Source of the DNA: an uncultured Eubacteriales bacterium
GTDB lineage: Bacteria; Bacillota; Clostridia; Christensenellales; CAG-138
Assembly (NCBI GenBank): GCA_902765005.1
Contig: CACWYB010000003.1
Span: forward strand, 124,001 to 188,000
Direction of reading: 5' to 3'
Length of the DNA: 64,000 nt
Within the stretch, counting starts at the first letter, position 1; every line of letters starts with the position of its first letter. Positions 1 through 64,000 of the stretch are shown piece by piece. Position numbers and translations under genes: made by a program. The notes beneath the pieces were generated by a model. That model was given only the letters and a program-made list of their open reading frames with translations. It ran no database searches and was not told where the DNA came from.

Positions 1-1
1 C

Positions 2-622
2 ATGGGGCCGGAGCTGAGCCGGATCGTGGCCGCCTCCATGGCGGTGACGGAGGTGAACGCCTCCATGGGCCTGATCGTGGCCGCCCCCACCGCCGGAGCC
101 AGCGGCATCCTGCCCGGGGTGCTCATCGAATACGGCGACACCCACGACCTGAGCGAAAAGCAGCTCATCCGGGGCCTATGCAACGCCGGGGCCATCGGCC
201 TTATCATCGCCCACAACGCCAGCATCGCCGGGGCTTCCGGCGGCTGCCAGGCGGAGACAGGCACCGCGGCAGCTATGGCGGCCAGCGCCTTGACGGAGCT
301 GAGAGGCGGCACCCCGGAGATGTGCCTCCATGCTGCGGCCATCGCGCTAAAAAACGTGATGGGCCTGGTCTGCGACCCGGTGGCCGGTCTGGTAGAATGT
401 CCCTGCATCAAGCGCAACGCCATCGGCGCGGCCAACGCCGTGCTCTGCAGCGACATGGCCATGGCCGGGATCGAGAGCGTTATCCCCTTCGACGAGGTGG
501 TCACCGCCATGCGGAACGTGGGCCGCATGATGAACCCGGACCTAAGGGAAACCGCCCGGGGCGGCCTGGCCGCCACGCCCACGGCCCTGAAGATCGCGGA
601 AAAGATCAAAAACCTGGAATAA
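2..622 (+). CDS. sdaAA: L-serine dehydratase, iron-sulfur-dependent, alpha subunit (3' part)
   Basis: The C-terminal 206 residues of the alpha chain of the oxygen-sensitive L-serine ammonia-lyase, which deaminates serine to pyruvate in the cytoplasm. The reading frame is open to the window edge, so the true start lies upstream. The Gly/Ala-rich PTAGASGILPG segment and the Cys-containing CDPVAGLVECPCIKRN segment (about residues 124-139 of this fragment) are typical of the family; these cysteines are expected to help hold the 4Fe-4S cluster. The beta subunit would be expected upstream. The gene is followed 25 bases later by nfnA on the same strand, so the two may share a transcript. Confidence 0.93.
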   Translation: MGPELSRIVAASMAVTEVNASMGLIVAAPTAGASGILPGVLIEYGDTHDLSEKQLIRGLCNAGAIGLIIAHNASIAGASGGCQAETGTAAAMAASALTELRGGTPEMCLHAAAIALKNVMGLVCDPVAGLVECPCIKRNAIGAANAVLCSDMAMAGIESVIPFDEVVTAMRNVGRMMNPDLRETARGGLAATPTALKIAEKIKNLE

Positions 623-647
623 GGCATCAGCATAGAGGAGGACGAAC

Positions 648-1490
648 ATGTTTCGCATCATAACGAAGGAGCCCCTGAACCCCTCGGTGACCCGCATGAG
701 CATCGAAGCGCCCCTGGTGGCCAAAAAGGTCCAGCCCGGTCAGTTCATCATCCTGCGGGCGGAGGAGAATGGGGAGCGGATCCCTCTCACCGTGGCGGGA
801 TACGATCGGGAAGCGGGCACCGTGGACATCATCTTTCAGATCGTGGGCGCCACCACGGAGAAGCTGAACCATAAGCAGGCGGGGGAGTGCATTCCCGATT
901 TCGTGGGCCCTCTGGGCAAGCCCACGGAGACGGAGGGCCTCAAGCGGGTGGCGGTCATCGGCGGCGGCGTGGGCTGCGCCATCGCCTTCCCGGTGGCCCA
1001 AAAGCTCCATGAGCAGGGCTGCGAGGTGGACGCCGTGGCGGGCTTCCGTTCCAAGGATCTGGTCATCTTAGAGAAGGAGTTCAGGGCCAACAGCACAAAC
1101 TTCATCCCCGTCAGCGACGACGGCACCTGGGGGGAAAAGGGCCTGGTCACCGACGCCCTCAAGCACCTCATTGACAGCGGACGAGCCTACGATCAGGTCA
1201 TCGCCATCGGGCCCCTCATCATGATGAAGTTCGTCTGCAAGCTGACAAAAGCGTACGGCATCAAGACCGTTGTCTCCATGAACCCAATCATGATCGACGG
1301 CACGGGCATGTGCGGCTGCTGCCGGGTGACCGTGGGCGGCAAGATGAAATTCGCCTGCGTGGACGGCCCGGACTTCGACGGCCATGAGGTGGATTTCGAC
1401 GAGGCCATGGCTCGCTGCGCCGCCTATAAGCCCTTCGAGCTAAAGGCCCGGGAAGCGGCCTGCAATCTGTTTTCCATGGAGGTAAAGTAA
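648..1490 (+). CDS. nfnA: NfnA-type ferredoxin:NADP+ oxidoreductase small subunit
   Basis: A 280-residue flavin reductase-like protein of the sulfide dehydrogenase/dihydroorotate dehydrogenase electron-transfer family. An N-terminal FAD-binding barrel (about 1-95) is followed by an NAD-binding part with GGGVG at 105-109 and a C-terminal 2Fe-2S site with Cys 222, 224, 225 and 237. With the large subunit encoded 1 base downstream, the pair matches NfnAB, which couples ferredoxin and NADH oxidation to NADP+ reduction in anaerobes. GGAGG precedes the ATG at a good distance. Some genomes annotate the same pair as sulfide dehydrogenase SudAB, which cannot be excluded from sequence alone. Confidence 0.88.
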   Translation: MFRIITKEPLNPSVTRMSIEAPLVAKKVQPGQFIILRAEENGERIPLTVAGYDREAGTVDIIFQIVGATTEKLNHKQAGECIPDFVGPLGKPTETEGLKRVAVIGGGVGCAIAFPVAQKLHEQGCEVDAVAGFRSKDLVILEKEFRANSTNFIPVSDDGTWGEKGLVTDALKHLIDSGRAYDQVIAIGPLIMMKFVCKLTKAYGIKTVVSMNPIMIDGTGMCGCCRVTVGGKMKFACVDGPDFDGHEVDFDEAMARCAAYKPFELKAREAACNLFSMEVK

Positions 1491-1491
1491 G

Positions 1492-2883
1492 ATGGTCAAC
1501 ATGAGCTTGAAAAAGAATCCTATGCCCAGCCAAGAGCCCCAGGTGCGGGCCCATAACTTTGAGGAAGTGGCCCTGGGCTACAGCGAAGAACAGGCGCTGG
1601 ACGAAGCCCAGCGGTGCCTGAACTGCAAGAATTTCCCCTGTGTGCAGGGCTGCCCCGTGAACATCCGCATCCCCCAGTTCATCGCCAAGGCCCGGGAGGG
1701 GGATTTTGAAGGGGCCTATGAGATCATCTCCGCCGACAGCGCCCTGCCCGCCGTATGCGGCCGGGTGTGCCCCCAGGAGAGCCAGTGCGAAAAGTATTGC
1801 GTCCGGGGCATCAAGGGCGAGCCCGTGGGCATCGGCCGGCTGGAACGGTTCGTGGCGGACTACCACAACGCCCACGCCTCCGGCGCAGCCTTCACCCCCG
1901 AGAAAAACGGCCACAAGGTGGCCGTGGTGGGCTCCGGCCCGGCAGGCCTGACCTGCGCCGGAGACCTGGCTCGCAAGGGCTACGACGTGACGGTTTATGA
2001 AGCCCTTCATGTGGCCGGCGGCGTGCTCAGCTACGGCATTCCGGAGTTCCGTCTCCCTAAAGCCATCGTGAAGCGGGAGATCGAGGGACTGAAGGCCATG
2101 GGCGTGCAGGTGATCACCAACATGGTCATCGGTCGGGTCCTGTCCATCCGGGAGCTCATGGAGGAGGAGGGCTTCGAAGCCGTGTTCATCGGCTCCGGGG
2201 CGGGCCTGCCCAAGTTTATGAACATCCCCGGGGAAAGCCTGAAGGGCGTCTACTCTGCCAACGAGTTTTTGACCCGGGTGAACCTGATGAAGGCCTATGA
2301 GCCCGACGCCAACACCCCCATCCAGCATGCGAAGCACGTGACCGTGGTGGGCGGGGGAAACGTGGCCATGGACGCCGCCCGCTGCGCCCTGCGCCTGGGG
2401 GCCGAATCCGTCACCATCGTCTATCGCCGCTCCTTGGAGGAGCTGCCCGCCCGGAAGGAGGAGGTGGAGCACGCCATGGAGGAGGGCATCGTCTTCAAGC
2501 TCCTCAACAACCCGGTGGAGCTCATTGGCGACGACAACCGAAACGTGGTGAAGATGCGCTGCATCCGCATGGAGCTGGGCGAGCCGGACGCCTCCGGCCG
2601 CCGTCGCCCCGTGGAGATCCCGGGGAGCGAGTTTGAGCTGGACACTGACTGCGTCATCATGGCCCTGGGCACCAGCCCCAACCCCCTCATCAAGTCCACC
2701 ACCGATGGCCTGGACACCCAGCGCTGGGGCGGCATCATCACCGATGAGGACGGCCTCACCACCTGCGAGGGCGTCTACGCCGGCGGAGACGCGGTCACCG
2801 GCGCCGCCACGGTCATCCTGGCCATGGGCGCGGGCAAAAAGGCCGCCGCCGCCATGGATAAGTACATCCGATCCAAGGCCTGA
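1492..2883 (+). CDS. nfnB: NfnB / glutamate synthase-like NADPH oxidoreductase (GltA family)
   Basis: 463 residues, the usual length for the NfnB/glutamate synthase small-chain family. The N-terminal domain carries two cysteine sets for 4Fe-4S clusters (CLNCKNFPCVQGCP near 42-55 and CGRVCPQESQCEKYC near 89-103), followed by an FAD motif VVGSGPAGLTCAG and a second dinucleotide motif VVGGGNVAMDAAR near 285-297. It follows nfnA with one base between, and GGAGG lies 8 bases before the ATG, so the two are translated from one message. It is expected to act as the NADPH and ferredoxin side of the electron-bifurcating complex rather than as a true glutamate synthase, since no large GltB gene is present here. 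Confidence 0.9.
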   Translation: MVNMSLKKNPMPSQEPQVRAHNFEEVALGYSEEQALDEAQRCLNCKNFPCVQGCPVNIRIPQFIAKAREGDFEGAYEIISADSALPAVCGRVCPQESQCEKYCVRGIKGEPVGIGRLERFVADYHNAHASGAAFTPEKNGHKVAVVGSGPAGLTCAGDLARKGYDVTVYEALHVAGGVLSYGIPEFRLPKAIVKREIEGLKAMGVQVITNMVIGRVLSIRELMEEEGFEAVFIGSGAGLPKFMNIPGESLKGVYSANEFLTRVNLMKAYEPDANTPIQHAKHVTVVGGGNVAMDAARCALRLGAESVTIVYRRSLEELPARKEEVEHAMEEGIVFKLLNNPVELIGDDNRNVVKMRCIRMELGEPDASGRRRPVEIPGSEFELDTDCVIMALGTSPNPLIKSTTDGLDTQRWGGIITDEDGLTTCEGVYAGGDAVTGAATVILAMGAGKKAAAAMDKYIRSKA

Positions 2884-2934
2884 TGCTTCGGACAGGCATA
2901 TCCGCATGGTTTGCGGAAAAATTATATATTTTTC

Positions 2935-2963
2935 TTGACATTCCCACCCGTCTGGAGTAATCT
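2935..2963 (+). promoter_or_regulatory. sigma-A-type promoter before the CofE-like gene
   Basis: A perfect TTGACA at 2935-2940 is followed after 17 bases by TAATCT (2958-2963); TATATT at 2963-2968 is an alternative -10 at longer spacing. It lies in the short gap between nfnB and the next gene, which has AAAGGAG before its ATG. Confidence 0.6.
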
Positions 2964-3001
2964 ATATTCTGTTTTTTGAAACCAGTAAAGGAGACATTGC
3001 T

Positions 3002-4183
3002 ATGGCAGGTACGATCTCAAGGGGCGTTCGGGCGCCCATCATTCGCCAGGGAGACGACATCGTTTCCATCGTTGTGGATTCCGTGCTGCAGACCGCCAGG
3101 GAGGAGAACTTCGCCCTCCATGACCGGGACGTGGTGGCGGTGACCGAGGCCGTGGTGGCCCGGGCCGACGGCAACTACTGCACCACCGACAACATCGCCT
3201 TCGACGTGCAGCGCAAGCTGGGCGACACCGTGGGCGTGATCTTCCCGATCCTGAGCCGTAACCGGTTCGCCATCTGCCTGCGGGGCATCGCCCGGGGCGC
3301 CAAGAAGGTGATCGTGCTGCTGTCCTACCCCGCGGACGAGGAGGGGAACCACCTGGTGGACGAGGATCTGCTGCTGGATTCCGGCGTGAATCCCTATTCC
3401 ACCACGCTCACCGAGCAGGAGTTCACCCGCCTCTTCGGCGAGCCCAAGCACACCTTCACGGGCGTGAACTACGTGGAGTACTACCGTTCCCTCATCGAGG
3501 AGGAGGGGGCCCAGGCCCAGATCCTCTTTGCCAACGATCCCACCGCCATCCTGCCCTATACGGACACCGTCCTCTGCGCCAACATCCATGAGCGGGAGCG
3601 GACCAAGAAGCGCCTTGTTAAGGCCGGCGCCAAGAAGGTCCTGACCCTGTGCGACATCATGAACGAGTCCATCGACGGCAGCGGCTATCAGCCGGAATAC
3701 GGCCTGCTGGGCTCCAACAAGGCCACCGAGGACACCGTCAAGCTCTTCCCCAAGAACGCCCAGGAGGTGGCCGAGGCCATCCAGGCGGAGTTCATCGCCC
3801 GCACCGGCATCCATGTGGAGGCCATGGTATACGGCGACGGCGCCTTTAAGGATCCCGTGGGCAAGATCTGGGAGCTGGCCGACCCGGTGGTGTCTCCCGG
3901 CTTCACGGCGGGACTCAACGGCCTGCCCAACGAGCTCAAGCTCAAGTACCTGGCCGACAACGATTTCAAGGGCCTGAGCGGGGCCGAGCTGCGGGAAGCC
4001 ATCCAGCAGCGCATCCGGGAGAAGAACGCCAGCTTGAAGGGCCAAATGGTCTCCCAGGGCACCACGCCCCGGCGGCTCACGGACCTGATCGGCTCCCTGT
4101 GCGACCTTACCAGCGGCAGCGGCGACAAGGGCACGCCCATCGTGCTGGTGCAGAACTATTTCAATAACTACGCCGACGCGTAA
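3002..4183 (+). CDS. coenzyme F420-0:L-glutamate ligase-like protein (CofE family)
   Basis: A 393-residue protein related to CofE/FbiB, the enzyme that adds glutamates to F420-0. The N-terminal part (GTISRGVRAPIIRQGDDI and the following VVAVTEAVVARADG) resembles the start of that family, but the protein is longer than archaeal CofE (about 250 residues). The window contains no F420 biosynthesis partner, and clostridia of this kind are not generally known to make F420, so the substrate is uncertain; a different peptide or cofactor ligase role is likely. It stands alone between its own promoter and a terminator, so it appears to be a single-gene unit. Confidence 0.7.
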   Translation: MAGTISRGVRAPIIRQGDDIVSIVVDSVLQTAREENFALHDRDVVAVTEAVVARADGNYCTTDNIAFDVQRKLGDTVGVIFPILSRNRFAICLRGIARGAKKVIVLLSYPADEEGNHLVDEDLLLDSGVNPYSTTLTEQEFTRLFGEPKHTFTGVNYVEYYRSLIEEEGAQAQILFANDPTAILPYTDTVLCANIHERERTKKRLVKAGAKKVLTLCDIMNESIDGSGYQPEYGLLGSNKATEDTVKLFPKNAQEVAEAIQAEFIARTGIHVEAMVYGDGAFKDPVGKIWELADPVVSPGFTAGLNGLPNELKLKYLADNDFKGLSGAELREAIQQRIREKNASLKGQMVSQGTTPRRLTDLIGSLCDLTSGSGDKGTPIVLVQNYFNNYADA

Positions 4184-4200
4184 AAACAGCGAACGAAACC

Positions 4201-4230
4201 GGCCCGCCCATCTGAGGCGGGCCTTCGTCT
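4201..4230 (+). terminator. rho-independent terminator after the CofE-like gene
   Basis: Perfect 8-bp stem GGCCCGCC (4201-4208) / GGCGGGCC (4216-4223) with a 7-base loop, followed by TTCGTCT. It is 18 bases after the stop codon. Confidence 0.8.
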
Positions 4231-4233
4231 GCC

Positions 4234-4261
4234 TTGCAATAGCGGCGGGGCGTGGTATAAT
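4234..4261 (+). promoter_or_regulatory. promoter of folC
   Basis: TTGCAA (4234-4239), 16-base spacer, TATAAT (4256-4261). The start codon of folC is 34 bases downstream of the -10 box, preceded by GGGGAG. Confidence 0.75.
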
Positions 4262-4294
4262 ACATGGTGAAACACACGGATAGAAGGGGAGACT

Positions 4295-5563
4295 ATGACC
4301 TACGAAGAAACCTTAGCCTATATTCACAGCGCCTACTGGAAGGGCACCAAGGACGGCCTGTCCCGCACCCGGGAGCTGCTGAATCTTTTGGACAACCCCC
4401 AGCGGGGCCTGCGCTTCATCCACGTGGCGGGCACCAACGGCAAAGGCTCCACCTGCGCCATGCTGGCCTCCATCCTGCAGGCCGCCGGCTATAAGACGGG
4501 CCTGTACACCTCGCCCTTTGTGAATCGGTTCAACGAGCGCATCGCCCTGAACGGGAAACCTATCTCCGACGAGGACCTGGTGGACATCTTCGAGCGGATC
4601 CGCCCCGTTGTGGACGGCATGGAGAATCAGCCCTCGGAGTTCGAGCTCATCACCTGCGCCGCCATGCTCTACTACAAGGAGCAAAACTGCGACCTTGTGG
4701 TGCTGGAAGTGGGCATGGGCGGGGAGTTCGATTCCACCAACGTGATCGAAACGCCCCTTTTGTCCATCATCACCGCCATGGGCTTCGACCACATGCAGTA
4801 TCTGGGCAGCACCATGGCCGAGATCGCCTCCGCCAAGGCTGGCATCATCAAGCCCGACGGCGTCACCCTCATCTACGGACAGAACCCGGAGGCGGACGCG
4901 GTGTTTGCAAAGACCTGCCGCCAGCGGAACAACCGGCTGATCGTCACGGACCATAGCCGGATCACGGACCACGCTCACACCCTACGGGGCCACGACCTTT
5001 CCTTCGGCCCCTATGCCCACATCCGCCTGCCCCTCATCGGCAGCCACCAGGTGAAAAACGCCGCCGTGGTGCTCACGGCGGTGGAGGAGCTGAAGAAGGC
5101 CGGCGTCTGCATCCCCGATTCGGCCGTCTATGACGGCATGGCGGCGGTCCGGTGGCCCGCCCGCATGGAGCTTTTGCACGAGAAACCGGTGCTTCTGCTG
5201 GACGGGGGCCACAACCCCCACGGCTTTCGGGCCGCGGCGGACACCCTTCGGGAGCTGTTTCCGGAGGAGAAGATCACTGTGCTCATGGGGGTCATGGCGG
5301 ACAAGGATCACGGGGACATGATCCGCGCCCTGGCGCCCCTTGCCAAAGCGTTTTACGCCGTCCGCCCCGATTCCCCCCGAGCCATGACCGACCAGGCCCT
5401 TGCCCAGGAGATCCAAAGCCTGGGGGTGATGGCCGTTCCCGCCGGCTCGGTCCAGGAAGGGGTGAACCGGATGCTGCAGGAAGCGGCGCCCGACGACGTT
5501 TTACTGGCCATCGGCTCGTTGTATATGGCCGGAGACGTGCGCAAGGCCATGGGAAGGGAGTAA
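4295..5563 (+). CDS. folC: folylpolyglutamate synthase / dihydrofolate synthase
   Basis: 422 residues, the normal length for FolC. The enzyme ligates glutamate to dihydropteroate and/or to reduced folates with ATP. The family P-loop GTNGKGS is at 46-52, and the LYTSPFVNRFNERI segment and LLDGGHNPHG near the C-terminal ligase domain are characteristic. It has its own promoter and is followed 7 bases later by a HAD hydrolase, so the two probably form an operon. Folate synthesis genes folP and folE are not in the window. Confidence 0.93.
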   Translation: MTYEETLAYIHSAYWKGTKDGLSRTRELLNLLDNPQRGLRFIHVAGTNGKGSTCAMLASILQAAGYKTGLYTSPFVNRFNERIALNGKPISDEDLVDIFERIRPVVDGMENQPSEFELITCAAMLYYKEQNCDLVVLEVGMGGEFDSTNVIETPLLSIITAMGFDHMQYLGSTMAEIASAKAGIIKPDGVTLIYGQNPEADAVFAKTCRQRNNRLIVTDHSRITDHAHTLRGHDLSFGPYAHIRLPLIGSHQVKNAAVVLTAVEELKKAGVCIPDSAVYDGMAAVRWPARMELLHEKPVLLLDGGHNPHGFRAAADTLRELFPEEKITVLMGVMADKDHGDMIRALAPLAKAFYAVRPDSPRAMTDQALAQEIQSLGVMAVPAGSVQEGVNRMLQEAAPDDVLLAIGSLYMAGDVRKAMGRE

Positions 5564-5570
5564 GTTTTTT

Positions 5571-6383
5571 ATGAGCATTCGTTTGGTTGCTTTGGATATA
5601 GACGACACCCTGGTGGACCATTCCTCCCTGATCCCGGAGCGGTCATTGCGGGCGCTGCGGGCGGCCCAGGCCCAGGGGACCGAGATCGTCCTGGCCACAG
5701 GCCGGGGGTATCTGGGCACCAAGGGCATCCGCGCTCAGCTGGGGGAAGGGTTCCGCTACATCGTCTGCTTCGGCGGCGCCCTGGTGGCGGATTACGCCAC
5801 GGGGGAGCCCCGCATCCACCGGTTTTTATCGGAGGAGGACGTGGCCCTGTGCATCCGCATCGCCAACGAGCTGGGCCTCCATGTGCAGATCTATCAGGGG
5901 GATGAGGTGATCTTCCAAAAGTTCACCGATTTTGCGAAGGAATACTGCGCCTACCAAAAGCTCCCCTGCCGGACGGACGAACATCTGCTGGAGCACGATT
6001 TACGTCATGTGCCCAAGGTGCTGATCTATGCTCCGCCGGAGCAGGAGGAGATGTATAAGCAGCAGGTCGTCGAACGGTTGCCCAAGCATCTGCACGCCCT
6101 GGGCTCCAAGCCCGGGTTCATCGAGATTGGAGACGTGTCCGTCACGAAGGGCAGCGCCCTGAAGGCCCTATCCGAGCTGCTGGGCATCCGGCAGGAGCAG
6201 ACCGCCGCCATCGGGGACAACACCCTGGACCAGGACATGATCCAGTGGGCGGGCACCGGCTGCTGCGTGGCCAACGGAAAGGAAGCCGTGAAGGCGGTCG
6301 CGGACATGGTCATCCCCGCCCAGGCGGAGGAAGGGGTGGCCTGGTATTTGGAAAACTATGTGCTGGAGAAAGCTCAGGACTGA
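5571..6383 (+). CDS. Cof-type HAD-IIB family hydrolase
   Basis: 270 residues with the HAD nucleophile motif LDIDDTLVD at the N-terminus, LATGRG (motif II region) and the C-terminal GDNTLDQDM metal-binding motif. Length and order fit Cof-type phosphatases, which dephosphorylate sugar phosphates or flavin and pyridoxal phosphates; the exact substrate cannot be read from sequence. It lies 7 bases after folC. Its 3' end overlaps the convergent radical SAM gene by 10 bases, and no terminator is visible between them. Confidence 0.85.
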   Translation: MSIRLVALDIDDTLVDHSSLIPERSLRALRAAQAQGTEIVLATGRGYLGTKGIRAQLGEGFRYIVCFGGALVADYATGEPRIHRFLSEEDVALCIRIANELGLHVQIYQGDEVIFQKFTDFAKEYCAYQKLPCRTDEHLLEHDLRHVPKVLIYAPPEQEEMYKQQVVERLPKHLHALGSKPGFIEIGDVSVTKGSALKALSELLGIRQEQTAAIGDNTLDQDMIQWAGTGCCVANGKEAVKAVADMVIPAQAEEGVAWYLENYVLEKAQD

Positions 6384-7258
6384 ACCGTGACCCGGTCGGA
6401 AAAGGCCGGCGTGTAGGCGAAGGAGGCGGATTCGGCCTCCTGGAGATACACCCGGGTGAACCCCAGGCGCAGGCAGGCGTCCACGGCGTTGTCGTATTCC
6501 CGCCGGGTCAGCCGCCTGTTCAGCGGCGCCTTCCCGTCGGGCTGAGGGGTGAACTGGCGCATGAGGGAGAGATAGGTCTCCGTGCCGAAGCGTTCCGCGA
6601 TAGCCAACAGAATATCCCGCGTGTCATAGACGCAGGCGGGCAGAACGAGGTGTCGGATGAGGACGCCTTTTTTTGCGCGCCCAGCATCATCCAGCGCCAA
6701 CTGCCCGGCGTGAGACAGCATCCGGCCGATGGCCGCGATGGCCGTGTCAAAGTAATGAGGGGCGCAGGAGAAGCGGTCCGCCAGCCGCTGATCGTGATAT
6801 TTCAGGTCCGGAAGCCAGATATCCACATACTCGGATAACTTATCCACAGTATCCACAGTCAGATATCCGTTGGTGTTGTAGAGAATGGGCAATCGCAGGC
6901 CTCTATCCTTGGCCAACGCAATGGCCCAGCAGATGCCTTCCACATGGGGCGTGGGGGTGACCAGGTTGATGTTCTCCGCGCCGATACCCTGCAGCTCCAG
7001 CATGGCGCTTGCCAGCTCATCCGGAGAGAAGAGCTGACCGAGCGTGCCGGACTGGAGGACCTTATTCTGGCAGAAAACGCATCTTAGATTGCACCCGGAG
7101 AAGAACACGCCGCCGGAGCCGCCTTCGCCGCAGATGCAGGGCTCCTCATAGCGGTGCAGGCCGATGCGGGCGATGCGCATCTTATCCGTGCAGCCGCAAA
7201 ATCCCTTCTGAATGCTTCGGTCCGCCTGGCAAAAGCGGGGGCACAGCTGGCAGCTCAT
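6374..7258 (-). CDS. radical SAM protein, PflX (COG1313) type
   Basis: 294 residues. The N-terminus has a cysteine-rich segment (CQLCPRFC, then GFCGC) followed by FFSGCNLRCVFCQNK, the CxxxCxxC that binds the radical SAM 4Fe-4S cluster. This layout matches COG1313, homologues of pyruvate formate-lyase activating enzymes of unknown target. I place the start at 7258 because its ATG overlaps the TGA of the upstream NlpC/P60 gene (ATGA), implying translational coupling; an in-frame ATG farther upstream runs inside that gene and lacks family similarity. The gene contains three DnaA-box-like sites near 6819-6857. Confidence 0.85.
   Translation of the reverse strand: MSCQLCPRFCQADRSIQKGFCGCTDKMRIARIGLHRYEEPCICGEGGSGGVFFSGCNLRCVFCQNKVLQSGTLGQLFSPDELASAMLELQGIGAENINLVTPTPHVEGICWAIALAKDRGLRLPILYNTNGYLTVDTVDKLSEYVDIWLPDLKYHDQRLADRFSCAPHYFDTAIAAIGRMLSHAGQLALDDAGRAKKGVLIRHLVLPACVYDTRDILLAIAERFGTETYLSLMRQFTPQPDGKAPLNRRLTRREYDNAVDACLRLGFTRVYLQEAESASFAYTPAFSDRVTVQS
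6819..6857 (+). other. cluster of three DnaA-box-like 9-mers inside the radical SAM gene
   Basis: ATATCCACA (6819-6827), TTATCCACA (6840-6848, exact consensus) and GTATCCACA (6849-6857), all in the same orientation within 39 bases. Coding constraint may account for part of it (residues VDTVDKLSEYVDI), but the exact box next to two near-matches is unusual. Confidence 0.5.
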
Positions 7259-8691
7259 GCGGGCCGCCTGCCGCAAACAAAGTTGCGCTCCCAGTAGTCC
7301 TGGTGCAGGCTGCTGCGGACCACCTGTCCCTTGGAGGAGGAGGCGTGGATCATGGCGCTGCCGCTGATGCAGATGCCCGTGTGGTTCACGCTGTCCTTGG
7401 AATCGCTCTTGAAGAACACCAGATCCCCGGCCTGCAGGTCGCTCATGGAGGTGATGAGGGTCCAGCGGCCGTTCTTTGCATAGCTGGCCGAGCTCTGCCG
7501 GCTCAGGGTGTGGCCGCTCTGCTTCATGCAATAGTACACCAATCCCGAGCAGTCGAAGGAATCCGGTCCTTCCGCGCCCCACTCATAGGGCTTGCCGATC
7601 TGATCCTGGGCCGCCTCGATGAGGCTGGAATAGGTCTTCTTCCCGGAGGAGGGGGCCTTGGTGGGCTTTGGCGTGCCGCTGGGTTTGGGGGTCTTGGTGG
7701 GTTTGGGCGTCTTGGTCGGCTTTGGCGTTTTCGTGGGTTTGGGCGTCTTGGTGGGCTTGGGCGTTGCGGTGTCGTTTTCCGAGCCGCCCGTGTTCTTGCC
7801 GGTAGATTTGGCTGTGGCCTTCGCGGTGGCTTTTGCGGTTGCCTTGGATGTGGCTTTCACCGTCGCCTTCGCCGTGGCCTTGGAGGTCGCCTTGGAAGTA
7901 GCCTTCTTTGTGGTGGAGGCGGTGGGGCGAGGCGTGGGGCGGGGAGAGGGGGTGTCCGTGGGCAGGGTGGGCGCCGGCAGAGCGTCCTCGGAATAGAGGA
8001 TGACCCAGGCGTCGTAGTCCAGCTCCCCGCTGACCGTCAGGCCGTTGATCGCCTGGAAGAACATGACGGCCTGCTCCGTGTTGGGGCCGAAATAGCCGTT
8101 GATACGATCCGTATAGTAGCCCAGCTCGTAGAGCCGCTGCTGGAGCCGCAGCACGTCCTTGCCGGTGTCCGAGCGTTTGATGCGGTAGGCCTGGGCGTTT
8201 TCCGCATAGAGGGAAGATTGGGTGGTGCTGTCCGCCACGCCGGTCTGGGCCATGTCGCAGGCCCGCTGAAAGAGGACGACCGCGCTGGCGATGGATTCGT
8301 TATACAGTGACCCGGGCATGTCCGAGTCCAGATACCCCAGGTCCGTCAGCCGCTGCTGCAGGGCGCTCACGGAGGCGTTGTCGTCCCCCAGGCGCAAGGT
8401 GGTGTATACGGAGAGGACAACCACATCCGACCGGGGCATGGCGGCCTGTTCCGTGGGCGCAGGGGTGGGCGAATGGGTGGCGGTCGCTTCCGGGGCGGGC
8501 AAGTCGCCGGTATGGGCGGGGGTGGCCGTGGGCAGGGCGGTGGCCGCGTCCGCCACTTCGGTAAAGGAAAACACGCCCTTTGCCAGCAAAGGTACGTAGA
8601 TCAGAGCCACCAGGGCCCCCAGCACCAATACCCCGATCAGCACCCGGGGCAGAATATGTATGTAGGGCAGTTTGCGTCGTTTCATGTTCAT
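7255..8691 (-). CDS. NlpC/P60 cell-wall hydrolase with two peptidoglycan-binding repeats
   Basis: About 478 residues. An N-terminal membrane anchor (VLIGVLVLGALVALIYVPLL) leads to a Thr/Pro-rich stretch, two PG_binding_1 modules (SVSALQQRLTDLGYLD and VLRLQQRLYELGYY), a long low-complexity linker (repeats of KAT followed by repeats of TKTPKP), and a C-terminal NlpC/P60 endopeptidase domain with the catalytic Cys in DSFDCSGLVYYC and the His in SVNHTGICI. It should cleave stem peptides outside the membrane. AGGAG lies 4 bases before the ATG at 8691 and 10 before the next in-frame ATG at 8685, so either may be used. It overlaps the downstream radical SAM gene by 4 bases. Confidence 0.88.
   Translation of the reverse strand: MNMKRRKLPYIHILPRVLIGVLVLGALVALIYVPLLAKGVFSFTEVADAATALPTATPAHTGDLPAPEATATHSPTPAPTEQAAMPRSDVVVLSVYTTLRLGDDNASVSALQQRLTDLGYLDSDMPGSLYNESIASAVVLFQRACDMAQTGVADSTTQSSLYAENAQAYRIKRSDTGKDVLRLQQRLYELGYYTDRINGYFGPNTEQAVMFFQAINGLTVSGELDYDAWVILYSEDALPAPTLPTDTPSPRPTPRPTASTTKKATSKATSKATAKATVKATSKATAKATAKATAKSTGKNTGGSENDTATPKPTKTPKPTKTPKPTKTPKPTKTPKPSGTPKPTKAPSSGKKTYSSLIEAAQDQIGKPYEWGAEGPDSFDCSGLVYYCMKQSGHTLSRQSSASYAKNGRWTLITSMSDLQAGDLVFFKSDSKDSVNHTGICISGSAMIHASSSKGQVVRSSLHQDYWERNFVCGRRPA
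7655..7925 (-). repeat. coding tandem repeats (TKTPKP and KAT units)
   Basis: An 18-base unit encoding TKTPKP is repeated about five times (roughly 7675-7770), followed on the protein's N-terminal side by a 9-base pattern encoding KAT or KAS units (roughly 7800-7915). Both form the flexible linker of the NlpC/P60 protein. Such arrays change length by slippage. Confidence 0.8.
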
Positions 8692-8807
8692 ATTTCTCCT
8701 CATAAGAGTATACATGAGTTGACCTTTTTCGTCATGTACAAACTTTGAATTTTTTGCAAAAGGTTCCCTTATGCCGGATTGTATGCTATACTTCCATTTG
8801 TAAAAGT

Positions 8808-10736
8808 ATGGCAATCATGAATGTAGTACAGGTTCGGAAGGAGTTCGCCGAAAGGGTCCTCTTCTCCGATATATCGTTTGAGGTCGGGCCGAGGGATCAC
8901 ATCGGCCTGATCGGCGTCAACGGCTGCGGCAAGTCCACCCTGATCCGGATGATGCAGGGCCTTCTCCCGCCCGACGGGGGCTATATCTCCGTTCGTCCCC
9001 AGTGCACCATCGCCACCGTGGAGCAGCTTCCGGCGCTTTCGGAGGACGTAACCTTGTATGATTTCGTCCTGGACGCCCACGGGGAGCTGCTGCAGATGGA
9101 GCAGGAGCTTTCCCTCATCTCCCAGCGCCTGGAGCAGGCGGAAGGGGAGGAGCGCCGCCGGCTCATCAACCGCCAGGATCGGCTCATGGAGCAGTTCCAG
9201 CGGGAGGACGGTCTCACCTACCGGGCCGTGACCCGCTCCGCCCTCCTTGGCCTGGGGTTCACGGAGGAGGAGCTCAATAAGCCCATCGTCCGCTTCAGCG
9301 GCGGCCAGGTGGCCAAGGCCATGCTGGCAAGGGCCATCCTGTGCAAGGCGGACCTGCTGCTGCTGGACGAGCCCACCAACAACCTGGATGTGGCGGCCAT
9401 CTGCTATCTGCAGGAGTTTTTGAACGGCTACAAGGGCGCCTATGTGCTGGTCTCCCACGACCGGGCCTTTCTGGACGCCGCCGTGGACCGGGTGCTGGAG
9501 CTGGAAAACGGCCACCTGATCGCCACAAGGGGCAACTATACCCGCCATGTGGAGCTGAAGATGAACGAGCGGGAGATCGCCGCCCGCCGCTATCAGCAGA
9601 CCATGAAGGAGATCAAGCGCATCGAGGGCATCATCGCCCAGCAGCGGCGGTGGAACCAGGAGCGCAACTTTGTGACCATCGCCTCCAAGCAGAAGCAGAT
9701 CGACCGGCTGAAGGAGGGCCTGGTGCCCCCGGAGAAGGACCCGGCGGCCATTCACTTCCATTTTCGGGGGGCGGAGCCTTCGGGCAACGAGATCATCGAC
9801 GTGCGGGACATGGGCATGGCCTATGGGGACAAGCAGGTCTTTTCCCATGCCAACCTGCTTATCTGGAAGGGGCAGACCGTATGCCTGGTTGGCGCCAACG
9901 GCTGCGGAAAATCCACCTTCCTAAAGGCGCTCACCGGGCAGCTTACACCGACCCAGGGCTATTTCAAGCTGGGCGCCGGGGTGCGGCTGGGCTATTTCCA
10001 GCAGAACACGGACAGCCTGAACCCCGCCTTCACCATTCTGGAGGAGATGCAGGAAGCCTTCCCCCACGCCACGGAGGGGGAGCTGCGCACCTATCTGGGC
10101 GCCTTCCTCTTCCGGGGGGACGATATCTATAAAAGGATTTCCGCCCTCTCCGGCGGCGAGCGGGCCAGGATAAAGCTCCTGCAGCTGGTGCTGAGCGGCG
10201 CCAACGTGCTGCTGCTGGACGAGCCCACCAACCACTTCGACATCCAGAGCTGCGAGGTGCTGGAAAAGGCCCTGGACGCCTTTGGGGGCACGGTCCTCAT
10301 CGTGACCCACGACCGGTATCTGGTGGAGCGCCTGGCCGACCGGGTGGTGCTCCTCGAGCCCGACGGCATCCTGGAGCCGGAGGAAGGGGAGGGCAGCGTC
10401 TTCGACAGGCTCCGCGTCCGGGCCGCCGAGAAAGCGGAGAAGCCCCGCCAGGAGAGCCGGGACAACTATTATCAGCGGCAGAAGGAGAGCAAGGCCGCCC
10501 TGGCCGCGGCGAAACAGAACGTGACGCGGGCGGAACGGGCCATCGAGAAAAACGAAAGGGACCAGGCGGACACCCAAAGGGCCATCGACGAGGCGGAGCG
10601 GCAGGGCGACTTTGTCCGGATGCAGCAGCTGTGCGTGGAGCTGGGCCGGCTGCAGGCGGAGGAAGGGACCCTGTACGAAGCCCTGGAAGCGGCCGAAGGG
10701 GAGAAAACACGGTTGGAAAAGGAGTGCAAAGAATGA
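8808..10736 (+). CDS. ABC-F family ATPase (translation factor type)
   Basis: About 642 residues with two ATP-binding cassettes and no membrane segments. Walker A GVNGCGKST and GANGCGKST, signatures FSGGQ and LSGGE, Walker B LLLLDEPTNNLD and VLLLDEPTNHFD, and a basic linker between the cassettes; a charged coiled-coil tail follows residue about 550. ABC-F proteins act on ribosomes (EttA, Uup or antibiotic-protection type); subtype is not clear. Two in-frame ATGs at 8808 and 8817 are possible, neither with a clear SD. TATACT at 8787-8792 would put the transcript start only a few bases before 8808. Confidence 0.9.
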   Translation: MAIMNVVQVRKEFAERVLFSDISFEVGPRDHIGLIGVNGCGKSTLIRMMQGLLPPDGGYISVRPQCTIATVEQLPALSEDVTLYDFVLDAHGELLQMEQELSLISQRLEQAEGEERRRLINRQDRLMEQFQREDGLTYRAVTRSALLGLGFTEEELNKPIVRFSGGQVAKAMLARAILCKADLLLLDEPTNNLDVAAICYLQEFLNGYKGAYVLVSHDRAFLDAAVDRVLELENGHLIATRGNYTRHVELKMNEREIAARRYQQTMKEIKRIEGIIAQQRRWNQERNFVTIASKQKQIDRLKEGLVPPEKDPAAIHFHFRGAEPSGNEIIDVRDMGMAYGDKQVFSHANLLIWKGQTVCLVGANGCGKSTFLKALTGQLTPTQGYFKLGAGVRLGYFQQNTDSLNPAFTILEEMQEAFPHATEGELRTYLGAFLFRGDDIYKRISALSGGERARIKLLQLVLSGANVLLLDEPTNHFDIQSCEVLEKALDAFGGTVLIVTHDRYLVERLADRVVLLEPDGILEPEEGEGSVFDRLRVRAAEKAEKPRQESRDNYYQRQKESKAALAAAKQNVTRAERAIEKNERDQADTQRAIDEAERQGDFVRMQQLCVELGRLQAEEGTLYEALEAAEGEKTRLEKECKE

Positions 10737-11743
10737 ATTGGGGCGGATTTCCGGTTGGATTTCGGTTCGCGGTACAGGATTTTTCCCTGGAGACAAAGAA
10801 ACGCTGCTGGTCCTATGTGCTGCCGGCGCTGACCTATGCGGATTTGACGGACAGCACCCTGCAGGAGGCCGAGACCAAAGAGCTCCATGACCCGGACCAG
10901 CTGGTGTACATCGCCATGGTCAGCCCCAAGGTCATCCCCCTAAGCCGGAAAAACAGCCTCCTGTGGCGGCGGGACGGCCGGCTCATGAGCGCCCTCACGC
11001 TCTACCAGCCCGCCATCCAGGAAAACTATCTGGAGCTGTACACCCAGTCCGCCGTTCTCGCCGACATCTCCCCGGCGCGCAGGATACTGCCCCGGGCGGG
11101 ATATGAAAGCCTTTTCCCAGAGTCCGTCGAACAAAAGCCCATGCCGCCCTTTACCAAGCGGGCGCTGATCCTGCCCAAGGGGGAGCTGCCCTTTGCCCAG
11201 CGGGACGAGCTTTGCCGCAGGACCATGCGGGCGCTCTATGAAGCGGACCCCACCCTGTATCTGAAGATGCTGCCCCTGAGTCCCGGCGGGGAGGGGGCGG
11301 CCTACACGGCGGCGGCTTTCCGCCACGGCCGGCTCTTCACCGAGATGATCGCGGGTGTGGACGGCGAGAAGCGCCGGTGCCTCTTTGCCGTCCTTCCCGG
11401 CCGCACGCTCCTTATCGACGGGTTCAGCCTGCCGGACATCCAGGCGCCCGTGAACGAAGCCTATGGCCTGGGCCAGGCCGTGAAAGCGGCCAAAGACAGG
11501 GGTTTTTCCCGCATATTCCTCTGTGCCGGGGGCTTGAACGCCCCTATATGTGAGGCGAAGCCTTTGGAGGATCTGGAAGCGCTGTACGGGCTATCCCGCC
11601 AGCTGCCCGTATTTGACGAAGTGATTTTGACCGAGTTCACCCCCGACGGAGGGATTCAAACCGAGACCATTCGGATCGACAGGAGGGATACAGCATGCGT
11701 ATCATCGATATTATCGAAAAGAAGCGCGACGGCAAGGAGCTGA
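10733..11743 (+). CDS. hypothetical protein, 336 residues
   Basis: I do not recognise this protein. The start at 10733 overlaps the ABC-F stop (ATGA) and has GGAG about 10 bases upstream, and its end runs 49 bases into deoA, so it is embedded in an operon with no gaps. It has no signal peptide, membrane segment or obvious nucleotide-binding motif. The sequence is mixed alpha/beta in feel, with a C-terminal segment GFSRIFLCAGGLN followed by an acidic stretch. Codon use and GC content match the neighbours, so recent transfer is unlikely. Confidence 0.75.
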   Translation: MNWGGFPVGFRFAVQDFSLETKKRCWSYVLPALTYADLTDSTLQEAETKELHDPDQLVYIAMVSPKVIPLSRKNSLLWRRDGRLMSALTLYQPAIQENYLELYTQSAVLADISPARRILPRAGYESLFPESVEQKPMPPFTKRALILPKGELPFAQRDELCRRTMRALYEADPTLYLKMLPLSPGGEGAAYTAAAFRHGRLFTEMIAGVDGEKRRCLFAVLPGRTLLIDGFSLPDIQAPVNEAYGLGQAVKAAKDRGFSRIFLCAGGLNAPICEAKPLEDLEALYGLSRQLPVFDEVILTEFTPDGGIQTETIRIDRRDTACVSSILSKRSATARS

Positions 11744-13014
11744 CCAGGGAGGAGCTGGAGACCCTGATCCTTGGCTACGTGCGGGATCAGGTGCCCGACT
11801 ACCAGATCGCCGCCTTTCTGATGGCCGTGGTCTTTCGGGGCATGACGGACCGGGAGACCGCCACTTTGACGGACATAATGATGCACAGCGGGGACACCGT
11901 GGATCTTTCCGCCCTCCCCGGGGTGAAGGTGGACAAGCACTCCACCGGCGGCGTGGGCGACACCACCACCCTCATCGTGGCGCCTCTGGTGGCGGCCTGC
12001 GGCGGCACGGTGGCCAAGATGTCCGGCCGGGGCCTGGGGCACACCGGCGGCACTTTGGATAAGCTGGAATCCATCCCCGGGGTGAACATCGAGCAGCCTT
12101 TGGACCGGTTCATGGACATCGTCCGCCGGATCGGCCTTGCCGTCATCGGCCAAAGCGGGAACCTGGTCCCTGCGGACAAGAAGCTCTACGCCCTCAGGGA
12201 CGTGACGGCCACCATCGGCAGCACGCCGCTCATCGCCTCCAGCATCATGAGCAAGAAGCTGGCCGCCGGGGCGGACGCCATCGTGCTGGATGTGAAGGTG
12301 GGCTCCGGCGCCTTTATGCACACCGTGGAGGACGCCAAGGAGCTGGCTTCCCTCATGGTCCGCATCGGGGACCATTTGGGCCGCAGGTGCGAGGCCATCA
12401 TCACGGACATGAACCAGCCGCTGGGCCTGGCCGTGGGCAACGCCCTGGAGGTCCAGGAGGCGGTGGACGTGCTCGCCGGCCGGGTGGGCGAGGAGGAGCC
12501 CTTGGTGCAGGTGAGCCTGCTTTTGGGGGCCCATATGCTCATGCTCAGCGACCTGGCCGCCACCGAGGCGGAGGGGAAGGACATGCTGTTGCACGCCCTG
12601 CGCACCGGAGCAGGCCTTGAAAAGCTCCGGCAGATGATCGAAGCCATGGGCGGCGATCCGGCCTACATCGATCCGGAGCGCATCCGGGAGCTATGCCGGG
12701 TGAAGAAGCTGGTGGAGGTCTACCCCGAACGGGACGGCTACCTGGCCGGCCTGGTGGCGGAGAAGATCGGCATCGCCTCCCAGCTGCTGGGGGCGGGCCG
12801 CGCCAAGAAGGGGGACGCCATCGACCCGGCCGTGGGCCTTGTCATGCACCGGCGGGTGGGGGACAGACTTTCCGTGCGCGAGCCTTTCTGCACCCTGTAT
12901 GTGAACGACGACCGGCATCTGGATGAGGCCGTCGACCTGCTGCACCAGAGCATGACCATCAGCGCAGAGCAGCCCGCATCGGCGCCCCTTGTCTACGCCA
13001 TCGTGAAGGAGTGA
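11695..13014 (+). CDS. deoA: pyrimidine-nucleoside phosphorylase / thymidine phosphorylase
   Basis: 439 residues, typical for the family. It splits thymidine or uridine with phosphate into the base and (deoxy)ribose-1-phosphate. Diagnostic segments are VDKHSTGGVGDTTT (phosphate site, about residues 80-93), SGRGLGHTGGTLDKLESIPG and the DVKVGSGAFM loop with Lys and Ser that contact substrate. GGAGG lies 8 bases before the ATG, inside the end of the preceding gene. It overlaps the polA ribosome-binding region at its 3' end. Low-GC relatives are named Pdp because they accept both uridine and thymidine. Confidence 0.94.
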   Translation: MRIIDIIEKKRDGKELTREELETLILGYVRDQVPDYQIAAFLMAVVFRGMTDRETATLTDIMMHSGDTVDLSALPGVKVDKHSTGGVGDTTTLIVAPLVAACGGTVAKMSGRGLGHTGGTLDKLESIPGVNIEQPLDRFMDIVRRIGLAVIGQSGNLVPADKKLYALRDVTATIGSTPLIASSIMSKKLAAGADAIVLDVKVGSGAFMHTVEDAKELASLMVRIGDHLGRRCEAIITDMNQPLGLAVGNALEVQEAVDVLAGRVGEEEPLVQVSLLLGAHMLMLSDLAATEAEGKDMLLHALRTGAGLEKLRQMIEAMGGDPAYIDPERIRELCRVKKLVEVYPERDGYLAGLVAEKIGIASQLLGAGRAKKGDAIDPAVGLVMHRRVGDRLSVREPFCTLYVNDDRHLDEAVDLLHQSMTISAEQPASAPLVYAIVKE

Positions 13015-13016
13015 AT

Positions 13017-15572
13017 ATGGAGCATCCCTTTATCATCATCGACGGGAACAGCCTGATGTACCGGGCGTTTTTCGCCCTGCAGACCCCCATGTCCAGCCGG
13101 GACGGCACCCCCACCGGCGCCCTGCACGGGTTCCTGGGTATGCTGCTCAAGCTGGTGGAAAAGAAGCCCAGCCACCTGGCCGTGGCCTTCGATGTCCACG
13201 GGCCTACCTTCCGGCACCAAAAATATGACGCTTACAAGGCCGGCCGCCGGCCCACGCCGGACGAGTTAAGGACCCAGATGCCCCTTTTGAAGGACATTCT
13301 GCGGCAGATGCACATCGCCGTGGTGGAGTGCCCCTCCTATGAGGCGGACGACATCCTGGGCACTCTATCCCGCCGGGGGGAGCAGGCGGGGCTGGACGTC
13401 CTGCTGGTCACCGGCGATCGGGACGCCCTTCAGCTCACCACGGATCACACCCACGTGCTCCTCACCAAGAAGGGCATTACAGACACCGTGGAATACGATC
13501 CCCAGGTCCTGAAGGAGGTTTACGGCCTGACCCCGGACCACATGAAGGATCTCAAGGCCCTCATGGGCGATTCCTCCGACAACATCCCCGGCGTGCCCGG
13601 GGTGGGGGAGAAGACGGCGCTAAAGCTCCTGGAAAGCTACGGGGATCTCAACGGCGTCTACGCCCATAAGGAGGAGATCAAGGGTAAGCTGGGGGAGCGG
13701 GTCCGGGAAAACGAGGACTCCGCCCGCCTGAGCTACTGGTTGGGCACCATCACCACCGCCGCGCCGGTGGAAACGGAGCTAAATGATTGCCTGTTCTATG
13801 CGGAAAAGCTCTCCTGCGCCCGGGATACCCTGGAAAAGCTGGGGCTAAGGAGCATCCTGTCCCGGCTGCCGGACCAGCCTGAGCAACCGGCGCAGGCGGT
13901 GAGCGTGGCCTGCGAGGTGGTGGAGCTCACCACCCTGGACGCCGTGCGCCAGGCGGCCAAGGCCCACGCCGGCGCGAAGAAGATCGCCCTTATCGTTGAG
14001 CCAGGCTTCTCCTTCGCCTACGACGGGGCCACCGCCTATCAGTTCCTGGCCGGGAACACCCTCTTTGACGAGCCTGTGACCCGCCGGGAGCTCTTCGAGG
14101 CCCTGTGTCTCACGCCCGAAACCCAGGTCTTCACCTTCGATAAAAAAGCCCTGCTTCACGCCTGGCAGGAGGACGGCGTTTCGCCTGCATCCATCGTCTT
14201 CGACGCCATGATTGCGGATTACCTCCTTTCCAGCAACCACCCCATCGACAGCTTCGCCGGCCTGTGCTTCGAGCGGCTGGGGAGCAAGGTCCCGGCGGCG
14301 GGGCTCCTGTTCCCCCTGGAGGCCCAGATGATGGGAGAGCTGAAGGACAAGGGCATGCTGAGCCTCTATTCCGACGTGGAAATGCCCCTCTCCGACGTGC
14401 TCTTCTCCATGGAGACGGCGGGCTTTGCCCTGGACAGGGCGGTCCTGCAGCAGCTCCACGAGCAGTTTTCCCGGCGCCAGGAGGAGCTGACGGGAAAGAT
14501 CTACGACCTGGCCGGGGAGAGGTTCAACATCCTGTCCACCAAGCAGCTGGGCGCCATCCTCTTTGAAAAGCTGGGCCTGCCGCCCCAAAAGAAGAACAAA
14601 ACCGGCTACTCCACCGACAGCGACACCCTGGAAGCCCTGAAGGATCGACATCCCATCGTGCCCCTCATCACGGAATACCGGTTCGTGGCCAAGGTGGATG
14701 CCACCTTCGTGGAGGGGCTGCTGAAGGCCATCGCTTCCGACGGCCGGGTCCACACCAGCTTCAAGCAGTGCGTCACTGCTACGGGCCGCATCTCCAGCGC
14801 CGAGCCCAATCTGCAGAATATCCCCGTGCGCACGGCGGAGGGTCGGGAGATCCGCAAGGCCTTTGTGGCCTCTCCGGGGAACGTGCTGGTCGGCGCCGAC
14901 TATTCCCAGATCGAGCTTAGGCTCCTGGCCCACATGAGCGGGGACGAAAACCTTATCGACGCCTTCAACTCCGGGGCGGACATCCACCGGCGCACGGCCT
15001 CCGAGGTGTTCCACACGCCCTTCGAGGAGGTGACAAAGGAACAGCGCAGCGCCGCCAAGGCCGTGAACTTCGGCATCGTCTACGGCATCTCCGACTTTGG
15101 CCTCTCCCAGAACCTGGGCATCCCCGTGAAAACGGCGGCGGGCTACATCAAGCGCTATTTTGAGCGCTATCCCGGGGTCCAGGCCTATCTGAAGGCCTGC
15201 GTATCTGAAGCCAAGGAGAAGGGCTACGCCCAGACCATGTACGGTCGCCGCCGACCCATGCCCGAGCTCAAGAGCAGTAGCTACAACACCCGGAGCTTCG
15301 GCGAGCGGGTGGCCATGAACATGCCCATCCAGGGCAGCGCCGCGGACATCATCAAGATCGCCATGGTCCATGTGGATAGGGCCCTGCGGGAGGCGGGTCT
15401 TCAGGGCCGGCTGGTGCTGCAGATCCACGACGAGCTCATCGTGGACGCGCCTGTGCAGGAGGCTGCGGCCATCCAAAGCCTTATGCAGACCTGCATGGAG
15501 AACGTGGCCGCCCTGAAGGTGAAGCTTCTGGCCGAGGCCGCCACGGGAAAGAGCTGGTACGACACGAAATGA
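13017..15572 (+). CDS. polA: DNA polymerase I
   Basis: About 851 residues. An N-terminal 5'-3' exonuclease domain (DGNSLMYRAFFAL through the helix-hairpin-helix DNIPGVPGVGEKTA), a middle domain that lacks the Asp-x-Glu pair of a working 3'-5' exonuclease (IALIVEPGFSF in its place), and a polymerase domain with VGADYSQIELRLLAH (motif A), AKAVNFGIVYGISDFG (motif B) and QIHDELIVDAP (motif C). The start is placed at ATG 13017 because AAGGAG occupies 13006-13011, which would collide with the possible GTG at 13011. It fills gaps in repair and Okazaki processing, probably without proofreading. Confidence 0.95.
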   Translation: MEHPFIIIDGNSLMYRAFFALQTPMSSRDGTPTGALHGFLGMLLKLVEKKPSHLAVAFDVHGPTFRHQKYDAYKAGRRPTPDELRTQMPLLKDILRQMHIAVVECPSYEADDILGTLSRRGEQAGLDVLLVTGDRDALQLTTDHTHVLLTKKGITDTVEYDPQVLKEVYGLTPDHMKDLKALMGDSSDNIPGVPGVGEKTALKLLESYGDLNGVYAHKEEIKGKLGERVRENEDSARLSYWLGTITTAAPVETELNDCLFYAEKLSCARDTLEKLGLRSILSRLPDQPEQPAQAVSVACEVVELTTLDAVRQAAKAHAGAKKIALIVEPGFSFAYDGATAYQFLAGNTLFDEPVTRRELFEALCLTPETQVFTFDKKALLHAWQEDGVSPASIVFDAMIADYLLSSNHPIDSFAGLCFERLGSKVPAAGLLFPLEAQMMGELKDKGMLSLYSDVEMPLSDVLFSMETAGFALDRAVLQQLHEQFSRRQEELTGKIYDLAGERFNILSTKQLGAILFEKLGLPPQKKNKTGYSTDSDTLEALKDRHPIVPLITEYRFVAKVDATFVEGLLKAIASDGRVHTSFKQCVTATGRISSAEPNLQNIPVRTAEGREIRKAFVASPGNVLVGADYSQIELRLLAHMSGDENLIDAFNSGADIHRRTASEVFHTPFEEVTKEQRSAAKAVNFGIVYGISDFGLSQNLGIPVKTAAGYIKRYFERYPGVQAYLKACVSEAKEKGYAQTMYGRRRPMPELKSSSYNTRSFGERVAMNMPIQGSAADIIKIAMVHVDRALREAGLQGRLVLQIHDELIVDAPVQEAAAIQSLMQTCMENVAALKVKLLAEAATGKSWYDTK

Positions 15573-16183
15573 TCAGCGGACCCATCGGCTTAACGGGGGG
15601 CATCGCCTCCGGAAAATCCACCGTGGCGGACCTGTTTCGCGGCTGGGGCTGCCTGGTGCTGGACGCGGACGCCATCTCCCGCCGGGCCCTGGACAAGGGC
15701 ACGCCCTGCTATGAAGCGACCCTTCGCGCCTTCGGCCCCGGCATCCTGCTGCCGGACGGGGCCATAGACCGAAAGGCGGTGGCTAAGCTCGTCTTCTCCG
15801 ACGAATCGGCCCGGGCCACCCTGAACGGGATCATCCACCCCTACGTGCGCAAAAGGCTCAACGAGGAGACGGAAAAAGCCCTCCGGGATTCTCCGGGCAG
15901 GCTCATCGTCTGGGACGTGCCACTGCTCTTTGAAACGGGCTTCGACTCGGATGTAACCAAATCCGTCACCGTCTCCGCCCCCCAGAAGCTGCGCATCGAG
16001 CGGATCCGGGCGCGGGATGGGGCCACCCGTGCGGAGGCCCTGCGGCGCATCCGGGCCCAGATGCCGGATCGGGAGAAGGTGCGCCGGGTGGACTATGTGA
16101 TCCGCAACACCGGCACCCTGCTCCAACTGGAACAACGATCGAGGGAAGTGTTCAATGAACTCATGCAAACAATGGATCGCTGA
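15569..16183 (+). CDS. coaE: dephospho-CoA kinase
   Basis: 204 residues, the usual size. It phosphorylates dephospho-CoA in the last step of coenzyme A synthesis. The P-loop GGIASGKST sits at 10-18 and the LVLDADAISR segment follows. The ATG overlaps the polA stop (ATGA), implying translational coupling, and the polA-coaE order is common in Firmicutes. Its last 29 bases overlap the next gene. Confidence 0.94.
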   Translation: MISGPIGLTGGIASGKSTVADLFRGWGCLVLDADAISRRALDKGTPCYEATLRAFGPGILLPDGAIDRKAVAKLVFSDESARATLNGIIHPYVRKRLNEETEKALRDSPGRLIVWDVPLLFETGFDSDVTKSVTVSAPQKLRIERIRARDGATRAEALRRIRAQMPDREKVRRVDYVIRNTGTLLQLEQRSREVFNELMQTMDR

Positions 16184-16760
16184 CCATAGGCTTATCTGCA
16201 CCCTGCTGGCCTTGGTTCTGCTGGGGGCCCTGGTGTGCGGGTATTTTCTCTATGGCCGTCCGGCCTTTCTCAAATCCAAATATAAGCTCCAATACACGGA
16301 CAGCATCCTCAAGAGCGCCCAGGAATTCGACCTGGACCCCTACCTTGTCTGCGGTGTGATCTTCACGGAAAGCGGCTTTCGTCCCCAGGCAAAGAGCGGG
16401 GCCGGGGCCCTGGGCCTCATGCAGCTCATGCCCGCCACGGGCCTGGAGGAAGCGGAGCTGCTGGGCGTGGAAGGGGTGACGGAGGAGATGCTTTCGGAAC
16501 CCGCCCTCAACATTCGTTTGGGCTGCTGCTACCTGAAAAAGCTTTTGGACGAGTTCGGCACCCAAGGCGTGGCCCTGGCCGCCTACAACGCGGGCCCCGG
16601 CCGGACGCGCCAGTGGCTGAAGGAGTACGGTACCAAGGAGGACGGCACCCTTCTGTACATCCCGTACCCCGAGACACAGAAGTACGTGGGCCGGGTGCAG
16701 AGCGCCATGGGCCTCTATTCCAAGCTCTATCCGGAGCTGATTGCGACAAGCGGAGACTGA
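16155..16760 (+). CDS. membrane-anchored lytic transglycosylase (SLT domain)
   Basis: 201 residues. One N-terminal transmembrane segment (about 12-33) anchors a Slt70-like domain. The catalytic Glu is E72 in FTESGFRPQAKSGAGALGLM, followed by QLMPATG and AYNAGPGRTRQWL, all hallmarks of the family. It cleaves the glycan strand of peptidoglycan to form 1,6-anhydro ends on the outer face. GAGGGAAG lies just upstream of the ATG. The start is 29 bases inside coaE; no later Met would keep the membrane anchor. Confidence 0.9.
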   Translation: MNSCKQWIADHRLICTLLALVLLGALVCGYFLYGRPAFLKSKYKLQYTDSILKSAQEFDLDPYLVCGVIFTESGFRPQAKSGAGALGLMQLMPATGLEEAELLGVEGVTEEMLSEPALNIRLGCCYLKKLLDEFGTQGVALAAYNAGPGRTRQWLKEYGTKEDGTLLYIPYPETQKYVGRVQSAMGLYSKLYPELIATSGD

Positions 16761-16761
16761 T

Positions 16762-17265
16762 ATGGAATTTGTGTTGATGATCGTGATCCTGTTGCTGGAC
16801 CAGGGCACCAAGCTGTGGGCCGCCCGGTCCCTGCGCGTCAAGCCCCTGGTGCTGATTCCCAGGGTCCTGGAGCTCACCTATATTGAGAACCGTGGCGCGG
16901 TCTGGGGCCTGATGCAGGGCTGGCGCGTGACCTTTCTGGTGGCCACCTTCCTGTTTCTCGCCGTCCTCATTTGGTTCTATGGGAAGAAAAAGGCGGACAT
17001 GTCCGTCCTCACCCGAATCATCCTCGCCCTGCTCTTTTCCGGTGCGGTGGGGAATCTGATCGATAGGCTGTTCCTGGGCTATGTCCGGGACATGATCTAC
17101 TTCAGCCTCATCAATTTCCCTGTGTTCAACGTGGCGGACAGCGCCATCGTCATCGCCGCCTGCCTGCTGGTGGTGGAGACCTTCTTCGTCAAGAACAAGG
17201 CCACCACCTTCGATTTGATGGAAGCCTGCTTTACGAAGAAGAAGCCGGAAGAGAAGGATGAATAA
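16762..17265 (+). CDS. lspA: lipoprotein signal peptidase II
   Basis: About 167 residues with four hydrophobic segments. It removes the signal peptide from lipoproteins after diacylglyceryl addition. Conserved blocks are DQGTKLW near the N-terminus, GNLIDRLFLGYVRDMIYF with catalytic Asp 110, and FNVADSAIV with catalytic Asp 126. I chose ATG 16762, one base after the upstream stop, because GGAG is 6 bases before it; a TTG at 16741 would extend it without SD support. Two lipoprotein substrates (18190 and 43690) are in the window. Confidence 0.93.
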   Translation: MEFVLMIVILLLDQGTKLWAARSLRVKPLVLIPRVLELTYIENRGAVWGLMQGWRVTFLVATFLFLAVLIWFYGKKKADMSVLTRIILALLFSGAVGNLIDRLFLGYVRDMIYFSLINFPVFNVADSAIVIAACLLVVETFFVKNKATTFDLMEACFTKKKPEEKDE

Positions 17266-18193
17266 CCAGGAGCTTTTCGTTGCGGAAAAGGAATATCGGC
17301 GGCTGGATTTGTGCCTGTCGGAGGTGACGGAGCTGTCCCGGTCCCGGGCTCAAAGCCTCATCGAGGCGGGCCTGGTCACCCTAAACGGCCGGCCCTGCCG
17401 GCAGAAGGACGGCGTGCGCCCCGGGGACACGGTGCGCTATACCTTGCCTGAAGCCAAACCCATTGAACTGTTGCCGGAGAATATCCCCCTGGACATCGTC
17501 TATGAGGACGACGACATCTGCGTCATCAACAAACCTCGGGGCATGGTGGTCCATCCCGCGGTGGGGAATGAGTCCGGCACTTTGGTGAACGCCCTGTTAT
17601 ACCATTTCGGCGCCCTTTCCACCATCGGCGGGGAGATCCGGCCGGGCATCGTCCACCGGATCGACAAGATGACCAGCGGCCTGCTGGTGGTGGCGAAGAA
17701 CGACGCCGCCCACGAGGGCCTGGCCCGCCAGTTTGCGGACCATTCCGCCCACCGAAGCTATATCGCCCTGGTGGCGGGGAACATAAAAGAGGATATCGGC
17801 ACCGTGGACGCCCCCATCGGCCGCCATCCCACCGACCGCAAGCGCATGGCCGTGGTGCCCAACGGCCGCCGGGCGGTGACCCATTTTCAGGTGGAGGCCC
17901 GTTTCTCCGCCATGACCCTGCTTTCCCTGGAGCTGGAAACGGGCCGGACCCACCAGATCCGGGTCCATATGGCCCACATCCACCATCCCATCATCGGCGA
18001 CACGGTCTATTCCACCGGCAAAAACAACCTGGGCCTGGAGGGGCAGGCTCTGCATGGCTGGCGGCTCCGGCTCACCCACCCCAAAACGGGGGAGGGGATG
18101 ACCTTTTTCGCGCCCCTGCCGGAGGATATGGCCCTGGCCCTCAAACGCCTGGGCTATACCGAACCCTGGCCCCCGAAGGAGGCGCAGATATGA
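17258..18193 (+). CDS. rluD: RluD-type 23S rRNA pseudouridine synthase
   Basis: 311 residues. An N-terminal S4-like RNA-binding segment (SRSRAQSLIEAGLVTLNG) precedes the synthase domain with HRIDKMTSGLLVVAK, where the Asp is the nucleophile, and the C-terminal GRTHQIRVHMAHIHHPIIGD motif. It should isomerise uridines in large-subunit rRNA, but RluC and RluD types are hard to tell apart by eye. It overlaps lspA by 8 bases, a very common pairing in Firmicutes. Confidence 0.9.
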   Translation: MNNQELFVAEKEYRRLDLCLSEVTELSRSRAQSLIEAGLVTLNGRPCRQKDGVRPGDTVRYTLPEAKPIELLPENIPLDIVYEDDDICVINKPRGMVVHPAVGNESGTLVNALLYHFGALSTIGGEIRPGIVHRIDKMTSGLLVVAKNDAAHEGLARQFADHSAHRSYIALVAGNIKEDIGTVDAPIGRHPTDRKRMAVVPNGRRAVTHFQVEARFSAMTLLSLELETGRTHQIRVHMAHIHHPIIGDTVYSTGKNNLGLEGQALHGWRLRLTHPKTGEGMTFFAPLPEDMALALKRLGYTEPWPPKEAQI

Positions 18194-19602
18194 AGCGGTC
18201 CCTTTGCATTCTTTTAGCCTGTGTGTTGCTGCTCGGCTGTTCCCAAGCGGTCATCCGGCCCCAGGGGCAGGCGAGCGCTTCCGAGCAGCCGGCGCAAACA
18301 CCGGTCCCCACAGGGGCGCCCCTTACCGCCGCGCCCACGGAAGCTCCCACGCCCGCGCCTGCGCCCGTTTCGGCTTTGCCCACCTTTCCGCCCCTCTCCC
18401 GGGAGGTTCGCTTTGCGGAGCAGGCCCTCTCCTTTGACGCCGAGCCCTTCGCCTCCCAGCTCTTTAGCCTTCTTCAGGTGCCGGGAGACGGGAAGGAAGC
18501 ATTTTATGCCCGCTTCCAGACCATGATCGAAGACTTGGGCAAAGCTGAACGGGAGCTGGACCGTCTTTTGGCTTCCGGCCGAACGGTATCGTCAGACCGT
18601 GCGGCTCAAACGATCGAGAGCCTGCGCGCCCTCTCTTCCGCCGAGAACCTGGACGCCCTGGCCGATGTCTATGCCGCCCTGCCCGGCGACGGGGAGCCCC
18701 TGCCGGCAGCGGCTTTCTCCGCCGCCGTAGACGCCTTGTGCCGGAAGGTGGATAGTCTGCCGCCTCGGGAAGAGACCTTCTATGCCCTGGGCGCCGCCGC
18801 GGACTACCGCAAGGCTCTCTGCGGATATTTGGGGGAGGATGTGCTGCCCAAGGACCTGCTGCTTGGCTTGGAGACCCTGGCCCAGACCGCGGCCTATGCC
18901 CTCCAGGACGCCCTGAACGCGGATCCGGAGGCCGCCCGTAAGAAGGAGCCCCTTACCTTCGGCAGCCTGGACAGGGACCTTGCCTTTTTGCGCCGGGTGA
19001 CGGAGACCGACTTGCCCCTGCCTTCGACGGAGGAGCTGCCGTCCCTTGCTCTGCGCCCCGGCTATGAGGAGATGGAGCTGCCCAAGCTGGCCTTCTATAC
19101 CTATCCCGGCATGGGGTATCTGATAGTCTTTGCGTCCCTTTGCCCCGAAGTCCAGCAGGCCCGCTGGGCGGACGCGCCGGAGGGGTATCTTGCGGGCCTT
19201 TCCATCCACGGCTCCTATTCCATTTTGGCGTATCTGGGCGATTTCGGCGCGGATTACGTCCTCTACCGCTGGTATGAGGAATTACTGAACACAACCCTGA
19301 CGGGCATCTCGGCCCTCCTCATCCACTACTACGGCTACAGCCGTTCGGACCTTGCTGACTATCTTTCCGCCTGGGGCGCCGCCTCATTCGCGGACTATCT
19401 CTTTGATCAGGCCATGTTCGATCCCTTCGACAGCCTGGTGGCCGTCTACGGCTATTATGCCTATCTGGACATCTGCCAGGCCGCCCTGGACGCCGGATGC
19501 GAAAGCGAAGCACGCTTTTTGGCCGACTATCTTGCCGCCGGCCCTGCGCCCTATGGGCCACTGAAAGAATATATGGCGGGCCTCTATGAAAATGCCGGTT
19601 GA
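18190..19602 (+). CDS. lipoprotein resembling a degenerate DUF885 protein
   Basis: 470 residues. A lipobox (LACVLLLGC, Cys about 17) marks an exported lipoprotein, followed by a Pro/Ala/Thr-rich spacer to about residue 60. The C-terminal part (ALLIHYYGYSRSDLADYLSAWG, then YGYYAYLDICQAA) resembles the end of clostridial DUF885 proteins. The HExxPGH-type metal-binding motif expected in active members is not seen; at that place the sequence reads GYLIVFASLCPEVQQ. I therefore think it is an inactive relative. It overlaps rluD by 4 bases, and its stop codon overlaps the -35 box of the valS promoter. Confidence 0.65.
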   Translation: MKRSLCILLACVLLLGCSQAVIRPQGQASASEQPAQTPVPTGAPLTAAPTEAPTPAPAPVSALPTFPPLSREVRFAEQALSFDAEPFASQLFSLLQVPGDGKEAFYARFQTMIEDLGKAERELDRLLASGRTVSSDRAAQTIESLRALSSAENLDALADVYAALPGDGEPLPAAAFSAAVDALCRKVDSLPPREETFYALGAAADYRKALCGYLGEDVLPKDLLLGLETLAQTAAYALQDALNADPEAARKKEPLTFGSLDRDLAFLRRVTETDLPLPSTEELPSLALRPGYEEMELPKLAFYTYPGMGYLIVFASLCPEVQQARWADAPEGYLAGLSIHGSYSILAYLGDFGADYVLYRWYEELLNTTLTGISALLIHYYGYSRSDLADYLSAWGAASFADYLFDQAMFDPFDSLVAVYGYYAYLDICQAALDAGCESEARFLADYLAAGPAPYGPLKEYMAGLYENAG

Positions 19603-19627
19603 CAAAGGCCCGTCCGGGGAGTAGAAT
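19599..19627 (+). promoter_or_regulatory. promoter of the T-box/valS unit
   Basis: TTGACA (19599-19604), 17-base spacer, TAGAAT (19622-19627). The TGA of the preceding lipoprotein gene (19600-19602) lies inside the -35 box. Confidence 0.8.
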
Positions 19628-19631
19628 CACC

Positions 19632-19886
19632 ATATATATGGGCCGTGAGAAAGAGGAGTACATCCCGGTTTCTTCCCAGAGAGGCGCTCAAATGCTGCAA
19701 GAGCGCTGTTGATGATCGGATGGAAGGTCGCTTTTTAGCCCTGGCGTGGGAAAGCCGCTTACGGCCGGTACTGCGCCACGCAGCCGCTGCGTTATAGCTT
19801 CGAGGGAAACGGGGGAGACTCCGTTTAACAAAGGTGGTACCGCGAGCGCCCGCTTCGTCCTTTGACGAGGCGGGCGATTTGTTTTT
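19632..19886 (+). promoter_or_regulatory. T-box riboswitch controlling valS
   Basis: A leader of about 250 bases with the T-box sequence AAAGGTGGTACCGCGAG at 19830-19846, whose UGGU should pair with the ACCA end of uncharged tRNA. The terminator is a 13-bp stem (19847-19859 with 19864-19876) followed by ATTTGTTTTT; pairing of the T-box with part of its 5' strand would give the antiterminator. A likely specifier is GTC (19727-19729) in GGAAGGTCGC, a valine codon, which fits the downstream gene. Uncharged tRNA-Val would therefore switch on valS. Confidence 0.88.
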
Positions 19887-19902
19887 CAGAGAGGAGAAGC
19901 GC

Positions 19903-22530
19903 ATGAAAGAGATGCCGAAAACCTACGATCATCAGATCGTGGAGAGCAAATGGTATGAGAAATGGGAGAAGAGCGGGTATTTTCACGCCGAGCCCAACCC
20001 GGACAAGCAGCCCTTCACCATCGTGATCCCGCCCCCCAACATCACGGGCAAGCTCCATATGGGCCACGCCCTGGACAACACCCTGCAGGACGCCATCGCC
20101 CGCTATAAGCGCATGGCGGGCTATGAGATGCTCTGGCTCCCGGGCACGGACCACGCCTCCATCGCCACCGAGGTGAAGATCGTGGAAGCCCTGGCCGCCG
20201 AAGGCAAGACCAAGAAGGACGTGGGCCGGGAGGGCTTTTTGAAGCGGGCCTGGCAGTGGCGGGAAGAATACGGCTCCACCATCGTCAAGCAGCTCAGGAA
20301 GATGGGCTCCTCCTGCGATTGGGAGCGTGAGCGGTTCACCATGGACGAGGGCTGCAACAAGGCCGTGGTCAAGGTGTTCAAATCCCTCTACGACAAGGGC
20401 CTCATCTACCGGGGCGACCGTATCATCAACTGGTGCCCAGACTGCAAGACGGCCCTTTCCGACGCGGAGGTGGAGTATGAGAGCCAGCAGAGCCATCTCT
20501 GGCACATCCGCTACGACGCCCCGGACAAGTCCTATTCCATCACCGTGGCCACCACCCGCCCGGAAACCATGCTGGGGGACACGGCCATCGCCGTGAACCC
20601 GGAGGACGAGCGGTATAAGGACATCATCGGCAAGACCGTGATCCTGCCCCTGGTGGGCCGGGAGATCCCCATCGTGGGGGACGAATACTGCGAGATGGAG
20701 TTCGGCACCGGCGCCGTGAAGATCACCCCCGCCCACGACCCCAACGACTTCGAGGTGGGCCAGCGGCACGATCTGCCCATCCTGAAGGTCTTCGATGAGA
20801 AGGGATACATCAACGAGAACGGCGGCAAATACTGCGGCCAGGAGCGCTTTGAGTGCCGGAAAAACATCGTGGCGGACCTCCAGGAGAGCGGGAACCTGGT
20901 GAAGATCGAGGACTACACCCACAACGTGGGCACCTGCTACCGCTGCCATACAACCATTGAGACCATCGTGTCCAAGCAGTGGTTCGTGGACATGAAGCCC
21001 CTAACGGAGCCCGCCTTGGAGGCGGTGCGTTCCGGCCAGGTGAAGTTTATTCCCGAGCGGTTCAGCAAGCCCTACTTCAACTGGATGGAGAACATCCGGG
21101 ATTGGTGCATCTCCCGCCAGCTCTGGTGGGGCCATAGGATCCCCGTGTACTACTGCGACGACTGCGGCGGCGTGTTCTGCGAGGAGGAAGCTCCCGAAAA
21201 GTGCCCCAACTGCGGCGGGAAGCTCCGGCAGGATGAGGACGTGCTGGACACCTGGTTCTCCTCCGGGCTTTGGCCCTTCTCCACGCTGGGCTGGCCGGAG
21301 AAGACAAAGGAGCTGGACTATTTCTATCCCACCACCACCCTGGTGACCGGCTACGACATCATCACCTTCTGGGTGAGCCGGATGATCACCTTCGGCATGG
21401 AGGTCATGAAGAAGCCCCCCTTTGAGAACGTGTACATCCACGGTCTGGTGCGGGACAGCCTGGGCCGGAAGATGAGCAAATCCCTGGGCAACGGCATCGA
21501 CCCCCTGGAGATCATCGAAAAGTACGGCGCAGACCCGCTCCGTTTCTCCCTGGTCACCGGCAACTCCGCCGGCAACGACATGCGCTTCTATTGGGAGAAG
21601 GTGGAGTCCGCCCGGAACTTCTGCAACAAGGTCTATAACGCCGCCCGGTTCGTGCTCATGAACATTCCCGAGGATGCCCAGCCCGCCATCCGGGAGGAGC
21701 TTTTGGACACCGCGGACAAGTGGATCCTGTCCCGCCTCAACGAGATCACCCGGGAGGTGACGGACAACCTGGACGCCTATGAGCTCAACCTGGCCGCGGA
21801 GAAGATCTACGACTTCATCTGGTCCGAGTTCTGCGACTGGTACATCGAAATGGCAAAATCCGCCCTCTACGGCGAGGATCAGGCCAAGAAGCAGAACGTG
21901 TGCGCCGTGCTCATCCGGGTCCTGGGCACCTCCATGCAGCTGCTGCATCCCTTCATGCCCTTCATCACCGAGGAGCTCTATCAGCAGCTGCCCGGCCATG
22001 AGCAGACCATCATGCTTTCCGCCTGGCCCAAGGCGGGGGAGGGGCAGCTCTACGAAAAGGAGTGCGCCGCCATGGAGACCATCATGGAGCTGGTGAAGAA
22101 CATCCGCAACATCCGGGCGGACCTGAAGGTGCCCCCGGCCCAGCGGATCGAGGCGCGGATCGTCTGCGCCGACCCCAAGGCCCTGGAGGGAGCGGAAGGC
22201 TATCTTCTGAAGCTGGCCGGCGTGGAGAAGACCAGCCTCTCTTCCGAGCGGGGCCAGGTCCTCAAGAGCGACGTGCACATCGTCTGTGAGAAGGCGGAGG
22301 CCTTCATCCCCCTGGCTTCCCTGGTCGATTTGGATAAGGAGCGGGAGCGCATCGATAAGGAGATCGAGCGCGTCCAGGGCGAGATCGCCCGGGCACAGGG
22401 CAAGCTCTCCAACGAGAAGTTCATCTCCAAAGCCCCGGAAGCGGTGGTGGACGATGTTCGCCGCAAACTCCAGGCGGGGGAGGACATGCTCAAAAAGCTC
22501 CAGGAGCGCAAGGACGCCCTGGCGGAGTGA
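19903..22530 (+). CDS. valS: valyl-tRNA synthetase
   Basis: About 875 residues, class I synthetase. The HIGH motif is HMGH at 52-55 in PPPNITGKLHMGH and the KMSKS motif is at about 523. Between them is the CP1 editing domain that clears threonyl-tRNA (TTRPETMLGD). The C-terminus has the valine-specific coiled coil (DLDKERERIDKEIERVQGEI). The ATG at 19903 has GAGGAG upstream; reading frames that begin earlier lie inside the T-box terminator. The tRNA operon follows. Note that tRNA-Val(GAC) is encoded elsewhere in the window (45949-46025). Confidence 0.96.
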   Translation: MKEMPKTYDHQIVESKWYEKWEKSGYFHAEPNPDKQPFTIVIPPPNITGKLHMGHALDNTLQDAIARYKRMAGYEMLWLPGTDHASIATEVKIVEALAAEGKTKKDVGREGFLKRAWQWREEYGSTIVKQLRKMGSSCDWERERFTMDEGCNKAVVKVFKSLYDKGLIYRGDRIINWCPDCKTALSDAEVEYESQQSHLWHIRYDAPDKSYSITVATTRPETMLGDTAIAVNPEDERYKDIIGKTVILPLVGREIPIVGDEYCEMEFGTGAVKITPAHDPNDFEVGQRHDLPILKVFDEKGYINENGGKYCGQERFECRKNIVADLQESGNLVKIEDYTHNVGTCYRCHTTIETIVSKQWFVDMKPLTEPALEAVRSGQVKFIPERFSKPYFNWMENIRDWCISRQLWWGHRIPVYYCDDCGGVFCEEEAPEKCPNCGGKLRQDEDVLDTWFSSGLWPFSTLGWPEKTKELDYFYPTTTLVTGYDIITFWVSRMITFGMEVMKKPPFENVYIHGLVRDSLGRKMSKSLGNGIDPLEIIEKYGADPLRFSLVTGNSAGNDMRFYWEKVESARNFCNKVYNAARFVLMNIPEDAQPAIREELLDTADKWILSRLNEITREVTDNLDAYELNLAAEKIYDFIWSEFCDWYIEMAKSALYGEDQAKKQNVCAVLIRVLGTSMQLLHPFMPFITEELYQQLPGHEQTIMLSAWPKAGEGQLYEKECAAMETIMELVKNIRNIRADLKVPPAQRIEARIVCADPKALEGAEGYLLKLAGVEKTSLSSERGQVLKSDVHIVCEKAEAFIPLASLVDLDKERERIDKEIERVQGEIARAQGKLSNEKFISKAPEAVVDDVRRKLQAGEDMLKKLQERKDALAE

Positions 22531-22540
22531 ATGAACCTGC

Positions 22541-22573
22541 TGCGGCTCCGTGTCCCCTTGATGCGGAGCCGCA
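22541..22573 (+). terminator. hairpin after valS
   Basis: 10-bp perfect stem TGCGGCTCCG (22541-22550) / CGGAGCCGCA (22564-22573), 11 bases after the stop. There is no clear T-run, so termination may be partial or the hairpin may protect the 3' end. Confidence 0.5.
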
Positions 22574-22604
22574 CGGATTCCTGTGACCTTTTGAAAAAAA
22601 GCTA

Positions 22605-22633
22605 TTGACATTTTCTGCTCAATGTTGTATATT
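22605..22633 (+). promoter_or_regulatory. promoter of the six-tRNA operon
   Basis: TTGACA (22605-22610), 17-base spacer, TATATT (22628-22633), about 32 bases before the first tRNA. Confidence 0.85.
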
Positions 22634-22665
22634 TGTCCAGTCGCGAAAAGCAGCGTGGCGCTTTA

Positions 22666-22739
22666 CGGGGTGTAGCGCAGTCCGGTAGCGCACGTGCTTT
22701 GGGAGCATGGGGCCGGAGGTTCGAATCCTCTCACCCCTC
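22666..22739 (+). tRNA. tRNA-Pro(TGG), unusual acceptor end
   Basis: A good cloverleaf with anticodon TGG in loop TTTGGGA, D-arm GCGC/GCGC and T-loop TTCGAAT. The acceptor stem CGGGGTG pairs with CACCCCT, leaving a C1-T72 mismatch; the next base (position 73) is C, and no CCA follows. Bacterial tRNA-Pro normally has G72 and A73, which prolyl-tRNA synthetase reads, so this copy may be poorly charged. Confidence 0.8.
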
Positions 22740-22775
22740 TCCTCGGGGTCACCATTTTCCTTCTGGGAATTGCTT

Positions 22776-22852
22776 GGGCCTTTAGCTCAGTTGGTCAGAG
22801 CAGTCGGCTCATAACCGATCGGTCCGGGGTTCAAGTCCCTGAAGGCCCACCA
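22776..22852 (+). tRNA. tRNA with CAT anticodon (elongator Met or Ile2)
   Basis: Full cloverleaf with encoded CCA; acceptor GGGCCTT/AAGGCCC, anticodon CAT in loop CTCATAA (22810-22812). The G1-C72 pair argues against initiator tRNA. Elongator Met and the lysidine-modified Ile2 tRNA share this anticodon, and I cannot separate them by eye. Confidence 0.9.
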
Positions 22853-22855
22853 CGC

Positions 22856-22932
22856 GGCCCGGTAGTACAGTTGGTTAGTACGCCAGCCTGTCACGCTGGA
22901 GGTCAGGGGTTCGAGCCCCCTCCGGGTCGCCA
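22856..22932 (+). tRNA. tRNA-Asp(GTC)
   Basis: Acceptor GGCCCGG/CCGGGTC, discriminator G, encoded CCA, anticodon GTC at 22890-22892 in loop CTGTCAC. It starts only 3 bases after the preceding tRNA. Confidence 0.95.
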
Positions 22933-22961
22933 TTTTCTCCGGGAGAACGGCTCGCCAGCTT

Positions 22962-23036
22962 GCTGGTGTAGCTCAATGGCAGAGCAACTGATTTGTAATC
23001 AGTAGGTTGAAGGTTCGACTCCTTTCACCAGCTCCA
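22962..23036 (+). tRNA. tRNA-Thr(TGT)
   Basis: Acceptor GCTGGTG/CACCAGC, encoded CCA, anticodon TGT at 22994-22996 in loop TTTGTAA, anticodon stem ACTGA/TCAGT. Confidence 0.95.
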
Positions 23037-23057
23037 GACCTTGACAGCTTCATACTT

Positions 23058-23142
<85 letters not shown>

Positions 23143-23146
23143 ATAT

Positions 23147-23233
23147 GCGGGAATGGCGGAATTGGCAGACGCGCACGGTTCAGGTCCGTGTGAAAGCGAT
23201 TTCATGCAGGTTCAAGTCCTGTTTCCCGCACCA
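23147..23233 (+). tRNA. tRNA-Leu(CAG)
   Basis: Class II tRNA with acceptor GCGGGAA/TTCCCGC, A73 and encoded CCA, anticodon CAG at 23181-23183. It is the last gene of the operon. Its 3' end is copied, in inverted and direct form, in the element at 23282-23372. Confidence 0.95.
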
Positions 23234-23235
23234 AT

Positions 23236-23268
23236 GAAAAACAGAGTCCATTCGGGCTCTGTTTTTCA
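23236..23268 (+). terminator. terminator of the tRNA operon
   Basis: 9-bp stem ACAGAGTCC (23241-23249) / GGGCTCTGT (23254-23262) with loop ATTC and a T-run after it; the A-run before it makes it work in both directions. Confidence 0.85.
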
Positions 23269-23281
23269 TTACAGAAATGGG

Positions 23282-23380
23282 ACAGGACTTGAAGGGTTCG
23301 GTGGTGAATGGATGTCCAGTGGACATCCAGAGCCGAACCCTGTCTGAGGCCGCAGCCGAGAGCAAGTCCTGTTTCTTGCA
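23282..23380 (+). repeat. tRNA-end element, copy A (behind tRNA-Leu)
   Basis: Outer arms ACAGGACTTG (23282-23291) and CAAGTCCTGT (23363-23372) are inverted and match the T-arm of the tRNA-Leu just upstream; the right arm continues as a diverged copy of the tRNA 3' end. Inside are stem P2 (GGGTTCGG 23294-23301 with CCGAACCC 23333-23340), the nested hairpin P3 (GGATGTCC 23310-23317, loop AGT, GGACATCC 23321-23328) and the small hairpin P4 (GGC-CGCA-GCC, 23348-23357). Joints TGGTGAAT and AGAG are shared, in this orientation, with the other copies. Confidence 0.85.
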
Positions 23381-23391
23381 ACTATATAAGA

Positions 23392-23421
23392 TAAAGAGAG
23401 AGGGGTGACCCCCTCTCTTTA
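23392..23421 (-). terminator. terminator at the 3' end of the HerA-like gene
   Basis: Near-perfect inverted repeat AAAGAGAGAGGGG-TGA-CCCCCTCTCTTT between the tRNA element and the end of the minus-strand helicase gene; A/T-runs on both sides suggest two-way termination. Confidence 0.75.
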
Positions 23422-23437
23422 ATCAAGTATCTATCCC

Positions 23438-24944
23438 TCACAGCCAATTCCCGAACAATCCCCGGGCGATGGCCTTGCCCAGCTTTCGCCCGATCCGGTT
23501 CAGGATGGAGTTGGTGGCGGATTTCGCCACCTTCTTGGCCGCCTTGCCCGCGGCGCTTTGCTTCTTCTTTTTCCCGGCGTCGGCCTTCTCCTGCTCCTTC
23601 TGCTGTTTCTCGGCGGCCTTCTGCCGCTCCGCTTCCAGCTCGGCATGCGCCTTTGCCTGGGCCTCCTCCTTTAGCTTCTCATAGGCGGAATACCGGTCCA
23701 CGGCCTCCCTGTAGGCGGTGAAAAGTTCATCTTCTGATAGCACCTTTTCCCGGGTTTCCTCCCGGGCCGGCCCCATCAGGCTCTGGGGCGGCAGGATGCC
23801 GGCCCGCTCCACCACGGCGGGGATGCCCTTCTCGTCCAGGAAGGAGACCAGGGCTTCGCCGGTGCCCAGGCCCAGGATCTCCTGCTCCGTGTCCAGAGCC
23901 GGGTTGGGCCGGAAGGAAGCGGCCGCCGCCTTTACCGCCTTCAGCTCGGAGGGGGTGTAGGCCCTGAGCCCATGTTGGATCCGGTTGCTCAGCTGGGACA
24001 GCACTTCGTTTGGCATGTCTGCCGGGCTCTGGCTCACGAAATACACGCCCACGCCCTTGGACCGGATCAACTTCACCAGCTGCACGATCTTCTCCAGGAA
24101 GGCCTTGGGCGCCCCCTGGAAGAGCAGGTGGGCTTCATCGAAGAAGAATACGGCCTTGGGCTTTTCCGGGTCGCCCACCTCCGGCAGGCGCTCAAAGAGC
24201 TCCGACACCAGCCAAATGAGGAAGGTGCTGTAGATGAGGGGGGAGCGGATAAGCCGGGCGCTGTCCAGGATGTTCAGATATCCGCGGCCCTTCTCATCCA
24301 GGCGCAACAGATCGTTCACCGCCAGGGAGGGCTCCCCGAAGAACAGGTTGCCGCCCTCGTCCTCCAGCCGCAGCAACGCCCGCTGGATGGCTCCGATGCT
24401 CTGGGGCGTCACGTTCCCGTAGGCGGCGGTGATGGCCGCCCGGTTCTCGGACACATAGGTGAGCATGGCGCGCAGGTCCTTGAGGTCGATGAGCTCCAGG
24501 CCGTTGTCGTCCGCCACCCGGTAGACGATGTGCAGAATGCCCGTTTGAACCTCTGTGAGGCCCAGCAAACGGGAGAACATGAGGGGCCCCATGTTCCGAT
24601 ACCTTGATGCGGACGGGGATGCCCTTTTCACCGAAAATATCCCAGAAGGCCACGGGGTAGCCCCAATAGGACCAGCTTTCCTTTAGGTCGAAGCGCTCGA
24701 TCCGCCGCTGCATGTTTTCGGAATCCTGCCCGGCCTCGGCAAGGCCCGACACATCGCCCTTCACATCCGCCAGAAACACGGGCACGCCCATGTCCGAAAA
24801 GCTCTCGGCCAGCACCTTCATGGTCACGGTCTTGCCCGTGCCTGTGGCGCCGGTGATGAGGCCGTGGCGGTTAGCCATGGCGGGGAGCAGGTATATCTTT
24901 TTGCCCTGGGCGTTGGCCACATAGGCTTTTTCGTCTATTAACAT
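23438..24944 (-). pseudogene. HerA-like helicase (DUF853), split by a frameshift
   Basis: Two overlapping frames together give a HerA-type ATPase of about 500 residues. The first half has AAAGGAGG before ATG 24944, Walker A GATGTGKT at 32-39, and reads to FGEKGIPVRIKVSE. The second half continues as MGPLMFSRLLGLTEVQTG with Walker B VFFFDEAHLLF and an Ala/Lys/Glu-rich tail. The frames meet near 24593-24596, where one extra C in the coding strand (G at 24593) accounts for the shift. Either the gene is inactive in this genome or the base is a sequencing error; the rest is intact, which favours error or a very recent mutation. HerA-like ATPases pump or remodel DNA. Confidence 0.82.
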
Positions 24945-24971
24945 GGCAGAACCTCCTTTAGGATCGCTTGT

Positions 24972-24977
24972 ATTATA
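24972..24977 (-). promoter_or_regulatory. -10 box for the HerA-like gene
   Basis: TATAAT on the minus strand, 28 bases before the start codon. No -35 match at normal spacing is obvious. Confidence 0.45.
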
Positions 24978-25023
24978 GTACCATTCTTCTAAAACCGGCA
25001 CAAGGGAAACCGGAAAAATAATG

Positions 25024-25052
25024 TTGTCGCCGGGCGGAATCTGCGGTATAAT
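25024..25052 (+). promoter_or_regulatory. promoter of the miaB-ricA-mutSL-miaA operon
   Basis: TTGTCG (25024-25029), 17-base spacer, TATAAT (25047-25052); start codon of miaB at 25076. Confidence 0.78.
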
Positions 25053-25075
25053 ACAGGCAATTAAATTGGAGAAGT

Positions 25076-26473
25076 ATGTGGATGCTGGCAAAACGTATCG
25101 AACAAAACCGAATCGACCTGCAGGAGGGCATGGCCCAGGAGGTCCTTTCCCGCATAGAAGGGGAGAACAGGCGCTATTTTATCGAGACCTACGGCTGTCA
25201 GATGAACGTGCGGGATTCCGAAACCATCGCGGGCCTTTTGCAGCGCATGGGCTATCTGCCCGCCCCCTCCAAGGAGGAGGCCAACGTGATCCTGTTCAAC
25301 ACCTGCTGCGTGCGGGATCACGCGGAAAAGCGGCTGCTGGCCAACATCGGCGCCCTGAAGGAGCAGAAGGAAGGGGACGGGAGCCTGATCATCGGCATCT
25401 GCGGCTGCATGATGCAGCAGGCGGACGTGGCGAAAAAGGTTATGCGCCGGTTCCCCTTCGTGAACTTCGTCTTCGGCACCAACGCCCTTTGGCGGCTGCC
25501 GGAGCTCATGCTGGGCGCCCTGGGCGGCGAGCGGCTCATCCTTACGGAGGAGGAGGGCTTCGCCATCTGCGAGGGCCTGCCCGCCCGGCGGTCCAACCCC
25601 TTTTCCGCCTTTGTGAACATCACCTTCGGATGCGACAACTTCTGCTCCTACTGCATCGTGCCCTACGTGCGGGGACGGGAGCGGTCGCGGGCGCTTTCCG
25701 AGGTGGTGGCCGAGGTCCGGTCTTTGGCTGAGCAGGGAATCACAGAAGTCACCCTCCTCGGCCAGAACGTGAACTCCTACGGCAAGGGCAAGGACGTGGA
25801 CTTTGCGGACCTTCTGAGGGCCGTAAACGGGGTGGACGGCATCCGGCGCATCCGCTATATGTCCAGCCATCCCAAGGACCTGACGCCCCGGCTCATGGCC
25901 GCCATCGCCGAAAACGACAAGGTCTGCCATCACATGCACCTGCCCGTCCAGTCCGGCAGCACCGCCATTTTGGAGCGGATGAACCGGCGCTACAGCCGGG
26001 AAAGCTACCTGAATTTGGTGCAGGACCTGCGCCGGACCGTGCCGGACATCGAGCTCACCACGGACGTGATTGTCGGTTTTCCCGGGGAAACAGAGGCGGA
26101 TTTCCAGGATACCCTGTCCCTTATGGACCAGGTTGGGTTCGCCGCCGCCTTTACATTCAAGTATTCTCCCCGGAAGGGGACCCGGGCCGCGGAGGCGGCG
26201 GATCAGGTGCCGGAAGCCCTCAAGAAGGAGCGGCTCAAGCGCCTCAACGATCTGCAGGCCGTGAAGACCACCGAAAACAACAAAAAGTATCTGGGACACA
26301 GGGGAGAGGTGCTGGTGGAGGGCTTTGACAGAAGGAGCGAAACCATCCTCTTCGGCAAGCTCGACACCTTCAAAATGGTTTATTTCCCCGGGGACGAAGG
26401 GCTCCTGGGCACCTATCAAACCGTGTCCGTCACAGAATGCGCGCGAAATTCCCTGCTGGGGAGAATGGAGTAA
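25076..26473 (+). CDS. miaB: tRNA-2-methylthio-N6-dimethylallyladenosine synthase
   Basis: 465 residues with the three expected modules: an N-terminal MTTase domain with auxiliary cluster cysteines (ETYGCQMN, NTCCVRDHAEKR, GCMMQQ), a radical SAM domain (FGCDNFCSYCIVPYVRGRERSR) and a C-terminal TRAM domain. It thiomethylates i6A37 of tRNAs that read UNN codons. Its substrate is made by MiaA, encoded further down the same operon. GGAG lies 4 bases before ATG 25076 and 10 before the in-frame ATG 25082. Confidence 0.95.
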   Translation: MWMLAKRIEQNRIDLQEGMAQEVLSRIEGENRRYFIETYGCQMNVRDSETIAGLLQRMGYLPAPSKEEANVILFNTCCVRDHAEKRLLANIGALKEQKEGDGSLIIGICGCMMQQADVAKKVMRRFPFVNFVFGTNALWRLPELMLGALGGERLILTEEEGFAICEGLPARRSNPFSAFVNITFGCDNFCSYCIVPYVRGRERSRALSEVVAEVRSLAEQGITEVTLLGQNVNSYGKGKDVDFADLLRAVNGVDGIRRIRYMSSHPKDLTPRLMAAIAENDKVCHHMHLPVQSGSTAILERMNRRYSRESYLNLVQDLRRTVPDIELTTDVIVGFPGETEADFQDTLSLMDQVGFAAAFTFKYSPRKGTRAAEAADQVPEALKKERLKRLNDLQAVKTTENNKKYLGHRGEVLVEGFDRRSETILFGKLDTFKMVYFPGDEGLLGTYQTVSVTECARNSLLGRME

Positions 26474-26478
26474 GGAAA

Positions 26479-26865
26479 ATGGAAGAGAAGAAAAAAGGAA
26501 TGCTGGATGTGCTGTCCGCCGACGAGATCCATCGCTACATGAAGGCCAAGCGGGCCGTCACCGACGATGAAGAGCTCTCCGCCATGGTGAAGGAATATGA
26601 GGATGGCAGCGCCCGCCTGATTCAGATGGTCCAGACGGAAGGCTTCGATGAAAAGGAAGCGATCCAGCTCAGCAACGACATGGACTATATCGGGTTCCTC
26701 CTGAGCCAGAATCCGAAGATCATAGAACTGCAGGCGGCCAACAAGGCCATGAACGAGTATCTGGCCTCCGTCACGGGAAAGGTGTCCTTCTCCTGCGGCG
26801 GCAACTGCAGCGGCTGCGCTGAAACGTGTGCTATCAAAGACGTGCAGAAAGACGGGGAAGCATGA
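26479..26865 (+). CDS. ricA: YlbF/YmcA family protein (RicA-like)
   Basis: 128 residues. The alpha-helical YlbF-family domain (DEELSAMVKEYEDGSARLIQ) ends in a Cys-rich tail SCGGNCSGCAETC. In Bacillus, ymcA (ricA) lies next to miaB (ymcB) and before mutSL, the same order as here, and the RicA-RicF-RicT complex carries 4Fe-4S clusters and steers RNase Y. The tail cysteines may bind such a cluster. The start is the ATG at 26479, 5 bases after the miaB stop. I call it RicA from context; family membership is firmer than the name. Confidence 0.8.
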   Translation: MEEKKKGMLDVLSADEIHRYMKAKRAVTDDEELSAMVKEYEDGSARLIQMVQTEGFDEKEAIQLSNDMDYIGFLLSQNPKIIELQAANKAMNEYLASVTGKVSFSCGGNCSGCAETCAIKDVQKDGEA

Positions 26866-29498
26866 AGATCGTAGAGGGCATGTCGCCCATGATGCGCCAC
26901 TACCTGCAGATGAAGGAGCAGTATCCCGACTGCTTCCTGTTCTATCGGCTGGGCGATTTCTATGAGATGTTTTTTGAGGATGCCATAGAGGGCAGCAAGA
27001 TCATGGAGCTCACCCTCACCGGGCGGGACTGCGGCCTTCCCGAGCGGGCGCCCATGTGCGGCGTGCCCTACCACAGCGTGGACACCTATGTGCAGCGCCT
27101 CATCAGCAAGGGCTATAAGGTGGCCATCTGCGAGCAGATGGAGGACCCGGCCTTGGCCAAGGGCCTGGTGGATCGGGCGGTTATCCGGGTCATCACCCCC
27201 GGCACGGTCATCGAGGAAAAGCTCCTGGACGCGGGGAAGAACAACTACCTTTTGTCCGTCTACTGCGGCCGCGCCGGCTACGGCTACGCCTATGCGGATG
27301 TGTCCACCGGTGAATTCAAGGCGGGGGAGATCCGGGGCGAAACGCCGGAAGCGGGCCTCATCGACGAGATCACCCGCATCGCCCCCACGGAGTGCGTGGC
27401 AAACGACGCCCTCTTTGAGCAGGAATACCTGAAGAAGAAGGTCCAAAGCCTGTGCTATCTGGAAAAGCAGCCGGACAGCGTCTTTCAGCTCGGCCGAGCC
27501 ACGGAGGTGCTCAAAAAGCACTTCGACGTGTCCAGCTTGGACGGCTTCGGCTGCTCCGATCTGCCGCTGGCCATCTCGGCGGCGGGCGGGCTCATGCAGT
27601 ACCTCCAGGACACCCAGAAGAACGGGCTTTCCCACATCCGGCGGCTGGCTGTCATCAGCCGGTCGGAATACATGCAGCTGGACACCAACACCCGCCGCAA
27701 CCTGGAGCTGACGGAGGGCATCCGCACGGGCAGCGGGGGAAAGAACACCCTTTTGAACCTGCTGGACGTGACAGAGACCGCCATGGGCCGGCGGACGCTG
27801 CGCAACTGGATCGACTGCCCCCTGCAGGATAGGGAGGCGATTCAAATCCGCCTGGACGCCGTGGAGGAGCTCTTCAATAACACGGTCCTGCGCACCAAGC
27901 TCAGGGAGCACCTGGACAAGATCTACGACATCGAGCGCCTGTGCTCCAAGATCGCCTATGGGACCATCAACCCCCGGGACTGCATCGCCCTGGCCCGCTC
28001 CCTGCGGCAGATCGGCCCGGTGCTGGACATCCTCTCCACCTGCGAAAGCGGGGATCTATCCTATATCCGGGAAAATCTCGATCGGATGGAGGATATGGTG
28101 GACCTGATCGACCGGGCCATCGACGAGGACCCGGCCCCCAATCTGAAGGACGGGGGCGTGATCCGCTCCGGCTACAACCAGGAGGTGGACGAGCTGCGGG
28201 ATATCTCCGGCAACGCCAAGAAGTGGCTGGACGACATCCTGATCCGGGAGCGGGAGAACACGGGCATCAAGAACCTGCGCATCGGCTTCAACAAGGTCTT
28301 CGGCTACTTCCTGGAGGTGACCAAGTCCTTCGTGAACCAGGTGCCCTACTACTATCAGCGCAAGCAGACCCTGACCAACGCCGAGCGCTACATCACCCCG
28401 GAACTGAAGGACATCGAAAACCGCATCCTCACCGCCAACGAGCGGCTCATCAAGCTGGAAGCGGAGCTGTATGCCCAGATCCGGGACACCTTGCTGCCGG
28501 AGACCGGGCGGCTGGAGAAGAACGCCCAGCTCATCTCCCGGCTGGACGTGTACAGTTCCTATGCCCAGGTGGCCGTCACCCGGCGGTACGTCAGGCCTGA
28601 GCTGGCCGCAGACGGCATGATCCGCATCCGCAACGGCCGCCATCCCATCGTGGAGCGGACGCTGCAGGACGGCTTCATCCCCAACGACGTGCTGCTGGAT
28701 CGGGAGGAGAACAGGCTCCTCATTATCACCGGCCCCAACATGGCCGGTAAAAGCACCTATATGCGCATGGTGGCCCTGATCACCCTCATGGCCCACATCG
28801 GCTGCTTTGTGCCCGCCGAGAGCGCCCATGTGTGCCTGGTGGATAGGATATTCACCCGCATCGGGGCCAGCGACGATCTTTCCTCGGGCCAGAGCACCTT
28901 CATGGTGGAGATGAGCGAGGTGGCCAACATTCTGAACAACGCCTCCAAGGACAGCCTGCTCATCCTGGACGAGATCGGCCGGGGCACCAGCACCTATGAC
29001 GGCCTGTCCATCGCCTGGGCGGTGCTCGAATACATCGCCGATCCGGAAAAATGCGGGGCCAAGGCCCTCTTTGCCACCCATTATCACGAGCTTTCCGAGT
29101 TGGAAGGCCGGCTTTCCGGGGTGAAAAACTACCGCATCTCCGTGAAGGAGATAGGGGACGACATCCTGTTCTTGCGCAAGATCGTCCGTGGCAGCGCCGA
29201 TAAGAGCTTCGGCGTGCAGGTGGCCCGGCTTGCCGGCATCCCGGAGGACGTTATCAGCCGGGCGGGGGAGATCCTGAAGGATCTGGAGACCTCCGACATG
29301 GCCGCTCAACCCGCCGATCGACGCAAAAAAGCGGTGGATAACTCCGGTTATACTGTGGATAACTCAAATTCCGCTGTGGATAACTCGGTGGATAAAGCTA
29401 TTTTGGCGGACCTGAAAGCCCTCAACCTGGAGAATCTGACGCCCATGATGGCCCTGGAGAAGCTCTATTCCTATCGTGACGCCTGGAAGGAGGATTGA
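26862..29498 (+). CDS. mutS: DNA mismatch repair protein MutS
   Basis: About 878 residues. The mismatch-reading domain has the Phe-x-Glu motif region (YRLGDFYEMFFEDA), and the C-terminal ATPase has Walker A GPNMAGKSTYMR at about 624, followed by DEIGRGTSTYDG. ATG 26862 overlaps the ricA stop (ATGA). Near the C-terminus is a linker with repeats of VDNS (about residues 825-845), encoded by four DnaA-box-like 9-mers. mutL follows at 2 bases. Confidence 0.96.
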   Translation: MKIVEGMSPMMRHYLQMKEQYPDCFLFYRLGDFYEMFFEDAIEGSKIMELTLTGRDCGLPERAPMCGVPYHSVDTYVQRLISKGYKVAICEQMEDPALAKGLVDRAVIRVITPGTVIEEKLLDAGKNNYLLSVYCGRAGYGYAYADVSTGEFKAGEIRGETPEAGLIDEITRIAPTECVANDALFEQEYLKKKVQSLCYLEKQPDSVFQLGRATEVLKKHFDVSSLDGFGCSDLPLAISAAGGLMQYLQDTQKNGLSHIRRLAVISRSEYMQLDTNTRRNLELTEGIRTGSGGKNTLLNLLDVTETAMGRRTLRNWIDCPLQDREAIQIRLDAVEELFNNTVLRTKLREHLDKIYDIERLCSKIAYGTINPRDCIALARSLRQIGPVLDILSTCESGDLSYIRENLDRMEDMVDLIDRAIDEDPAPNLKDGGVIRSGYNQEVDELRDISGNAKKWLDDILIRERENTGIKNLRIGFNKVFGYFLEVTKSFVNQVPYYYQRKQTLTNAERYITPELKDIENRILTANERLIKLEAELYAQIRDTLLPETGRLEKNAQLISRLDVYSSYAQVAVTRRYVRPELAADGMIRIRNGRHPIVERTLQDGFIPNDVLLDREENRLLIITGPNMAGKSTYMRMVALITLMAHIGCFVPAESAHVCLVDRIFTRIGASDDLSSGQSTFMVEMSEVANILNNASKDSLLILDEIGRGTSTYDGLSIAWAVLEYIADPEKCGAKALFATHYHELSELEGRLSGVKNYRISVKEIGDDILFLRKIVRGSADKSFGVQVARLAGIPEDVISRAGEILKDLETSDMAAQPADRRKKAVDNSGYTVDNSNSAVDNSVDKAILADLKALNLENLTPMMALEKLYSYRDAWKED
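29333..29395 (-). other. four DnaA-box-like sites inside the 3' end of mutS
   Basis: TGTGGATAA (exact complement of the TTATCCACA box) at 29354-29362 and 29375-29383, and GGTGGATAA at 29333-29341 and 29387-29395, all in one orientation within 63 bases. They encode the VDNS/VDK repeats of the MutS linker. Confidence 0.6.
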
Positions 29499-29500
29499 CC

Positions 29501-31456
29501 TTGATCAGAGTATTGCCGCCGGCCTTAGCCAACCAGATCGCCGCCGGTGAAGTGGTGGAGCGGCCCGCCTCCGTGGTAAAGGAGCTGGTGGAAAACGCCC
29601 TGGACGCCGGCGCCACCGCCGTGACCGTGGATATCACCGACGGGGGCCTGAGCTCCATTCGGGTGACGGACAACGGCAGCGGTATCGAGCCGGAGGACTG
29701 TCCCAAGGCCTTTCTGCGCCACGCCACCAGCAAGATCAGCACCCAGGAGGATTTATCGGCCATCGGCACCCTGGGGTTCAGGGGCGAGGCTCTGGCCTCC
29801 ATCGGCGCCGTCTCCACGGTGACCATGACCACCCGCGTCCCCGGAGGCGAGTGGGGCACCCGGGTGGTGGTGGACAACGGGCAGCTCCTTTCCAACGAAG
29901 CCTGCTCCTGCGTGTTCGGCACCACCATCCAGGTGGACAACCTCTTTGCCAAGGTGCCCGCCCGCCTCAAGTTCATGCGTGCCCCCCGGTCGGAAGCCGG
30001 ATATGTGGGGGACTACATGGCCCGGGCCATCCTGGGGCGGCCGGACATTGCCTTTCGGTTCCTCAGCAACGGCAAATGCGTCTATGAAACCTATGGGGAC
30101 GGACAGCTGAAGAACGCCATCTTCTGCGTTTACGGTTCCCAGATCACGGACCGCATTTTGCCCGTGCTCCTGGACAACGGCTATGTGCGGGTGGAGGGGT
30201 TCGTGGGGAACCAGGAGATCTCCCGGCCCAACCGGTCCATGGAAAGCCTGTATGTGAACGGGCGCTACATCCGCTCCATCGGCATCTTTTCCGCCATCCA
30301 AAAGGCCTACGATACCCGCATGATGGCGGGCCGGTATCCCTTTGCCCTTCTCAACATCACCATCGCCAAGGAGGAGGTGGACGTGAACGTCCATCCCGCC
30401 AAGACGGAGGTCCGCTTTGTGGATCAGCCTCGGGTGGAGTACGCGGTGACTTCCGCCTGCGCCCAGGCCCTGCGGCAGCCGGTGATCCCCCAGGTCCAGC
30501 TGCCCGCCCACGACCGGCCGGCTGTCTCAACTCAATCGGAGGATAAGAAGGCGGAGGAAAAGCCTTTTTCTTCGGCTCCGGCTACCAAACCACCCGTGGC
30601 CTACACCCCTTACAGCGAGCTGCAGGAGAGGCCCAAGCCCTCCATGAGCTTCACGGAGGCCTATAAGCAGCAGGTGACCATCCCGCCCCGGTCCCTCCTC
30701 AAGGAGAGCGGCGCCGGCTATACCTACAACTCCTTCCAGCGGAAGGAGCCTTCCCAAAGGGATACTGCGGAGGAAGCCGTTCCCCGGAAGCCCCAGGTGG
30801 AGGTCTTCGCCGTGGCGGGGAGCCGAAAGCCTGAACCCGCCTTTTCCGCCCCGCCCAAGGCGGAGCAGAACGCCCTGCCTCTGGACTTTGCGGTGAACAT
30901 CATCGGCTGCGCCTTCAACACCTACTGGATCGTGCAGCACGAGGAGGATCTGTATCTCATCGACCAACACGCCGCCCACGAGCGCCGGCTCTACGAGGAG
31001 TTCAACAGCCGGCAGGTGGCGGCCGCCTCCCAGGAACTGCTGATCCCTCAGCTCATCACCCTGCAGCCCAGGGAGTATGAGCTGGTGGAGGAGTGGAAGG
31101 AGGAGCTGGAGGAGCTGGGCTACCGGTTTGAGCGGGCCGGCGCTTTGCATCTGAATCTCATCGCCGTGCCGGTGCTCAACGGCGCCACCTTCGACGGGGA
31201 GGCTCTGCACCAGGCCATCAACGCCATCGGCGAGGCCGGGAAGGGGGCCAAGAAGGCCCTGGTCCGGGAGAAGCTCATCTACGCCTCCTGCAAGCACGCC
31301 GTGAAGGGCGGGGAAGCCCTGCAGAAGGAGGAGATCATAAGCCTCCTGAAAACCTATGTGGAGCAGGGGATCCCCCTGACCTGTCCCCACGGGCGGCCCG
31401 TGGTGGCCAGGCTCTCCAAGCGAGATATGGAAAAAATGTTCAAGCGCATCGTATGA
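29501..31456 (+). CDS. mutL: DNA mismatch repair protein MutL
   Basis: About 651 residues. The GHKL ATPase domain shows ELVENALDAGAT, DNGSGI and GTLGFRGEALASI; a Pro-rich linker (about 345-455) follows; the C-terminal endonuclease domain has DQHAAHERRLYEE at about 487, the metal-dependent nicking motif found in organisms without MutH. AAGGAGG lies 7 bases before the TTG at 29501; an earlier TTG (29495) would sit on top of the SD. It nicks the strand to be repaired after MutS recruitment. Confidence 0.95.
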   Translation: MIRVLPPALANQIAAGEVVERPASVVKELVENALDAGATAVTVDITDGGLSSIRVTDNGSGIEPEDCPKAFLRHATSKISTQEDLSAIGTLGFRGEALASIGAVSTVTMTTRVPGGEWGTRVVVDNGQLLSNEACSCVFGTTIQVDNLFAKVPARLKFMRAPRSEAGYVGDYMARAILGRPDIAFRFLSNGKCVYETYGDGQLKNAIFCVYGSQITDRILPVLLDNGYVRVEGFVGNQEISRPNRSMESLYVNGRYIRSIGIFSAIQKAYDTRMMAGRYPFALLNITIAKEEVDVNVHPAKTEVRFVDQPRVEYAVTSACAQALRQPVIPQVQLPAHDRPAVSTQSEDKKAEEKPFSSAPATKPPVAYTPYSELQERPKPSMSFTEAYKQQVTIPPRSLLKESGAGYTYNSFQRKEPSQRDTAEEAVPRKPQVEVFAVAGSRKPEPAFSAPPKAEQNALPLDFAVNIIGCAFNTYWIVQHEEDLYLIDQHAAHERRLYEEFNSRQVAAASQELLIPQLITLQPREYELVEEWKEELEELGYRFERAGALHLNLIAVPVLNGATFDGEALHQAINAIGEAGKGAKKALVREKLIYASCKHAVKGGEALQKEEIISLLKTYVEQGIPLTCPHGRPVVARLSKRDMEKMFKRIV

Positions 31457-32385
31457 GACCGCTGCTGCTGATCTGCGGGCCAACGGCCTGCCATAAGAGT
31501 GAAACGGCCCTGCGGCTGGGGGAGAGCCTGGGCGGGGAGATCCTGTCCGTCGATTCCGTGGCCGTGTATCGGGGCATGGACATCGGCTCCGCCAAGCCCG
31601 ACCTTTCGGAGCGGCGGCGGGTGCCCCATCATCTCATCGACCTGATGGACCCGGGGGAGGAGGGCTTTTCCGTGGCGGCCTTTCAGAAGGCGGCGGACGA
31701 AGCGCTCCTGGACCTGCAGAATAGAAACGTGCAGCCCATCCTGGTGGGCGGCAGCGGCCTGTATTGCGACGCGGTGCTGGAGGATATGGGCTATGCCCTG
31801 CCGGCGGACCCGGCCCTGAGAGCCCGGCTGGAAGCGGAGTATGACGCCGATCCCCAGGGGTTCTTTGCCCGCATGGCGGCGGACGACGGCCCCTCGGGCC
31901 AAAAGCTCCACGTGAACGACAAGAAGCGGCTGGTCCGGGCCCGGGAGGTGTTCCTCCTCAGCGGCAGGCCCTTTTCTTCCTTCAATCAGGCATACGTGAA
32001 AGCCCAGCGCCAAAGCCGGTATCCCGCGGTGCGGGTGGGGCTCACCATGCCCCGGGAAGCCCTCTATGCCGCCATCGACCGGCGGGTGGACTTGATGATG
32101 AATAAGGGGCTGCTGGATGAGGTGAAGGGCCTGTATAACAAGGGATACGACCGGCGGCTCCCCGCCATGCAGGCCATCGGCTACGCCCAGCTGCTTGCTT
32201 ATCTGGACGGGGAGGTGTCCCTGGACGGGGCGGTGGAGCGCATCAAGCGGGCCACCCGGCAGTTTGCCAAACGCCAGCTCACCTGGTTCCGCCGGGACGA
32301 GCGGATCAAGTGGTTTGACTGTGAAAACTATGAAGAAGCGTACCCGGATATCCGGGCGTACGTGAAGGAGAAGGTGTATTCATGA
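31453..32385 (+). CDS. miaA: tRNA dimethylallyltransferase
   Basis: 310 residues. It puts the isopentenyl group on A37, which MiaB then thiomethylates. Conserved segments are SVDSVAVYRGMDIGSAKP, VPHHLIDLMDP and GSGLYCDAV, plus RRLPAMQAIGY and the C-terminal QLTWFRRD. The P-loop is odd: residues 9-16 read GPTACHKS, where the family has GPTASGKT or similar, so a His replaces the usual Gly before the Lys. The ATG overlaps the mutL stop. Confidence 0.92.
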   Translation: MRPLLLICGPTACHKSETALRLGESLGGEILSVDSVAVYRGMDIGSAKPDLSERRRVPHHLIDLMDPGEEGFSVAAFQKAADEALLDLQNRNVQPILVGGSGLYCDAVLEDMGYALPADPALRARLEAEYDADPQGFFARMAADDGPSGQKLHVNDKKRLVRAREVFLLSGRPFSSFNQAYVKAQRQSRYPAVRVGLTMPREALYAAIDRRVDLMMNKGLLDEVKGLYNKGYDRRLPAMQAIGYAQLLAYLDGEVSLDGAVERIKRATRQFAKRQLTWFRRDERIKWFDCENYEEAYPDIRAYVKEKVYS

Positions 32386-33644
32386 TGAACATTGAGGCGC
32401 TGGTCCGCGGGGCGGAGCTAACGCTGGGGCCGGCCTTTGCGCGGCTGGAAGAGATCGCTTTGGTGAACCAGAAGCGGGTGCTGGACGCTCTGAGGGCGGA
32501 GGCCATCTCGCCCCGGCATTTTGCACCCACGGAAGGTTACGGCTACGACGATTTGGGCCGCGACGCCCTGGACCGGGTGTTCGCCCGGGCCCTGCAGACG
32601 GAGGACGCCCTGGTGCGCCCCCAGATCGCCAACGGCACCCATGCCATCTTCCTGGCCCTCAGCGGTCTTTTGGAGCCCGGTGACGTGGTGTTTTCCGCCT
32701 CCGGCACCCCCTACGACACCCTGGAAACGGCCGTGGGCCTGAGCGGAAGCGAGCCCAACGCCCTGTCCCGCTTCGGCATCGGTTTTCGCATGGCGGCGCT
32801 GCAGGAGGCGGGGGAGGAGCCCTTCGACACGGAGGCCATATTGGCCGGCATCTCTGGCCATCCCGAGGTGAAGATGCTCTATGTGCAGCGCTCCCGAGGC
32901 TACGCCTGGCGGGAGGCCGTCTCCGTGGAGAAGATGGAGCCCCTGTTCCGGCGGGTGAAGGCGGCCCGGCCCGACATCATCATCGCCGTGGACAACTGCT
33001 ACGGGGAGTTTACGGAGGAGAAGGAGCCCACCGCCGTGGGGGCGGACGTGATCATGGGCTCCCTCATCAAGAACTGCGGTGGCGGCATCGCCCCCACGGG
33101 AGGCTATGTGGCGGGAAAGAAAGAGCTGATCGAGCGGATCAGCTACCGGCTCACCGTGCCCGGCTCCGGCCGGGAGGTGGGGTCCTACGCCGCGTCCTAT
33201 CGGCCCTTCTTCCAGGGGCTTTTCCTGGCGCCCCACACGGTGCTCCAGTGCCTCAAGACGGCCATGCTCTTCGGCGAAGTGTTCGGTCAATTGGGATACG
33301 ATGTGATGCCCGCCGGCAGGAGCCTTAGGGCGGACATCGTCCAGTCCATTCGATTCAAGGGGCCGGGGGAGCTGAAGGCCTTTTGCCGGGCCATCCAGCA
33401 TGCTTCGCCGGTGGACAGCGACGTGACCCCGGAGCCCTGGGACATGCCCGGGTATGCCGACCCGGTGATCATGGCGGCGGGGACCTTCGTCCAGGGAGCC
33501 ACCACGGAGCTCAGCGCCGATGGGCCCATCCGGCCGCCCTACGCGGTATATATGCAGGGAAGTCTGACCTATGAGCACGGTAAGCTCGCGCTAACCGAAG
33601 TGGTCCGGGCGGTGCTCGATGAACAGGAGGCGGGGGAGAGATGA
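32382..33644 (+). CDS. COG4100-type PLP enzyme (methionine gamma-lyase family, YnbB-like)
   Basis: 420 residues of the fold type I PLP family annotated as an aluminium-resistance or cystathionine beta-lyase-like protein. The PLP site lysine is likely in MGSLIKNCGGGIAPTGGY (about 225-240), and AVDNCYGEFTE holds the cofactor-binding Asp. It stands at the same place as ynbB in Firmicutes, after the mutSL/miaA group, and overlaps miaA by 4 bases. The physiological substrate is unknown. Confidence 0.85.
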   Translation: MMNIEALVRGAELTLGPAFARLEEIALVNQKRVLDALRAEAISPRHFAPTEGYGYDDLGRDALDRVFARALQTEDALVRPQIANGTHAIFLALSGLLEPGDVVFSASGTPYDTLETAVGLSGSEPNALSRFGIGFRMAALQEAGEEPFDTEAILAGISGHPEVKMLYVQRSRGYAWREAVSVEKMEPLFRRVKAARPDIIIAVDNCYGEFTEEKEPTAVGADVIMGSLIKNCGGGIAPTGGYVAGKKELIERISYRLTVPGSGREVGSYAASYRPFFQGLFLAPHTVLQCLKTAMLFGEVFGQLGYDVMPAGRSLRADIVQSIRFKGPGELKAFCRAIQHASPVDSDVTPEPWDMPGYADPVIMAAGTFVQGATTELSADGPIRPPYAVYMQGSLTYEHGKLALTEVVRAVLDEQEAGER

Positions 33645-33928
33645 AGAAATGCATCCTGGGCCTGAAGGCCGTCTGCGACGACTGCGGCGCCTGCGAGGAG
33701 GACCGCTGTGATCTGGACCCCAACAAGCTCTGCGACAACTGCTTCAAGTGCCTGGAGGTGACGGAGAGCTACCGGGAGATCCCCATTGGGCGGATGCTCA
33801 TGGACGACAGCGGCGGCTCGGCGCTCTACGCCCTGGACCCCAACGAGCAGATGGAGCCGGAGATGGACCTCAATCAGGATCAGGGGGATTCGACGGGATC
33901 TGCGGACGATCTGGAGTGGGAGGAGTAG
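33641..33928 (+). CDS. Cys-rich small protein, 95 residues
   Basis: I do not recognise a named family. The first 45 residues carry eight cysteines in pairs (CDDCGACEEDRC, then CDNCFKC), which suggests a zinc or iron-sulfur site; the second half is very acidic (ending DDLEWEE). The ATG overlaps the stop of the PLP enzyme, so it is the last gene of the operon. Its last 59 bases overlap the convergent recombinase gene. Confidence 0.75.
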   Translation: MKKCILGLKAVCDDCGACEEDRCDLDPNKLCDNCFKCLEVTESYREIPIGRMLMDDSGGSALYALDPNEQMEPEMDLNQDQGDSTGSADDLEWEE

Positions 33929-34973
33929 GGTCCTCCCGTAATTTGATATATTTTGTGGCCTGACGCCGCCGTTCCTCCTGGATGGCGGCGTAATGCTTGC
34001 GGGTGGTGTTCACGTCCTTGTGGCCCAGCACGTCCGCCACCAAATAGATGTCGCCGCTCTCCTGATAGAGCATGGTGCCATAGGTGCTGCGGAGCTTGTG
34101 GGGCGTGATCTTTTTGAGGGGCGAGGCGATGCGGGCGTACTTTTTCACCAGGTTCTCCACGGCCCGGGCGGTGATCCGCTTGCGCTGGAGGGAGAGGAAG
34201 AGGGCTTCCTCATGGCCTGGCAGGGGCTCGGCAAGCTCCCGCTGCTCCAAATAGGCCAGCAGGGCGCTGCGGACCTCGGGGCCGAAGGAGAGCATCTCCT
34301 GGTTGCCGCCCTTGCGGGTGACCACAAAGGCGTCGGTGGCAAAGTCCACGTCGTCTATATCGATGCCCACCAGCTCGCTGATCCGGATGCCGGTGCCCAA
34401 AAAGAGGGTGAGGATAGCCGTATCCCGGACCTTCGTGGTCTGGTGATAGGATTTTTGCCTTTCGGAGAGGCCTTTTCCGTCCTCGGCGATGTCCAGCAGG
34501 TCCGCCACCTCGTTGGCTTCCAGGCGGATGATGGCCTTTTCGTGTATTTTGGGGGTGTCCACCAGGGACGCGGGGTTGTTTTTAATGAGCTCCTGCCGGT
34601 GATAATACTTAAAAAATGACCGTATTGCGGACAATTTTCGTGCTTTTGCCCGCTCGTTGTTCTCCCGTTCCCGCTCGTCGGCGCCCGTGTATAGAGAAAC
34701 ATGCTCCAAAAAGAGCTCGATATCCAGGGCCGTGATGGCGTCCAAATCGGAGAGGGTCAGAGAGGTAGGGGCTTTTCCCCGGCAGGCGTCCACCTGCTCG
34801 GCGCAGAAGCTGAAAAAGTTTCTTAGGTCGATGGCGTATCCGTACCGGGTCAGGATGCTGGTCTGCAATTCCATGGCGCGAAAATACAAGCCCGCGAACT
34901 TGGGCAGCTCATTCAGCACGGCCCGGAGCTTCAAAGTGTAGTCTTTTTTGCGTTGGAGGGGATAGTCGCTCAT
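33870..34973 (-). CDS. tyrosine recombinase, Xer-like
   Basis: 367 residues. An N-terminal SAM-like core-binding domain (about 35-150) precedes the catalytic domain with Arg in LFLGTGIRISELVG, Lys in VTRKGGNQ, HKLRSTYGTM, LGHKDVNTTRKHY and the Tyr nucleophile in that last motif. It stands alone, directly downstream of the perfect inverted repeat 34989-35026, with 11-6-11 core geometry expected of a site for this enzyme class. No phage or transposon genes are nearby. A single Xer beside its site resembles XerS/difSL and XerH/difH, so a role in chromosome dimer resolution is possible; a self-contained integrase is the alternative. The C-terminal tail is Pro-rich. Confidence 0.88.
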   Translation of the reverse strand: MSDYPLQRKKDYTLKLRAVLNELPKFAGLYFRAMELQTSILTRYGYAIDLRNFFSFCAEQVDACRGKAPTSLTLSDLDAITALDIELFLEHVSLYTGADERERENNERAKARKLSAIRSFFKYYHRQELIKNNPASLVDTPKIHEKAIIRLEANEVADLLDIAEDGKGLSERQKSYHQTTKVRDTAILTLFLGTGIRISELVGIDIDDVDFATDAFVVTRKGGNQEMLSFGPEVRSALLAYLEQRELAEPLPGHEEALFLSLQRKRITARAVENLVKKYARIASPLKKITPHKLRSTYGTMLYQESGDIYLVADVLGHKDVNTTRKHYAAIQEERRRQATKYIKLREDPTPPTPDRPQIPSNPPDPD

Positions 34974-34988
34974 GGCTTAGATTGTAAA

Positions 34989-35026
34989 ACAACTATTCGT
35001 TAAAGACAAGTTTAACGAATAGTTGT
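34989..35026. other. dif-like 16-6-16 inverted repeat beside the Xer-like gene
   Basis: A perfect 16-bp inverted repeat (34989-35004 and 35011-35026) around the 6-base centre GACAAG. The inner part reads TATTCGTTAAA-GACAAG-TTTAACGAATA, i.e. 11-6-11, the geometry of Xer core sites, and the GTTAAA inner ends resemble the XerD half of known dif sites. It is AT-rich and lacks a T-run, so it does not look like a terminator. It lies 16 bases before the recombinase start, so it could also be an operator. Confidence 0.65.
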
Positions 35027-35055
35027 TCACAGAAAAGTAACAGAATGGGCGGTTT

Positions 35056-35511
35056 TCAGGCCTTTTGACCCGAAATGATCTTCTGCGTGGCCTCCCGGGC
35101 CAGCTTGTCGCAGCGGTTGTTGAATTCGTTGTCCGCGTGACCTTTGACCTTATGAAACTGCACGTCATGCGTTTCCAGCAGCGTCAAGAGTTCCTTCCAC
35201 AGATCCTGATTCTCCACGTCGGATTTGGACGCGGTTTTCCAGCCGTTCCTTGACCAAGTCTCCAGCCATTTTTTTTCCAACGCGTTGCACAGGTACGCGC
35301 TGTCCGTGTACAGGTCCACCTGGCACGGCTCCTTCAGCAGCTTCAAGGCCTCCAGGGCCGCCGTGATCTCCATGCGGTTGTTGGTCGTCTTCTCGGCGCC
35401 GCCGGAGCTCTCCCGGCGATGCGCCCGATACATGAGCACGCACCCCCAGCCGCCCGGACCCGGGTTGCCCGAGCAGGCGCCGTCCGTGTAGATGGTTACC
35501 TTCTTTTTCAT
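35056..35511 (-). CDS. rnhA: ribonuclease HI
   Basis: 151 residues with the full catalytic set: D10 ([14 protein letters not shown]), E48 ([10 protein letters not shown]), D70 (LYTDSAYL), H125 and D135. It cuts the RNA strand of RNA-DNA hybrids. It lies between the inverted repeat and the SPOR-domain gene, 3 bases after the latter ends, so it may be co-transcribed with it. Confidence 0.95.
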
Positions 35512-35514
35512 ATA

Positions 35515-36423
35515 TTATTCAATATCCTTAATTAATATATTATATTTTAATATGGTTTCGATTTGGAAATGCTTCACAGCGGCTCCGCACTCGACTTTGG
35601 ACATTGTATCACTTTTCGTCAGGAATGTCGATATGGTATCCAAGATCCAGGCGGCGTATTCATCCAGCTCTTTGAGCGGGGTCGTGTCCGCCCCCTTGAG
35701 GCTTTGCCGTGAGCCGGCCAGGGATACGGCAAGCTCATTCATAAACTGGATGGCCTGGGCGGGCGTCATGTCGTTTTCATCGTATTTCAGGGCAAATTCC
35801 GTCAGCCGCCCCGGCACACTTTGGATGGTTTCCATGGCGGCTCGCAAGAGCTTTGCGTCGTCGCTTTGGCCGGACAGGGTCACCCGGATGCCGTCGGGAT
35901 GGATGGAATAGGCCGTGTTCTCATAGCCGCTGTTTCTCACCTGCTGCTGGACCTGCAGCAGGCTTTCCTGGTCCGCATAGGCGGCGGCGAATACCCGGCT
36001 GAAGCCCTGCTCGTCCTCATAGATATAGCCGCCGGCGCCCAGGCTTTGGATGGCTTTGGCCTGGGTGTGGGCCTCCTCCGGGTCGGAATAAGCGCCCATC
36101 TGCAGCAGATACCAAGAGGTTTCCGGCAGCTCGAATTCGATGGTCTCCGCCGGGGCGGGGCTTAGGCTCAGCTGCTCCGGTTTTGCCGTATTTTGGGCCA
36201 AAACGGGCGCCGCCGTGGCCTCGGCCGGCATGGTTTTACCCATGATGCGGGCAAAGGCGGGCGTGATGAACCTGTCCACGATCCGATCGCCGAGGTATGA
36301 GGTGCTCAGCAGAAACACCGTCAAAGCGCAGCAAAGCAGGATCAGCACCACATTGGTGCCGGTGTACCCCCGGCCTGTCCCCCGCCTTGCTCCCGTGTGA
36401 CGGTTCATGTGTCGTTGCGGCAT
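35515..36423 (-). CDS. SPOR-domain membrane protein
   Basis: About 302 residues. A basic N-terminus precedes one transmembrane segment (VVLILLCCALTVFLLS), an Ala/Pro-rich stretch and a SPOR-like domain (SWYLLQMGAYSDPEEAHTQAKAIQSLG, then VFAAAYADQESLLQVQQQV) that should bind denuded glycan strands. The C-terminal half is helical and unassigned. AGGAGG stands 9 bases before ATG 36423, inside a terminator-like hairpin. It follows the two-component pair on the same strand. A role in division or sporulation is plausible. Confidence 0.8.
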   Translation of the reverse strand: MPQRHMNRHTGARRGTGRGYTGTNVVLILLCCALTVFLLSTSYLGDRIVDRFITPAFARIMGKTMPAEATAAPVLAQNTAKPEQLSLSPAPAETIEFELPETSWYLLQMGAYSDPEEAHTQAKAIQSLGAGGYIYEDEQGFSRVFAAAYADQESLLQVQQQVRNSGYENTAYSIHPDGIRVTLSGQSDDAKLLRAAMETIQSVPGRLTEFALKYDENDMTPAQAIQFMNELAVSLAGSRQSLKGADTTPLKELDEYAAWILDTISTFLTKSDTMSKVECGAAVKHFQIETILKYNILIKDIE

Positions 36424-36473
36424 AGAAAAAAACCTCCTGTCATCCTTTTTGTGAAAGGATATGCACAGGAGGT
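36424..36473 (-). terminator. terminator hairpin that contains the SD of the SPOR gene
   Basis: Two nested stems, ACCTCCTGT (36432-36440) with ACAGGAGGT (36465-36473) and ATCCTTT (36442-36448) with AAAGGAT (36454-36460), followed on the minus strand by a T-run (36425-36431). It ends the sensor kinase transcript; its 3' arm is the AGGAGG used by the SPOR gene. Confidence 0.75.
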
Positions 36474-36502
36474 ATAGATCAGAACAGAGCTTGCAGCGGC
36501 CC

Positions 36503-38443
36503 TTATTTGGGCTCCTTCTTTTTGCCGGATCGATCCTTGAAGCGCGGCTTATCGTGCTTTTTATCCTGCTCCAGGACCTCGAAGGGGGCATCCATGGCGG
36601 CCTCCTCCCCCGTCCTCTTATTTGCGTCCTGCTCGGCGGCAAAATCGGAGTAAACCAGGGGGGTCGCGTCCACCGGGCCCAGGGCGATGGCATTGGATAC
36701 GTATTTTTTCACGGTGAAGGTGAAGCAGGTCCACTTCCCCTCTTCGCTCTGCACGCTGATCTGCTCGCCCAGTTTATCCATGATCTGCTTGGCGATGGAA
36801 AGCCCCAGGCCCGTGCCGCCCTCCTTGCGGGATTTATCCGTTTTGAAGAAGCGCTCGAAAACATGGACGATATCCGCCTGGGAGATGCCGCAGCCGGAAT
36901 CCCACACGGATACGTGGACATCCGTATTGTCCTGGTGGACGCCGATGCGGACCGTGCCCCCCTCCCCGGCATAGCGCATGGCGTTGTCCAGGAGGATGAC
37001 CAGGACCTGCTCGATCCGATCCGAATCGGAAATCACGTCGGGGAGGTCCTCCTCCATGTCCAGCTCCAGGCGGATGCCCTTCTGCTGGGCGGTCTGCCGA
37101 TAGCTCTGGAACACATCGTCGATGAGGTCGCCAATGCTGAAGGCGCTCTTCTCCATGTATTCCGTGCCGGACTGGAGGCGGGAAAGCTGAAGCATGTCGG
37201 TGATGAGGCGGCTGAGCCGCTCCACCTCATGGAGCATGATGCCGTAGTACCGCTTCTTCACCTCGTCGTCCTTGATCATGCCGTCGGACAGGGGCTCCAA
37301 AAGGCCCCGGATGGCGGTGAGAGGCGTGCGCAGCTCATGGGAGATGTTGGCGATGTAGTCCCGGCGCATCCGCTCCAGGTTCTCGATCTCGGTCACGTCC
37401 TTGAAGAGGCCCACCACGCCCGTGCAGGTGTCGTTCTCCCCCATGACCGGCACGATGGAGATCCACAGATACTTGTCCCCGGGGAGGGTGTATTGGAGGG
37501 TGTTGGATTCCCGGGTCTCCAAAACCCGGCGGAAGGCCTCCCAAATCTCCGTGTCCGGGATGAGATCGTGAGGCGTTTTCACGTCCACGGCGCCGAACAT
37601 CTTCATAAGGGCCGGGTTATAGTGGGTCAGGTTCCCGGTGTTGTCCAGGGCGGCCACCCCGTCGGTGAAGCTGGAAATGATATACCAAAGCTGGCGCTTT
37701 TCGCTGTCCAGCTGGTAGATGGTCTGGGAGATGGTGTCGCTCATACGGTTCATGGCCCGGGCAAAGATGCCCATCTCCCCGTGGACGTTCTCGTTGGCCC
37801 GCACGCTGTAGTTGCCGTTGGTGAGCTCGATGGCCACCTGGGTCATGTCGCTGATGGGCTTGTTGATCTGCCGGATGCTGGCCAACGCAAAGAGCAGCAG
37901 CACCGGGACGATGCACACGGCCAGGATCCGCAGGGCGGAGTTGAGCTGTCCGAAGGCGGCGTCGATATGCTGGATCTCCCGCACGAAGATGAGGCCGCCC
38001 TCGATGACGCCGTCGCTCCCATAGAGGGGCTCCCCCACGGCGATGGCGTTGATGTGATTGGTGAGCTGCAGATCCTTTTTGCGGACCTGTTGGCCCTCCA
38101 GAATATCGAATTGAACGTTTTGAATGTAGGCGTTGTTGTATTCCGCGATGTTGGTGACGGCCTCGATGCCGCCGGAGGCGTAGTAAAAGTAATAGTACTT
38201 CACGTCCGCCGTGGTGCTCAGAAAGCCCAGGGACTTGGAGAAGGAGTTGCGGTTGGAGAACATGTCGTCCCGAACCTCGTAGATGCCCTTGGCGGAGTTC
38301 ATGACGGAGTCCAGGGAGTTCAGCTCCAACTCGATATAGGTTTTGCGTCCGAAGTAGGAATAGGCACCCAGGATGGCGATGTTGGCCAGCAGCAGCACCA
38401 GCACGATCAGGGCCACGGTTCGGCGGAAGAGAAAGCCTTTCAT
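36503..38443 (-). CDS. sensor histidine kinase (HAMP-PAS type)
   Basis: 646 residues. Two transmembrane helices (VALIVLVLLLANIAILGAYS near the start, and ILAVCIVPVLLLFAL about 180) enclose an extracellular sensor domain. HAMP, PAS (DNTGNLTHYNPALMKMFG), HisKA with the phospho-accepting His in NISHELRTPLTAIRG, and HATPase_c (DNAMRYAGEGG, DSGCGI, GGTGLGLSIAKQI) follow in order. The tail is Lys/Glu/Asp-rich. The architecture is that of WalK/PhoR kinases of Firmicutes; the adjacent response regulator is 7 bases upstream. Confidence 0.92.
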   Translation of the reverse strand: MKGFLFRRTVALIVLVLLLANIAILGAYSYFGRKTYIELELNSLDSVMNSAKGIYEVRDDMFSNRNSFSKSLGFLSTTADVKYYYFYYASGGIEAVTNIAEYNNAYIQNVQFDILEGQQVRKKDLQLTNHINAIAVGEPLYGSDGVIEGGLIFVREIQHIDAAFGQLNSALRILAVCIVPVLLLFALASIRQINKPISDMTQVAIELTNGNYSVRANENVHGEMGIFARAMNRMSDTISQTIYQLDSEKRQLWYIISSFTDGVAALDNTGNLTHYNPALMKMFGAVDVKTPHDLIPDTEIWEAFRRVLETRESNTLQYTLPGDKYLWISIVPVMGENDTCTGVVGLFKDVTEIENLERMRRDYIANISHELRTPLTAIRGLLEPLSDGMIKDDEVKKRYYGIMLHEVERLSRLITDMLQLSRLQSGTEYMEKSAFSIGDLIDDVFQSYRQTAQQKGIRLELDMEEDLPDVISDSDRIEQVLVILLDNAMRYAGEGGTVRIGVHQDNTDVHVSVWDSGCGISQADIVHVFERFFKTDKSRKEGGTGLGLSIAKQIMDKLGEQISVQSEEGKWTCFTFTVKKYVSNAIALGPVDATPLVYSDFAAEQDANKRTGEEAAMDAPFEVLEQDKKHDKPRFKDRSGKKKEPK

Positions 38444-38450
38444 GGCAGGA

Positions 38451-39140
38451 TCATTCCAGCTCGAATTTGTAGCCTACGCCATAGATGGTCTTGATGCTCC
38501 AGCCCAGGCCCGTGGAATCCAGCTTGGCACGCAGGCGCTTGATGTGGGTGTCCACCGTGCGGGTCTCCCCGGCAAAGTCATACCCCCAGACCTTGGAAAG
38601 GAGGGTGTCCCGGGTGAAGACATGGCCCGGGTTGGAGGCCAGCAGAAAGAGGATCTCGATCTCCTTGGGGGTGCAGATGACCGGCTCGCCCCGCAGGAGC
38701 ACGGTGTAGCTGTTCAGATCGATCATGAGCCCGTTGTGCTGGATCACGTTTTTGCTGGAGTCCTCCCCCGCCCCGTGGTTTTCCGTGCGGCGCAGGATGG
38801 CCTTGATCCGGGCCACCACCTCCCGGGGGCTAAAGGGCTTGACGATATAGTCGTCCGCGCCCAGCTCCAGGCCCACGATCTTGTCCACTTCCTCACCCTT
38901 GGCGGTGAGCATGACGATGGGGACCTGGCTGGTCTTGCGGATCTCCCGGCACACGTCGATGCCAGATTTGCCGGGCATCATGATATCCAGCACACAAAGA
39001 GAAATGGTGCTGTCGGCGGCGGCCACGGCAGAGGTGCCGTCGTAGCAGTCCACGGTTTTGAAGCCTTCCGCTTCCAGATATATTTTCAGCGACTCGTGTA
39101 CGATGGGATCATCGTCAGCGATCAAGATCTTGGTATCCAT
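38451..39140 (-). CDS. OmpR-family response regulator
   Basis: 229 residues: a receiver domain with phospho-acceptor Asp 52 (VLDIMMPGKSG), conserved acidic pair DDD at 9-11 and Lys in VMLTAKG, then a winged-helix DNA-binding domain (GEPVICTPKEIEILFLLAS, ending GVGYKFELE). It forms a two-gene unit with the sensor kinase and is the first gene. Size and pairing suit a WalR/PhoP-type regulator; targets such as the nearby cell-wall genes are a guess. Confidence 0.93.
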   Translation of the reverse strand: MDTKILIADDDPIVHESLKIYLEAEGFKTVDCYDGTSAVAAADSTISLCVLDIMMPGKSGIDVCREIRKTSQVPIVMLTAKGEEVDKIVGLELGADDYIVKPFSPREVVARIKAILRRTENHGAGEDSSKNVIQHNGLMIDLNSYTVLLRGEPVICTPKEIEILFLLASNPGHVFTRDTLLSKVWGYDFAGETRTVDTHIKRLRAKLDSTGLGWSIKTIYGVGYKFELE

Positions 39141-39169
39141 ATGAGCCTCCTTGCGGTTTTTCAGGTTAT

Positions 39170-39197
39170 ATTATAGCAATATTCAAGAAAATGGAAA
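39170..39197 (-). promoter_or_regulatory. promoter of the two-component operon
   Basis: Minus-strand TATAAT (39170-39175) about 30 bases before the start codon, with TTTCCA as the best -35 candidate at 16-base spacing. Confidence 0.55.
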
Positions 39198-39250
39198 GAA
39201 CAAATTCAACTTGACCCAAATGGTTTGCATCCTTGTCACATTTTGGCAAA

Positions 39251-41947
39251 TCAGTTTCCCCGCATCCTGTCGTAGGCCTGCTGCAAGGCGGCGGTGGCTT
39301 CCGTGATGTCCTCCATGGTGTTGGCAGCGGCGGCCCGGGAGATGTAGTCGGCCAGGGCCTGTCGGTTCTCTTCGGTGAGCTCGGAAGCCGTGGATAAGAA
39401 GGCCGTGGCATCGTTGATGAGAGCATCCCGGGCGGCTTTAGCCGAGGAAAGGCTCTCCGCCAAACCGCATACAGGTAAGCTGTTGATATAGGCCTCGGGG
39501 GATTTGTCCGTCCGCACGTAGGTGTTGCCGAAGATCTTCTGCAGGACCTCGTCCGACAGGTCGAAGAACATGGAGTCGGGCCGGATCAGCACATAGGTCA
39601 CGTCCTCCACATACTTGGGGTCGCAGGAGGCGGCGGCCCGGCAGTTGCTTTCCGTGCAGATGCTCACGGTCACATGCATGTCGCAGGTTTCCGTGGGCAC
39701 GGAATCGTAGTCGAACCAGTCGGTGACCAAGTTAAACTTCTTCCCCTGCCCCTGATATTGGATACAGCCGGAGGAGGCCAGCTTTCCGGACACCGGGCAG
39801 ATGGTCCGCTGGACCATGCCCAGCATGGTGGTGTTTTCGTTGATGATGGGCCGATTCTCCCGGCCGGCCATGATCTTCTCCATGAAGGCCTTCCAGAGGG
39901 CGGCGGCATAGTCCCCGCCGGTGGAGCCGGTTTTAAGTTTGTTGCTGGGCAGATCGTGGCCGATCCAGACCACGGCGGTGTAGTCGCAGGTCATGCCGGC
40001 AAAGTACACGCTGGAATACTTGGAGTTGGTGCCTGTCTTCCCCGCCACGGTGTAGCCGTCCATCTTGGCCAGCTTGCCCGTGCCGCTGTTCACGGCGTCG
40101 GTGAGGATATCCACCAGCTGATAGGCGGTGCTGGTCTGCAGAAAGACCTTGGTGGAGCCGCTGCGGATCACATCCGCGTCCAGAATGACATTCCCCTCCT
40201 CGTCCTCCATGCGGGTGAAGGAGATGGGCTGCCAGTAGTAGCCGTTGTTGGCGATGGCGGCATAGGCGGCGCACATCTGGATGGGCGTGATGCCGGAGGT
40301 GCCCAAAGCCAGCCCCGGTCCGTCCAGATTCAGTTGGGAGGACGGGATGCCCATGCGTTCCAGATAAGCCGCGGCGCTGGCCACCCCCACGTTCTCCATC
40401 AGCACCCGCGCCGCCACCACGTTGAGGGATTGGGCCAGGCCCGTGCGCAACGTGACGAAGCCGTAGGTCCGGCTGGAGGAAAGCCCGCCGCCGGGATAGC
40501 CCTTCTCCGTGCCCCATCCGGCGATGGTCCCCTCGGCGTTGATGACCACGGAAGCGGGCGACATGCCCTTGTCCAGCGCCGGTCCATAGACAGCCAGGGG
40601 CTTGATGGAGGAGCCGACCTCCGTGTAACTCTGGGAAGCCCGGTTGAAGCCCTTACGAATGAGGGGCTCGTCCCGGCCGCCGATGATGGCCCTCAGATAC
40701 CCGTTGGTTTGGTCGATGACCACGGCGGCGGCCTGGGGCTCCACGGTCTGGATGGTGACGGTCTCGGAGATCTCCTCCGTCAGGGTGGCGGCGTTGCCGT
40801 CGGCCAGCTCCGGATAGCCGTCCCAAGTGGACATGGTCTCCTGGACCGCGTTCTGTACCTTGGGGTCCACGGTGGTGTAGATCTTATACCCGCCGGTACG
40901 GAGCTTGTTCTCATAGAAGGAGCGGTTGGCGGCGGTGTCGGGGACGCCGTCCTGGGCCATCCAGTGGGTGATCACATCGGCGATGGCGTACTCCACGAAG
41001 TAAGCCATATCGTACATCTTGGCGTTTTTGCTGTCGGGCAGGATGGTGTCCTCCTCCTCCAGGGCGGAGATGTACTGCTCCCGGGTGATGTAGCCGTTTT
41101 TATACATCCGGTCCAGGACCGTGTTGGTCCGATTGATGGTGCGGTAGTAGGGCGTGCCCTCCCGGTAGTACATGTTCTGCCGGGGGTTATAGTAGTAGGG
41201 GCTTTGGGTGAGGCCGGCCAGCATAGCGCATTCCCGGATGGTGAGCTCGGAGAGCTCCTTGCCGAAATAGTCCTTGGCGGCGGCTTTCACGCCGTAGTTG
41301 GAGCCGCCCAGGTAGATGTCGTTGAGATATGCCTCCAGGATCTGGTCCTTCTCCACCACCTTCTCCAGCTGGATGGCCAGATACGCCTCCTGCACCTTGC
41401 GCTTATAGGTCCGCTGAGCGCCCAGGATCTTGTTTTTGATGAGCTGCTGGGTGATGGTGCTGCCGCCGGAGGAATTGCTGTTGCCCAGGATCTCCAGCAC
41501 GGCGGAGAAGACGCGCTTGAAGTCCACCCCCTGATGCTTGTAGAAGCGCACGTCCTCGATGGACACGAAGGCGTTTTTCAGGATGTCGGGGATCTCGTTG
41601 AAGTCCGCCCAGTCCCGATACTCCATGGAGGTCAGGTTGGTGATCTCGTTCCCGTTCATGTCATAGAGGTAGCTGGTGCGGTCGCTTCTGGTGAGCTGGG
41701 ACACCTCCAGAACGGGGGTGGAATCCACATAGGCTTTCCCCACCCCGTAAACCAGCCCCAGCCCCGCAAAGCCCATGAGGATCAGGGAAAAGAGCAGGAG
41801 CTTAAGCGCACTGAAAAGAACCTCCAGCAAAAAGGGTCGCCGCCGCCGGGCCGTGGTCAGGGAGCTTTCCGCCGCATATCGTTCGCTTTGAGACAGGGTG
41901 CCCTGGGCAACCCTGCCGCTGTTTTTCATGTGGTTGTGATTTGCCAT
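39251..41947 (-). CDS. class A penicillin-binding protein (PBP1a type)
   Basis: 898 residues. A cytoplasmic N-terminus and one transmembrane helix (VLFSALKLLLFSLILMGFAGLGL) lead to a glycosyltransferase domain (EDVRFYKHQGVDFKRV, GGSTITQQLIKN) and a transpeptidase domain with SxxK in GSSIKPLA, SxN in LAQSLNVVAARV and KTG in VAGKTGTN. A C-terminal extension of about 150 residues has several Cys. It polymerises and cross-links peptidoglycan. No SD is visible and the -10 box ends only 6 bases before the ATG, so the mRNA is probably leaderless. Confidence 0.93.
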   Translation of the reverse strand: MANHNHMKNSGRVAQGTLSQSERYAAESSLTTARRRRPFLLEVLFSALKLLLFSLILMGFAGLGLVYGVGKAYVDSTPVLEVSQLTRSDRTSYLYDMNGNEITNLTSMEYRDWADFNEIPDILKNAFVSIEDVRFYKHQGVDFKRVFSAVLEILGNSNSSGGSTITQQLIKNKILGAQRTYKRKVQEAYLAIQLEKVVEKDQILEAYLNDIYLGGSNYGVKAAAKDYFGKELSELTIRECAMLAGLTQSPYYYNPRQNMYYREGTPYYRTINRTNTVLDRMYKNGYITREQYISALEEEDTILPDSKNAKMYDMAYFVEYAIADVITHWMAQDGVPDTAANRSFYENKLRTGGYKIYTTVDPKVQNAVQETMSTWDGYPELADGNAATLTEEISETVTIQTVEPQAAAVVIDQTNGYLRAIIGGRDEPLIRKGFNRASQSYTEVGSSIKPLAVYGPALDKGMSPASVVINAEGTIAGWGTEKGYPGGGLSSSRTYGFVTLRTGLAQSLNVVAARVLMENVGVASAAAYLERMGIPSSQLNLDGPGLALGTSGITPIQMCAAYAAIANNGYYWQPISFTRMEDEEGNVILDADVIRSGSTKVFLQTSTAYQLVDILTDAVNSGTGKLAKMDGYTVAGKTGTNSKYSSVYFAGMTCDYTAVVWIGHDLPSNKLKTGSTGGDYAAALWKAFMEKIMAGRENRPIINENTTMLGMVQRTICPVSGKLASSGCIQYQGQGKKFNLVTDWFDYDSVPTETCDMHVTVSICTESNCRAAASCDPKYVEDVTYVLIRPDSMFFDLSDEVLQKIFGNTYVRTDKSPEAYINSLPVCGLAESLSSAKAARDALINDATAFLSTASELTEENRQALADYISRAAAANTMEDITEATAALQQAYDRMRGN

Positions 41948-41953
41948 GGCCTG

Positions 41954-41981
41954 ATTATACCATAGGAGAAAAAATCTGCAA
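41954..41981 (-). promoter_or_regulatory. promoter of the PBP gene, predicting a leaderless mRNA
   Basis: Minus-strand TTGCAG (41976-41981), 16-base spacer, TATAAT (41954-41959). The A of the ATG at 41947 is the seventh base after the -10 box, where transcription normally starts. Confidence 0.7.
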
Positions 41982-42042
41982 AGATAAACGGGGATTGTTC
42001 AAAAATAGATTACAATGGGGACAGTTTACAAGCAGATTTGAA

Positions 42043-42145
42043 GCATAGGAGAGTCGAACCCTCGGCTGCGGCCTCGCTCAGATCGCGGCTCCGAACGTCC
42101 CCCGGACGTTCATTCACTACCGCGATCAGTTCGACTCTCCCTTCT
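42043..42145 (-). repeat. tRNA-end element, copy B (behind tRNA-Ala)
   Basis: Outer arms GGAGAGTCGAAC (42048-42059) and GTTCGACTCTCC (42129-42140) pair over 12 bases and match the T-arm of tRNA-Ala; the left side extends as GCATAGGAG, a copy of that tRNA's acceptor end. Inside: P4 GGCTGCGGCC (42064-42073), P2 GATCGCGG (42081-42088) with CCGCGATC (42120-42127), P3 GAACGTCC (42093-42100) with GGACGTTC (42104-42111) and loop CCC. Unpaired joints CTC and ATTCACTA match the other copies. Confidence 0.88.
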
Positions 42146-42151
42146 ACAGAC

Positions 42152-42186
42152 AAAAAAACAACCACCGATCGGTGGTTGTTTTTTTG
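42152..42186 (-). terminator. terminator of tRNA-Ala
   Basis: Strong palindromic stem AACAACCACC-GATC-GGTGGTTGTT with long A and T runs on either side, directly next to the tRNA 3' end. Confidence 0.9.
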
Positions 42187-42262
42187 TGGTGGAGCATAGG
42201 AGAGTCGAACTCCTGGCCTCCACAATGCCATTGTGGCGCGCTACCAACTGCGCTAATGCCCC
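42187..42262 (-). tRNA. tRNA-Ala(GGC)
   Basis: Acceptor GGGGCAT/ATGCTCC, A73 and encoded CCA, anticodon GGC in loop AATGGCA region, T-arm ending TTCGACTCTCCT. It has its own promoter and terminator. Its 3' end is duplicated in copy B of the tRNA-end element. Confidence 0.95.
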
Positions 42263-42276
42263 TTGCAACGTTGCCT

Positions 42277-42305
42277 ATTATAACCGCACTTGTTCGATTT
42301 GTAAA
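42277..42305 (-). promoter_or_regulatory. promoter of tRNA-Ala
   Basis: Minus-strand TTTACA (42300-42305), 17-base spacer, TATAAT (42277-42282), 15 bases before the tRNA. Confidence 0.82.
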
Positions 42306-42346
42306 GAGGGAATTTTCATTTTTTCGCAGTTAATTTTTTGCGCCCA

Positions 42347-42375
42347 TTGTTCCGACGGCGATTCGGTGGTACACT
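42347..42375 (+). promoter_or_regulatory. possible promoter of the flavodoxin gene
   Basis: TTGTTC (42347-42352), 17-base spacer, TACACT (42370-42375); the start codon is 30 bases on with AAGGAG before it. Confidence 0.45.
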
Positions 42376-42404
42376 GTTCGTAAACCGCAAAAGGAGAAAG
42401 AACC

Positions 42405-42887
42405 ATGAAAACGGCCATCGTCTATTACTCTCAGTCCGGCAACACGGAATATGTGGCCAAGGCCTGCGCCCGGCTGCTGGGGGCGGACCTGATCCCCATC
42501 GCCCCGGTGAAGGAATATCCCTCCACCGGCTTCAAAAAGTTCTTGTGGGGCGGCAAGAGCGCCGTCATGGGGGAAGCGCCCCGGCTGGAAAACTACGCTT
42601 TCGATGCGGAAGCCTACGAAGGGGTCATCCTGGGCTGTCCGGTGTGGGCAGGGACCTTCGCCCCTCCCCTGCGCACCTTTATCGAGGAGAACCGGGAAGG
42701 CCTGCGCGACAAGCGGATCGCCGCCTTTGCCTGTTGCAGCGGCGGCCCCGGAAAGGTGATGGAAAAGCTGAAGAAGGTTCTGTCTCTGGATGCCCTGGCC
42801 GGCGAACTCATCCTGATCGACCCCAAAGAAAAGCCCTCCGAAGAAAACGAGGCGCGGATCAAAGCCTTCTGCGACGCCATGCGATAA
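42405..42887 (+). CDS. flavodoxin family protein
   Basis: 160 residues. The FMN phosphate-binding loop is YSQSGNTEYVA at the N-terminus, and GCPVWAGTFAPPLRTF is the second FMN-binding loop. It looks like the flavodoxin-like reductases of clostridia rather than a classical electron carrier. It is a single-gene unit on the plus strand within a minus-strand region, ending at a terminator that it shares with mtnN. Confidence 0.87.
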   Translation: MKTAIVYYSQSGNTEYVAKACARLLGADLIPIAPVKEYPSTGFKKFLWGGKSAVMGEAPRLENYAFDAEAYEGVILGCPVWAGTFAPPLRTFIEENREGLRDKRIAAFACCSGGPGKVMEKLKKVLSLDALAGELILIDPKEKPSEENEARIKAFCDAMR

Positions 42888-42888
42888 G

Positions 42889-42925
42889 AAAAAGGGGAAA
42901 GCCAAACCGGCTCTCCCCTCTTCTT
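42889..42925. terminator. shared terminator between the flavodoxin and mtnN genes
   Basis: Stem GGGGAAAGCC (42894-42903) with GGCTCTCCCC (42909-42918), one mismatch, A-run before and T-rich after, between two convergent genes. Confidence 0.7.
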
Positions 42926-43632
42926 TATGCCGTTTCCAGGAACCGAAGCAGGGTCCGTGCGGAGATCTGGGCCGCGTGGCGCTCGAAGGTAGCGTAGGAT
43001 TCGGAGGCGGAGCCGTCCGCGTTGTCGGAGATGGAGCGAACCACCAGGAAGGGCACATGGGCCGCCTGGGCCACCTGGGCGATGGCGCCGCCCTCCATCT
43101 CGCAGGCCAATGCGCCGAAGGTGGCGTAGATCCTATCCTTGGTCTCCCGGTCGGCCACGAAGGTGTCGCCCGTGGCGATCCGCCCCCGGTAGATGGTCAC
43201 CGTGTCCGCCGTCTCCCGCACGGCCTTTTCAAACCGGTCCAGCAGGCCCTTGTCTGCCTGGAACAGGGTGGGCCGGTCCTTGGGGCCGTCCAGCCGCTGG
43301 CAGCCGGGCACGCAGCCCAGGGCCTCCATGACGAAGTCGTGCTGGACCAAATCGGTGCTCAGGACCATGTCCCCCACCTTCAAGCCCGGGCCGATGCTGC
43401 CGGCCACGCCGGTGTTGATGAGATAATCGGGGTTGGACCGGTCGATGAGGATCTGGGCACAGCGAGCGGCGTTTACCTTGCCGATGCCGCAGCGGGCCAA
43501 TACCACGTCCACATCGCCGATCTTGCCCTGATAGAAGGTGAGCCCGTAGAGGGGGTTGGCCCGAGGCCGGGTCATCTTCTCCAGAATGGCCTGTATCTCG
43601 CTTTCCATGGCGCCAATGATGCCGTACGTCAC
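42925..43632 (-). CDS. mtnN: 5'-methylthioadenosine / S-adenosylhomocysteine nucleosidase
   Basis: 235 residues, typical for MTAN. It removes adenine from methylthioadenosine and S-adenosylhomocysteine, recycling products of methylation and radical SAM reactions (5'-deoxyadenosine is also a substrate). Key segments are GIIGAMESEI at the N-terminus, the GVAGSIGPGLKVGDMVLS block, EMEGGAIAQVA with the substrate-binding Glu, and VRSISDNADG with the catalytic Asp. The start is GTG at 43632 with GGGAGG upstream. Several radical SAM enzymes are encoded nearby. Confidence 0.94.
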   Translation of the reverse strand: MTYGIIGAMESEIQAILEKMTRPRANPLYGLTFYQGKIGDVDVVLARCGIGKVNAARCAQILIDRSNPDYLINTGVAGSIGPGLKVGDMVLSTDLVQHDFVMEALGCVPGCQRLDGPKDRPTLFQADKGLLDRFEKAVRETADTVTIYRGRIATGDTFVADRETKDRIYATFGALACEMEGGAIAQVAQAAHVPFLVVRSISDNADGSASESYATFERHAAQISARTLLRFLETA

Positions 43633-43689
43633 CGCCGTGTACCTCCCGCATATTTTCGTTGTTAGTATACCAGAAGTACGCCCCGGATT

Positions 43690-45210
43690 TCAATACCCGT
43701 TCCAAGGGTCGATGAGGGTCCCGTTCACCGCGTTGATGATGAGGATGTCCGTGGGGCGGCGGCCGCTGTCGTAGTTCTCCGTGTGGATGTCCATGTCCAG
43801 GTAGAAGCACCAGGCGGGCACCAGCAGGCCTGTCTCTACGCTGTCCTTTTCCCGGATGCGCCAGAGGCCCAGATCGATCCGGTCGATGTCCACGGTCAAC
43901 CCCTCCTCCCCCAGCTCCTCCCTCCGGGCGTAGCTATCCAAGAGCAAGGGCAACCGTTTCTCCGCGATGCCCATGATCTCGGAGAAAGGCAGGAGCGTAG
44001 AATCCTCCACAAGGCATTCATCCGTTTCCATGGGCGAGGACCAATCGAATTCATAGGCCGGGCCGTCTCCGAAGCGCAGCGTCACCTTCTCGGAGCGCCA
44101 CTCCGGCGCAGTCAGGTCCTGGAACGCGAAAAGATAGATGTTGTAATGCTGGGTGGTATTGCAGGGGACGCCGCGAACCATGCGGGCACAATGGACCTCG
44201 TAGCCATAGCCGTCCAGGTCGCCCATGACCCACATGCGGGCGGTAGAATCATACCTCTCCTCCACATCGGGCATCAGGCGCACGGCGGCCACCTGAAAGG
44301 TGTCGGAGAGGCCCGCCTCCTGCAGGATGGCTTCCGCCCGTTCCCAGGCTTCCTTAGGCGAGGTCTTCAAAAACCGGTCCACCCCCTCCGGGAGGGAATC
44401 CGTTCGCTGGACCCAGATACGGGGATATCGTTCATGCGCGTCATTGGCGCGGGGAAACTCTCCGGAACGATAGTGCAGCGATGCGCCGCGGGTCACGGGC
44501 AGGCCCCCGCCGGAGTCCTTCATGAGCTCGTCATTGTCGTAGTTATTGTGTATCTGGATGTACTTTCCGGAATATTGGTCGTAGGCCTCCAGCTCCGTGC
44601 ACCTGGCCCACACGGCCCCGGTGTCCTCCGAACCGACGGTCTTCTCCTGCAGGGTGCCGTCTGACAGCTGGGGCGGCTGACCCTCGGGAGCGGTCAAGTA
44701 TTCCTCCTGCAGTTTCTTGAGTATCTCCCGGGCCTCCTCGGGGGTGTCCATGCCGTTTTCAAATTCTCCGTTGGCGATGGACAGATAATACTGCATCTGA
44801 TGCTCAACGACCTCCTTCGTGCGCACGTCGGAGTTGAGATACATAGGCGTGTCGCCGATGATCCGGGCCCACAGCTGATACACGAACTCCTGGGAAAAGT
44901 CCACGGGGTGGACCCGCACGATGGGCATGGGCTGATCCGGGACCTTCACGTCCGCGTGGATATGGACGGTGAGGCGGCCGTCCGCTCCGGTAAAGGACTC
45001 CACCAGGCGTTCGGGAATGTCGTAGAGGGCGCGAATGTCAGGCTTTTGTGCCTCCACATGGACCTCCACCGGGCCATGCTCCCCCATCCCCTGCGCCATC
45101 TCGATCATCTCGCTCTGGTTCTTTTGACGCACGGCGTCCTTTTCCGGCGTGGGCTGGCAGGCAAAGAGTGCCAGAAGAAAGAGTAACAGAATCCAAGCAT
45201 TTCGCTTCAT
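43690..45210 (-). CDS. secreted lipoprotein, possibly DUF6034-like
   Basis: About 506 residues. A signal sequence with lipobox (LLLFLLALFAC, Cys 18) shows membrane-anchored export. The mature part begins CQPTPEKDAV, which reminds me of the clostridial DUF6034 lipoproteins, but I cannot confirm this. The rest is soluble, acidic and rich in beta-type segments, with no recognised catalytic motif. AGGAGG lies 9 bases before ATG 45210. It ends 58 bases upstream of mtnN on the same strand, so the two may be co-transcribed. Confidence 0.7.
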   Translation of the reverse strand: MKRNAWILLLFLLALFACQPTPEKDAVRQKNQSEMIEMAQGMGEHGPVEVHVEAQKPDIRALYDIPERLVESFTGADGRLTVHIHADVKVPDQPMPIVRVHPVDFSQEFVYQLWARIIGDTPMYLNSDVRTKEVVEHQMQYYLSIANGEFENGMDTPEEAREILKKLQEEYLTAPEGQPPQLSDGTLQEKTVGSEDTGAVWARCTELEAYDQYSGKYIQIHNNYDNDELMKDSGGGLPVTRGASLHYRSGEFPRANDAHERYPRIWVQRTDSLPEGVDRFLKTSPKEAWERAEAILQEAGLSDTFQVAAVRLMPDVEERYDSTARMWVMGDLDGYGYEVHCARMVRGVPCNTTQHYNIYLFAFQDLTAPEWRSEKVTLRFGDGPAYEFDWSSPMETDECLVEDSTLLPFSEIMGIAEKRLPLLLDSYARREELGEEGLTVDIDRIDLGLWRIREKDSVETGLLVPAWCFYLDMDIHTENYDSGRRPTDILIINAVNGTLIDPWNGY

Positions 45211-45328
45211 AGGGCAAATCCTCCTGATTGGATGGGAAGAGTATACCTGCAAGATTCGTCCAAAATGTCACAAAAGGATTAGGAAGATGCGGACAAATGG
45301 TAAATTATGGCGGATGTGTGGAGTGTAG

Positions 45329-45528
45329 GGCTGCGGAACTAGGATTCGATTCTCGCCTGCGGGCTCGGTCGGGGCGCTGATTTGCGTGCGAGCTGGGGCG
45401 GAACTAGGATTCGATTCTCGCCTGCGGGCTCGGTCGGGGCGCTGATTCGCGTGTCTGCTGGGGCGGAACCAGGATTAGTCTCGCGCTCGACGCGCTCGGT
45501 CGGGGCGTTGATTCGCGTGTCTGCTGGG
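45329..45528 (-). repeat. tandem array of about 65 bases behind tRNA-Gln (partial tRNA-end elements)
   Basis: Three units beginning CTG(C/G)GG at 45331, 45393 and 45458 (spacing 62 and 65), with a fourth start at 45524 (66) that opens copy C. Each unit has a copy of the tRNA-Gln 3' end (GCGGAACTAGGATTCG or a variant) followed by the P4 hairpin and GCTCGGTCGGGGCG, but lacks P2 and P3. Confidence 0.85.
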
Positions 45529-45635
45529 GCGGAACTAGGATTCGTCTCGCGCTCGACGCGCTCGGTCGGGGAACGGCTCTGAATGTCCCCCGGACATTCA
45601 TTCACCACCGTTCCCTTCGAATCCAGTTCCGCGCC
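45525..45635 (-). repeat. tRNA-end element, copy C (behind tRNA-Gln)
   Basis: Outer arms GCGGAACTAGGATTCG (45529-45544) and CGAATCCAGTTCCGC (45618-45632) pair with one bulge and match the 3' end of tRNA-Gln. Inside: P4 GCGCTCGACGCGC (45549-45561), P2 GGGAACGG (45569-45576) with CCGTTCCC (45608-45615), P3 GAATGTCC (45581-45588) with GGACATTC (45592-45599) and loop CCC. Confidence 0.88.
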
Positions 45636-45639
45636 AAAT

Positions 45640-45678
45640 AACAAAAAAGAGGTATGCATGCGCATACCTCTTTTTTGT
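45640..45678 (-). terminator. terminator of the tRNA-Val / 6S / tRNA-Gln unit
   Basis: AAAAAAGAGGTATGC, loop ATGC-like centre, GCATACCTCTTTTTT: a nearly perfect inverted repeat right after the tRNA-Gln end. Confidence 0.9.
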
Positions 45679-45752
45679 TGGCTGCGGAACTAGGATTCGA
45701 ACCTAGACAATACGAGTCAGAGTCGTAGGTGCTGCCATTACACAATTCCGCA
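45679..45752 (-). tRNA. tRNA-Gln(CTG)
   Basis: Acceptor TGCGGAA/TTCCGCA, G73 and encoded CCA, anticodon CTG in loop CTCTGAC with stem TACGA/TCGTA. It is the last RNA of its unit, and its 3' end is copied several times in 45329-45632. Confidence 0.95.
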
Positions 45753-45766
45753 ACAGCTTGTCTTAG

Positions 45767-45947
45767 GGAAATCCCGAGATGCCGTCCGTCTGAGTGATAA
45801 CACCCGCCTCTCGGCAGGTGGTCGAGCTGTGATGAGCATCAGCCTTCCCGTCCATGCGGGCCTGACATCCTCTCGATCAACGCGCCTTTCCGTATTCACT
45901 CTGTGGGTTTATCACTAAAAACGTAACGCACACCGCAGGATTATTCC
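45767..45947 (-). ncRNA. ssrS: probable 6S RNA
   Basis: 181 bases between two tRNAs on the same strand, the normal length of 6S RNA. The ends close on each other (GGAA...TTCC, ATCCTG/CGGGAT), followed by a further stem AGTGATAA/TTATCACT, an open central region with the small hairpin CACCTGCC-GAGA-GGCGGGTG, and an apical stem with CCCG/CGGG. The 5' TCCTGCGGTGTGCG and 3' CGGCATCTCGGG resemble Firmicutes 6S RNA. It would bind the housekeeping RNA polymerase by mimicking an open promoter. Confidence 0.65.
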
Positions 45948-45948
45948 A

Positions 45949-46025
45949 TGGTGGGATTAATTGGAATCGAACCAATGACCTCCACGATGTCAACGTGGCG
46001 CTCTAACCAGCTGAGCTATAACCCC
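45949..46025 (-). tRNA. tRNA-Val(GAC)
   Basis: Acceptor GGGGTTA/TAATCCC with a G-T pair, A73 and encoded CCA, anticodon GAC in loop TTGACAT. It is the first gene of the unit that continues with the 6S candidate and tRNA-Gln. Its anticodon matches the GTC specifier proposed for the valS T-box. Confidence 0.95.
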
Positions 46026-46038
46026 TTGACAGGATTTA

Positions 46039-46044
46039 ATTATA
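46039..46044 (-). promoter_or_regulatory. -10 box before tRNA-Val
   Basis: Minus-strand TATAAT, 14 bases before the tRNA; the -35 match (TGACTA at 18-base spacing) is weak. Confidence 0.5.
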
Positions 46045-46051
46045 CACACCT

Positions 46052-46621
46052 TCAATTTCTTATAGTCATACCGTGTTTTTCCCTGGCGGCAAGCCGATTT
46101 GCGCACAAGGCCAACGCGTTGTATGCGCATAGGGCCGCGGCAGAAAGGCTCAGCCCCGCCCGGGAGCCCAGGCGAAGCAGGCAATAGGAGAACAGCACAT
46201 ATTCCCGCAGACAGAAAAAGAGCTCATAGGCAAGGCCCGCAAGGCAGATGGCCAGGCGCCTGTCCCGCTCCTGCCGGCACAAAAACGCGATGGGCCCCAG
46301 CATCAGCAGGACCCCCAGGGGCGTGACGAGCGGGGACAGCGGGAAGGCGTCCCCCAGCTTCCAGCCGAGAAGGCCGCTGAGGATGGCGGCGGAAAGGACC
46401 CCCGGCCAGTCGATTGGTTTGCGCTTCCTTTCAAGGAACAGGCCGGGCAGCAGCAGCCCCGCGGGGTAGAGCTGCAGATAGGCGCCCGTCCATTCCGCCT
46501 CGCTGACGAGCAGCAAAAACAGCGGAAACAGCGTCAGCATCCGGCGCCGCCCGTTGGGCGCATCACAAAAGGCCCAGGCGTATAGGGAAAGGGAAAGCAG
46601 GCAAGGTTGATAGAGATACAA
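46052..46621 (-). CDS. hypothetical membrane protein
   Basis: About 189 residues if the TTG at 46621 is used; the first Met is about 25 codons later. No strong SD is present. Five or six hydrophobic segments fill the protein (MLTLFPLFLLLVSEAEW, VLSAAILSGLLGW, LVTPLGVLLMLGPIAFLC, LAICLAGLAYELFFCL, LSLSAAALCAYNALALC). I recognise no family. The frame continues upstream into the guanine deaminase gene, but that part does not look membrane-like and is probably not translated in this frame. The start lies within the tail of a terminator-like hairpin. Confidence 0.6.
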   Translation of the reverse strand: MYLYQPCLLSLSLYAWAFCDAPNGRRRMLTLFPLFLLLVSEAEWTGAYLQLYPAGLLLPGLFLERKRKPIDWPGVLSAAILSGLLGWKLGDAFPLSPLVTPLGVLLMLGPIAFLCRQERDRRLAICLAGLAYELFFCLREYVLFSYCLLRLGSRAGLSLSAAALCAYNALALCANRLAAREKHGMTIRN

Positions 46622-46660
46622 AAGCGCGTCACATCCTTTTTCGTAGGATGGACGCGCCGA
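46621..46660 (-). terminator. hairpin after the guanine deaminase gene
   Basis: 12-bp stem with one bulged base: GCGCGTC + CATCC (46624-46636) with GGATG + GACGCGC (46646-46657), and TTTT after it on the minus strand. It may attenuate transcription into the membrane protein gene. Confidence 0.55.
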
Positions 46661-46676
46661 TGAAAAACTATGCGGC

Positions 46677-47933
46677 TTAGATCCGGCGCACGCCTTCGCT
46701 GTACACCGCCCGAATGTGCCGGTCGTCCAGCCGATACACCGCCCGCAGCAGCCGATCCCGCAAAGACATGCCGGGGAGCATAGGCAGGTGGGTGTCATCC
46801 AGGACGACGGCGTGGAGCCTCTCCCCCGCCCCGAAGCCGGGTTTGGCCCCCAGGAAGGTTTGGCCGGCGCTGGTGGCCATGTAGTAGGCCGCCTCGATGG
46901 AAAGGGCCTGGCTGGGGTCGTTTTTCATAACGCCCCGGTCCTTAGAGGCGCAGATGGAGTTAGCCATGGTGGCCAGCATGGAAAGGGTGGTGCCCCCCGC
47001 CACATCGGAGCCCAGGCACACTCCCTGCCCCTCCCGCAGCAGCTCCGCCGCAGGGCTGATACCACTCATAAGGGCGTTGTTGGAGCTGGCGCAATGGACG
47101 GGGCGCACGCCCCGTTCCAGCAGGGCGGCCCGCTCCCTTTCGTCGCTGTGGACGCAGTGGGCCATGAGGGTTTTGCCGTCGAAAAGGCCGAATTTGTCGT
47201 AGACCTGCCAATACTGGCCGCAGTCCGGGAACAGCTCCGCCACAAGGGCGATCTCCCCCACGTTCTCCGACAGATGGGATTGGACGGGCAGATCCCGTTC
47301 CGCCTTCACCTTGCCCAAAAAGGCCAGGAGCTCCTCCGTGCAGGAGGGGGCGAAGCGGGGCGTGAGGATGGGTTTGATCTTTGTGAACCGGCGGCAGGCG
47401 TCCAGCCAGCGCAAGGTCTCCGCCTTGCTCTGCTCGGTGGTCTCGCATAGGTACGCGGGGGCGTTCCTGTCCATGTTTACCTTGCCCACATAGCCCGTGA
47501 CGCCGGCCTTTTCCAGCTCCTCCATGAGGATGAGGGTGGCGTCGGTGTGCAGGGAGGAGAACATGGACACCCTCGTGGTGCCGTTTTGGATCAGATCCCG
47601 TGATAGCTGCCTGTATCTTTCCCGGGCGTAGGCGGGGTCGGCGTAGCGAGCCTCCGCGGGGAAGGCGTAGGTCTCCAACCACGCCAACAGGGGCCGGTCC
47701 ATGCCCGTGCCGGTGAACTCATATTGTGGCCCGTGCAGGTGCATGTCCGCAAAGCTCTGAAGGATGAGGGCGTCCCCAAAGTCCGTGACCTGGGCTTCCT
47801 TCATGGCTTGGGGCAGCTGCGCATAGATCCCCGCCACCCGGCCGTCCTCCAGCACCAGAAAGCTGTTCGGATGCAGGCCCAGGCTGTTCGGAGACAGTGC
47901 CTCGATGATGTTCCCCTTCAGGGCGGTCAGCAT
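46677..47933 (-). CDS. guaD: guanine deaminase
   Basis: 418 residues of the amidohydrolase superfamily. FADMHLHGPQYEFTG carries the metal-binding HxH and the guanine deaminase signature, LTPRFAPSCTEELL and HLSENVGEI the next ligand region, MAHCVH and SDVAGGTTLSM the remaining metal ligands. It converts guanine to xanthine, the substrate of the xanthine dehydrogenase encoded at 51.7-55.4 kb. It overlaps the MocA-like gene by 7 bases and is the third gene of the hydA operon. An SsnA-type aminohydrolase is the alternative. Confidence 0.85.
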   Translation of the reverse strand: MLTALKGNIIEALSPNSLGLHPNSFLVLEDGRVAGIYAQLPQAMKEAQVTDFGDALILQSFADMHLHGPQYEFTGTGMDRPLLAWLETYAFPAEARYADPAYARERYRQLSRDLIQNGTTRVSMFSSLHTDATLILMEELEKAGVTGYVGKVNMDRNAPAYLCETTEQSKAETLRWLDACRRFTKIKPILTPRFAPSCTEELLAFLGKVKAERDLPVQSHLSENVGEIALVAELFPDCGQYWQVYDKFGLFDGKTLMAHCVHSDERERAALLERGVRPVHCASSNNALMSGISPAAELLREGQGVCLGSDVAGGTTLSMLATMANSICASKDRGVMKNDPSQALSIEAAYYMATSAGQTFLGAKPGFGAGERLHAVVLDDTHLPMLPGMSLRDRLLRAVYRLDDRHIRAVYSEGVRRI

Positions 47934-48505
47934 GATGATGGGTCCTCCTTCCTGTCGATGTCCAAAAGCTCCTTTGGGTCCACGGGGATGGTGCGCAGCC
48001 GCTCCCGGTGGGCGGCGATGACCTGGCGGCCGCCCCTGTCCCCCTGGACCTGCAGCAGCTCCGGAATAAGGGACGCGGGAAAGAGCACCGGGTTCCCCCG
48101 CCGCCCTTCCGCCTCAGGGGCAAAGATCATCTCCGGCTTCTGACGAAAGGCCTCCAGGAGCTGGTTTACGGTCCCGCAGGAAAGATGGGGCTGGTCCGCC
48201 ACGGCGTAAAGGATGCCGTCGAATTTACCCGCGGCGCAGATCGCCTCCGTGCCCAGGCGGACGCTGGAGCTCATGCCCCGCTCCGGGGCCGGGTTGATGC
48301 ACACGAGAAAGCCAAGCGCCCGGGCGGCGTCCATCAGATACCCCTTGTCCCGGCTGGTGATGAGCACCCGAAGATCGAAGGGCGCATCGGCAAGGACCTT
48401 CAGGGCATGGACGCCCATGGGTTCCCCGTCCACAGGGAGCCGGAGCTTATCGGAGCCAAAGCGGCTGCCGGACCCCGCCGCTGTCAGCAGGCACGCCAGC
48501 TTCAT
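47927..48505 (-). CDS. MocA-like nucleotidyltransferase (molybdenum cofactor cytidylyl type)
   Basis: 192 residues with the N-terminal nucleotide-binding loop LLTAAGSGSRFGSDKLRLPVDG, ERGMSSSVRLG and the metal-binding VADQPHLS, followed by GRRGNPVLFP. MocA proteins add CMP to the molybdopterin cofactor used by xanthine dehydrogenase-type enzymes, which fits the xdhABC genes across the divergent promoter. The ATG overlaps the hydA stop (ATGA). Confidence 0.86.
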   Translation of the reverse strand: MKLACLLTAAGSGSRFGSDKLRLPVDGEPMGVHALKVLADAPFDLRVLITSRDKGYLMDAARALGFLVCINPAPERGMSSSVRLGTEAICAAGKFDGILYAVADQPHLSCGTVNQLLEAFRQKPEMIFAPEAEGRRGNPVLFPASLIPELLQVQGDRGGRQVIAAHRERLRTIPVDPKELLDIDRKEDPSSC

Positions 48506-49872
48506 TTGCGATACCGCCCGCAGCGGTCCCGCTTCACGTATTCGCCCAGGCCCGTGGCCAAAATAGTCCCGTTCTCCACGGCCAGGACCCCGTTCAGGAT
48601 CACGTCCCGGGTCTTTCCGGCGGCTTCATAGCCCTCGTAGGGGGAGTTGTCGCAGCGGTGCAGGTTGGTGGCCGCATGGATGGTGTGGGGTGCGTTGGGG
48701 TCGAAGACGACGATGTCCGCGTCGCTGCCGGGCAGCAGGGCCCCCTTCTTCGGATACATGCCAAAGAGCTTGGCGGCCCGGGTGGAAAGGAGCTCCGCCA
48801 TGGCCGGAAGGTCGATATAGCCCCCCTTCACGGCCCGAGTATACACGATCTCCGCCCGGTTCTGGACCCCGGCGCCGCCGTTGGGCGTCTTGGAAAAGTC
48901 ATCCTGCCCCGCCGCCTTCTGGGCCATGGTGAAGGAGCAGTGGTCGGTTCCGATCCAGTCGATCTCCCCCGTCGTCATGGCTTGGAGCAGCGCCTCCTGG
49001 TCCGCCCGGGACCGCAGCGGCGGCGACATGACGAACTTGGCCCCGTCCGGGGCGTCGTACATGGCCTCCTCCAGAACAAGATATTGGGGGCAGGTCTCCA
49101 AATATACCTCCTGGCCCCGTTCCCTGGCCCGGCGGGCGATGTCCAGCCCCTCCTTTGTGGACAGGTGGACCACCCAGGCGGGGCCGCCGGCCAGGTATGC
49201 CGCGTCCATGAGCCGCCCCACGCCGTCCGCCTCCACCAGATTGGGCCGGGAAATGGCGTGATACCGGGAGGCGGTCTTCCCCGCCGCCTTCAGCTCCCTG
49301 ACCCTGGATTTGATGATATCGTCGTTCTCGCAGTGGATGCCGATGACGCAGTCCTCCCTGGCAAGGCGCTGGATGGCCTCATAGATGACCCCGTCGGAAA
49401 GGCGCATGTTGTCATAGACCATGTACATCTTGAAGGAGGTGACGCCGTTTTCGATCATGAGGGGGATCTCGGCTATGCGCGCCTCGTTCCATTCGGACAT
49501 GGCCATGTGGAAGCCGTAGTTGCAGCTGCAGCCTTTGGCCTTATTCTGCCACTTGCGGTAGGCGTCCATAAGGGTCATGCCCCGCTCCTGGGTGGCAAAG
49601 TCCAGCACGGTGGTGGTGCCGCCCAGGAGGGCCGCCCGGGTGCCGGAGGGGAAATCGTCCGCGGTGACGGTGCTGCCCACTTCCAGATCAAAATGGGTGT
49701 GGGTGTCGATGAAGCCGGGGAACACATAGCAGCCTTCCGCGTCGATGACCTTGTCCGCCGGCGCGTCGATGGTGCCGCCCAGCCGGGAAATGCGCCTATC
49801 CTCCGTGAGCAGGTCCCCTTTTTCCACCCCCTCGGGCCGGACTAAGAAAGCGTTCTTGATCAGTATGCGCAT
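48502..49872 (-). CDS. hydA: dihydropyrimidinase / D-hydantoinase
   Basis: 456 residues, cyclic amidohydrolase. The metal site includes PGFIDTHTHFD, the carboxylated Lys in GVTSFKMYMVYD, and HCEND; GTDHCSF supplies the last Asp. It opens dihydropyrimidine or hydantoin rings; in clostridial purine-degradation clusters such an enzyme is often present and its true substrate there is not settled. It is the first gene of the hydA-mocA-guaD operon, divergent from adenine deaminase. GGAGG lies 9 bases before the ATG. Confidence 0.9.
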   Translation of the reverse strand: MRILIKNAFLVRPEGVEKGDLLTEDRRISRLGGTIDAPADKVIDAEGCYVFPGFIDTHTHFDLEVGSTVTADDFPSGTRAALLGGTTTVLDFATQERGMTLMDAYRKWQNKAKGCSCNYGFHMAMSEWNEARIAEIPLMIENGVTSFKMYMVYDNMRLSDGVIYEAIQRLAREDCVIGIHCENDDIIKSRVRELKAAGKTASRYHAISRPNLVEADGVGRLMDAAYLAGGPAWVVHLSTKEGLDIARRARERGQEVYLETCPQYLVLEEAMYDAPDGAKFVMSPPLRSRADQEALLQAMTTGEIDWIGTDHCSFTMAQKAAGQDDFSKTPNGGAGVQNRAEIVYTRAVKGGYIDLPAMAELLSTRAAKLFGMYPKKGALLPGSDADIVVFDPNAPHTIHAATNLHRCDNSPYEGYEAAGKTRDVILNGVLAVENGTILATGLGEYVKRDRCGRYRK

Positions 49873-49890
49873 ATATATGCCCTCCTCTGT

Positions 49891-49905
49891 GTATACTCAG
49901 TATAC
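49891..49905. promoter_or_regulatory. palindromic operator over the hydA -10 box
   Basis: GTATACTCAGTATAC is a perfect 7-1-7 palindrome; the minus-strand -10 box TATACT (49899-49904) lies inside it. It is in the 133-base divergent region that serves both the hydA and ade operons. Confidence 0.6.
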
Positions 49906-49955
49906 CATAGGTGGGCAAAAAAGCGTATATCTTTCAAAAAAATAATTAGACGCAC

Positions 49956-49984
49956 TTCCAACTTTTCTTTTCCTGTGCTATACT
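49956..49984 (+). promoter_or_regulatory. promoter of the ade-xdhABC operon
   Basis: TTCCAA (49956-49961), 17-base spacer, TATACT (49979-49984), 21 bases before the start codon, with GGGAGGA between them. The weak -35 hints at an activator. Confidence 0.6.
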
Positions 49985-50005
49985 ACCAAATGGGAGGATA
50001 TAAAG

Positions 50006-51697
50006 ATGGATAATTACAGATTACGCAACGCAATTCTGAACGCCACCTCAAAAAACGCCGCCCTTGTCATCAAGAACGCCAACATCGTCAACGTGTTCAC
50101 CGGCACCATCGAGCACGGGGACGTGGCCGTTCGGGATGGCATCATCCTCGGCATCGGAGACTATGCCGGCCGGGAGGAGATCGACGCTCATGGCGCATTC
50201 CTCTGCCCCGGCCTCATCGACGGCCATGTGCATATCGAATCCTCCATGGCCCATCCGTCCCGGTTCGCCGAATGCGTGCTCAAGCAGGGCACCACCACCG
50301 TTATCGCCGATCCCCATGAGATCGCCAACGCCTGCGGCACCGACGGCATCCAGTACATGCTGGATCAGACGGAATGGCTGCCGCTGTCCGTGTTCTTCAT
50401 GATCCCCTCCTGCGTCCCCTGCACCAGCTTCGAGACCAGCGGCGCCAAGCTGGTGGCCAGCGATATGGAGCCCTTCCTGTCCCAGAAACGGGTCATCGGC
50501 CTGGGGGAAGTGATGGATTACGTGGCCGTGGTTACCGGCGACGGGGAGATGCTGGATAAACTCAAGCTCTTCGAGCGCCGGCCCATCGACGGCCACGCTC
50601 CCCTGCTCTTCGGGGACGAGCTCAACGCCTACTGTATCGCCGGGCCCAAGACGGACCACGAATGCTCGGAATACGGCGAATTCCTGGAAAAGCTGCGCCG
50701 GGGCATGCGGCTCCACCTGCGGCTGGGGTCCGCCTGTCGGGGCGTGGAGGAGATCATGCGGCACATCGCCGAGGACAAGCTCCCCACCCGCCGGATGCTC
50801 TTCTGCACCGACGACAAGCACCTGGGAGACATCGAGCGGGAGGGCCACATCAACTACATCCTCCGCCGGGCCGTGGCCAACGGCATCCACCCCATAGAGG
50901 CTGTGCAGATGGCCACCATCAACGCCGCCGAGACCTACGGGCTCCAGCGCTACGGGGCCATCGCCCCCGGGTATCGGGCGGACATGGTCCTTTTCGACAA
51001 TCTCAAAGATTTCAACGTGCAGATGGTGTTCAGCAACGGCATCCGCTTCGAGCATCATCCGGACACCCTCTTAAAGCGTGACCCCCGGATCTACAACAGC
51101 GTGCACCTGGCGCCGCGAAAGCCCGGGTGCCTGGATCTGCCCGTCAAAGGGGAAATGCCGGTGATCAACCTGACCCCCGGAGAACTGCTGACCAACCTGA
51201 GCTTTGAAACCGTTCCCGAGAAGGACGGCAAGTTCGCCCCCACCCCGGAGCTGCTGAAGGCGGCGGTTTTCGAGCGGCACATGTCCTCCGGCCGGGTGGG
51301 CGTGGGCATATTGAAGGGCATGCGCCTTGAGAACGGGGCCATCGCCTCCACCGTGGGCCACGATTCCCACAACCTCATCGTGGTGGGCGACAACGACGAA
51401 GATATGCTGGCCGCCGTGGACGCCCTGGAAGCCTGCTCCGGCGGGTTCGTGGTGGTGAGCCAAGGCAAGATCCTATCCCAGCTGCCGCTGCCCATCGCGG
51501 GCCTGATGAGCGACCTGCCCCTCAGCAAGATCATCGAGCGGCAGGAGGAGCTCCTCGCCGCCTTTAGAACCATCGGCGAATACGCGGACGGAGACCCCTT
51601 CGTGACCCTTTCCTTCATCGCCCTGCCTGTGATCCCCCACGTGCGCATCACGGATATGGGCGTGTTCAACGTGAGTAAGATGGAGTTCATTCAGTAA
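50006..51697 (+). CDS. ade: adenine deaminase
   Basis: 563 residues, within the normal range for this amidohydrolase. It converts adenine to hypoxanthine. The first metal ligands are in PGLIDGHVHIESSM, followed by TTVIADPHEIANACG and GHAPLLFGDELNAY, and the C-terminal SGRVGVGILKG. Hypoxanthine can then be oxidised by the enzyme encoded directly downstream. It is the first gene of the plus-strand operon. Confidence 0.94.
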   Translation: MDNYRLRNAILNATSKNAALVIKNANIVNVFTGTIEHGDVAVRDGIILGIGDYAGREEIDAHGAFLCPGLIDGHVHIESSMAHPSRFAECVLKQGTTTVIADPHEIANACGTDGIQYMLDQTEWLPLSVFFMIPSCVPCTSFETSGAKLVASDMEPFLSQKRVIGLGEVMDYVAVVTGDGEMLDKLKLFERRPIDGHAPLLFGDELNAYCIAGPKTDHECSEYGEFLEKLRRGMRLHLRLGSACRGVEEIMRHIAEDKLPTRRMLFCTDDKHLGDIEREGHINYILRRAVANGIHPIEAVQMATINAAETYGLQRYGAIAPGYRADMVLFDNLKDFNVQMVFSNGIRFEHHPDTLLKRDPRIYNSVHLAPRKPGCLDLPVKGEMPVINLTPGELLTNLSFETVPEKDGKFAPTPELLKAAVFERHMSSGRVGVGILKGMRLENGAIASTVGHDSHNLIVVGDNDEDMLAAVDALEACSGGFVVVSQGKILSQLPLPIAGLMSDLPLSKIIERQEELLAAFRTIGEYADGDPFVTLSFIALPVIPHVRITDMGVFNVSKMEFIQ

Positions 51698-51707
51698 GGA
51701 GGATTTC

Positions 51708-54017
51708 ATGATCGTAGGAAAAAGCGTGCCCCGCGTGGACGCGTTCGACAAGGTGACCGGACGCGCCAAATACACGGACGATCTGTGCGACAGGAGCGCC
51801 CTGCTCATTCGGGTGGTCCGGTCCACCATCGCCCATGGCTTCGTGAAATCCGTGGATATTTCCGAAGCCATGAAGGTGCCGGGCGTGGTCCGGATCTTCA
51901 CCTGCTTCGACGTGCCCGATATCCCCTTCCCCACCGCCGGCCATCCCTGGTCCGTGGAGGAAGCCCATCAGGACGTGGCCGACAGGCTCCTGCTAAACCG
52001 GCATGTGCGTTATTACGGCGACGACGTGGCCGCGGTGGTGGCGGAAAACGAGGTGGCCTGCGCCCAGGCAGCCAGGCTGGTGAAGGTGGAGTATGACCCC
52101 CTCCCCTTCGTTCTCGATCCCATCCAGGCCATGCAGGAGGGCCAGCCCCAGCTCCATGAGGCCTACCCCCACAACATCCTCAAGCACACCTCCATCCGCA
52201 ACGGCAACTTTGAAGAAGCCAGAAAGGAGGAGGGCCTTGTCTGCATCGACAAGTGGTACACCACCCCCACCGTGCAGCACTGCCACATTGAAAACTTCAT
52301 CTGCTACGCCTATGAGGAGGCCGGCAAGACCGTCATCGTCTCCTCCACCCAGATCCCCCACATCGTCCGGCGGACCGTGGGCCAGGCCCTGGGCATCCCC
52401 TGGGGTTCCGTGCGGATCATCAAGCCCTATATCGGCGGGGGCTTCGGCAACAAGCAGGACACCCTCTATGAGCCCCTGTGCGGCTGGATCTGCCGTCAGC
52501 TGGGCGGCCGGCTGGTGAAGATCGATATCCCCCGGGAGGACACCTTCATCAGCAACCGGGTGCGCCACGCCATCAAGTTCCACATCATCTCCTATGTCCG
52601 CAAGGACGGCACCTATGTGGCCCGGAAGCTGGAGATGTTCTCCGACCAGGGAGCCTACGCCTCCCACGGCCATTCCATCGCCGCCAAGGGCATGGGCGCC
52701 TTCCCCCAGATGTACCCCTGCCCCAACGTGGAGTGCGACGCCTACACGGTGTACACCAACAAATCCGTCTCCGGCGCCATGCGGGGCTACGGCATCCCCC
52801 AGGCCATGTTCGCCTTCGAGAGCCACACGGACGACGTGTGCAAGGCCCTGGGGCTGGACCCGGTGGCCTACCGGCGCTCGCACATCATGCCCGTGGGGTA
52901 TAAGGACGGCTTCTCCAAGAACGAAAACTATTACGACACCTTCAACCAGTGCATGGACAAGGCCATCGAGTACATGGACTACTACGCCCGTCGGGAGGAG
53001 TTCAAGAACCAAACCGGCCCCATCCGCAAGGGCATCGGCCTCTCCTGCTTCTGGTACAACACGGGCGTATGGCCCATCTCTTTGGAGCACTCCTCCTGCC
53101 GCATGGTCCTGAACCAGGACGGTACCATCCAGCTGCAGGTGGGCGAAACGGAGATCGGCCAGGGCGCCGACACGGCCTACGCTCAGATGGCCGCGGAGGT
53201 CATCGGCCTGCGGGATTACACGGACGTGCACGTGGTCTCCAGCCAGGACACGGACGTGACCCCCTTCGGCCTGGGGGCCTACGCCTCCCGGCAGACCTAC
53301 ATGTGCGGCTTCTCCATCACCCAGACCGGGCAGATCCTGAAGAAAAAGATCCTTGAGTACGCCCAGGAGCTGACCCGGATGCCCGCCTATGAGCTGGACA
53401 TCGTGGAGGGGAACATCGTCCGGGCCACGGACGAGCGGGTGCTCATGCCCCTTGGCGACCTGGCCACCGAGGCCTTCTACAGCCTGACCCACAGCGTGCA
53501 TATCACGGCGGAGTCCACCTACCAGATCAAGACCAACGCCTACTCCTTCGGCTGCTGCATCGCCGAGGTGGAGGTGGATGTGCCCCTATGCCGGGCGGAG
53601 GTGAAGAAGATCATCAACGTCCACGACTGCGGCCGGCTCATCAACCCCGCCCTGGCGGAAGCCCAGGTGGAGGGCGGCATGAGCATGGGCATCGGCTATG
53701 CCCTGTCCGAGCAGCTGATCTACGACGAGAAGACGGGCCGGGGCCTCAACAACAATCTGCTGGACTACAAGCTGTCCACCACATTGGATCACCCTCACCT
53801 GGAGGCCCAGTTCGTGGAGAACCCGGAGCCCACCAACCCCTTCGGCACCAAAGCCCTGGGCGAGCCTCCGGCCACCCCCGTGGCGCCGGCCATCCGCAAC
53901 GCCATTCTGAACGCCACCGGCGTGGCGGTGGACGATCTGCCCATGAACCCCAAGGTGCTGTTCCGGCGGTTCACCGAGGAAGGGCTCATTCACGATCCCT
54001 GGAGAGAGGAGAAATAA
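51708..54017 (+). CDS. xdhA: xanthine dehydrogenase, molybdenum-binding subunit
   Basis: 769 residues, the size of the separate large subunit in three-subunit enzymes. It begins VGKSVPRVDAFDKVTGRAKYTDD and carries YIGGGFGNKQD, SGAMRGYGIPQ, the GQGADTAYAQMAAE segment and NPFGTKALGEPPATPV near the catalytic Glu (in GEPP). It binds the molybdopterin centre that hydroxylates xanthine or hypoxanthine. AAGGAGG precedes the ATG, 10 bases after ade. Selenium-dependent hydroxylases of clostridia share this subunit, so the exact substrate and metal-sulfur or -selenium ligand are open. Confidence 0.92.
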   Translation: MIVGKSVPRVDAFDKVTGRAKYTDDLCDRSALLIRVVRSTIAHGFVKSVDISEAMKVPGVVRIFTCFDVPDIPFPTAGHPWSVEEAHQDVADRLLLNRHVRYYGDDVAAVVAENEVACAQAARLVKVEYDPLPFVLDPIQAMQEGQPQLHEAYPHNILKHTSIRNGNFEEARKEEGLVCIDKWYTTPTVQHCHIENFICYAYEEAGKTVIVSSTQIPHIVRRTVGQALGIPWGSVRIIKPYIGGGFGNKQDTLYEPLCGWICRQLGGRLVKIDIPREDTFISNRVRHAIKFHIISYVRKDGTYVARKLEMFSDQGAYASHGHSIAAKGMGAFPQMYPCPNVECDAYTVYTNKSVSGAMRGYGIPQAMFAFESHTDDVCKALGLDPVAYRRSHIMPVGYKDGFSKNENYYDTFNQCMDKAIEYMDYYARREEFKNQTGPIRKGIGLSCFWYNTGVWPISLEHSSCRMVLNQDGTIQLQVGETEIGQGADTAYAQMAAEVIGLRDYTDVHVVSSQDTDVTPFGLGAYASRQTYMCGFSITQTGQILKKKILEYAQELTRMPAYELDIVEGNIVRATDERVLMPLGDLATEAFYSLTHSVHITAESTYQIKTNAYSFGCCIAEVEVDVPLCRAEVKKIINVHDCGRLINPALAEAQVEGGMSMGIGYALSEQLIYDEKTGRGLNNNLLDYKLSTTLDHPHLEAQFVENPEPTNPFGTKALGEPPATPVAPAIRNAILNATGVAVDDLPMNPKVLFRRFTEEGLIHDPWREEK

Positions 54018-54021
54018 GGCC

Positions 54022-54906
54022 ATGTATGATATGAAGGAACTGTACGAAGCCTTTTCCGTTGAAGAGGCGATTGAGCTTCGATTGGCCCATCCAGAGGCCC
54101 AGATCATCGCCGGCGGGTCCGACGTGCTGGTGCAGATGCGGGAGGGCAAGCGGGCCGGCAAGGAGCTCATCTCTATCTATCTGGTGGAGGAGCTTAGGGG
54201 CGTGTCCCTGGATGAGAACGGCGCCATCCGCATCGGGTCCCTGACCAGCTTCTCCCACATCACCAAGGACCCCATCATCCAGAAGTATATCAACGTTCTG
54301 GGCGAAGCGGTGGACCTGGTGGGCGGGCCCCAGATCCGGAACATCGGCACCATCGGCGGCAACACCTGCAACGGCGTGACCAGCGCCGACTCCGCCTCCA
54401 CCCTCCACGCCTGGGAAGCCGTCGTGGAGCTCACCGGTCCCAACGGCAAGCGGCTGGTGCCCATCAAGGATTTTTACATCAAAGCCAGCACCGTGGACAT
54501 CCGGGAAGGCGAAATACAGACCGCCCTCCTGATCCCCAAGGAGAGCTACGAGAACACCTTCGGCTCCTATTACAAATACGCCATGCGCAACGCCATGGAT
54601 ATCGCCACCACGGGCTGTTCCGTGAACGTGCGCCTCTCCCCCGATAAAACCGCCTTTGACCGGGTGCGCATCGCCTACGGCGTGGCCGGGCCCGTGCCCA
54701 TGCGCGCGCCCTCGGCGGAGGCGCTGATCCGGGGCAAGGCGCTGACCATGGAGAACGCGGAAGCTTTCTCCTTAGAGGTGCTCAAGGACATCAACCCCCG
54801 GGATTCCTGGCGGGCGCCCAAGGCGTTTCGGCAGCATATCGCCGTGGAGATGGCCAAGCGGTGCCTGATCGAGGCCACCAATCGCTGCGGAGGTGAAATC
54901 AAATGA
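54022..54906 (+). CDS. xdhB: xanthine dehydrogenase, FAD-binding subunit
   Basis: 294 residues. IIAGGSDVLVQMREGKR near the N-terminus and GGPQIRNIGTIGGNTCNG (about 95-112) are the FAD-binding motifs of the CoxM/XdhB family; the rest is the CO-dehydrogenase flavoprotein C-terminal domain. It passes electrons from the iron-sulfur subunit to NAD+ or another acceptor. It begins 4 bases after xdhA and overlaps xdhC by 4 bases. Confidence 0.93.
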   Translation: MYDMKELYEAFSVEEAIELRLAHPEAQIIAGGSDVLVQMREGKRAGKELISIYLVEELRGVSLDENGAIRIGSLTSFSHITKDPIIQKYINVLGEAVDLVGGPQIRNIGTIGGNTCNGVTSADSASTLHAWEAVVELTGPNGKRLVPIKDFYIKASTVDIREGEIQTALLIPKESYENTFGSYYKYAMRNAMDIATTGCSVNVRLSPDKTAFDRVRIAYGVAGPVPMRAPSAEALIRGKALTMENAEAFSLEVLKDINPRDSWRAPKAFRQHIAVEMAKRCLIEATNRCGGEIK

Positions 54907-55394
54907 AGGATCAGTATCGGCTCATTGAATTCAATCTGAACGGCAAGGACGTGGCCTGCATGGTGGACTGCCGGGCCTCGCTGACGGACATGCTGCGGAA
55001 CGATTTTCGGCTCACCTCCGTGAAGAAGGGCTGCGAGGTGGGCGAATGCGGCGCCTGCAACGTGATCATCGACGGGGAGTGCTTTAACTCCTGCATCTAC
55101 CTGGCGGTGTGGGTCCGGGGCAAGCATGTGCGGACCTTGGAAGGGCTCATGGGCCCCAACGGGGAGCTGTCCGACATCCAGCAGGCGTTCATCGACGAGA
55201 CCGCCGTCCAGTGCGGGTTCTGCACGCCCGGGTTCATCATGTCCGCCGTGGAGATCCTGGAGACCGGCAAGCTCTACACCCGGGACGAGCTTCGAAAGCT
55301 CCTCTCCGGCCACCTGTGCCGCTGCACGGGGTATGAGAACATTCTCAACGCCGTGGAGAAGACCATGAAGAAACGGCTTGGAATCGTGGAATAA
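54903..55394 (+). CDS. xdhC: xanthine dehydrogenase, 2Fe-2S subunit
   Basis: 163 residues. A plant-type ferredoxin domain (KKGCEVGECGACNVIIDGECFNSC) and a helical 2Fe-2S domain (CGFCTPGF and LCRCTGYENI) provide the eight cysteines for two clusters between molybdenum and FAD. The ATG overlaps the xdhB stop (ATGA). It ends the operon, with a strong hairpin terminator about 70 bases downstream. Confidence 0.94.
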   Translation: MKDQYRLIEFNLNGKDVACMVDCRASLTDMLRNDFRLTSVKKGCEVGECGACNVIIDGECFNSCIYLAVWVRGKHVRTLEGLMGPNGELSDIQQAFIDETAVQCGFCTPGFIMSAVEILETGKLYTRDELRKLLSGHLCRCTGYENILNAVEKTMKKRLGIVE

Positions 55395-55413
55395 TATGTA
55401 AGAATGATAGCTA

Positions 55414-55439
55414 ACACCTTTTCTTGAAAGAAAAGGTGT
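55414..55439. repeat. palindrome downstream of xdhC (first of two related)
   Basis: Perfect 12-bp inverted repeat ACACCTTTTCTT-GA-AAGAAAAGGTGT, followed by CCAAAAGAAC. Similar in design to the palindrome at 55512-55546. Confidence 0.75.
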
Positions 55440-55462
55440 CCAAAAGAACTTTAGGAATACTA

Positions 55463-55509
55463 AAAAGCTTAGGAAGCTAATCTATTAAACTTCCTAAGCT
55501 TTTCTTTTT
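55463..55509 (+). terminator. terminator of the ade-xdhABC operon
   Basis: 14-bp perfect stem AAAAGCTTAGGAAG (55463-55476) / CTTCCTAAGCTTTT (55490-55503) with a 13-base loop, then CTTTTTG. Confidence 0.85.
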
Positions 55510-55511
55510 GG

Positions 55512-55546
55512 GCGACTTTTCCTTTTCACTGAAAAGAAAAAGTCGC
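55512..55546. repeat. palindrome downstream of xdhC (second)
   Basis: 16-bp inverted repeat with one mismatch (55512-55527 with 55531-55546) around ACT, A/T-rich core closed by GCGAC/GTCGC. It ends 9 bases before the convergent ADP-ribosylglycohydrolase stop and may end that transcript too. Confidence 0.75.
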
Positions 55547-55555
55547 AAAAGAGAA

Positions 55556-56527
55556 TTACTCTTGCGGTATCGTGGACAGCCTGACGGCGTAGGCGCGGAT
55601 CACGTTGCACAGCTCCACCCCGTCCCGCCATTCCACGGGTATGGCCCCCGCGCCCAGGAGCATGCCCATGATGTTCCCGCAGATGGCGCCGGTGGAATCG
55701 GAATCCCCGTCGTGGTTCACGGCCAGCCGCAGGGCCTGGGGGAAATCCGTGGGGAAACTCAGCGCGCTGTACACGGCGATGGCCAGAGCCTCCTCCCCTA
55801 CCCAACCCTCGCCCAGCTCATGGACGGTGGGCGCGCAGGGCCGGCCCTCCTCGGCCAGCGCCACGGCGTGCCGCAACGCCTCCTGGGTGCTTTCTGCCCC
55901 CTCTACCTCGCCAAGCTCCGCGATCACATCCTCCACCGCGTCGGGCAGGGATTGGCCGTAATACAGCTTCTGCAGCAGCGCAGCCAAAGCGCCGGCGGGG
56001 ATATACCCGCCGGGATGCCCATGGGTGATGGCTGCAACCCGGCAGCCCAACGTGAACGCGTCAGGAAACACGGCGCAGGGCGCCACCCGCATGACGCCGC
56101 CGCAGCCGCGGCTGTTGTTGATGGGATCGGCCAGGGTGCCCATGATCCCGCTGCTCAGGCTGGACAGACAGGTGGACCCGGGGGCCCGGTTAGCAAAGAA
56201 CTCGGCTTCGTTCAGGAGCCCGCCCTCATACTTGGCGCCGGGCATTTTGGACTTAGATTGGGTGTAATACCACCGCAGATAGGACCGATAGACGCTCTTG
56301 GTCAGGGACTTGCCGGTTTTGAGCCCGTTGAGCAGGCCTTCCGCCGTGAACAGGGTCATCTGCGTGTCGTCGGAGATAAGGTTGCTCACCGACAGATCCC
56401 GCACGCCGGCGCCGCCGAAACGGCGGGCGATATCGCTGTAGCGCATGAACTCCACGGGATAGCCCATGGCATCCCCGATGGCGCCGCCCAACAGGCAGCC
56501 GATCATGCGGCTTTTCCGGCCCGGCAT
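55556..56527 (-). CDS. ADP-ribosylglycohydrolase family protein
   Basis: About 323 residues. GCLLGGAIGDAMGYPVEF opens the DraG/ARH fold; SDDTQMTLFT holds two metal ligands and NHDGDSDSTGAI near the C-terminus the others, so the dinuclear Mg site is complete. It should remove ADP-ribose from protein or small-molecule targets. The start at 56527 has GGGAGG 8 bases upstream and lies about 27 bases after the predicted transcript start, whereas an earlier ATG would precede it. No ADP-ribosyltransferase partner is adjacent, so the substrate is unknown. Confidence 0.9.
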   Translation of the reverse strand: MPGRKSRMIGCLLGGAIGDAMGYPVEFMRYSDIARRFGGAGVRDLSVSNLISDDTQMTLFTAEGLLNGLKTGKSLTKSVYRSYLRWYYTQSKSKMPGAKYEGGLLNEAEFFANRAPGSTCLSSLSSGIMGTLADPINNSRGCGGVMRVAPCAVFPDAFTLGCRVAAITHGHPGGYIPAGALAALLQKLYYGQSLPDAVEDVIAELGEVEGAESTQEALRHAVALAEEGRPCAPTVHELGEGWVGEEALAIAVYSALSFPTDFPQALRLAVNHDGDSDSTGAICGNIMGMLLGAGAIPVEWRDGVELCNVIRAYAVRLSTIPQE

Positions 56528-56560
56528 ACCGCGCCCCTCCCTTCCCGAACGATTGTTTAT

Positions 56561-56589
56561 ACCATACCACATGTTCATACTTTGTTCAA
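56561..56589 (-). promoter_or_regulatory. promoter of the ADP-ribosylglycohydrolase gene
   Basis: Minus-strand TTGAAC (56584-56589), 17-base spacer, TATGGT (56561-56566). Confidence 0.65.
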
Positions 56590-56675
56590 TATATTTTTTG
56601 ACTTTTTTCGCTTAAAACCAGAAGATATGGGATAAATCTCGTTCTTTTGGCACAACATGTGGTGATCCCGGGAGA

Positions 56676-56772
56676 TGGGGAGAGTCGAACCCTCGGCTGC
56701 GGCCTCGCTCAGATCGCGGCTCTGAAGCGCCACCGGCGCTTCATTCACCACCGCGATCAGTTCGACTCTCTA
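56676..56772 (-). repeat. tRNA-end element, copy E (second behind tmRNA)
   Basis: Outer arms GAGAGTCGAAC (56680-56690) and GTTCGACTCTC (56760-56770) pair over 11 bases and match the T-arm of tmRNA. Inside: P4 GGCTGCGGCC (56695-56704), P2 GATCGCGG (56712-56719) with CCGCGATC (56751-56758), P3 GAAGCGCC (56724-56731) with GGCGCTTC (56735-56742) and loop ACC. The left arm continues as GATGGG, a diverged copy of the tmRNA acceptor end. Confidence 0.88.
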
Positions 56773-56782
56773 TCTCAACAGA

Positions 56783-56818
56783 CAAAAAAGCAACCACCCC
56801 TGGGTGGTTGCTTTTTTG
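56783..56818 (-). terminator. second terminator behind tmRNA
   Basis: AAAAAAGCAACCACCC / GGGTGGTTGCTTTTTT with a tight loop. It lies between copies D and E of the element, next to a copy of the tmRNA 3' end including its CCA (56818-56837). Confidence 0.85.
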
Positions 56819-56930
56819 TGGTGGAGGTGGGGAGAGTCTCCTCTCGCCCTCGACGGGCTCGGTCAGGGCGGGCTCTGAGGCTCCACTGGAGCCTCATTCA
56901 CCTCCCGCCCAGTTCGACCTCCCCACCTCC
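56818..56930 (-). repeat. tRNA-end element, copy D (first behind tmRNA)
   Basis: Left arm TGGTGGAGGTGGGGAGAGT (56819-56837) copies the last bases of tmRNA with CCA in the reverse strand; right arm GTTCGACCTCCCCACCTCC (56912-56930) is the inverted partner. Inside: P4 GCCC-TCGAC-GGGC (56846-56858), P2 GGGCGGG (56866-56872) with CCCGCCC (56904-56910), P3 GAGGCTCC (56877-56884) with GGAGCCTC (56888-56895) and loop ACT. Confidence 0.88.
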
Positions 56931-56940
56931 GATTACCAAA

Positions 56941-56971
56941 AGAAAAGCCACCCAAACGGGTGGCTTTCTTT
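56941..56971 (-). terminator. terminator of tmRNA
   Basis: 10-bp stem AAAGCCACCC-AAAC-GGGTGGCTTT with A and T runs on both sides, one base from the tmRNA 3' end. Confidence 0.88.
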
Positions 56972-57329
56972 TGGTGGAGGTGGGGAGAGTCGAACTCCCG
57001 TCCGAGAACATGGTGACCCAACTTTCTACGAGCGTAGCCGTCGTACAAGTATTCCCCTTGCGGCGCTCCCAACGGCGGGATCGCCGGTCCGGTAGCTTCA
57101 TAAAGTCCGGTCCGGGGCAAAGCTTACCCGGATTCGTTCCCTATCCTGAATGACGCCCGTGTCTGGGACGATAGGTCTTCTCAGGCGGACGCTGTCACGC
57201 GCTTAGGCAGCGACAGGGAGTGTGTTGTAGTTGTCTGTTATTTTTAAACAGGTCCCGCTTTTAACGAAGCTCGGGGCTTCGGCTCGCTTATCCGGCCCTC
57301 ACTATCCCCGTCGAAACCATTTCACCCCC
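56972..57329 (-). ncRNA. ssrA: transfer-messenger RNA
   Basis: 358 bases. The tRNA-like ends pair (GGGGGTG with CACCTCC) and finish ACCA; the 5' part has the usual TGGTTTCGACGGGGATAG and the T-arm is GTTCGACTCTC. The open reading frame ends at the TAA at 57203-57205; read back from there the tag is DNYNTLPVAA, possibly with one or two residues before the Asp. It rescues stalled ribosomes with SmpB, encoded 38 bases upstream on the same strand. Confidence 0.95.
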
Positions 57330-57367
57330 ATGGGATAGCGTATACTCTTCTGAGAGGCAGAAGAACA

Positions 57368-57838
57368 TCACCGCACTTTGTAGTCTTTCATGCGCCGGTC
57401 CATCTCCCGATCGGCATCCCGCTCGGCGATGTCGTGGCGCTTGTCGAAGAGCTTCTTGCCCTTGGCAAGAGCCAGCTCCACCTTCACCTTGCCGTCCTTG
57501 AAGTAGACGGACAAGGGGATCAGGCTGTAGCCCTGGGCCTGCTGGAGGCCATAGAGCTTGGCGATCTCCCGCTTGTGGGCAAGGAGCGTCCGGGTGCGGA
57601 AAGGATCATGGTTGAAGATGTTGCCCTGCTCATAGGGGCTGATATGGACGCCGATGAGCAAAAGCTGGCCGTTCTTCACCATGGCGTAGCCGTCCTTCAG
57701 GTTCAGAGAGCCTTTGCGGATAGACTTCACCTCGGTACCCGTCAAGGCGATGCCGCACTCTAAGGTATCTTCGATGAAATAGTCATGGCGGGCCTTCCGG
57801 TTCACGGCGGCCACTTTTATCCCCTTGTGTACGGGCAT
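57368..57838 (-). CDS. smpB: SsrA-binding protein SmpB
   Basis: 156 residues, normal length. [28 protein letters not shown] and [16 protein letters not shown] are the conserved beta-barrel segments, and the basic C-terminal tail ([24 protein letters not shown]) enters the mRNA channel. It loads tmRNA on stalled ribosomes. The gene stands immediately upstream of ssrA on the same strand, an arrangement often seen in bacteria. Confidence 0.96.
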
Positions 57839-57859
57839 CTACACCTTCACCTTTCCAAA

Positions 57860-57895
57860 CAAAAAGCGGTACAACGAAGCTTCGCTGTACCGCTC
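57860..57895 (-). terminator. terminator of secG
   Basis: Long stem AGCGGTACA with TGTACCGCT, extended by the inner ACGAAG-CTTCGC pairing, followed on the minus strand by TTTTTG. Confidence 0.85.
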
Positions 57896-57910
57896 TTCAT
57901 ACAGCTTTTC

Positions 57911-58141
57911 TTAGCCCAGGCACATGAGCACCAGCGCCAGCACGGCGATGACGCAGGCACAGACGATGGTGATCTTCTTGAGCTGAAGATCCTTCTTGGC
58001 TTCCCGGCCCTTCACGCCGAAGGACTCGGTATCGCTGCCGTAGGCGGCGCCCAGGCCAGCGGACTTGCTCTTCTGCATCAGCACGACAATGATCATTACG
58101 ATGGACACAAGAACAAGCAGGATTTGAATGGCGATTCTCAT
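57911..58141 (-). CDS. secG: preprotein translocase subunit SecG
   Basis: 76 residues with two transmembrane helices (IAIQILLVLVSIVMIIVVLMQ and ITIVCACVIAVLALVLMCLG) and the conserved loop QKSKSAGLGAAYG between them. It assists SecYE-driven export. The ATG at 58141 has GGGAGG before it; the longer frame upstream lacks a start signal. It has its own promoter and terminator. Confidence 0.93.
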   Translation of the reverse strand: MRIAIQILLVLVSIVMIIVVLMQKSKSAGLGAAYGSDTESFGVKGREAKKDLQLKKITIVCACVIAVLALVLMCLG

Positions 58142-58172
58142 ATAACTTCCTCCCAAAATGACTGCGTGAGCT

Positions 58173-58201
58173 ATTATACCACCATGTTTGCCGGTTTGCA
58201 A
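58173..58201 (-). promoter_or_regulatory. promoter of secG
   Basis: TTGCAA (58196-58201), 17-base spacer, TATAAT (58173-58178) on the minus strand. Confidence 0.85.
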
Positions 58202-58231
58202 GGGTGATATTCAGCCATTTTTGCCCGGTTT

Positions 58232-59776
58232 TCAGCCCTTGAACAGGGTGGCGCCGGTCATCTCGTCGGGCTTGGGCAAGCCCAGCATGTCAAGGAGCGT
58301 GGGCGCAAGGTCGCACAGCCGGCCGCCGTCCCGAAGCTCCACATCCTTCTCCACTGCGTCCACATATACGCAGGGCACGGGATTGGTGGTGTGGGCGGTA
58401 AAGGGGGCATTCTCGGTATAGTCCCACATGTACTCGCAGTTGCCGTGATCGGCTGTGATGAGACAGCGGCCGCCGTTCTTCAAAATAGCGGCGACCACCT
58501 TGCCCAGGCACTCGTCCACGGCGTGGACCGCCTTCACCGCCGCGTCCATGACGCCGGTGTGGCCCACCATGTCAGGGTTGGCGAAGTTGAGGATCATCAC
58601 GTCGTACTTGCCGCTTTCGATCCGGCTGACCGCCTCCTCCGCCACCTGGTAGGCGCTCATCTCCGGCTGCATGTCGTAGGTGGGCACCTTGGGGGACGGG
58701 ATGAGGCACCGATCCTCCAGGGGATTGGGGGCCTCCACGCCGCCGTTGAAGAAGAAGGTCACATGGGCGTACTTCTCCGTTTCGGCGATGCGCAGCTGGG
58801 TCTTGCCGTTCTTGGCCAGGTATTCGCCCAGGGTGTTCTTCAGGGACTCGGGCTTAAAGGCCACAGAGAGCTTCTCCTCGAAGGTCTTGTCGTACTGGGT
58901 CATGGACACGTAGGTCAGAGGGAAATAGCCGTTGCGGCGCTCGAAGCCGTTGAAATCCTCGAAGATATAGGCCCTCGTCAGCTCCCGCGCCCGGTCGGGC
59001 CGGAAGTTGAAGAAGATGACGCTGTCGTTCGCCTGCACGGTGGCCACGGGATGGCCATTTTCCAGGATGACGGTGGGCTTGACGAACTCGTCCGCGTCGC
59101 CCCGATCGTAGCTCATCTGCATGGCGTCGTGGCCCGTGGGGGCGGTGAAGCCCTCCCCGTAGGTCAGGGCCGCATAGGCCTGCTGGACCCGCTCGAAGCG
59201 GTTGTCCCGGTCCATGGCGTAGTAGCGGCCGGAGACCGTGGCGATCTTGCCCACGCCGATCTCATCCAGCTTCGCTTCCAGCTGCTCCACATAGCCCTTG
59301 CCGCTCTTGGGCGGGGTGTCCCGGCCGTCCATGAAGCAGTGGATGAAGACCTTGGTGAGGCCCTTGCGCTTGGCCAGCTCCACCAGGGCGTAGAGGTGCT
59401 CCAGGTGGCTGTGGACGCCGCCGTCGGAGCAGAGGCCGAAGAGATGCAGGGCGGAATCGTTGGCCTTGCAGTTCTCCACCGCCTTCAAAAACGCGGGATT
59501 CTCAAAGAAATCCCCGTCCTCGATGGACTTGGTGATCCTGGTCAGCTCCTGATACACCACGCGGCCGGCGCCGATGTTCAGATGCCCCACCTCGCTGTTG
59601 CCCATCTGGCCCCGGGGCAGGCCCACGTCCAGGCCGCTGGCGCCCAAAAGGGTGTGAGGATAGTTGTTCCAAAGGTCCATGAAGTGGACCGCGCCGTCGG
59701 TCAGGATGGCGTTGTATTCCTTCTCCTCCCGATAGCCGAAGCCGTCGAGAATGATCAATGCGGTGATGGGCTTCAT
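58232..59776 (-). CDS. gpmI: 2,3-bisphosphoglycerate-independent phosphoglycerate mutase
   Basis: 514 residues, the normal length. LIILDGFGYREEKEYNAI opens with the first metal Asp; the phosphoserine loop is in GQMGNSEVGHLNIGAG; FMDGRDTPPKSG and TADHGNCEYMWD supply further ligands. It interconverts 3- and 2-phosphoglycerate using two Mn ions. Its ATG overlaps the tpiA stop by one base, and it ends the pgk-tpiA-gpmI glycolysis operon. Confidence 0.96.
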   Translation of the reverse strand: MKPITALIILDGFGYREEKEYNAILTDGAVHFMDLWNNYPHTLLGASGLDVGLPRGQMGNSEVGHLNIGAGRVVYQELTRITKSIEDGDFFENPAFLKAVENCKANDSALHLFGLCSDGGVHSHLEHLYALVELAKRKGLTKVFIHCFMDGRDTPPKSGKGYVEQLEAKLDEIGVGKIATVSGRYYAMDRDNRFERVQQAYAALTYGEGFTAPTGHDAMQMSYDRGDADEFVKPTVILENGHPVATVQANDSVIFFNFRPDRARELTRAYIFEDFNGFERRNGYFPLTYVSMTQYDKTFEEKLSVAFKPESLKNTLGEYLAKNGKTQLRIAETEKYAHVTFFFNGGVEAPNPLEDRCLIPSPKVPTYDMQPEMSAYQVAEEAVSRIESGKYDVMILNFANPDMVGHTGVMDAAVKAVHAVDECLGKVVAAILKNGGRCLITADHGNCEYMWDYTENAPFTAHTTNPVPCVYVDAVEKDVELRDGGRLCDLAPTLLDMLGLPKPDEMTGATLFKG

Positions 59777-60522
59777 CAGTAGTTCACCACACCCGCAAAG
59801 TCGTTGGCCTTCAGGGAGGCGCCGCCGATGAGGCCGCCGTCGATCTCGGGCATGCTCATGAGCTCGGAGGCGTTGGAGGGCTTCATGGAGCCGCCGTACT
59901 GGATGCGGACCTGCTGGGCCGCTTCCTCGCCGTAGATGCCGGCGATGGTGCGACGGATCACGGCGATGGTGGCGTTGGCATCCGCCGCCGTGGCGGTCTT
60001 GCCGGTGCCGATGGCCCAGATGGGTTCATAGGCGATGACCACCTTCACGGCGTCCTCGGCGGGGATACCCGCGAAGGCCGCGGCGGTCTGGCCGCTGACG
60101 AAGGACTCGGTGACGCCCGCTTCCCGCTGCTCCAGGGTCTCGCCCACGCAGATGATGGGCACGATGCCGTTGGCCAGGGCGGCCTTGGCCCGCTTGTTCA
60201 CGCCCTCGTCGGTCTCGCCGAAGTAGGCGCGGCGCTCGCTGTGGCCGATGATGGCGTATTCCACGCCGAAGGCCTTGAGCATGCTGGGGGAGATCTCGCC
60301 GGTGTAGGCGCCGCTCTCGGCCCAATGGATGTTCTGGCAGCCCAGATGGATGTTGGTGCCCTCGATGAGCTTATGCACGGGGCAAAGGTCCACGAACGGC
60401 GGGCACACGACCACGTCGCACTTGGCGTCCTTCACCAGGGGGATGAGCTCGCTCACAAGCGCCTTGGCCTCCTCGGGGGTCTTGTTCATCTTCCAGTTGC
60501 CGGCAATGATGGGTTTACGCAT
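59776..60522 (-). CDS. tpiA: triosephosphate isomerase
   Basis: 248 residues. [11 protein letters not shown] carries the catalytic Asn and Lys near the N-terminus, [11 protein letters not shown] the electrophilic His, and [16 protein letters not shown] the catalytic Glu and the flexible lid; [10 protein letters not shown] closes the barrel. It lies 15 bases after pgk. Reaction: dihydroxyacetone phosphate to glyceraldehyde 3-phosphate. Confidence 0.97.
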
Positions 60523-60537
60523 AGCAGAATACCTCGC

Positions 60538-61725
60538 TTATTTGTCGTTGAGAACGGCCACGCCGGGCAGGACCTTGCCCTCCAGGAACTCCAGGGAAGC
60601 GCCGCCGCCGGTGGAAATGTGGGTCATCTTCTTGGCAAAGCCAAGCTTCTTCACGGCGGAAGCGGAATCGCCGCCGCCAATGATGGTGGTGCCTTCGCAC
60701 TCTGCGCAGGCCTCGGCCACGGCAGAGGTGCCCTTGGCGAAGTTGGGGAACTCGAACACGCCCATGGGACCGTTCCAGATGACGGTCTTGGCGGCCTTGA
60801 TGACTTCGGCGTACTGCTTGCGGGTCTCCTCACCGATGTCCATGCCCATCCAGCCGGCGGGAATGGCGTTGGAGGGAACGGTCTTATACTCCGCGTCCGC
60901 GGAGAACTCGGGAGCCACCACGGTGTCCACGGGGAGCATCAGGTTGACGCCCTTGGCCTTGGCGGTGGCCATCAGCTCGTTGGCCAGATCGATGCTGTTT
61001 TCGTCCAGCAGGGAGGTGCCGATCTCATAGCCCATGGCCTTATAGAAGGTGTAGGCCATGCCGCCGCCGATGAGCAGGGTGTCGCACTTCTCCAGCAGGT
61101 TCTTGATGACGCCGATCTTGTCGGAGACCTTGGCGCCGCCCAGGATGGCCACGAAGGGACGCTGGGGGTTGTTCAGCGCTTCGCCCATGATGCCCAGCTC
61201 CTTGCCGATGAGGAAGCCGGCCACAGCGGGCAGATATGCGGCCACGCCCGCGGTGGAGGCATGGGCCCGGTGCACGGTGCCGAAGGCGTCGGACACGAAG
61301 ATGTCCGCCAAATCAGCCAGCTTCTTGGAGAATTCGGGGTCGTTGGCCTCCTCCTCCTTCTGGAAGCGGGTGTTCTCCAGCAGGACGATCTCCCCGTCCT
61401 TCATGTCGGCCACGCACTTTTTGGCGCTGTCGCCCACGGTGTCGGACGCGAACTGGACCCGCACATTGGGCAGCAGCTCAGAAAGGCGCTCCGCCACGGG
61501 GGCCAGGGAGTACTTCATGTCCACCTTGCCCTTGGGTCGGCCCAGATGGGAGCAAAGGATGACCTTGGCCTGATGGTCCAGCAGATACTGGATGGTGGGC
61601 ATGGCGGCCACGATACGCTTGTCGTCGGCCACCTTCATGTCTTCAGTAAGGGGCACGTTGAAATCCACGCGGCAAAGAACTCTCTTGCCCGCGACCTGAA
61701 TGTCTTCCACTGTCTTTTTTGCCAT
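60538..61725 (-). CDS. pgk: phosphoglycerate kinase
   Basis: 395 residues. RVDFNVPL and SHLGRPKGK are the substrate-binding N-domain motifs, and GGGDSASAV with [13 protein letters not shown] form the ATP-binding C-domain. The start at 61725 has AGGAGG 8 bases upstream; an in-frame start farther up lacks SD support. It makes ATP from 1,3-bisphosphoglycerate in the cytoplasm. First gene of the pgk-tpiA-gpmI set; gap is not in the window. Confidence 0.96.
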
Positions 61726-61777
61726 TATACTATCCTCCTGTTTATAATCCTGTATTCTAAGCAAGCGAATGCTCGCG

Positions 61778-62632
61778 TTACTCCTCCTGCATGAGGGGGT
61801 GGTTGCCGAGAGCCGCGGTCTTTTCGATGAGCTCGTCGGTGTCGATGGTGCCCACGTCTTCGGTAACTATGTCCGAGACCTTGACCACGTTCCCCTGCTC
61901 CGGGGCGAAGACGGGCACGGTCTTCTCCTCCTCCGGGGCCTCCTCATATTCCGGATCGTCGGGCTGCAGGGGCGCCGGCGCTTCCTCGGGAACGCTGACC
62001 CTATCCGGGATGTCGTCATGCTCAATGTAGCGCTTCTCGATGGTGTAGATGTTGCGCATGAGCTGGGCCGGGTCCCCCTCCGGGTCGGGGAGGGGCGCCT
62101 CCCCCGTCTTTTCCACGGTGTTGCACAGCTGGGGCACCTCCGCGAAAAGCTCCGGCAGAGCGGAATTCAGGCGGGCGTAGTAGTCGGAGAGCTTTTTCAC
62201 GTTCTCCTCCGCCTGGCGGGCCTGCTCCTTCATGGACTCGTTGAACTGGTTCAGCAGCTGCACGTAGGCACCCACGGCGGCCTCCGTGTCCTGTATCTTC
62301 TTCTGGCTGGCAGCCTCCGCGTCCTTGACGATGTCCCGGGCGTTCTGGTAGGCGTTCTCCACCATCTGCTCCCCCTTCTTCTGGGATTCGAGGAAGGCCC
62401 GCTGGGCGGAATCGTGGATGTCGTCGGACTCCTTCTGGGCGTCGGACACGATGCGGGAGGCGGTCTCGGCGGCGTCGGTGATGGCCCGGGAGATGGCGTA
62501 TTCCCGCTGCTGATACGTCTCCAGCTGGGCATTGACGCTATCCAGCTGCTCCTGCTGGACCCGGAGCCGCTCGTTCAGCTCCGCGATGGTTTTATTCTGG
62601 GCTTCGATACGCTTTTTCTTCTTGAAAAACAT
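61778..62632 (-). CDS. coiled-coil protein (DivIVA-like features)
   Basis: 284 residues. The N-terminus ([22 protein letters not shown]) begins a coiled coil to about residue 170, rich in Ala, Glu, Gln and Lys ([20 protein letters not shown]), and the rest is acidic and Pro-rich with no fixed structure evident. It resembles DivIVA-type scaffold proteins in general makeup, but the N-terminal lipid-binding motif of true DivIVA is not clear. It starts 4 bases after ruvB and lies between DNA-repair and glycolysis genes. Confidence 0.7.
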
Positions 62633-62636
62633 GGGT

Positions 62637-63677
62637 TCAAACCTCCAGTTTCATCTGTTGGGGGGCGTTGGCGGATTCCGGCACGGGGTAATCCAGATGG
62701 ACGTAGGCGTCCGGCAGGACGATCCGGCCCCGGTTGGTCCTGGCCAGGAAGCCCAGCTTGAGCAGGTAGGGCTCATACACGTCCTCGATGGTGCCCGCGT
62801 CCTCCCCGGTGTAGGCGGCGATGGTGTCCAGGCCTACCGGACCGCCCTTGAAGATGGTGATCATGGCCATGAGCATGCGCCGATCCACCGCGTCCAGCCC
62901 CAGCTCGTCGATGGCCAGCATGTTGAGACCCTTCTGGGCGGTGATAAGATCCACGCAGCCGGTGCCCTTCACCTGGGCGTAGTCCCTCACCCGGCGCAGC
63001 AGCCGATTGGCGATGCGGGGCGTGCCCCGGGAGCGGGAGGCGATCTCCAAGGCCCCCTCCTCATCGATCTCGATGCCCAGGATCTGGGCGCTGCGGACGA
63101 TGATCTCCTTGAGCTGCTCGGGAGAATAGAGCTGAAGCTGCTCCTTGATGCCGAACCGATCCCGCAGCGGGGAGGAAAGCATGCCCAGGCGGGTGGTGGC
63201 GCCGATCAGGGTGAACTTAGGCAGATCCAGCCGGATGCTCCGGGCGCCCGGGCCCTTGCCGATGACGATGTCCAGGGCGTAGTCCTCCATGGCGGGATAG
63301 AGCACCTCCTCCACGGCGGGGTTCAGGCGGTGGATCTCGTCGATGAACAGCACGTCCCCGGGGGCCAGGTTGGTGAGGATGGCGGCCAGGTCCCCCGCGT
63401 GGCTGATGGCCGGGCCGCTGGTGACCCGAAGGTTCACCCCCATCTCGTTGGCGATGATGCCGGCCAGGGTGGTTTTGCCCAGGCCCGGCGGGCCGTAGAG
63501 CAGGGCGTGATCCAGGGATTCGCCCCGGGATTTGGCGGCGGAGATATAGATGGAGATATGCTCCTTGGCCTCGTCCTGACCGATGTACTCGCTCAGGAAC
63601 TTGGGGCGCAGGCTGTAATCGTTTTTCAGGTCCTCCTCCCGCATGGAGGAGGTGATGATGCGATCGTCCTCTTTCAT
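62637..63677 (-). CDS. ruvB: Holliday junction branch migration ATPase RuvB
   Basis: 346 residues. Opening motif [12 protein letters not shown], Walker [13 protein letters not shown], Walker [11 protein letters not shown], sensor 1 [12 protein letters not shown] and the arginine finger in SPLRDRF, followed by a C-terminal winged helix. As a hexamer it drives branch migration with RuvA. It begins 9 bases after ruvA on the same strand. Confidence 0.97.
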
Positions 63678-63686
63678 CGTGCCTCC

Positions 63687-64000
63687 TTACCTGGCCAGCT
63701 TCCGCAGGGCTTTGGTGATCATTTCCTCCACGTTTTTGGCCTCCTCCACGGCGGAGACGGCCCGGGAGGCGGTGAGCCCGTCGTAGCCCAAAGCCACCAG
63801 GGCCTGGACCGCTTCGGAGCGGATGTTCTCGGGAATAGTGGCCTGAACGGTCTGCCCGGCCTTGCCCGCGGGCACTGGGACGTCCTTCACCTGCTCCTTC
63901 AGCTCCAGGATGACCCGCTGGGCCATCTTCCGCCCCATGCCCTGAACGGGGTCGAAGGCGGTGGGGTTGTCCGTGACGACGGCGGAGATCACGTCCGACG
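63687..64000 (-). CDS. ruvA: Holliday junction protein RuvA (C-terminal part)
   Basis: The last 104 or so residues; the N-terminal OB-fold domain lies beyond the window. GMGRKMAQRVILELK is the helix-hairpin-helix motif that binds the junction, and SEAVQALVALGYDGLTASRAV is the C-terminal domain III that contacts RuvB. Confidence 0.92.
   Translation of the reverse strand, partial: SDVISAVVTDNPTAFDPVQGMGRKMAQRVILELKEQVKDVPVPAGKAGQTVQATIPENIRSEAVQALVALGYDGLTASRAVSAVEEAKNVEEMITKALRKLAR

Follow-up and report, generated by a model that had tools for sequence, protein, structure and literature searches.

REP/REPIN repeats, which are mobilised by TnpA-REP (RAYT), are short imperfect palindromes that have a bulge, contain no gene and lie between genes, in tandem or dispersed. 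Integron attC sites keep their structure despite stem variation and carry extrahelical bases, and their boxes are marked by AAC and GTT. Integrative elements use the T-loop and 3' end of tRNA genes as att sites; after insertion the tRNA 3' end is directly repeated, and elements accrete in tandem. A palindrome found behind many tRNA genes of an archaeon is, in the excerpts of its description, a short fixed motif and a proposed maturation signal, with no mention there of tRNA-derived arms. Yeast and human cancer genomes contain small inverted triplications with spacers; the excerpts describe ODIRA-type events with units of ~150 bp, arranged as copy, inverted copy and copy around a short spacer, with template switching at palindromes (PMC13334657). 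According to further excerpts, stems can arise and be preserved through template switching (PMC8794818), and palindromic candidate RNAs have been described from human microbiomes (PMC8040213).

We analysed a 64-kb stretch of DNA from an uncultured Eubacteriales bacterium, here called the window, in which 4/4 tRNA/tmRNA units terminate in an element. An earlier note had claimed five copies, each with a stem P2, a stem P3 with a 3-base loop, a small hairpin P4 and outer arms; all five were recovered in place and with every one of these parts. As also claimed, each follows, in its unit, the terminator belonging to the last RNA gene (tRNA-Leu, tRNA-Ala, tRNA-Gln or tmRNA). Copies D and E are in tandem at the tmRNA, and copy E is the top-scoring covariance model (CM) match in the source genome.

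23147..23233, + strand: tRNA-Leu(CAG) (ARAGORN), closing the Pro-Met-Asp-Thr-Tyr-Leu unit; arm source of copy A
23234..23270, + strand: terminator hairpin of the tRNA-Leu unit (read from sequence)
23279..23380, + strand: copy A, whole (CM match, E 6.2e-14)
23279-23293, + strand: copy A 5' arm, the inverted tRNA-Leu end
23294-23301 with 23333-23340, + strand: copy A P2
23309-23317 with 23321-23329, + strand: copy A P3
23348-23357, + strand: copy A P4
23363-23380, + strand: copy A 3' arm, direct copy of the tRNA-Leu end
42187-42262, - strand: tRNA-Ala(GGC) (ARAGORN), upstream of copy B
42148-42186, - strand: terminator between tRNA-Ala and copy B
42040..42145, - strand: copy B, whole (CM match, E 3.9e-13)
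42129-42145 (5') and 42040-42059 (3'), - strand: copy B arms
42120-42127 with 42081-42088, - strand: copy B P2
42112-42117, - strand: copy B GTGAAT joint
45679-45752, - strand: tRNA-Gln(CTG), upstream of copy C, closing the Val-6S-Gln unit
45529..45634, - strand: copy C, whole (CM match, E 1.4e-11)
45616-45634 (5') and 45529-45544 (3'), - strand: copy C arms
45320..45528, - strand: degenerate tandem remnants of copy C (by eye)
56972-57329, - strand: tmRNA, upstream of copies D and E
56936..56971, - strand: first terminator hairpin, between tmRNA and copy D (read from sequence)
56818..56930, - strand: copy D, first element 3' of the tmRNA (CM match, E 1.5e-10)
56911-56930 (5') and 56818-56838 (3'), - strand: copy D arms
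56782..56819, - strand: second terminator hairpin, between copies D and E (read from sequence)
56672..56776, - strand: copy E, second element 3' of the tmRNA (CM match, E 4.8e-14)
56760-56776 (5') and 56672-56691 (3'), - strand: copy E arms

The core comprises P2 and P3, whose joints GTGAAT and GAG are unpaired, as well as P4, and sits at the junction of an inverted and a direct tRNA end (T-loop to acceptor). Along a locus, the tRNA end is followed by the terminator, then by the inverted tRNA end, the core and a further, direct tRNA end. In the remnants of copy C, unremarked in the earlier note, the P2' half, P4 and 3' arm are repeated ~3 times and P3 is lost (by eye).

Being a multicopy, short, non-coding inverted repeat at several unrelated loci, the element is REP/MITE-like in the broad sense, and its dispersed relatives resemble REP/REPIN repeats. 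It differs from these in its tRNA-copied arms, its fixed orientation behind tRNA units, Y1 not being found in 8/10 same-genus carriers tested and the lack of an invariant GTAG, the bases before GTGAAT being variable (TA, TG, GA, AA, CA, AG). Like attC sites, the element has extrahelical bases and a structure that is preserved despite variable stem sequence; its left arm ends with AAC and its right arm starts with GTT, resembling the attC boxes. Unlike in integrons, the arms follow the host tRNA, no gene cassettes were seen, and no integron integrase (IntI, TIGR02249) was detected in 33 genomes at E<=1e-20, a search of unproven sensitivity, as 14 control genomes also gave 0. With tRNA-att integrative elements it shares the direct tRNA 3'-end repeat and tandem accretion; it differs by its size (~100-150 bp), the absence of genes, the extra inverted tRNA-end copy and, in one clear empty/filled pair, insertion 3' of the terminator. 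Compared with the ODIRA-type triplications as excerpted, the units here are ~25 nt long, at bacterial tRNA ends, and a conserved spacer recurs at many loci. The archaeal palindrome, going by its excerpts, is alike in placement. The earlier note knew of no described family, in agreement with Rfam, where the elements had no match at gathering score; of the further Rfam searches, one gave sub-threshold matches only and the other none on the elements. A search of open-access PMC text for literature on the family returned nothing.

Arm sequence is specific for the tRNA at the locus: the 5' arm repeats that tRNA's end from T-loop to CCA in inverted form and the 3' arm in direct form, a feature that the earlier note had not remarked on. 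Among 22 tRNA types, the own tRNA was the best match for the 3' arm in 68/77 copies (1 tie) and for the 5' arm in 54/77 (4 ties). All first copies (63/63) matched the local T-arm at >=9/12 positions, compared with 85/1260 shuffled arms; when all 26 nt of the tRNA end were compared, the own tRNA outscored every other type in only 41/63. In 18/63, an inverted repeat with small gaps begins in the stem of the terminator and continues via CCA and the acceptor as far as the T-loop. At some loci (L117, L137, L138) the arms are only partly updated. At L253 the tRNA end and terminator are exactly duplicated; the core there is partly masked and, where legible, not of the GTGAAT type. The arms, together with this duplication, have the layout of an inverted triplication, that is copy, inverted copy and copy with a short spacer. 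Comparison of the empty locus L116 with the filled L115, the only clear pair of this kind found, places the insertion directly 3' of the terminator (by eye), the last direct arm there being cut short.

The stems change fast and in matched pairs. In 14 copies from the source genome, 97.3% of the pair cells were paired and the covariation score was 0.582 (shuffled 0.150; slid at most 0.084). For 103 distinct rows, in an alignment that had been fitted to the model, the values were 98.2% and 0.613 (shuffled 0.133). From these percentages, the earlier claim that every change is matched holds to ~98% of the pair cells and not for all; the family itself, with very strong covariation and a fold whose pairing is kept, is genuine. 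Both sides had changed in 435/1883 pair cells. L004 has five tandem copies with an identical 11-nt arm, in which different stem types differ by 2 P2 and 3-6 P3 pairs, every change being compensated. The joints GTGAAT and GAG recur in model-found copies from other genera, which points to a recognising factor, a pointer weakened by the model rewarding the joints, by pattern scans demanding them and by the existence of a second core type without GTGAAT.

The pairing is almost wholly Watson-Crick. From 1883 stem cells, 1838 were Watson-Crick, 12 G.T, 17 A.C and 16 other; the acceptor and T stems of tRNAs at the fetched loci had 40 G.T and 5 A.C, a control in which ARAGORN itself tolerates G.U. The P1 arms had 18 G.T and 22 A.C in a symmetric alignment, in which 81/106 arm pairs aligned and 25 did not. 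This test replaced a count by RNA duplex energies (132 G.U/1707), a method that favours G.U and is blind to A.C. The 126 public-genome sites listed had 2 G.T and 5 A.C among the 756 P3 cells left free by the search pattern. Since G.T is no commoner than A.C, unlike in tRNA stems, the pairing appears to be kept as DNA and not as RNA. Very strong covariation thus occurs here without wobble tolerance, and a covariation test alone would label a DNA hairpin as RNA; the G.T versus A.C count tells the two apart at no cost.

The element lies behind numerous tRNA genes in a group of gut bacteria. The source genome had 20 CM matches, including 15 outside the window that had gone unremarked. In the genus, 12/12 genomes examined carried 5-20 matches, and in the order at least 21/396 genomes carried matches, patchily in other genera. 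The search of relatives proposed by the earlier note therefore gave more matches, with the tRNA link kept there. Pattern scans, which required the joints, found relatives in Clostridia MAGs and viral contigs. Distinct copies lay 46-74 nt behind a tRNA in 63/112 cases, the core pointed the same way with respect to the tRNA in 91 cases and the opposite way in 0, and four P2 plus P3 combinations were each found behind at least 2 RNA genes. Among the 126 distinct public-genome sites listed, 50 were within 400 nt 3' of a tRNA/tmRNA and 47 resembled dispersed repeats with other arms, without tRNA arms; the claimed tRNA/tmRNA link stands in the genus and its relatives and is not absolute. For four tRNA types in the genus, 37 of 42 loci carried an element, 4 were empty and 1 had a remnant.

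We searched for enzymes that could track carriage. Y1 (PF01797, E<=0.001) was found in 2/10 same-genus carriers and 12/29 genomes overall, many of them incomplete; not being found in the other 8/10, Y1/RAYT does not track carriage as a mover. The same applies to reverse transcriptase (8/33 genomes, 2/12 in the genus) and to an IS110 bridge-RNA element (DEDD transposase in 1/33 genomes, 0/12 in the genus). Loss of the palindrome nuclease SbcCD was rejected as the reason for palindrome persistence: SbcD was found in 9/21 carriers and 3/12 genomes without a match, showing no link to carriage.

We regard it as an evenly balanced proposition that the element is a gene-less, REP/MITE-like DNA hairpin, which spreads between tRNA genes via the conserved T-loop, takes its arms from the resident tRNA and has its stems matched by fold-back (template-switch) copying. 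We infer that a nascent DNA strand would fold back at the terminator palindrome and copy the tRNA end up to the T-loop, giving the inverted arm. The universal T-loop sequence may then let the strand jump into another copy's core, from which it would return to the local T-loop and re-copy the tRNA end. As a result, the core would form the spacer of a small inverted triplication, and hairpin-templated copying could also keep the fast-changing stems matched. Somewhat short of an even chance, in our view, is that the hairpin retargets itself, needing no transposase of its own, using the universal T-loop of tRNA genes as address, rewriting both flanks from the tRNA behind which it lands and holding its stems in Watson-Crick register by fold-back copying. 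The fixed 91:0 orientation counts against copying alone, because symmetric arms would allow both directions.

The earlier note's "selection acts on the fold" is one possible reading and not the sole one, as fold-back copying yields the same covariation. Its structured RNA reading fared worse, wobble pairs not being favoured: an RNA (or the gene for it) produced when transcription reads through from the tRNA units, and selected for its fold, would suit the strong covariation and the location behind tRNA genes, but wobble is as rare as A.C mismatches, unlike in the tRNAs of the fetched loci, the window copies sit 3' of a terminator, Rfam has no match at gathering score and same-arm tandem copies show multi-pair jumps, which makes it very improbable. 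A host-useful DNA site behind tRNA operons, maintained by selection as a back-up terminator, a gyrase/nucleoid site or a decoy att site that would shield tRNA genes from integrative elements, agrees with the 37/42 occupied genus loci and with the island that entered L071 between tmRNA and element. We consider it improbable given the empty and remnant loci, the patchy presence in other genera and the order (at least 21/396 genomes), and the dispersed and viral-contig cores.

The note's other option, a DNA element recognised as folded single strand, is still a candidate. One such form would be a non-autonomous ssDNA transposon or cassette, in which a putative recombinase recognises the folded core (GTGAAT bulge, hairpins) and joins it to the tRNA T-loop, much as IntI acts on attC or TnpA on IS200/REP hairpins. 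Structure kept while stem sequence varies, the single orientation, junctions at T-loops, tandem arrays and identical cores at different tRNAs speak for this possible though rather unlikely explanation; the results for IntI (0/33, controls 0/14), Y1, IS110 and reverse transcriptase, in genomes of which many are incomplete, speak against it, and none of these enzymes accounts for the rewriting of the inverted arm. If an enzyme is responsible, it would be a new hairpin recombinase directed at tRNA T-loops. If instead the self-retargeting reading is true, covariation, which is commonly accepted as proving an RNA structure, would in this case be a product of replication, and if template switching is, the loci would be a natural record of bacterial inverted triplication at many tRNA ends in one genus.

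L070, L071 and L073 have cores with tmRNA arms, no tmRNA just upstream and a common downstream gene. At L071 the tmRNA is ~4 kb upstream, with other genes in between. With the shared downstream gene and the distant L071 tmRNA, a gene-bearing parent element was rejected. By eye, one of the intervening L071 genes resembles what we take to be a serine-recombinase fragment.

The five copies that the earlier note had reported in the window (A, 23282–23380; B, 42043–42145; C, 45525–45635; D, 56818–56930; E, 56676–56772) were present with the described stems, and each was indeed preceded by the terminator of a tRNA/tmRNA unit. All such units in the window (4/4) ended in an element. Along the tRNA strand, the order was tRNA, CCA, terminator hairpin, 5′ arm, P2, GTGAAT joint, P3 (with a 3-base loop), GAG, P2′, hairpin P4 and 3′ arm. 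The 5′ arm was the reverse complement of the T-loop-to-acceptor end of the host tRNA and the 3′ arm its direct copy, in some cases together with CCA and another terminator. Both arms met the core, from P2 to P4, at the T-loop, in the order ..GAAC, core, GTTC...

Rfam detected tRNAs, tmRNA, 6S RNA and a T-box in the window and gave zero matches on the elements at gathering score, in agreement with the view that no such family had been described. With relaxed thresholds, one stretch gave sub-threshold matches only; in three other loci, two tRNAs were detected, and the elements were without a match. The 6S RNA (45767–45944) lay between tRNA-Val and tRNA-Gln in a single unit, and the T-box leader (19636–19865) scored 95.7 bits.

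A covariance model built from 14 element copies of the source genome gave 119 matches in 98 fetched loci, 112 of them distinct. Of these, 77 had a tRNA/tmRNA upstream on the same strand within 200 nt. Compared with 21 other types, the own tRNA was the best fit of the 3′ arm in 68/77 (1 tie) and of the 5′ arm in 54/77 (4 ties); many of the remaining arms belonged to tRNAs with similar T-arms, the tRNA-Cys variant or degenerate copies. Within 80 nt of a tRNA, the 5′ arm matched the local T-arm at ≥9 of 12 positions in 63/63 copies, versus 85 of 1260 shuffled arms. When the entire 26-nt tRNA end was compared, the own tRNA ranked above all other types in 41/63. In 18/63, an inverted repeat (small gaps allowed) extended from the terminator stem, across CCA and the acceptor, as far as the T-loop; here tRNA end, terminator and 5′ arm thus form a single large palindrome whose apex is the terminator. 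In some loci (L137, L138), the two arms resembled each other more closely than they did the present tRNA.

In the 12 genomes of the genus, we located 55 places belonging to five tRNA types, and inspected 42 by eye (tRNA-Trp, Arg(ACG), Ser(GGA) and Val(CAC)); the remainder comprised nine at Gln, one at Arg and three that were partial or weak. The inspected places held an element in 37/42, were empty in 4/42 and held a remnant in 1/42. The clearest pair, at tRNA-Trp (empty in genome G002, filled in G011, with the final direct arm truncated), placed the insertion point immediately after the terminator. At locus L253, an exact duplicate of the tRNA end and terminator flanked both sides of a hairpin, whose partly masked core, where readable, did not belong to the GTGAAT type. 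Behind tRNA-Ser(GGA), 6/11 genomes (L137, L138, L139, L142, L144, L145) had another core, with a long P3 and without GTGAAT, between arms of the same kind, and a similar GTGAAT-less core was the first element behind tmRNA in L049. The arm plan is therefore independent of any single core. On a viral contig (L094, 7203–7279 and downstream), a terminator stood behind tRNA-Val, and after it came the tRNA end in inverted form, an unrelated hairpin and the tRNA end in direct form.

Behind tRNA-Ser(GCT) in the source genome (L004, contig 3 near 217000), five tandem copies shared an identical 11-nt arm, with near-identical linkers preceding copies 2–5. They carried three stem types in the mirrored order 1-2-3-2-1; copies of unlike type differed in 2 P2 pairs and 3, 5 or 6 P3 pairs, all compensated. 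In 80 copies from the genus, four P2+P3 combinations recurred behind different RNA genes, as did six P4 strings, which indicates that cores spread from one tRNA locus to another, the arms remaining local.

Covariation, a check proposed in the earlier note, scored 0.613 over 103 distinct rows, against 0.133 when shuffled and ≤0.083 when slid. In these rows, standard pairs made up 98.2% of 1883 pair cells, and 435 were changed on both sides. Covariance models, if biased at all, generally lean towards G.U. The element stems held 12 G.T versus 17 A.C, and the pairing between arms (81/106 arm pairs aligned) 18 G.T, 22 A.C and 26 other. The 756 P3 cells left free by the search pattern in the listed public sites held 2, 5 and 3, respectively. 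As a control, the acceptor and T stems of 59 different tRNAs in the fetched loci had 40 G.T, 5 A.C and 2 other, these tRNAs having been called by ARAGORN, which tolerates G.U. A structured RNA selected for its fold, one of the two readings offered in the earlier note, would favour G.U, whereas G.T was no commoner than A.C; the counts in stems, arms and public sites speak against that reading. We conclude that the pairing is maintained at the DNA level.

The source genome had 20 covariance-model matches. The expected further matches in relatives were found in 17/61 neighbourhood genomes: 12/12 of the genus, with 5–20 each, and five others with 1–3. An order-level survey gave matches at E ≤ 1e-4 in at least 21/396 genomes, a lower bound because no more than 12 candidates were scored in each genome. 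When IMG/VR was scanned with a pattern, 16 stretches matched: one (L091) had tmRNA-like arms and 15 were dispersed repeats. CCTCC/GGAGG is an example of the arms in the dispersed repeats, and in most of these a GCGAAGC hairpin preceded P2. In public genomes, the same pattern gave at least 119 stretches holding at least 126 distinct sites. The 80 titles among the matches listed were Clostridia-type MAGs (Oscillospiraceae, Clostridiales, Clostridia, Christensenella, few others), many of ruminant origin. The proposed link to tRNA genes held in part: 50/126 listed sites lay ≤400 nt behind a same-strand tRNA/tmRNA (41 of them at 38–75 nt), but 47/126 were of a dispersed type, assigned by a loose motif rule. 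The others comprised 10 with a T-loop arm but without any tRNA in range, 1 with an opposite-strand tRNA only and 18 other. A looser pattern found 229 cores in the fetched loci except L001–L006. Of these, 91 had a tRNA 3′ end ≤130 nt upstream and shared its orientation, 0 had the opposite orientation, 2 preceded a tRNA 5′ end on the opposite strand, and 136 were without tRNA.

Because the core is common to dispersed relatives, the element belongs in a broad sense with REP/MITE-like gene-less palindromes. It differs from these in that its arms are templated by the local tRNA locus, a feature of which we found no published description in the open-access PMC literature.

In its layout of copy, inverted copy, core and copy, the locus corresponds to a small inverted triplication with spacer; PMC13334657 and PMC8794818 describe such products and the template-switch perfecting of stems. 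On these grounds we favour replication fold-back with T-loop-guided switching: replication would fold back at the terminator, and the T-loop would guide a switch to an already existing core. This leaves unexplained the fixed orientation and the recurrence of the joints in other genera. Both suggest that a recognising factor or a strand-specific process is involved; the joint evidence is weakened because the covariance model rewards joints and the pattern scans demanded them. The known hairpin-handling enzymes looked for did not track carriage in the genomes searched, several of which were incomplete: Y1 was present in 2/10 genus genomes tested, reverse transcriptase in 8/33 genomes, IS110 in 1/33, SbcD in 12/33 and IntI in 0/33 (a search without positive control).

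Two cores were in unusual positions. In L039 (G046, 1501–1569), a core preceded the 5′ end of tRNA-Leu on the opposite strand, in a duplicated D-arm/anticodon segment, and in L229 (near 5029) one lay inside an apparent initiator-tRNA copy, with the anticodon arm on one side and the T-arm on the other. In L005 (source genome contig 29, 340–830), a tRNA-Cys missed by ARAGORN apparently continued into element sequence after the anticodon arm, the result of either a disrupted gene or a collapse in the assembly. A dispersed core in L076 (4476, G153) lay between two ORFs that we take to be dnaN-like and dnaA-like. In L071 (G010 contig 57, 369–4444), several genes separated tmRNA from a core with tmRNA arms, one of them similar, judged by eye, to a serine-recombinase fragment. 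The same gene, which we take to be ADP-ribosylglycohydrolase-like, was found downstream of the core in L071, L070 and L073.
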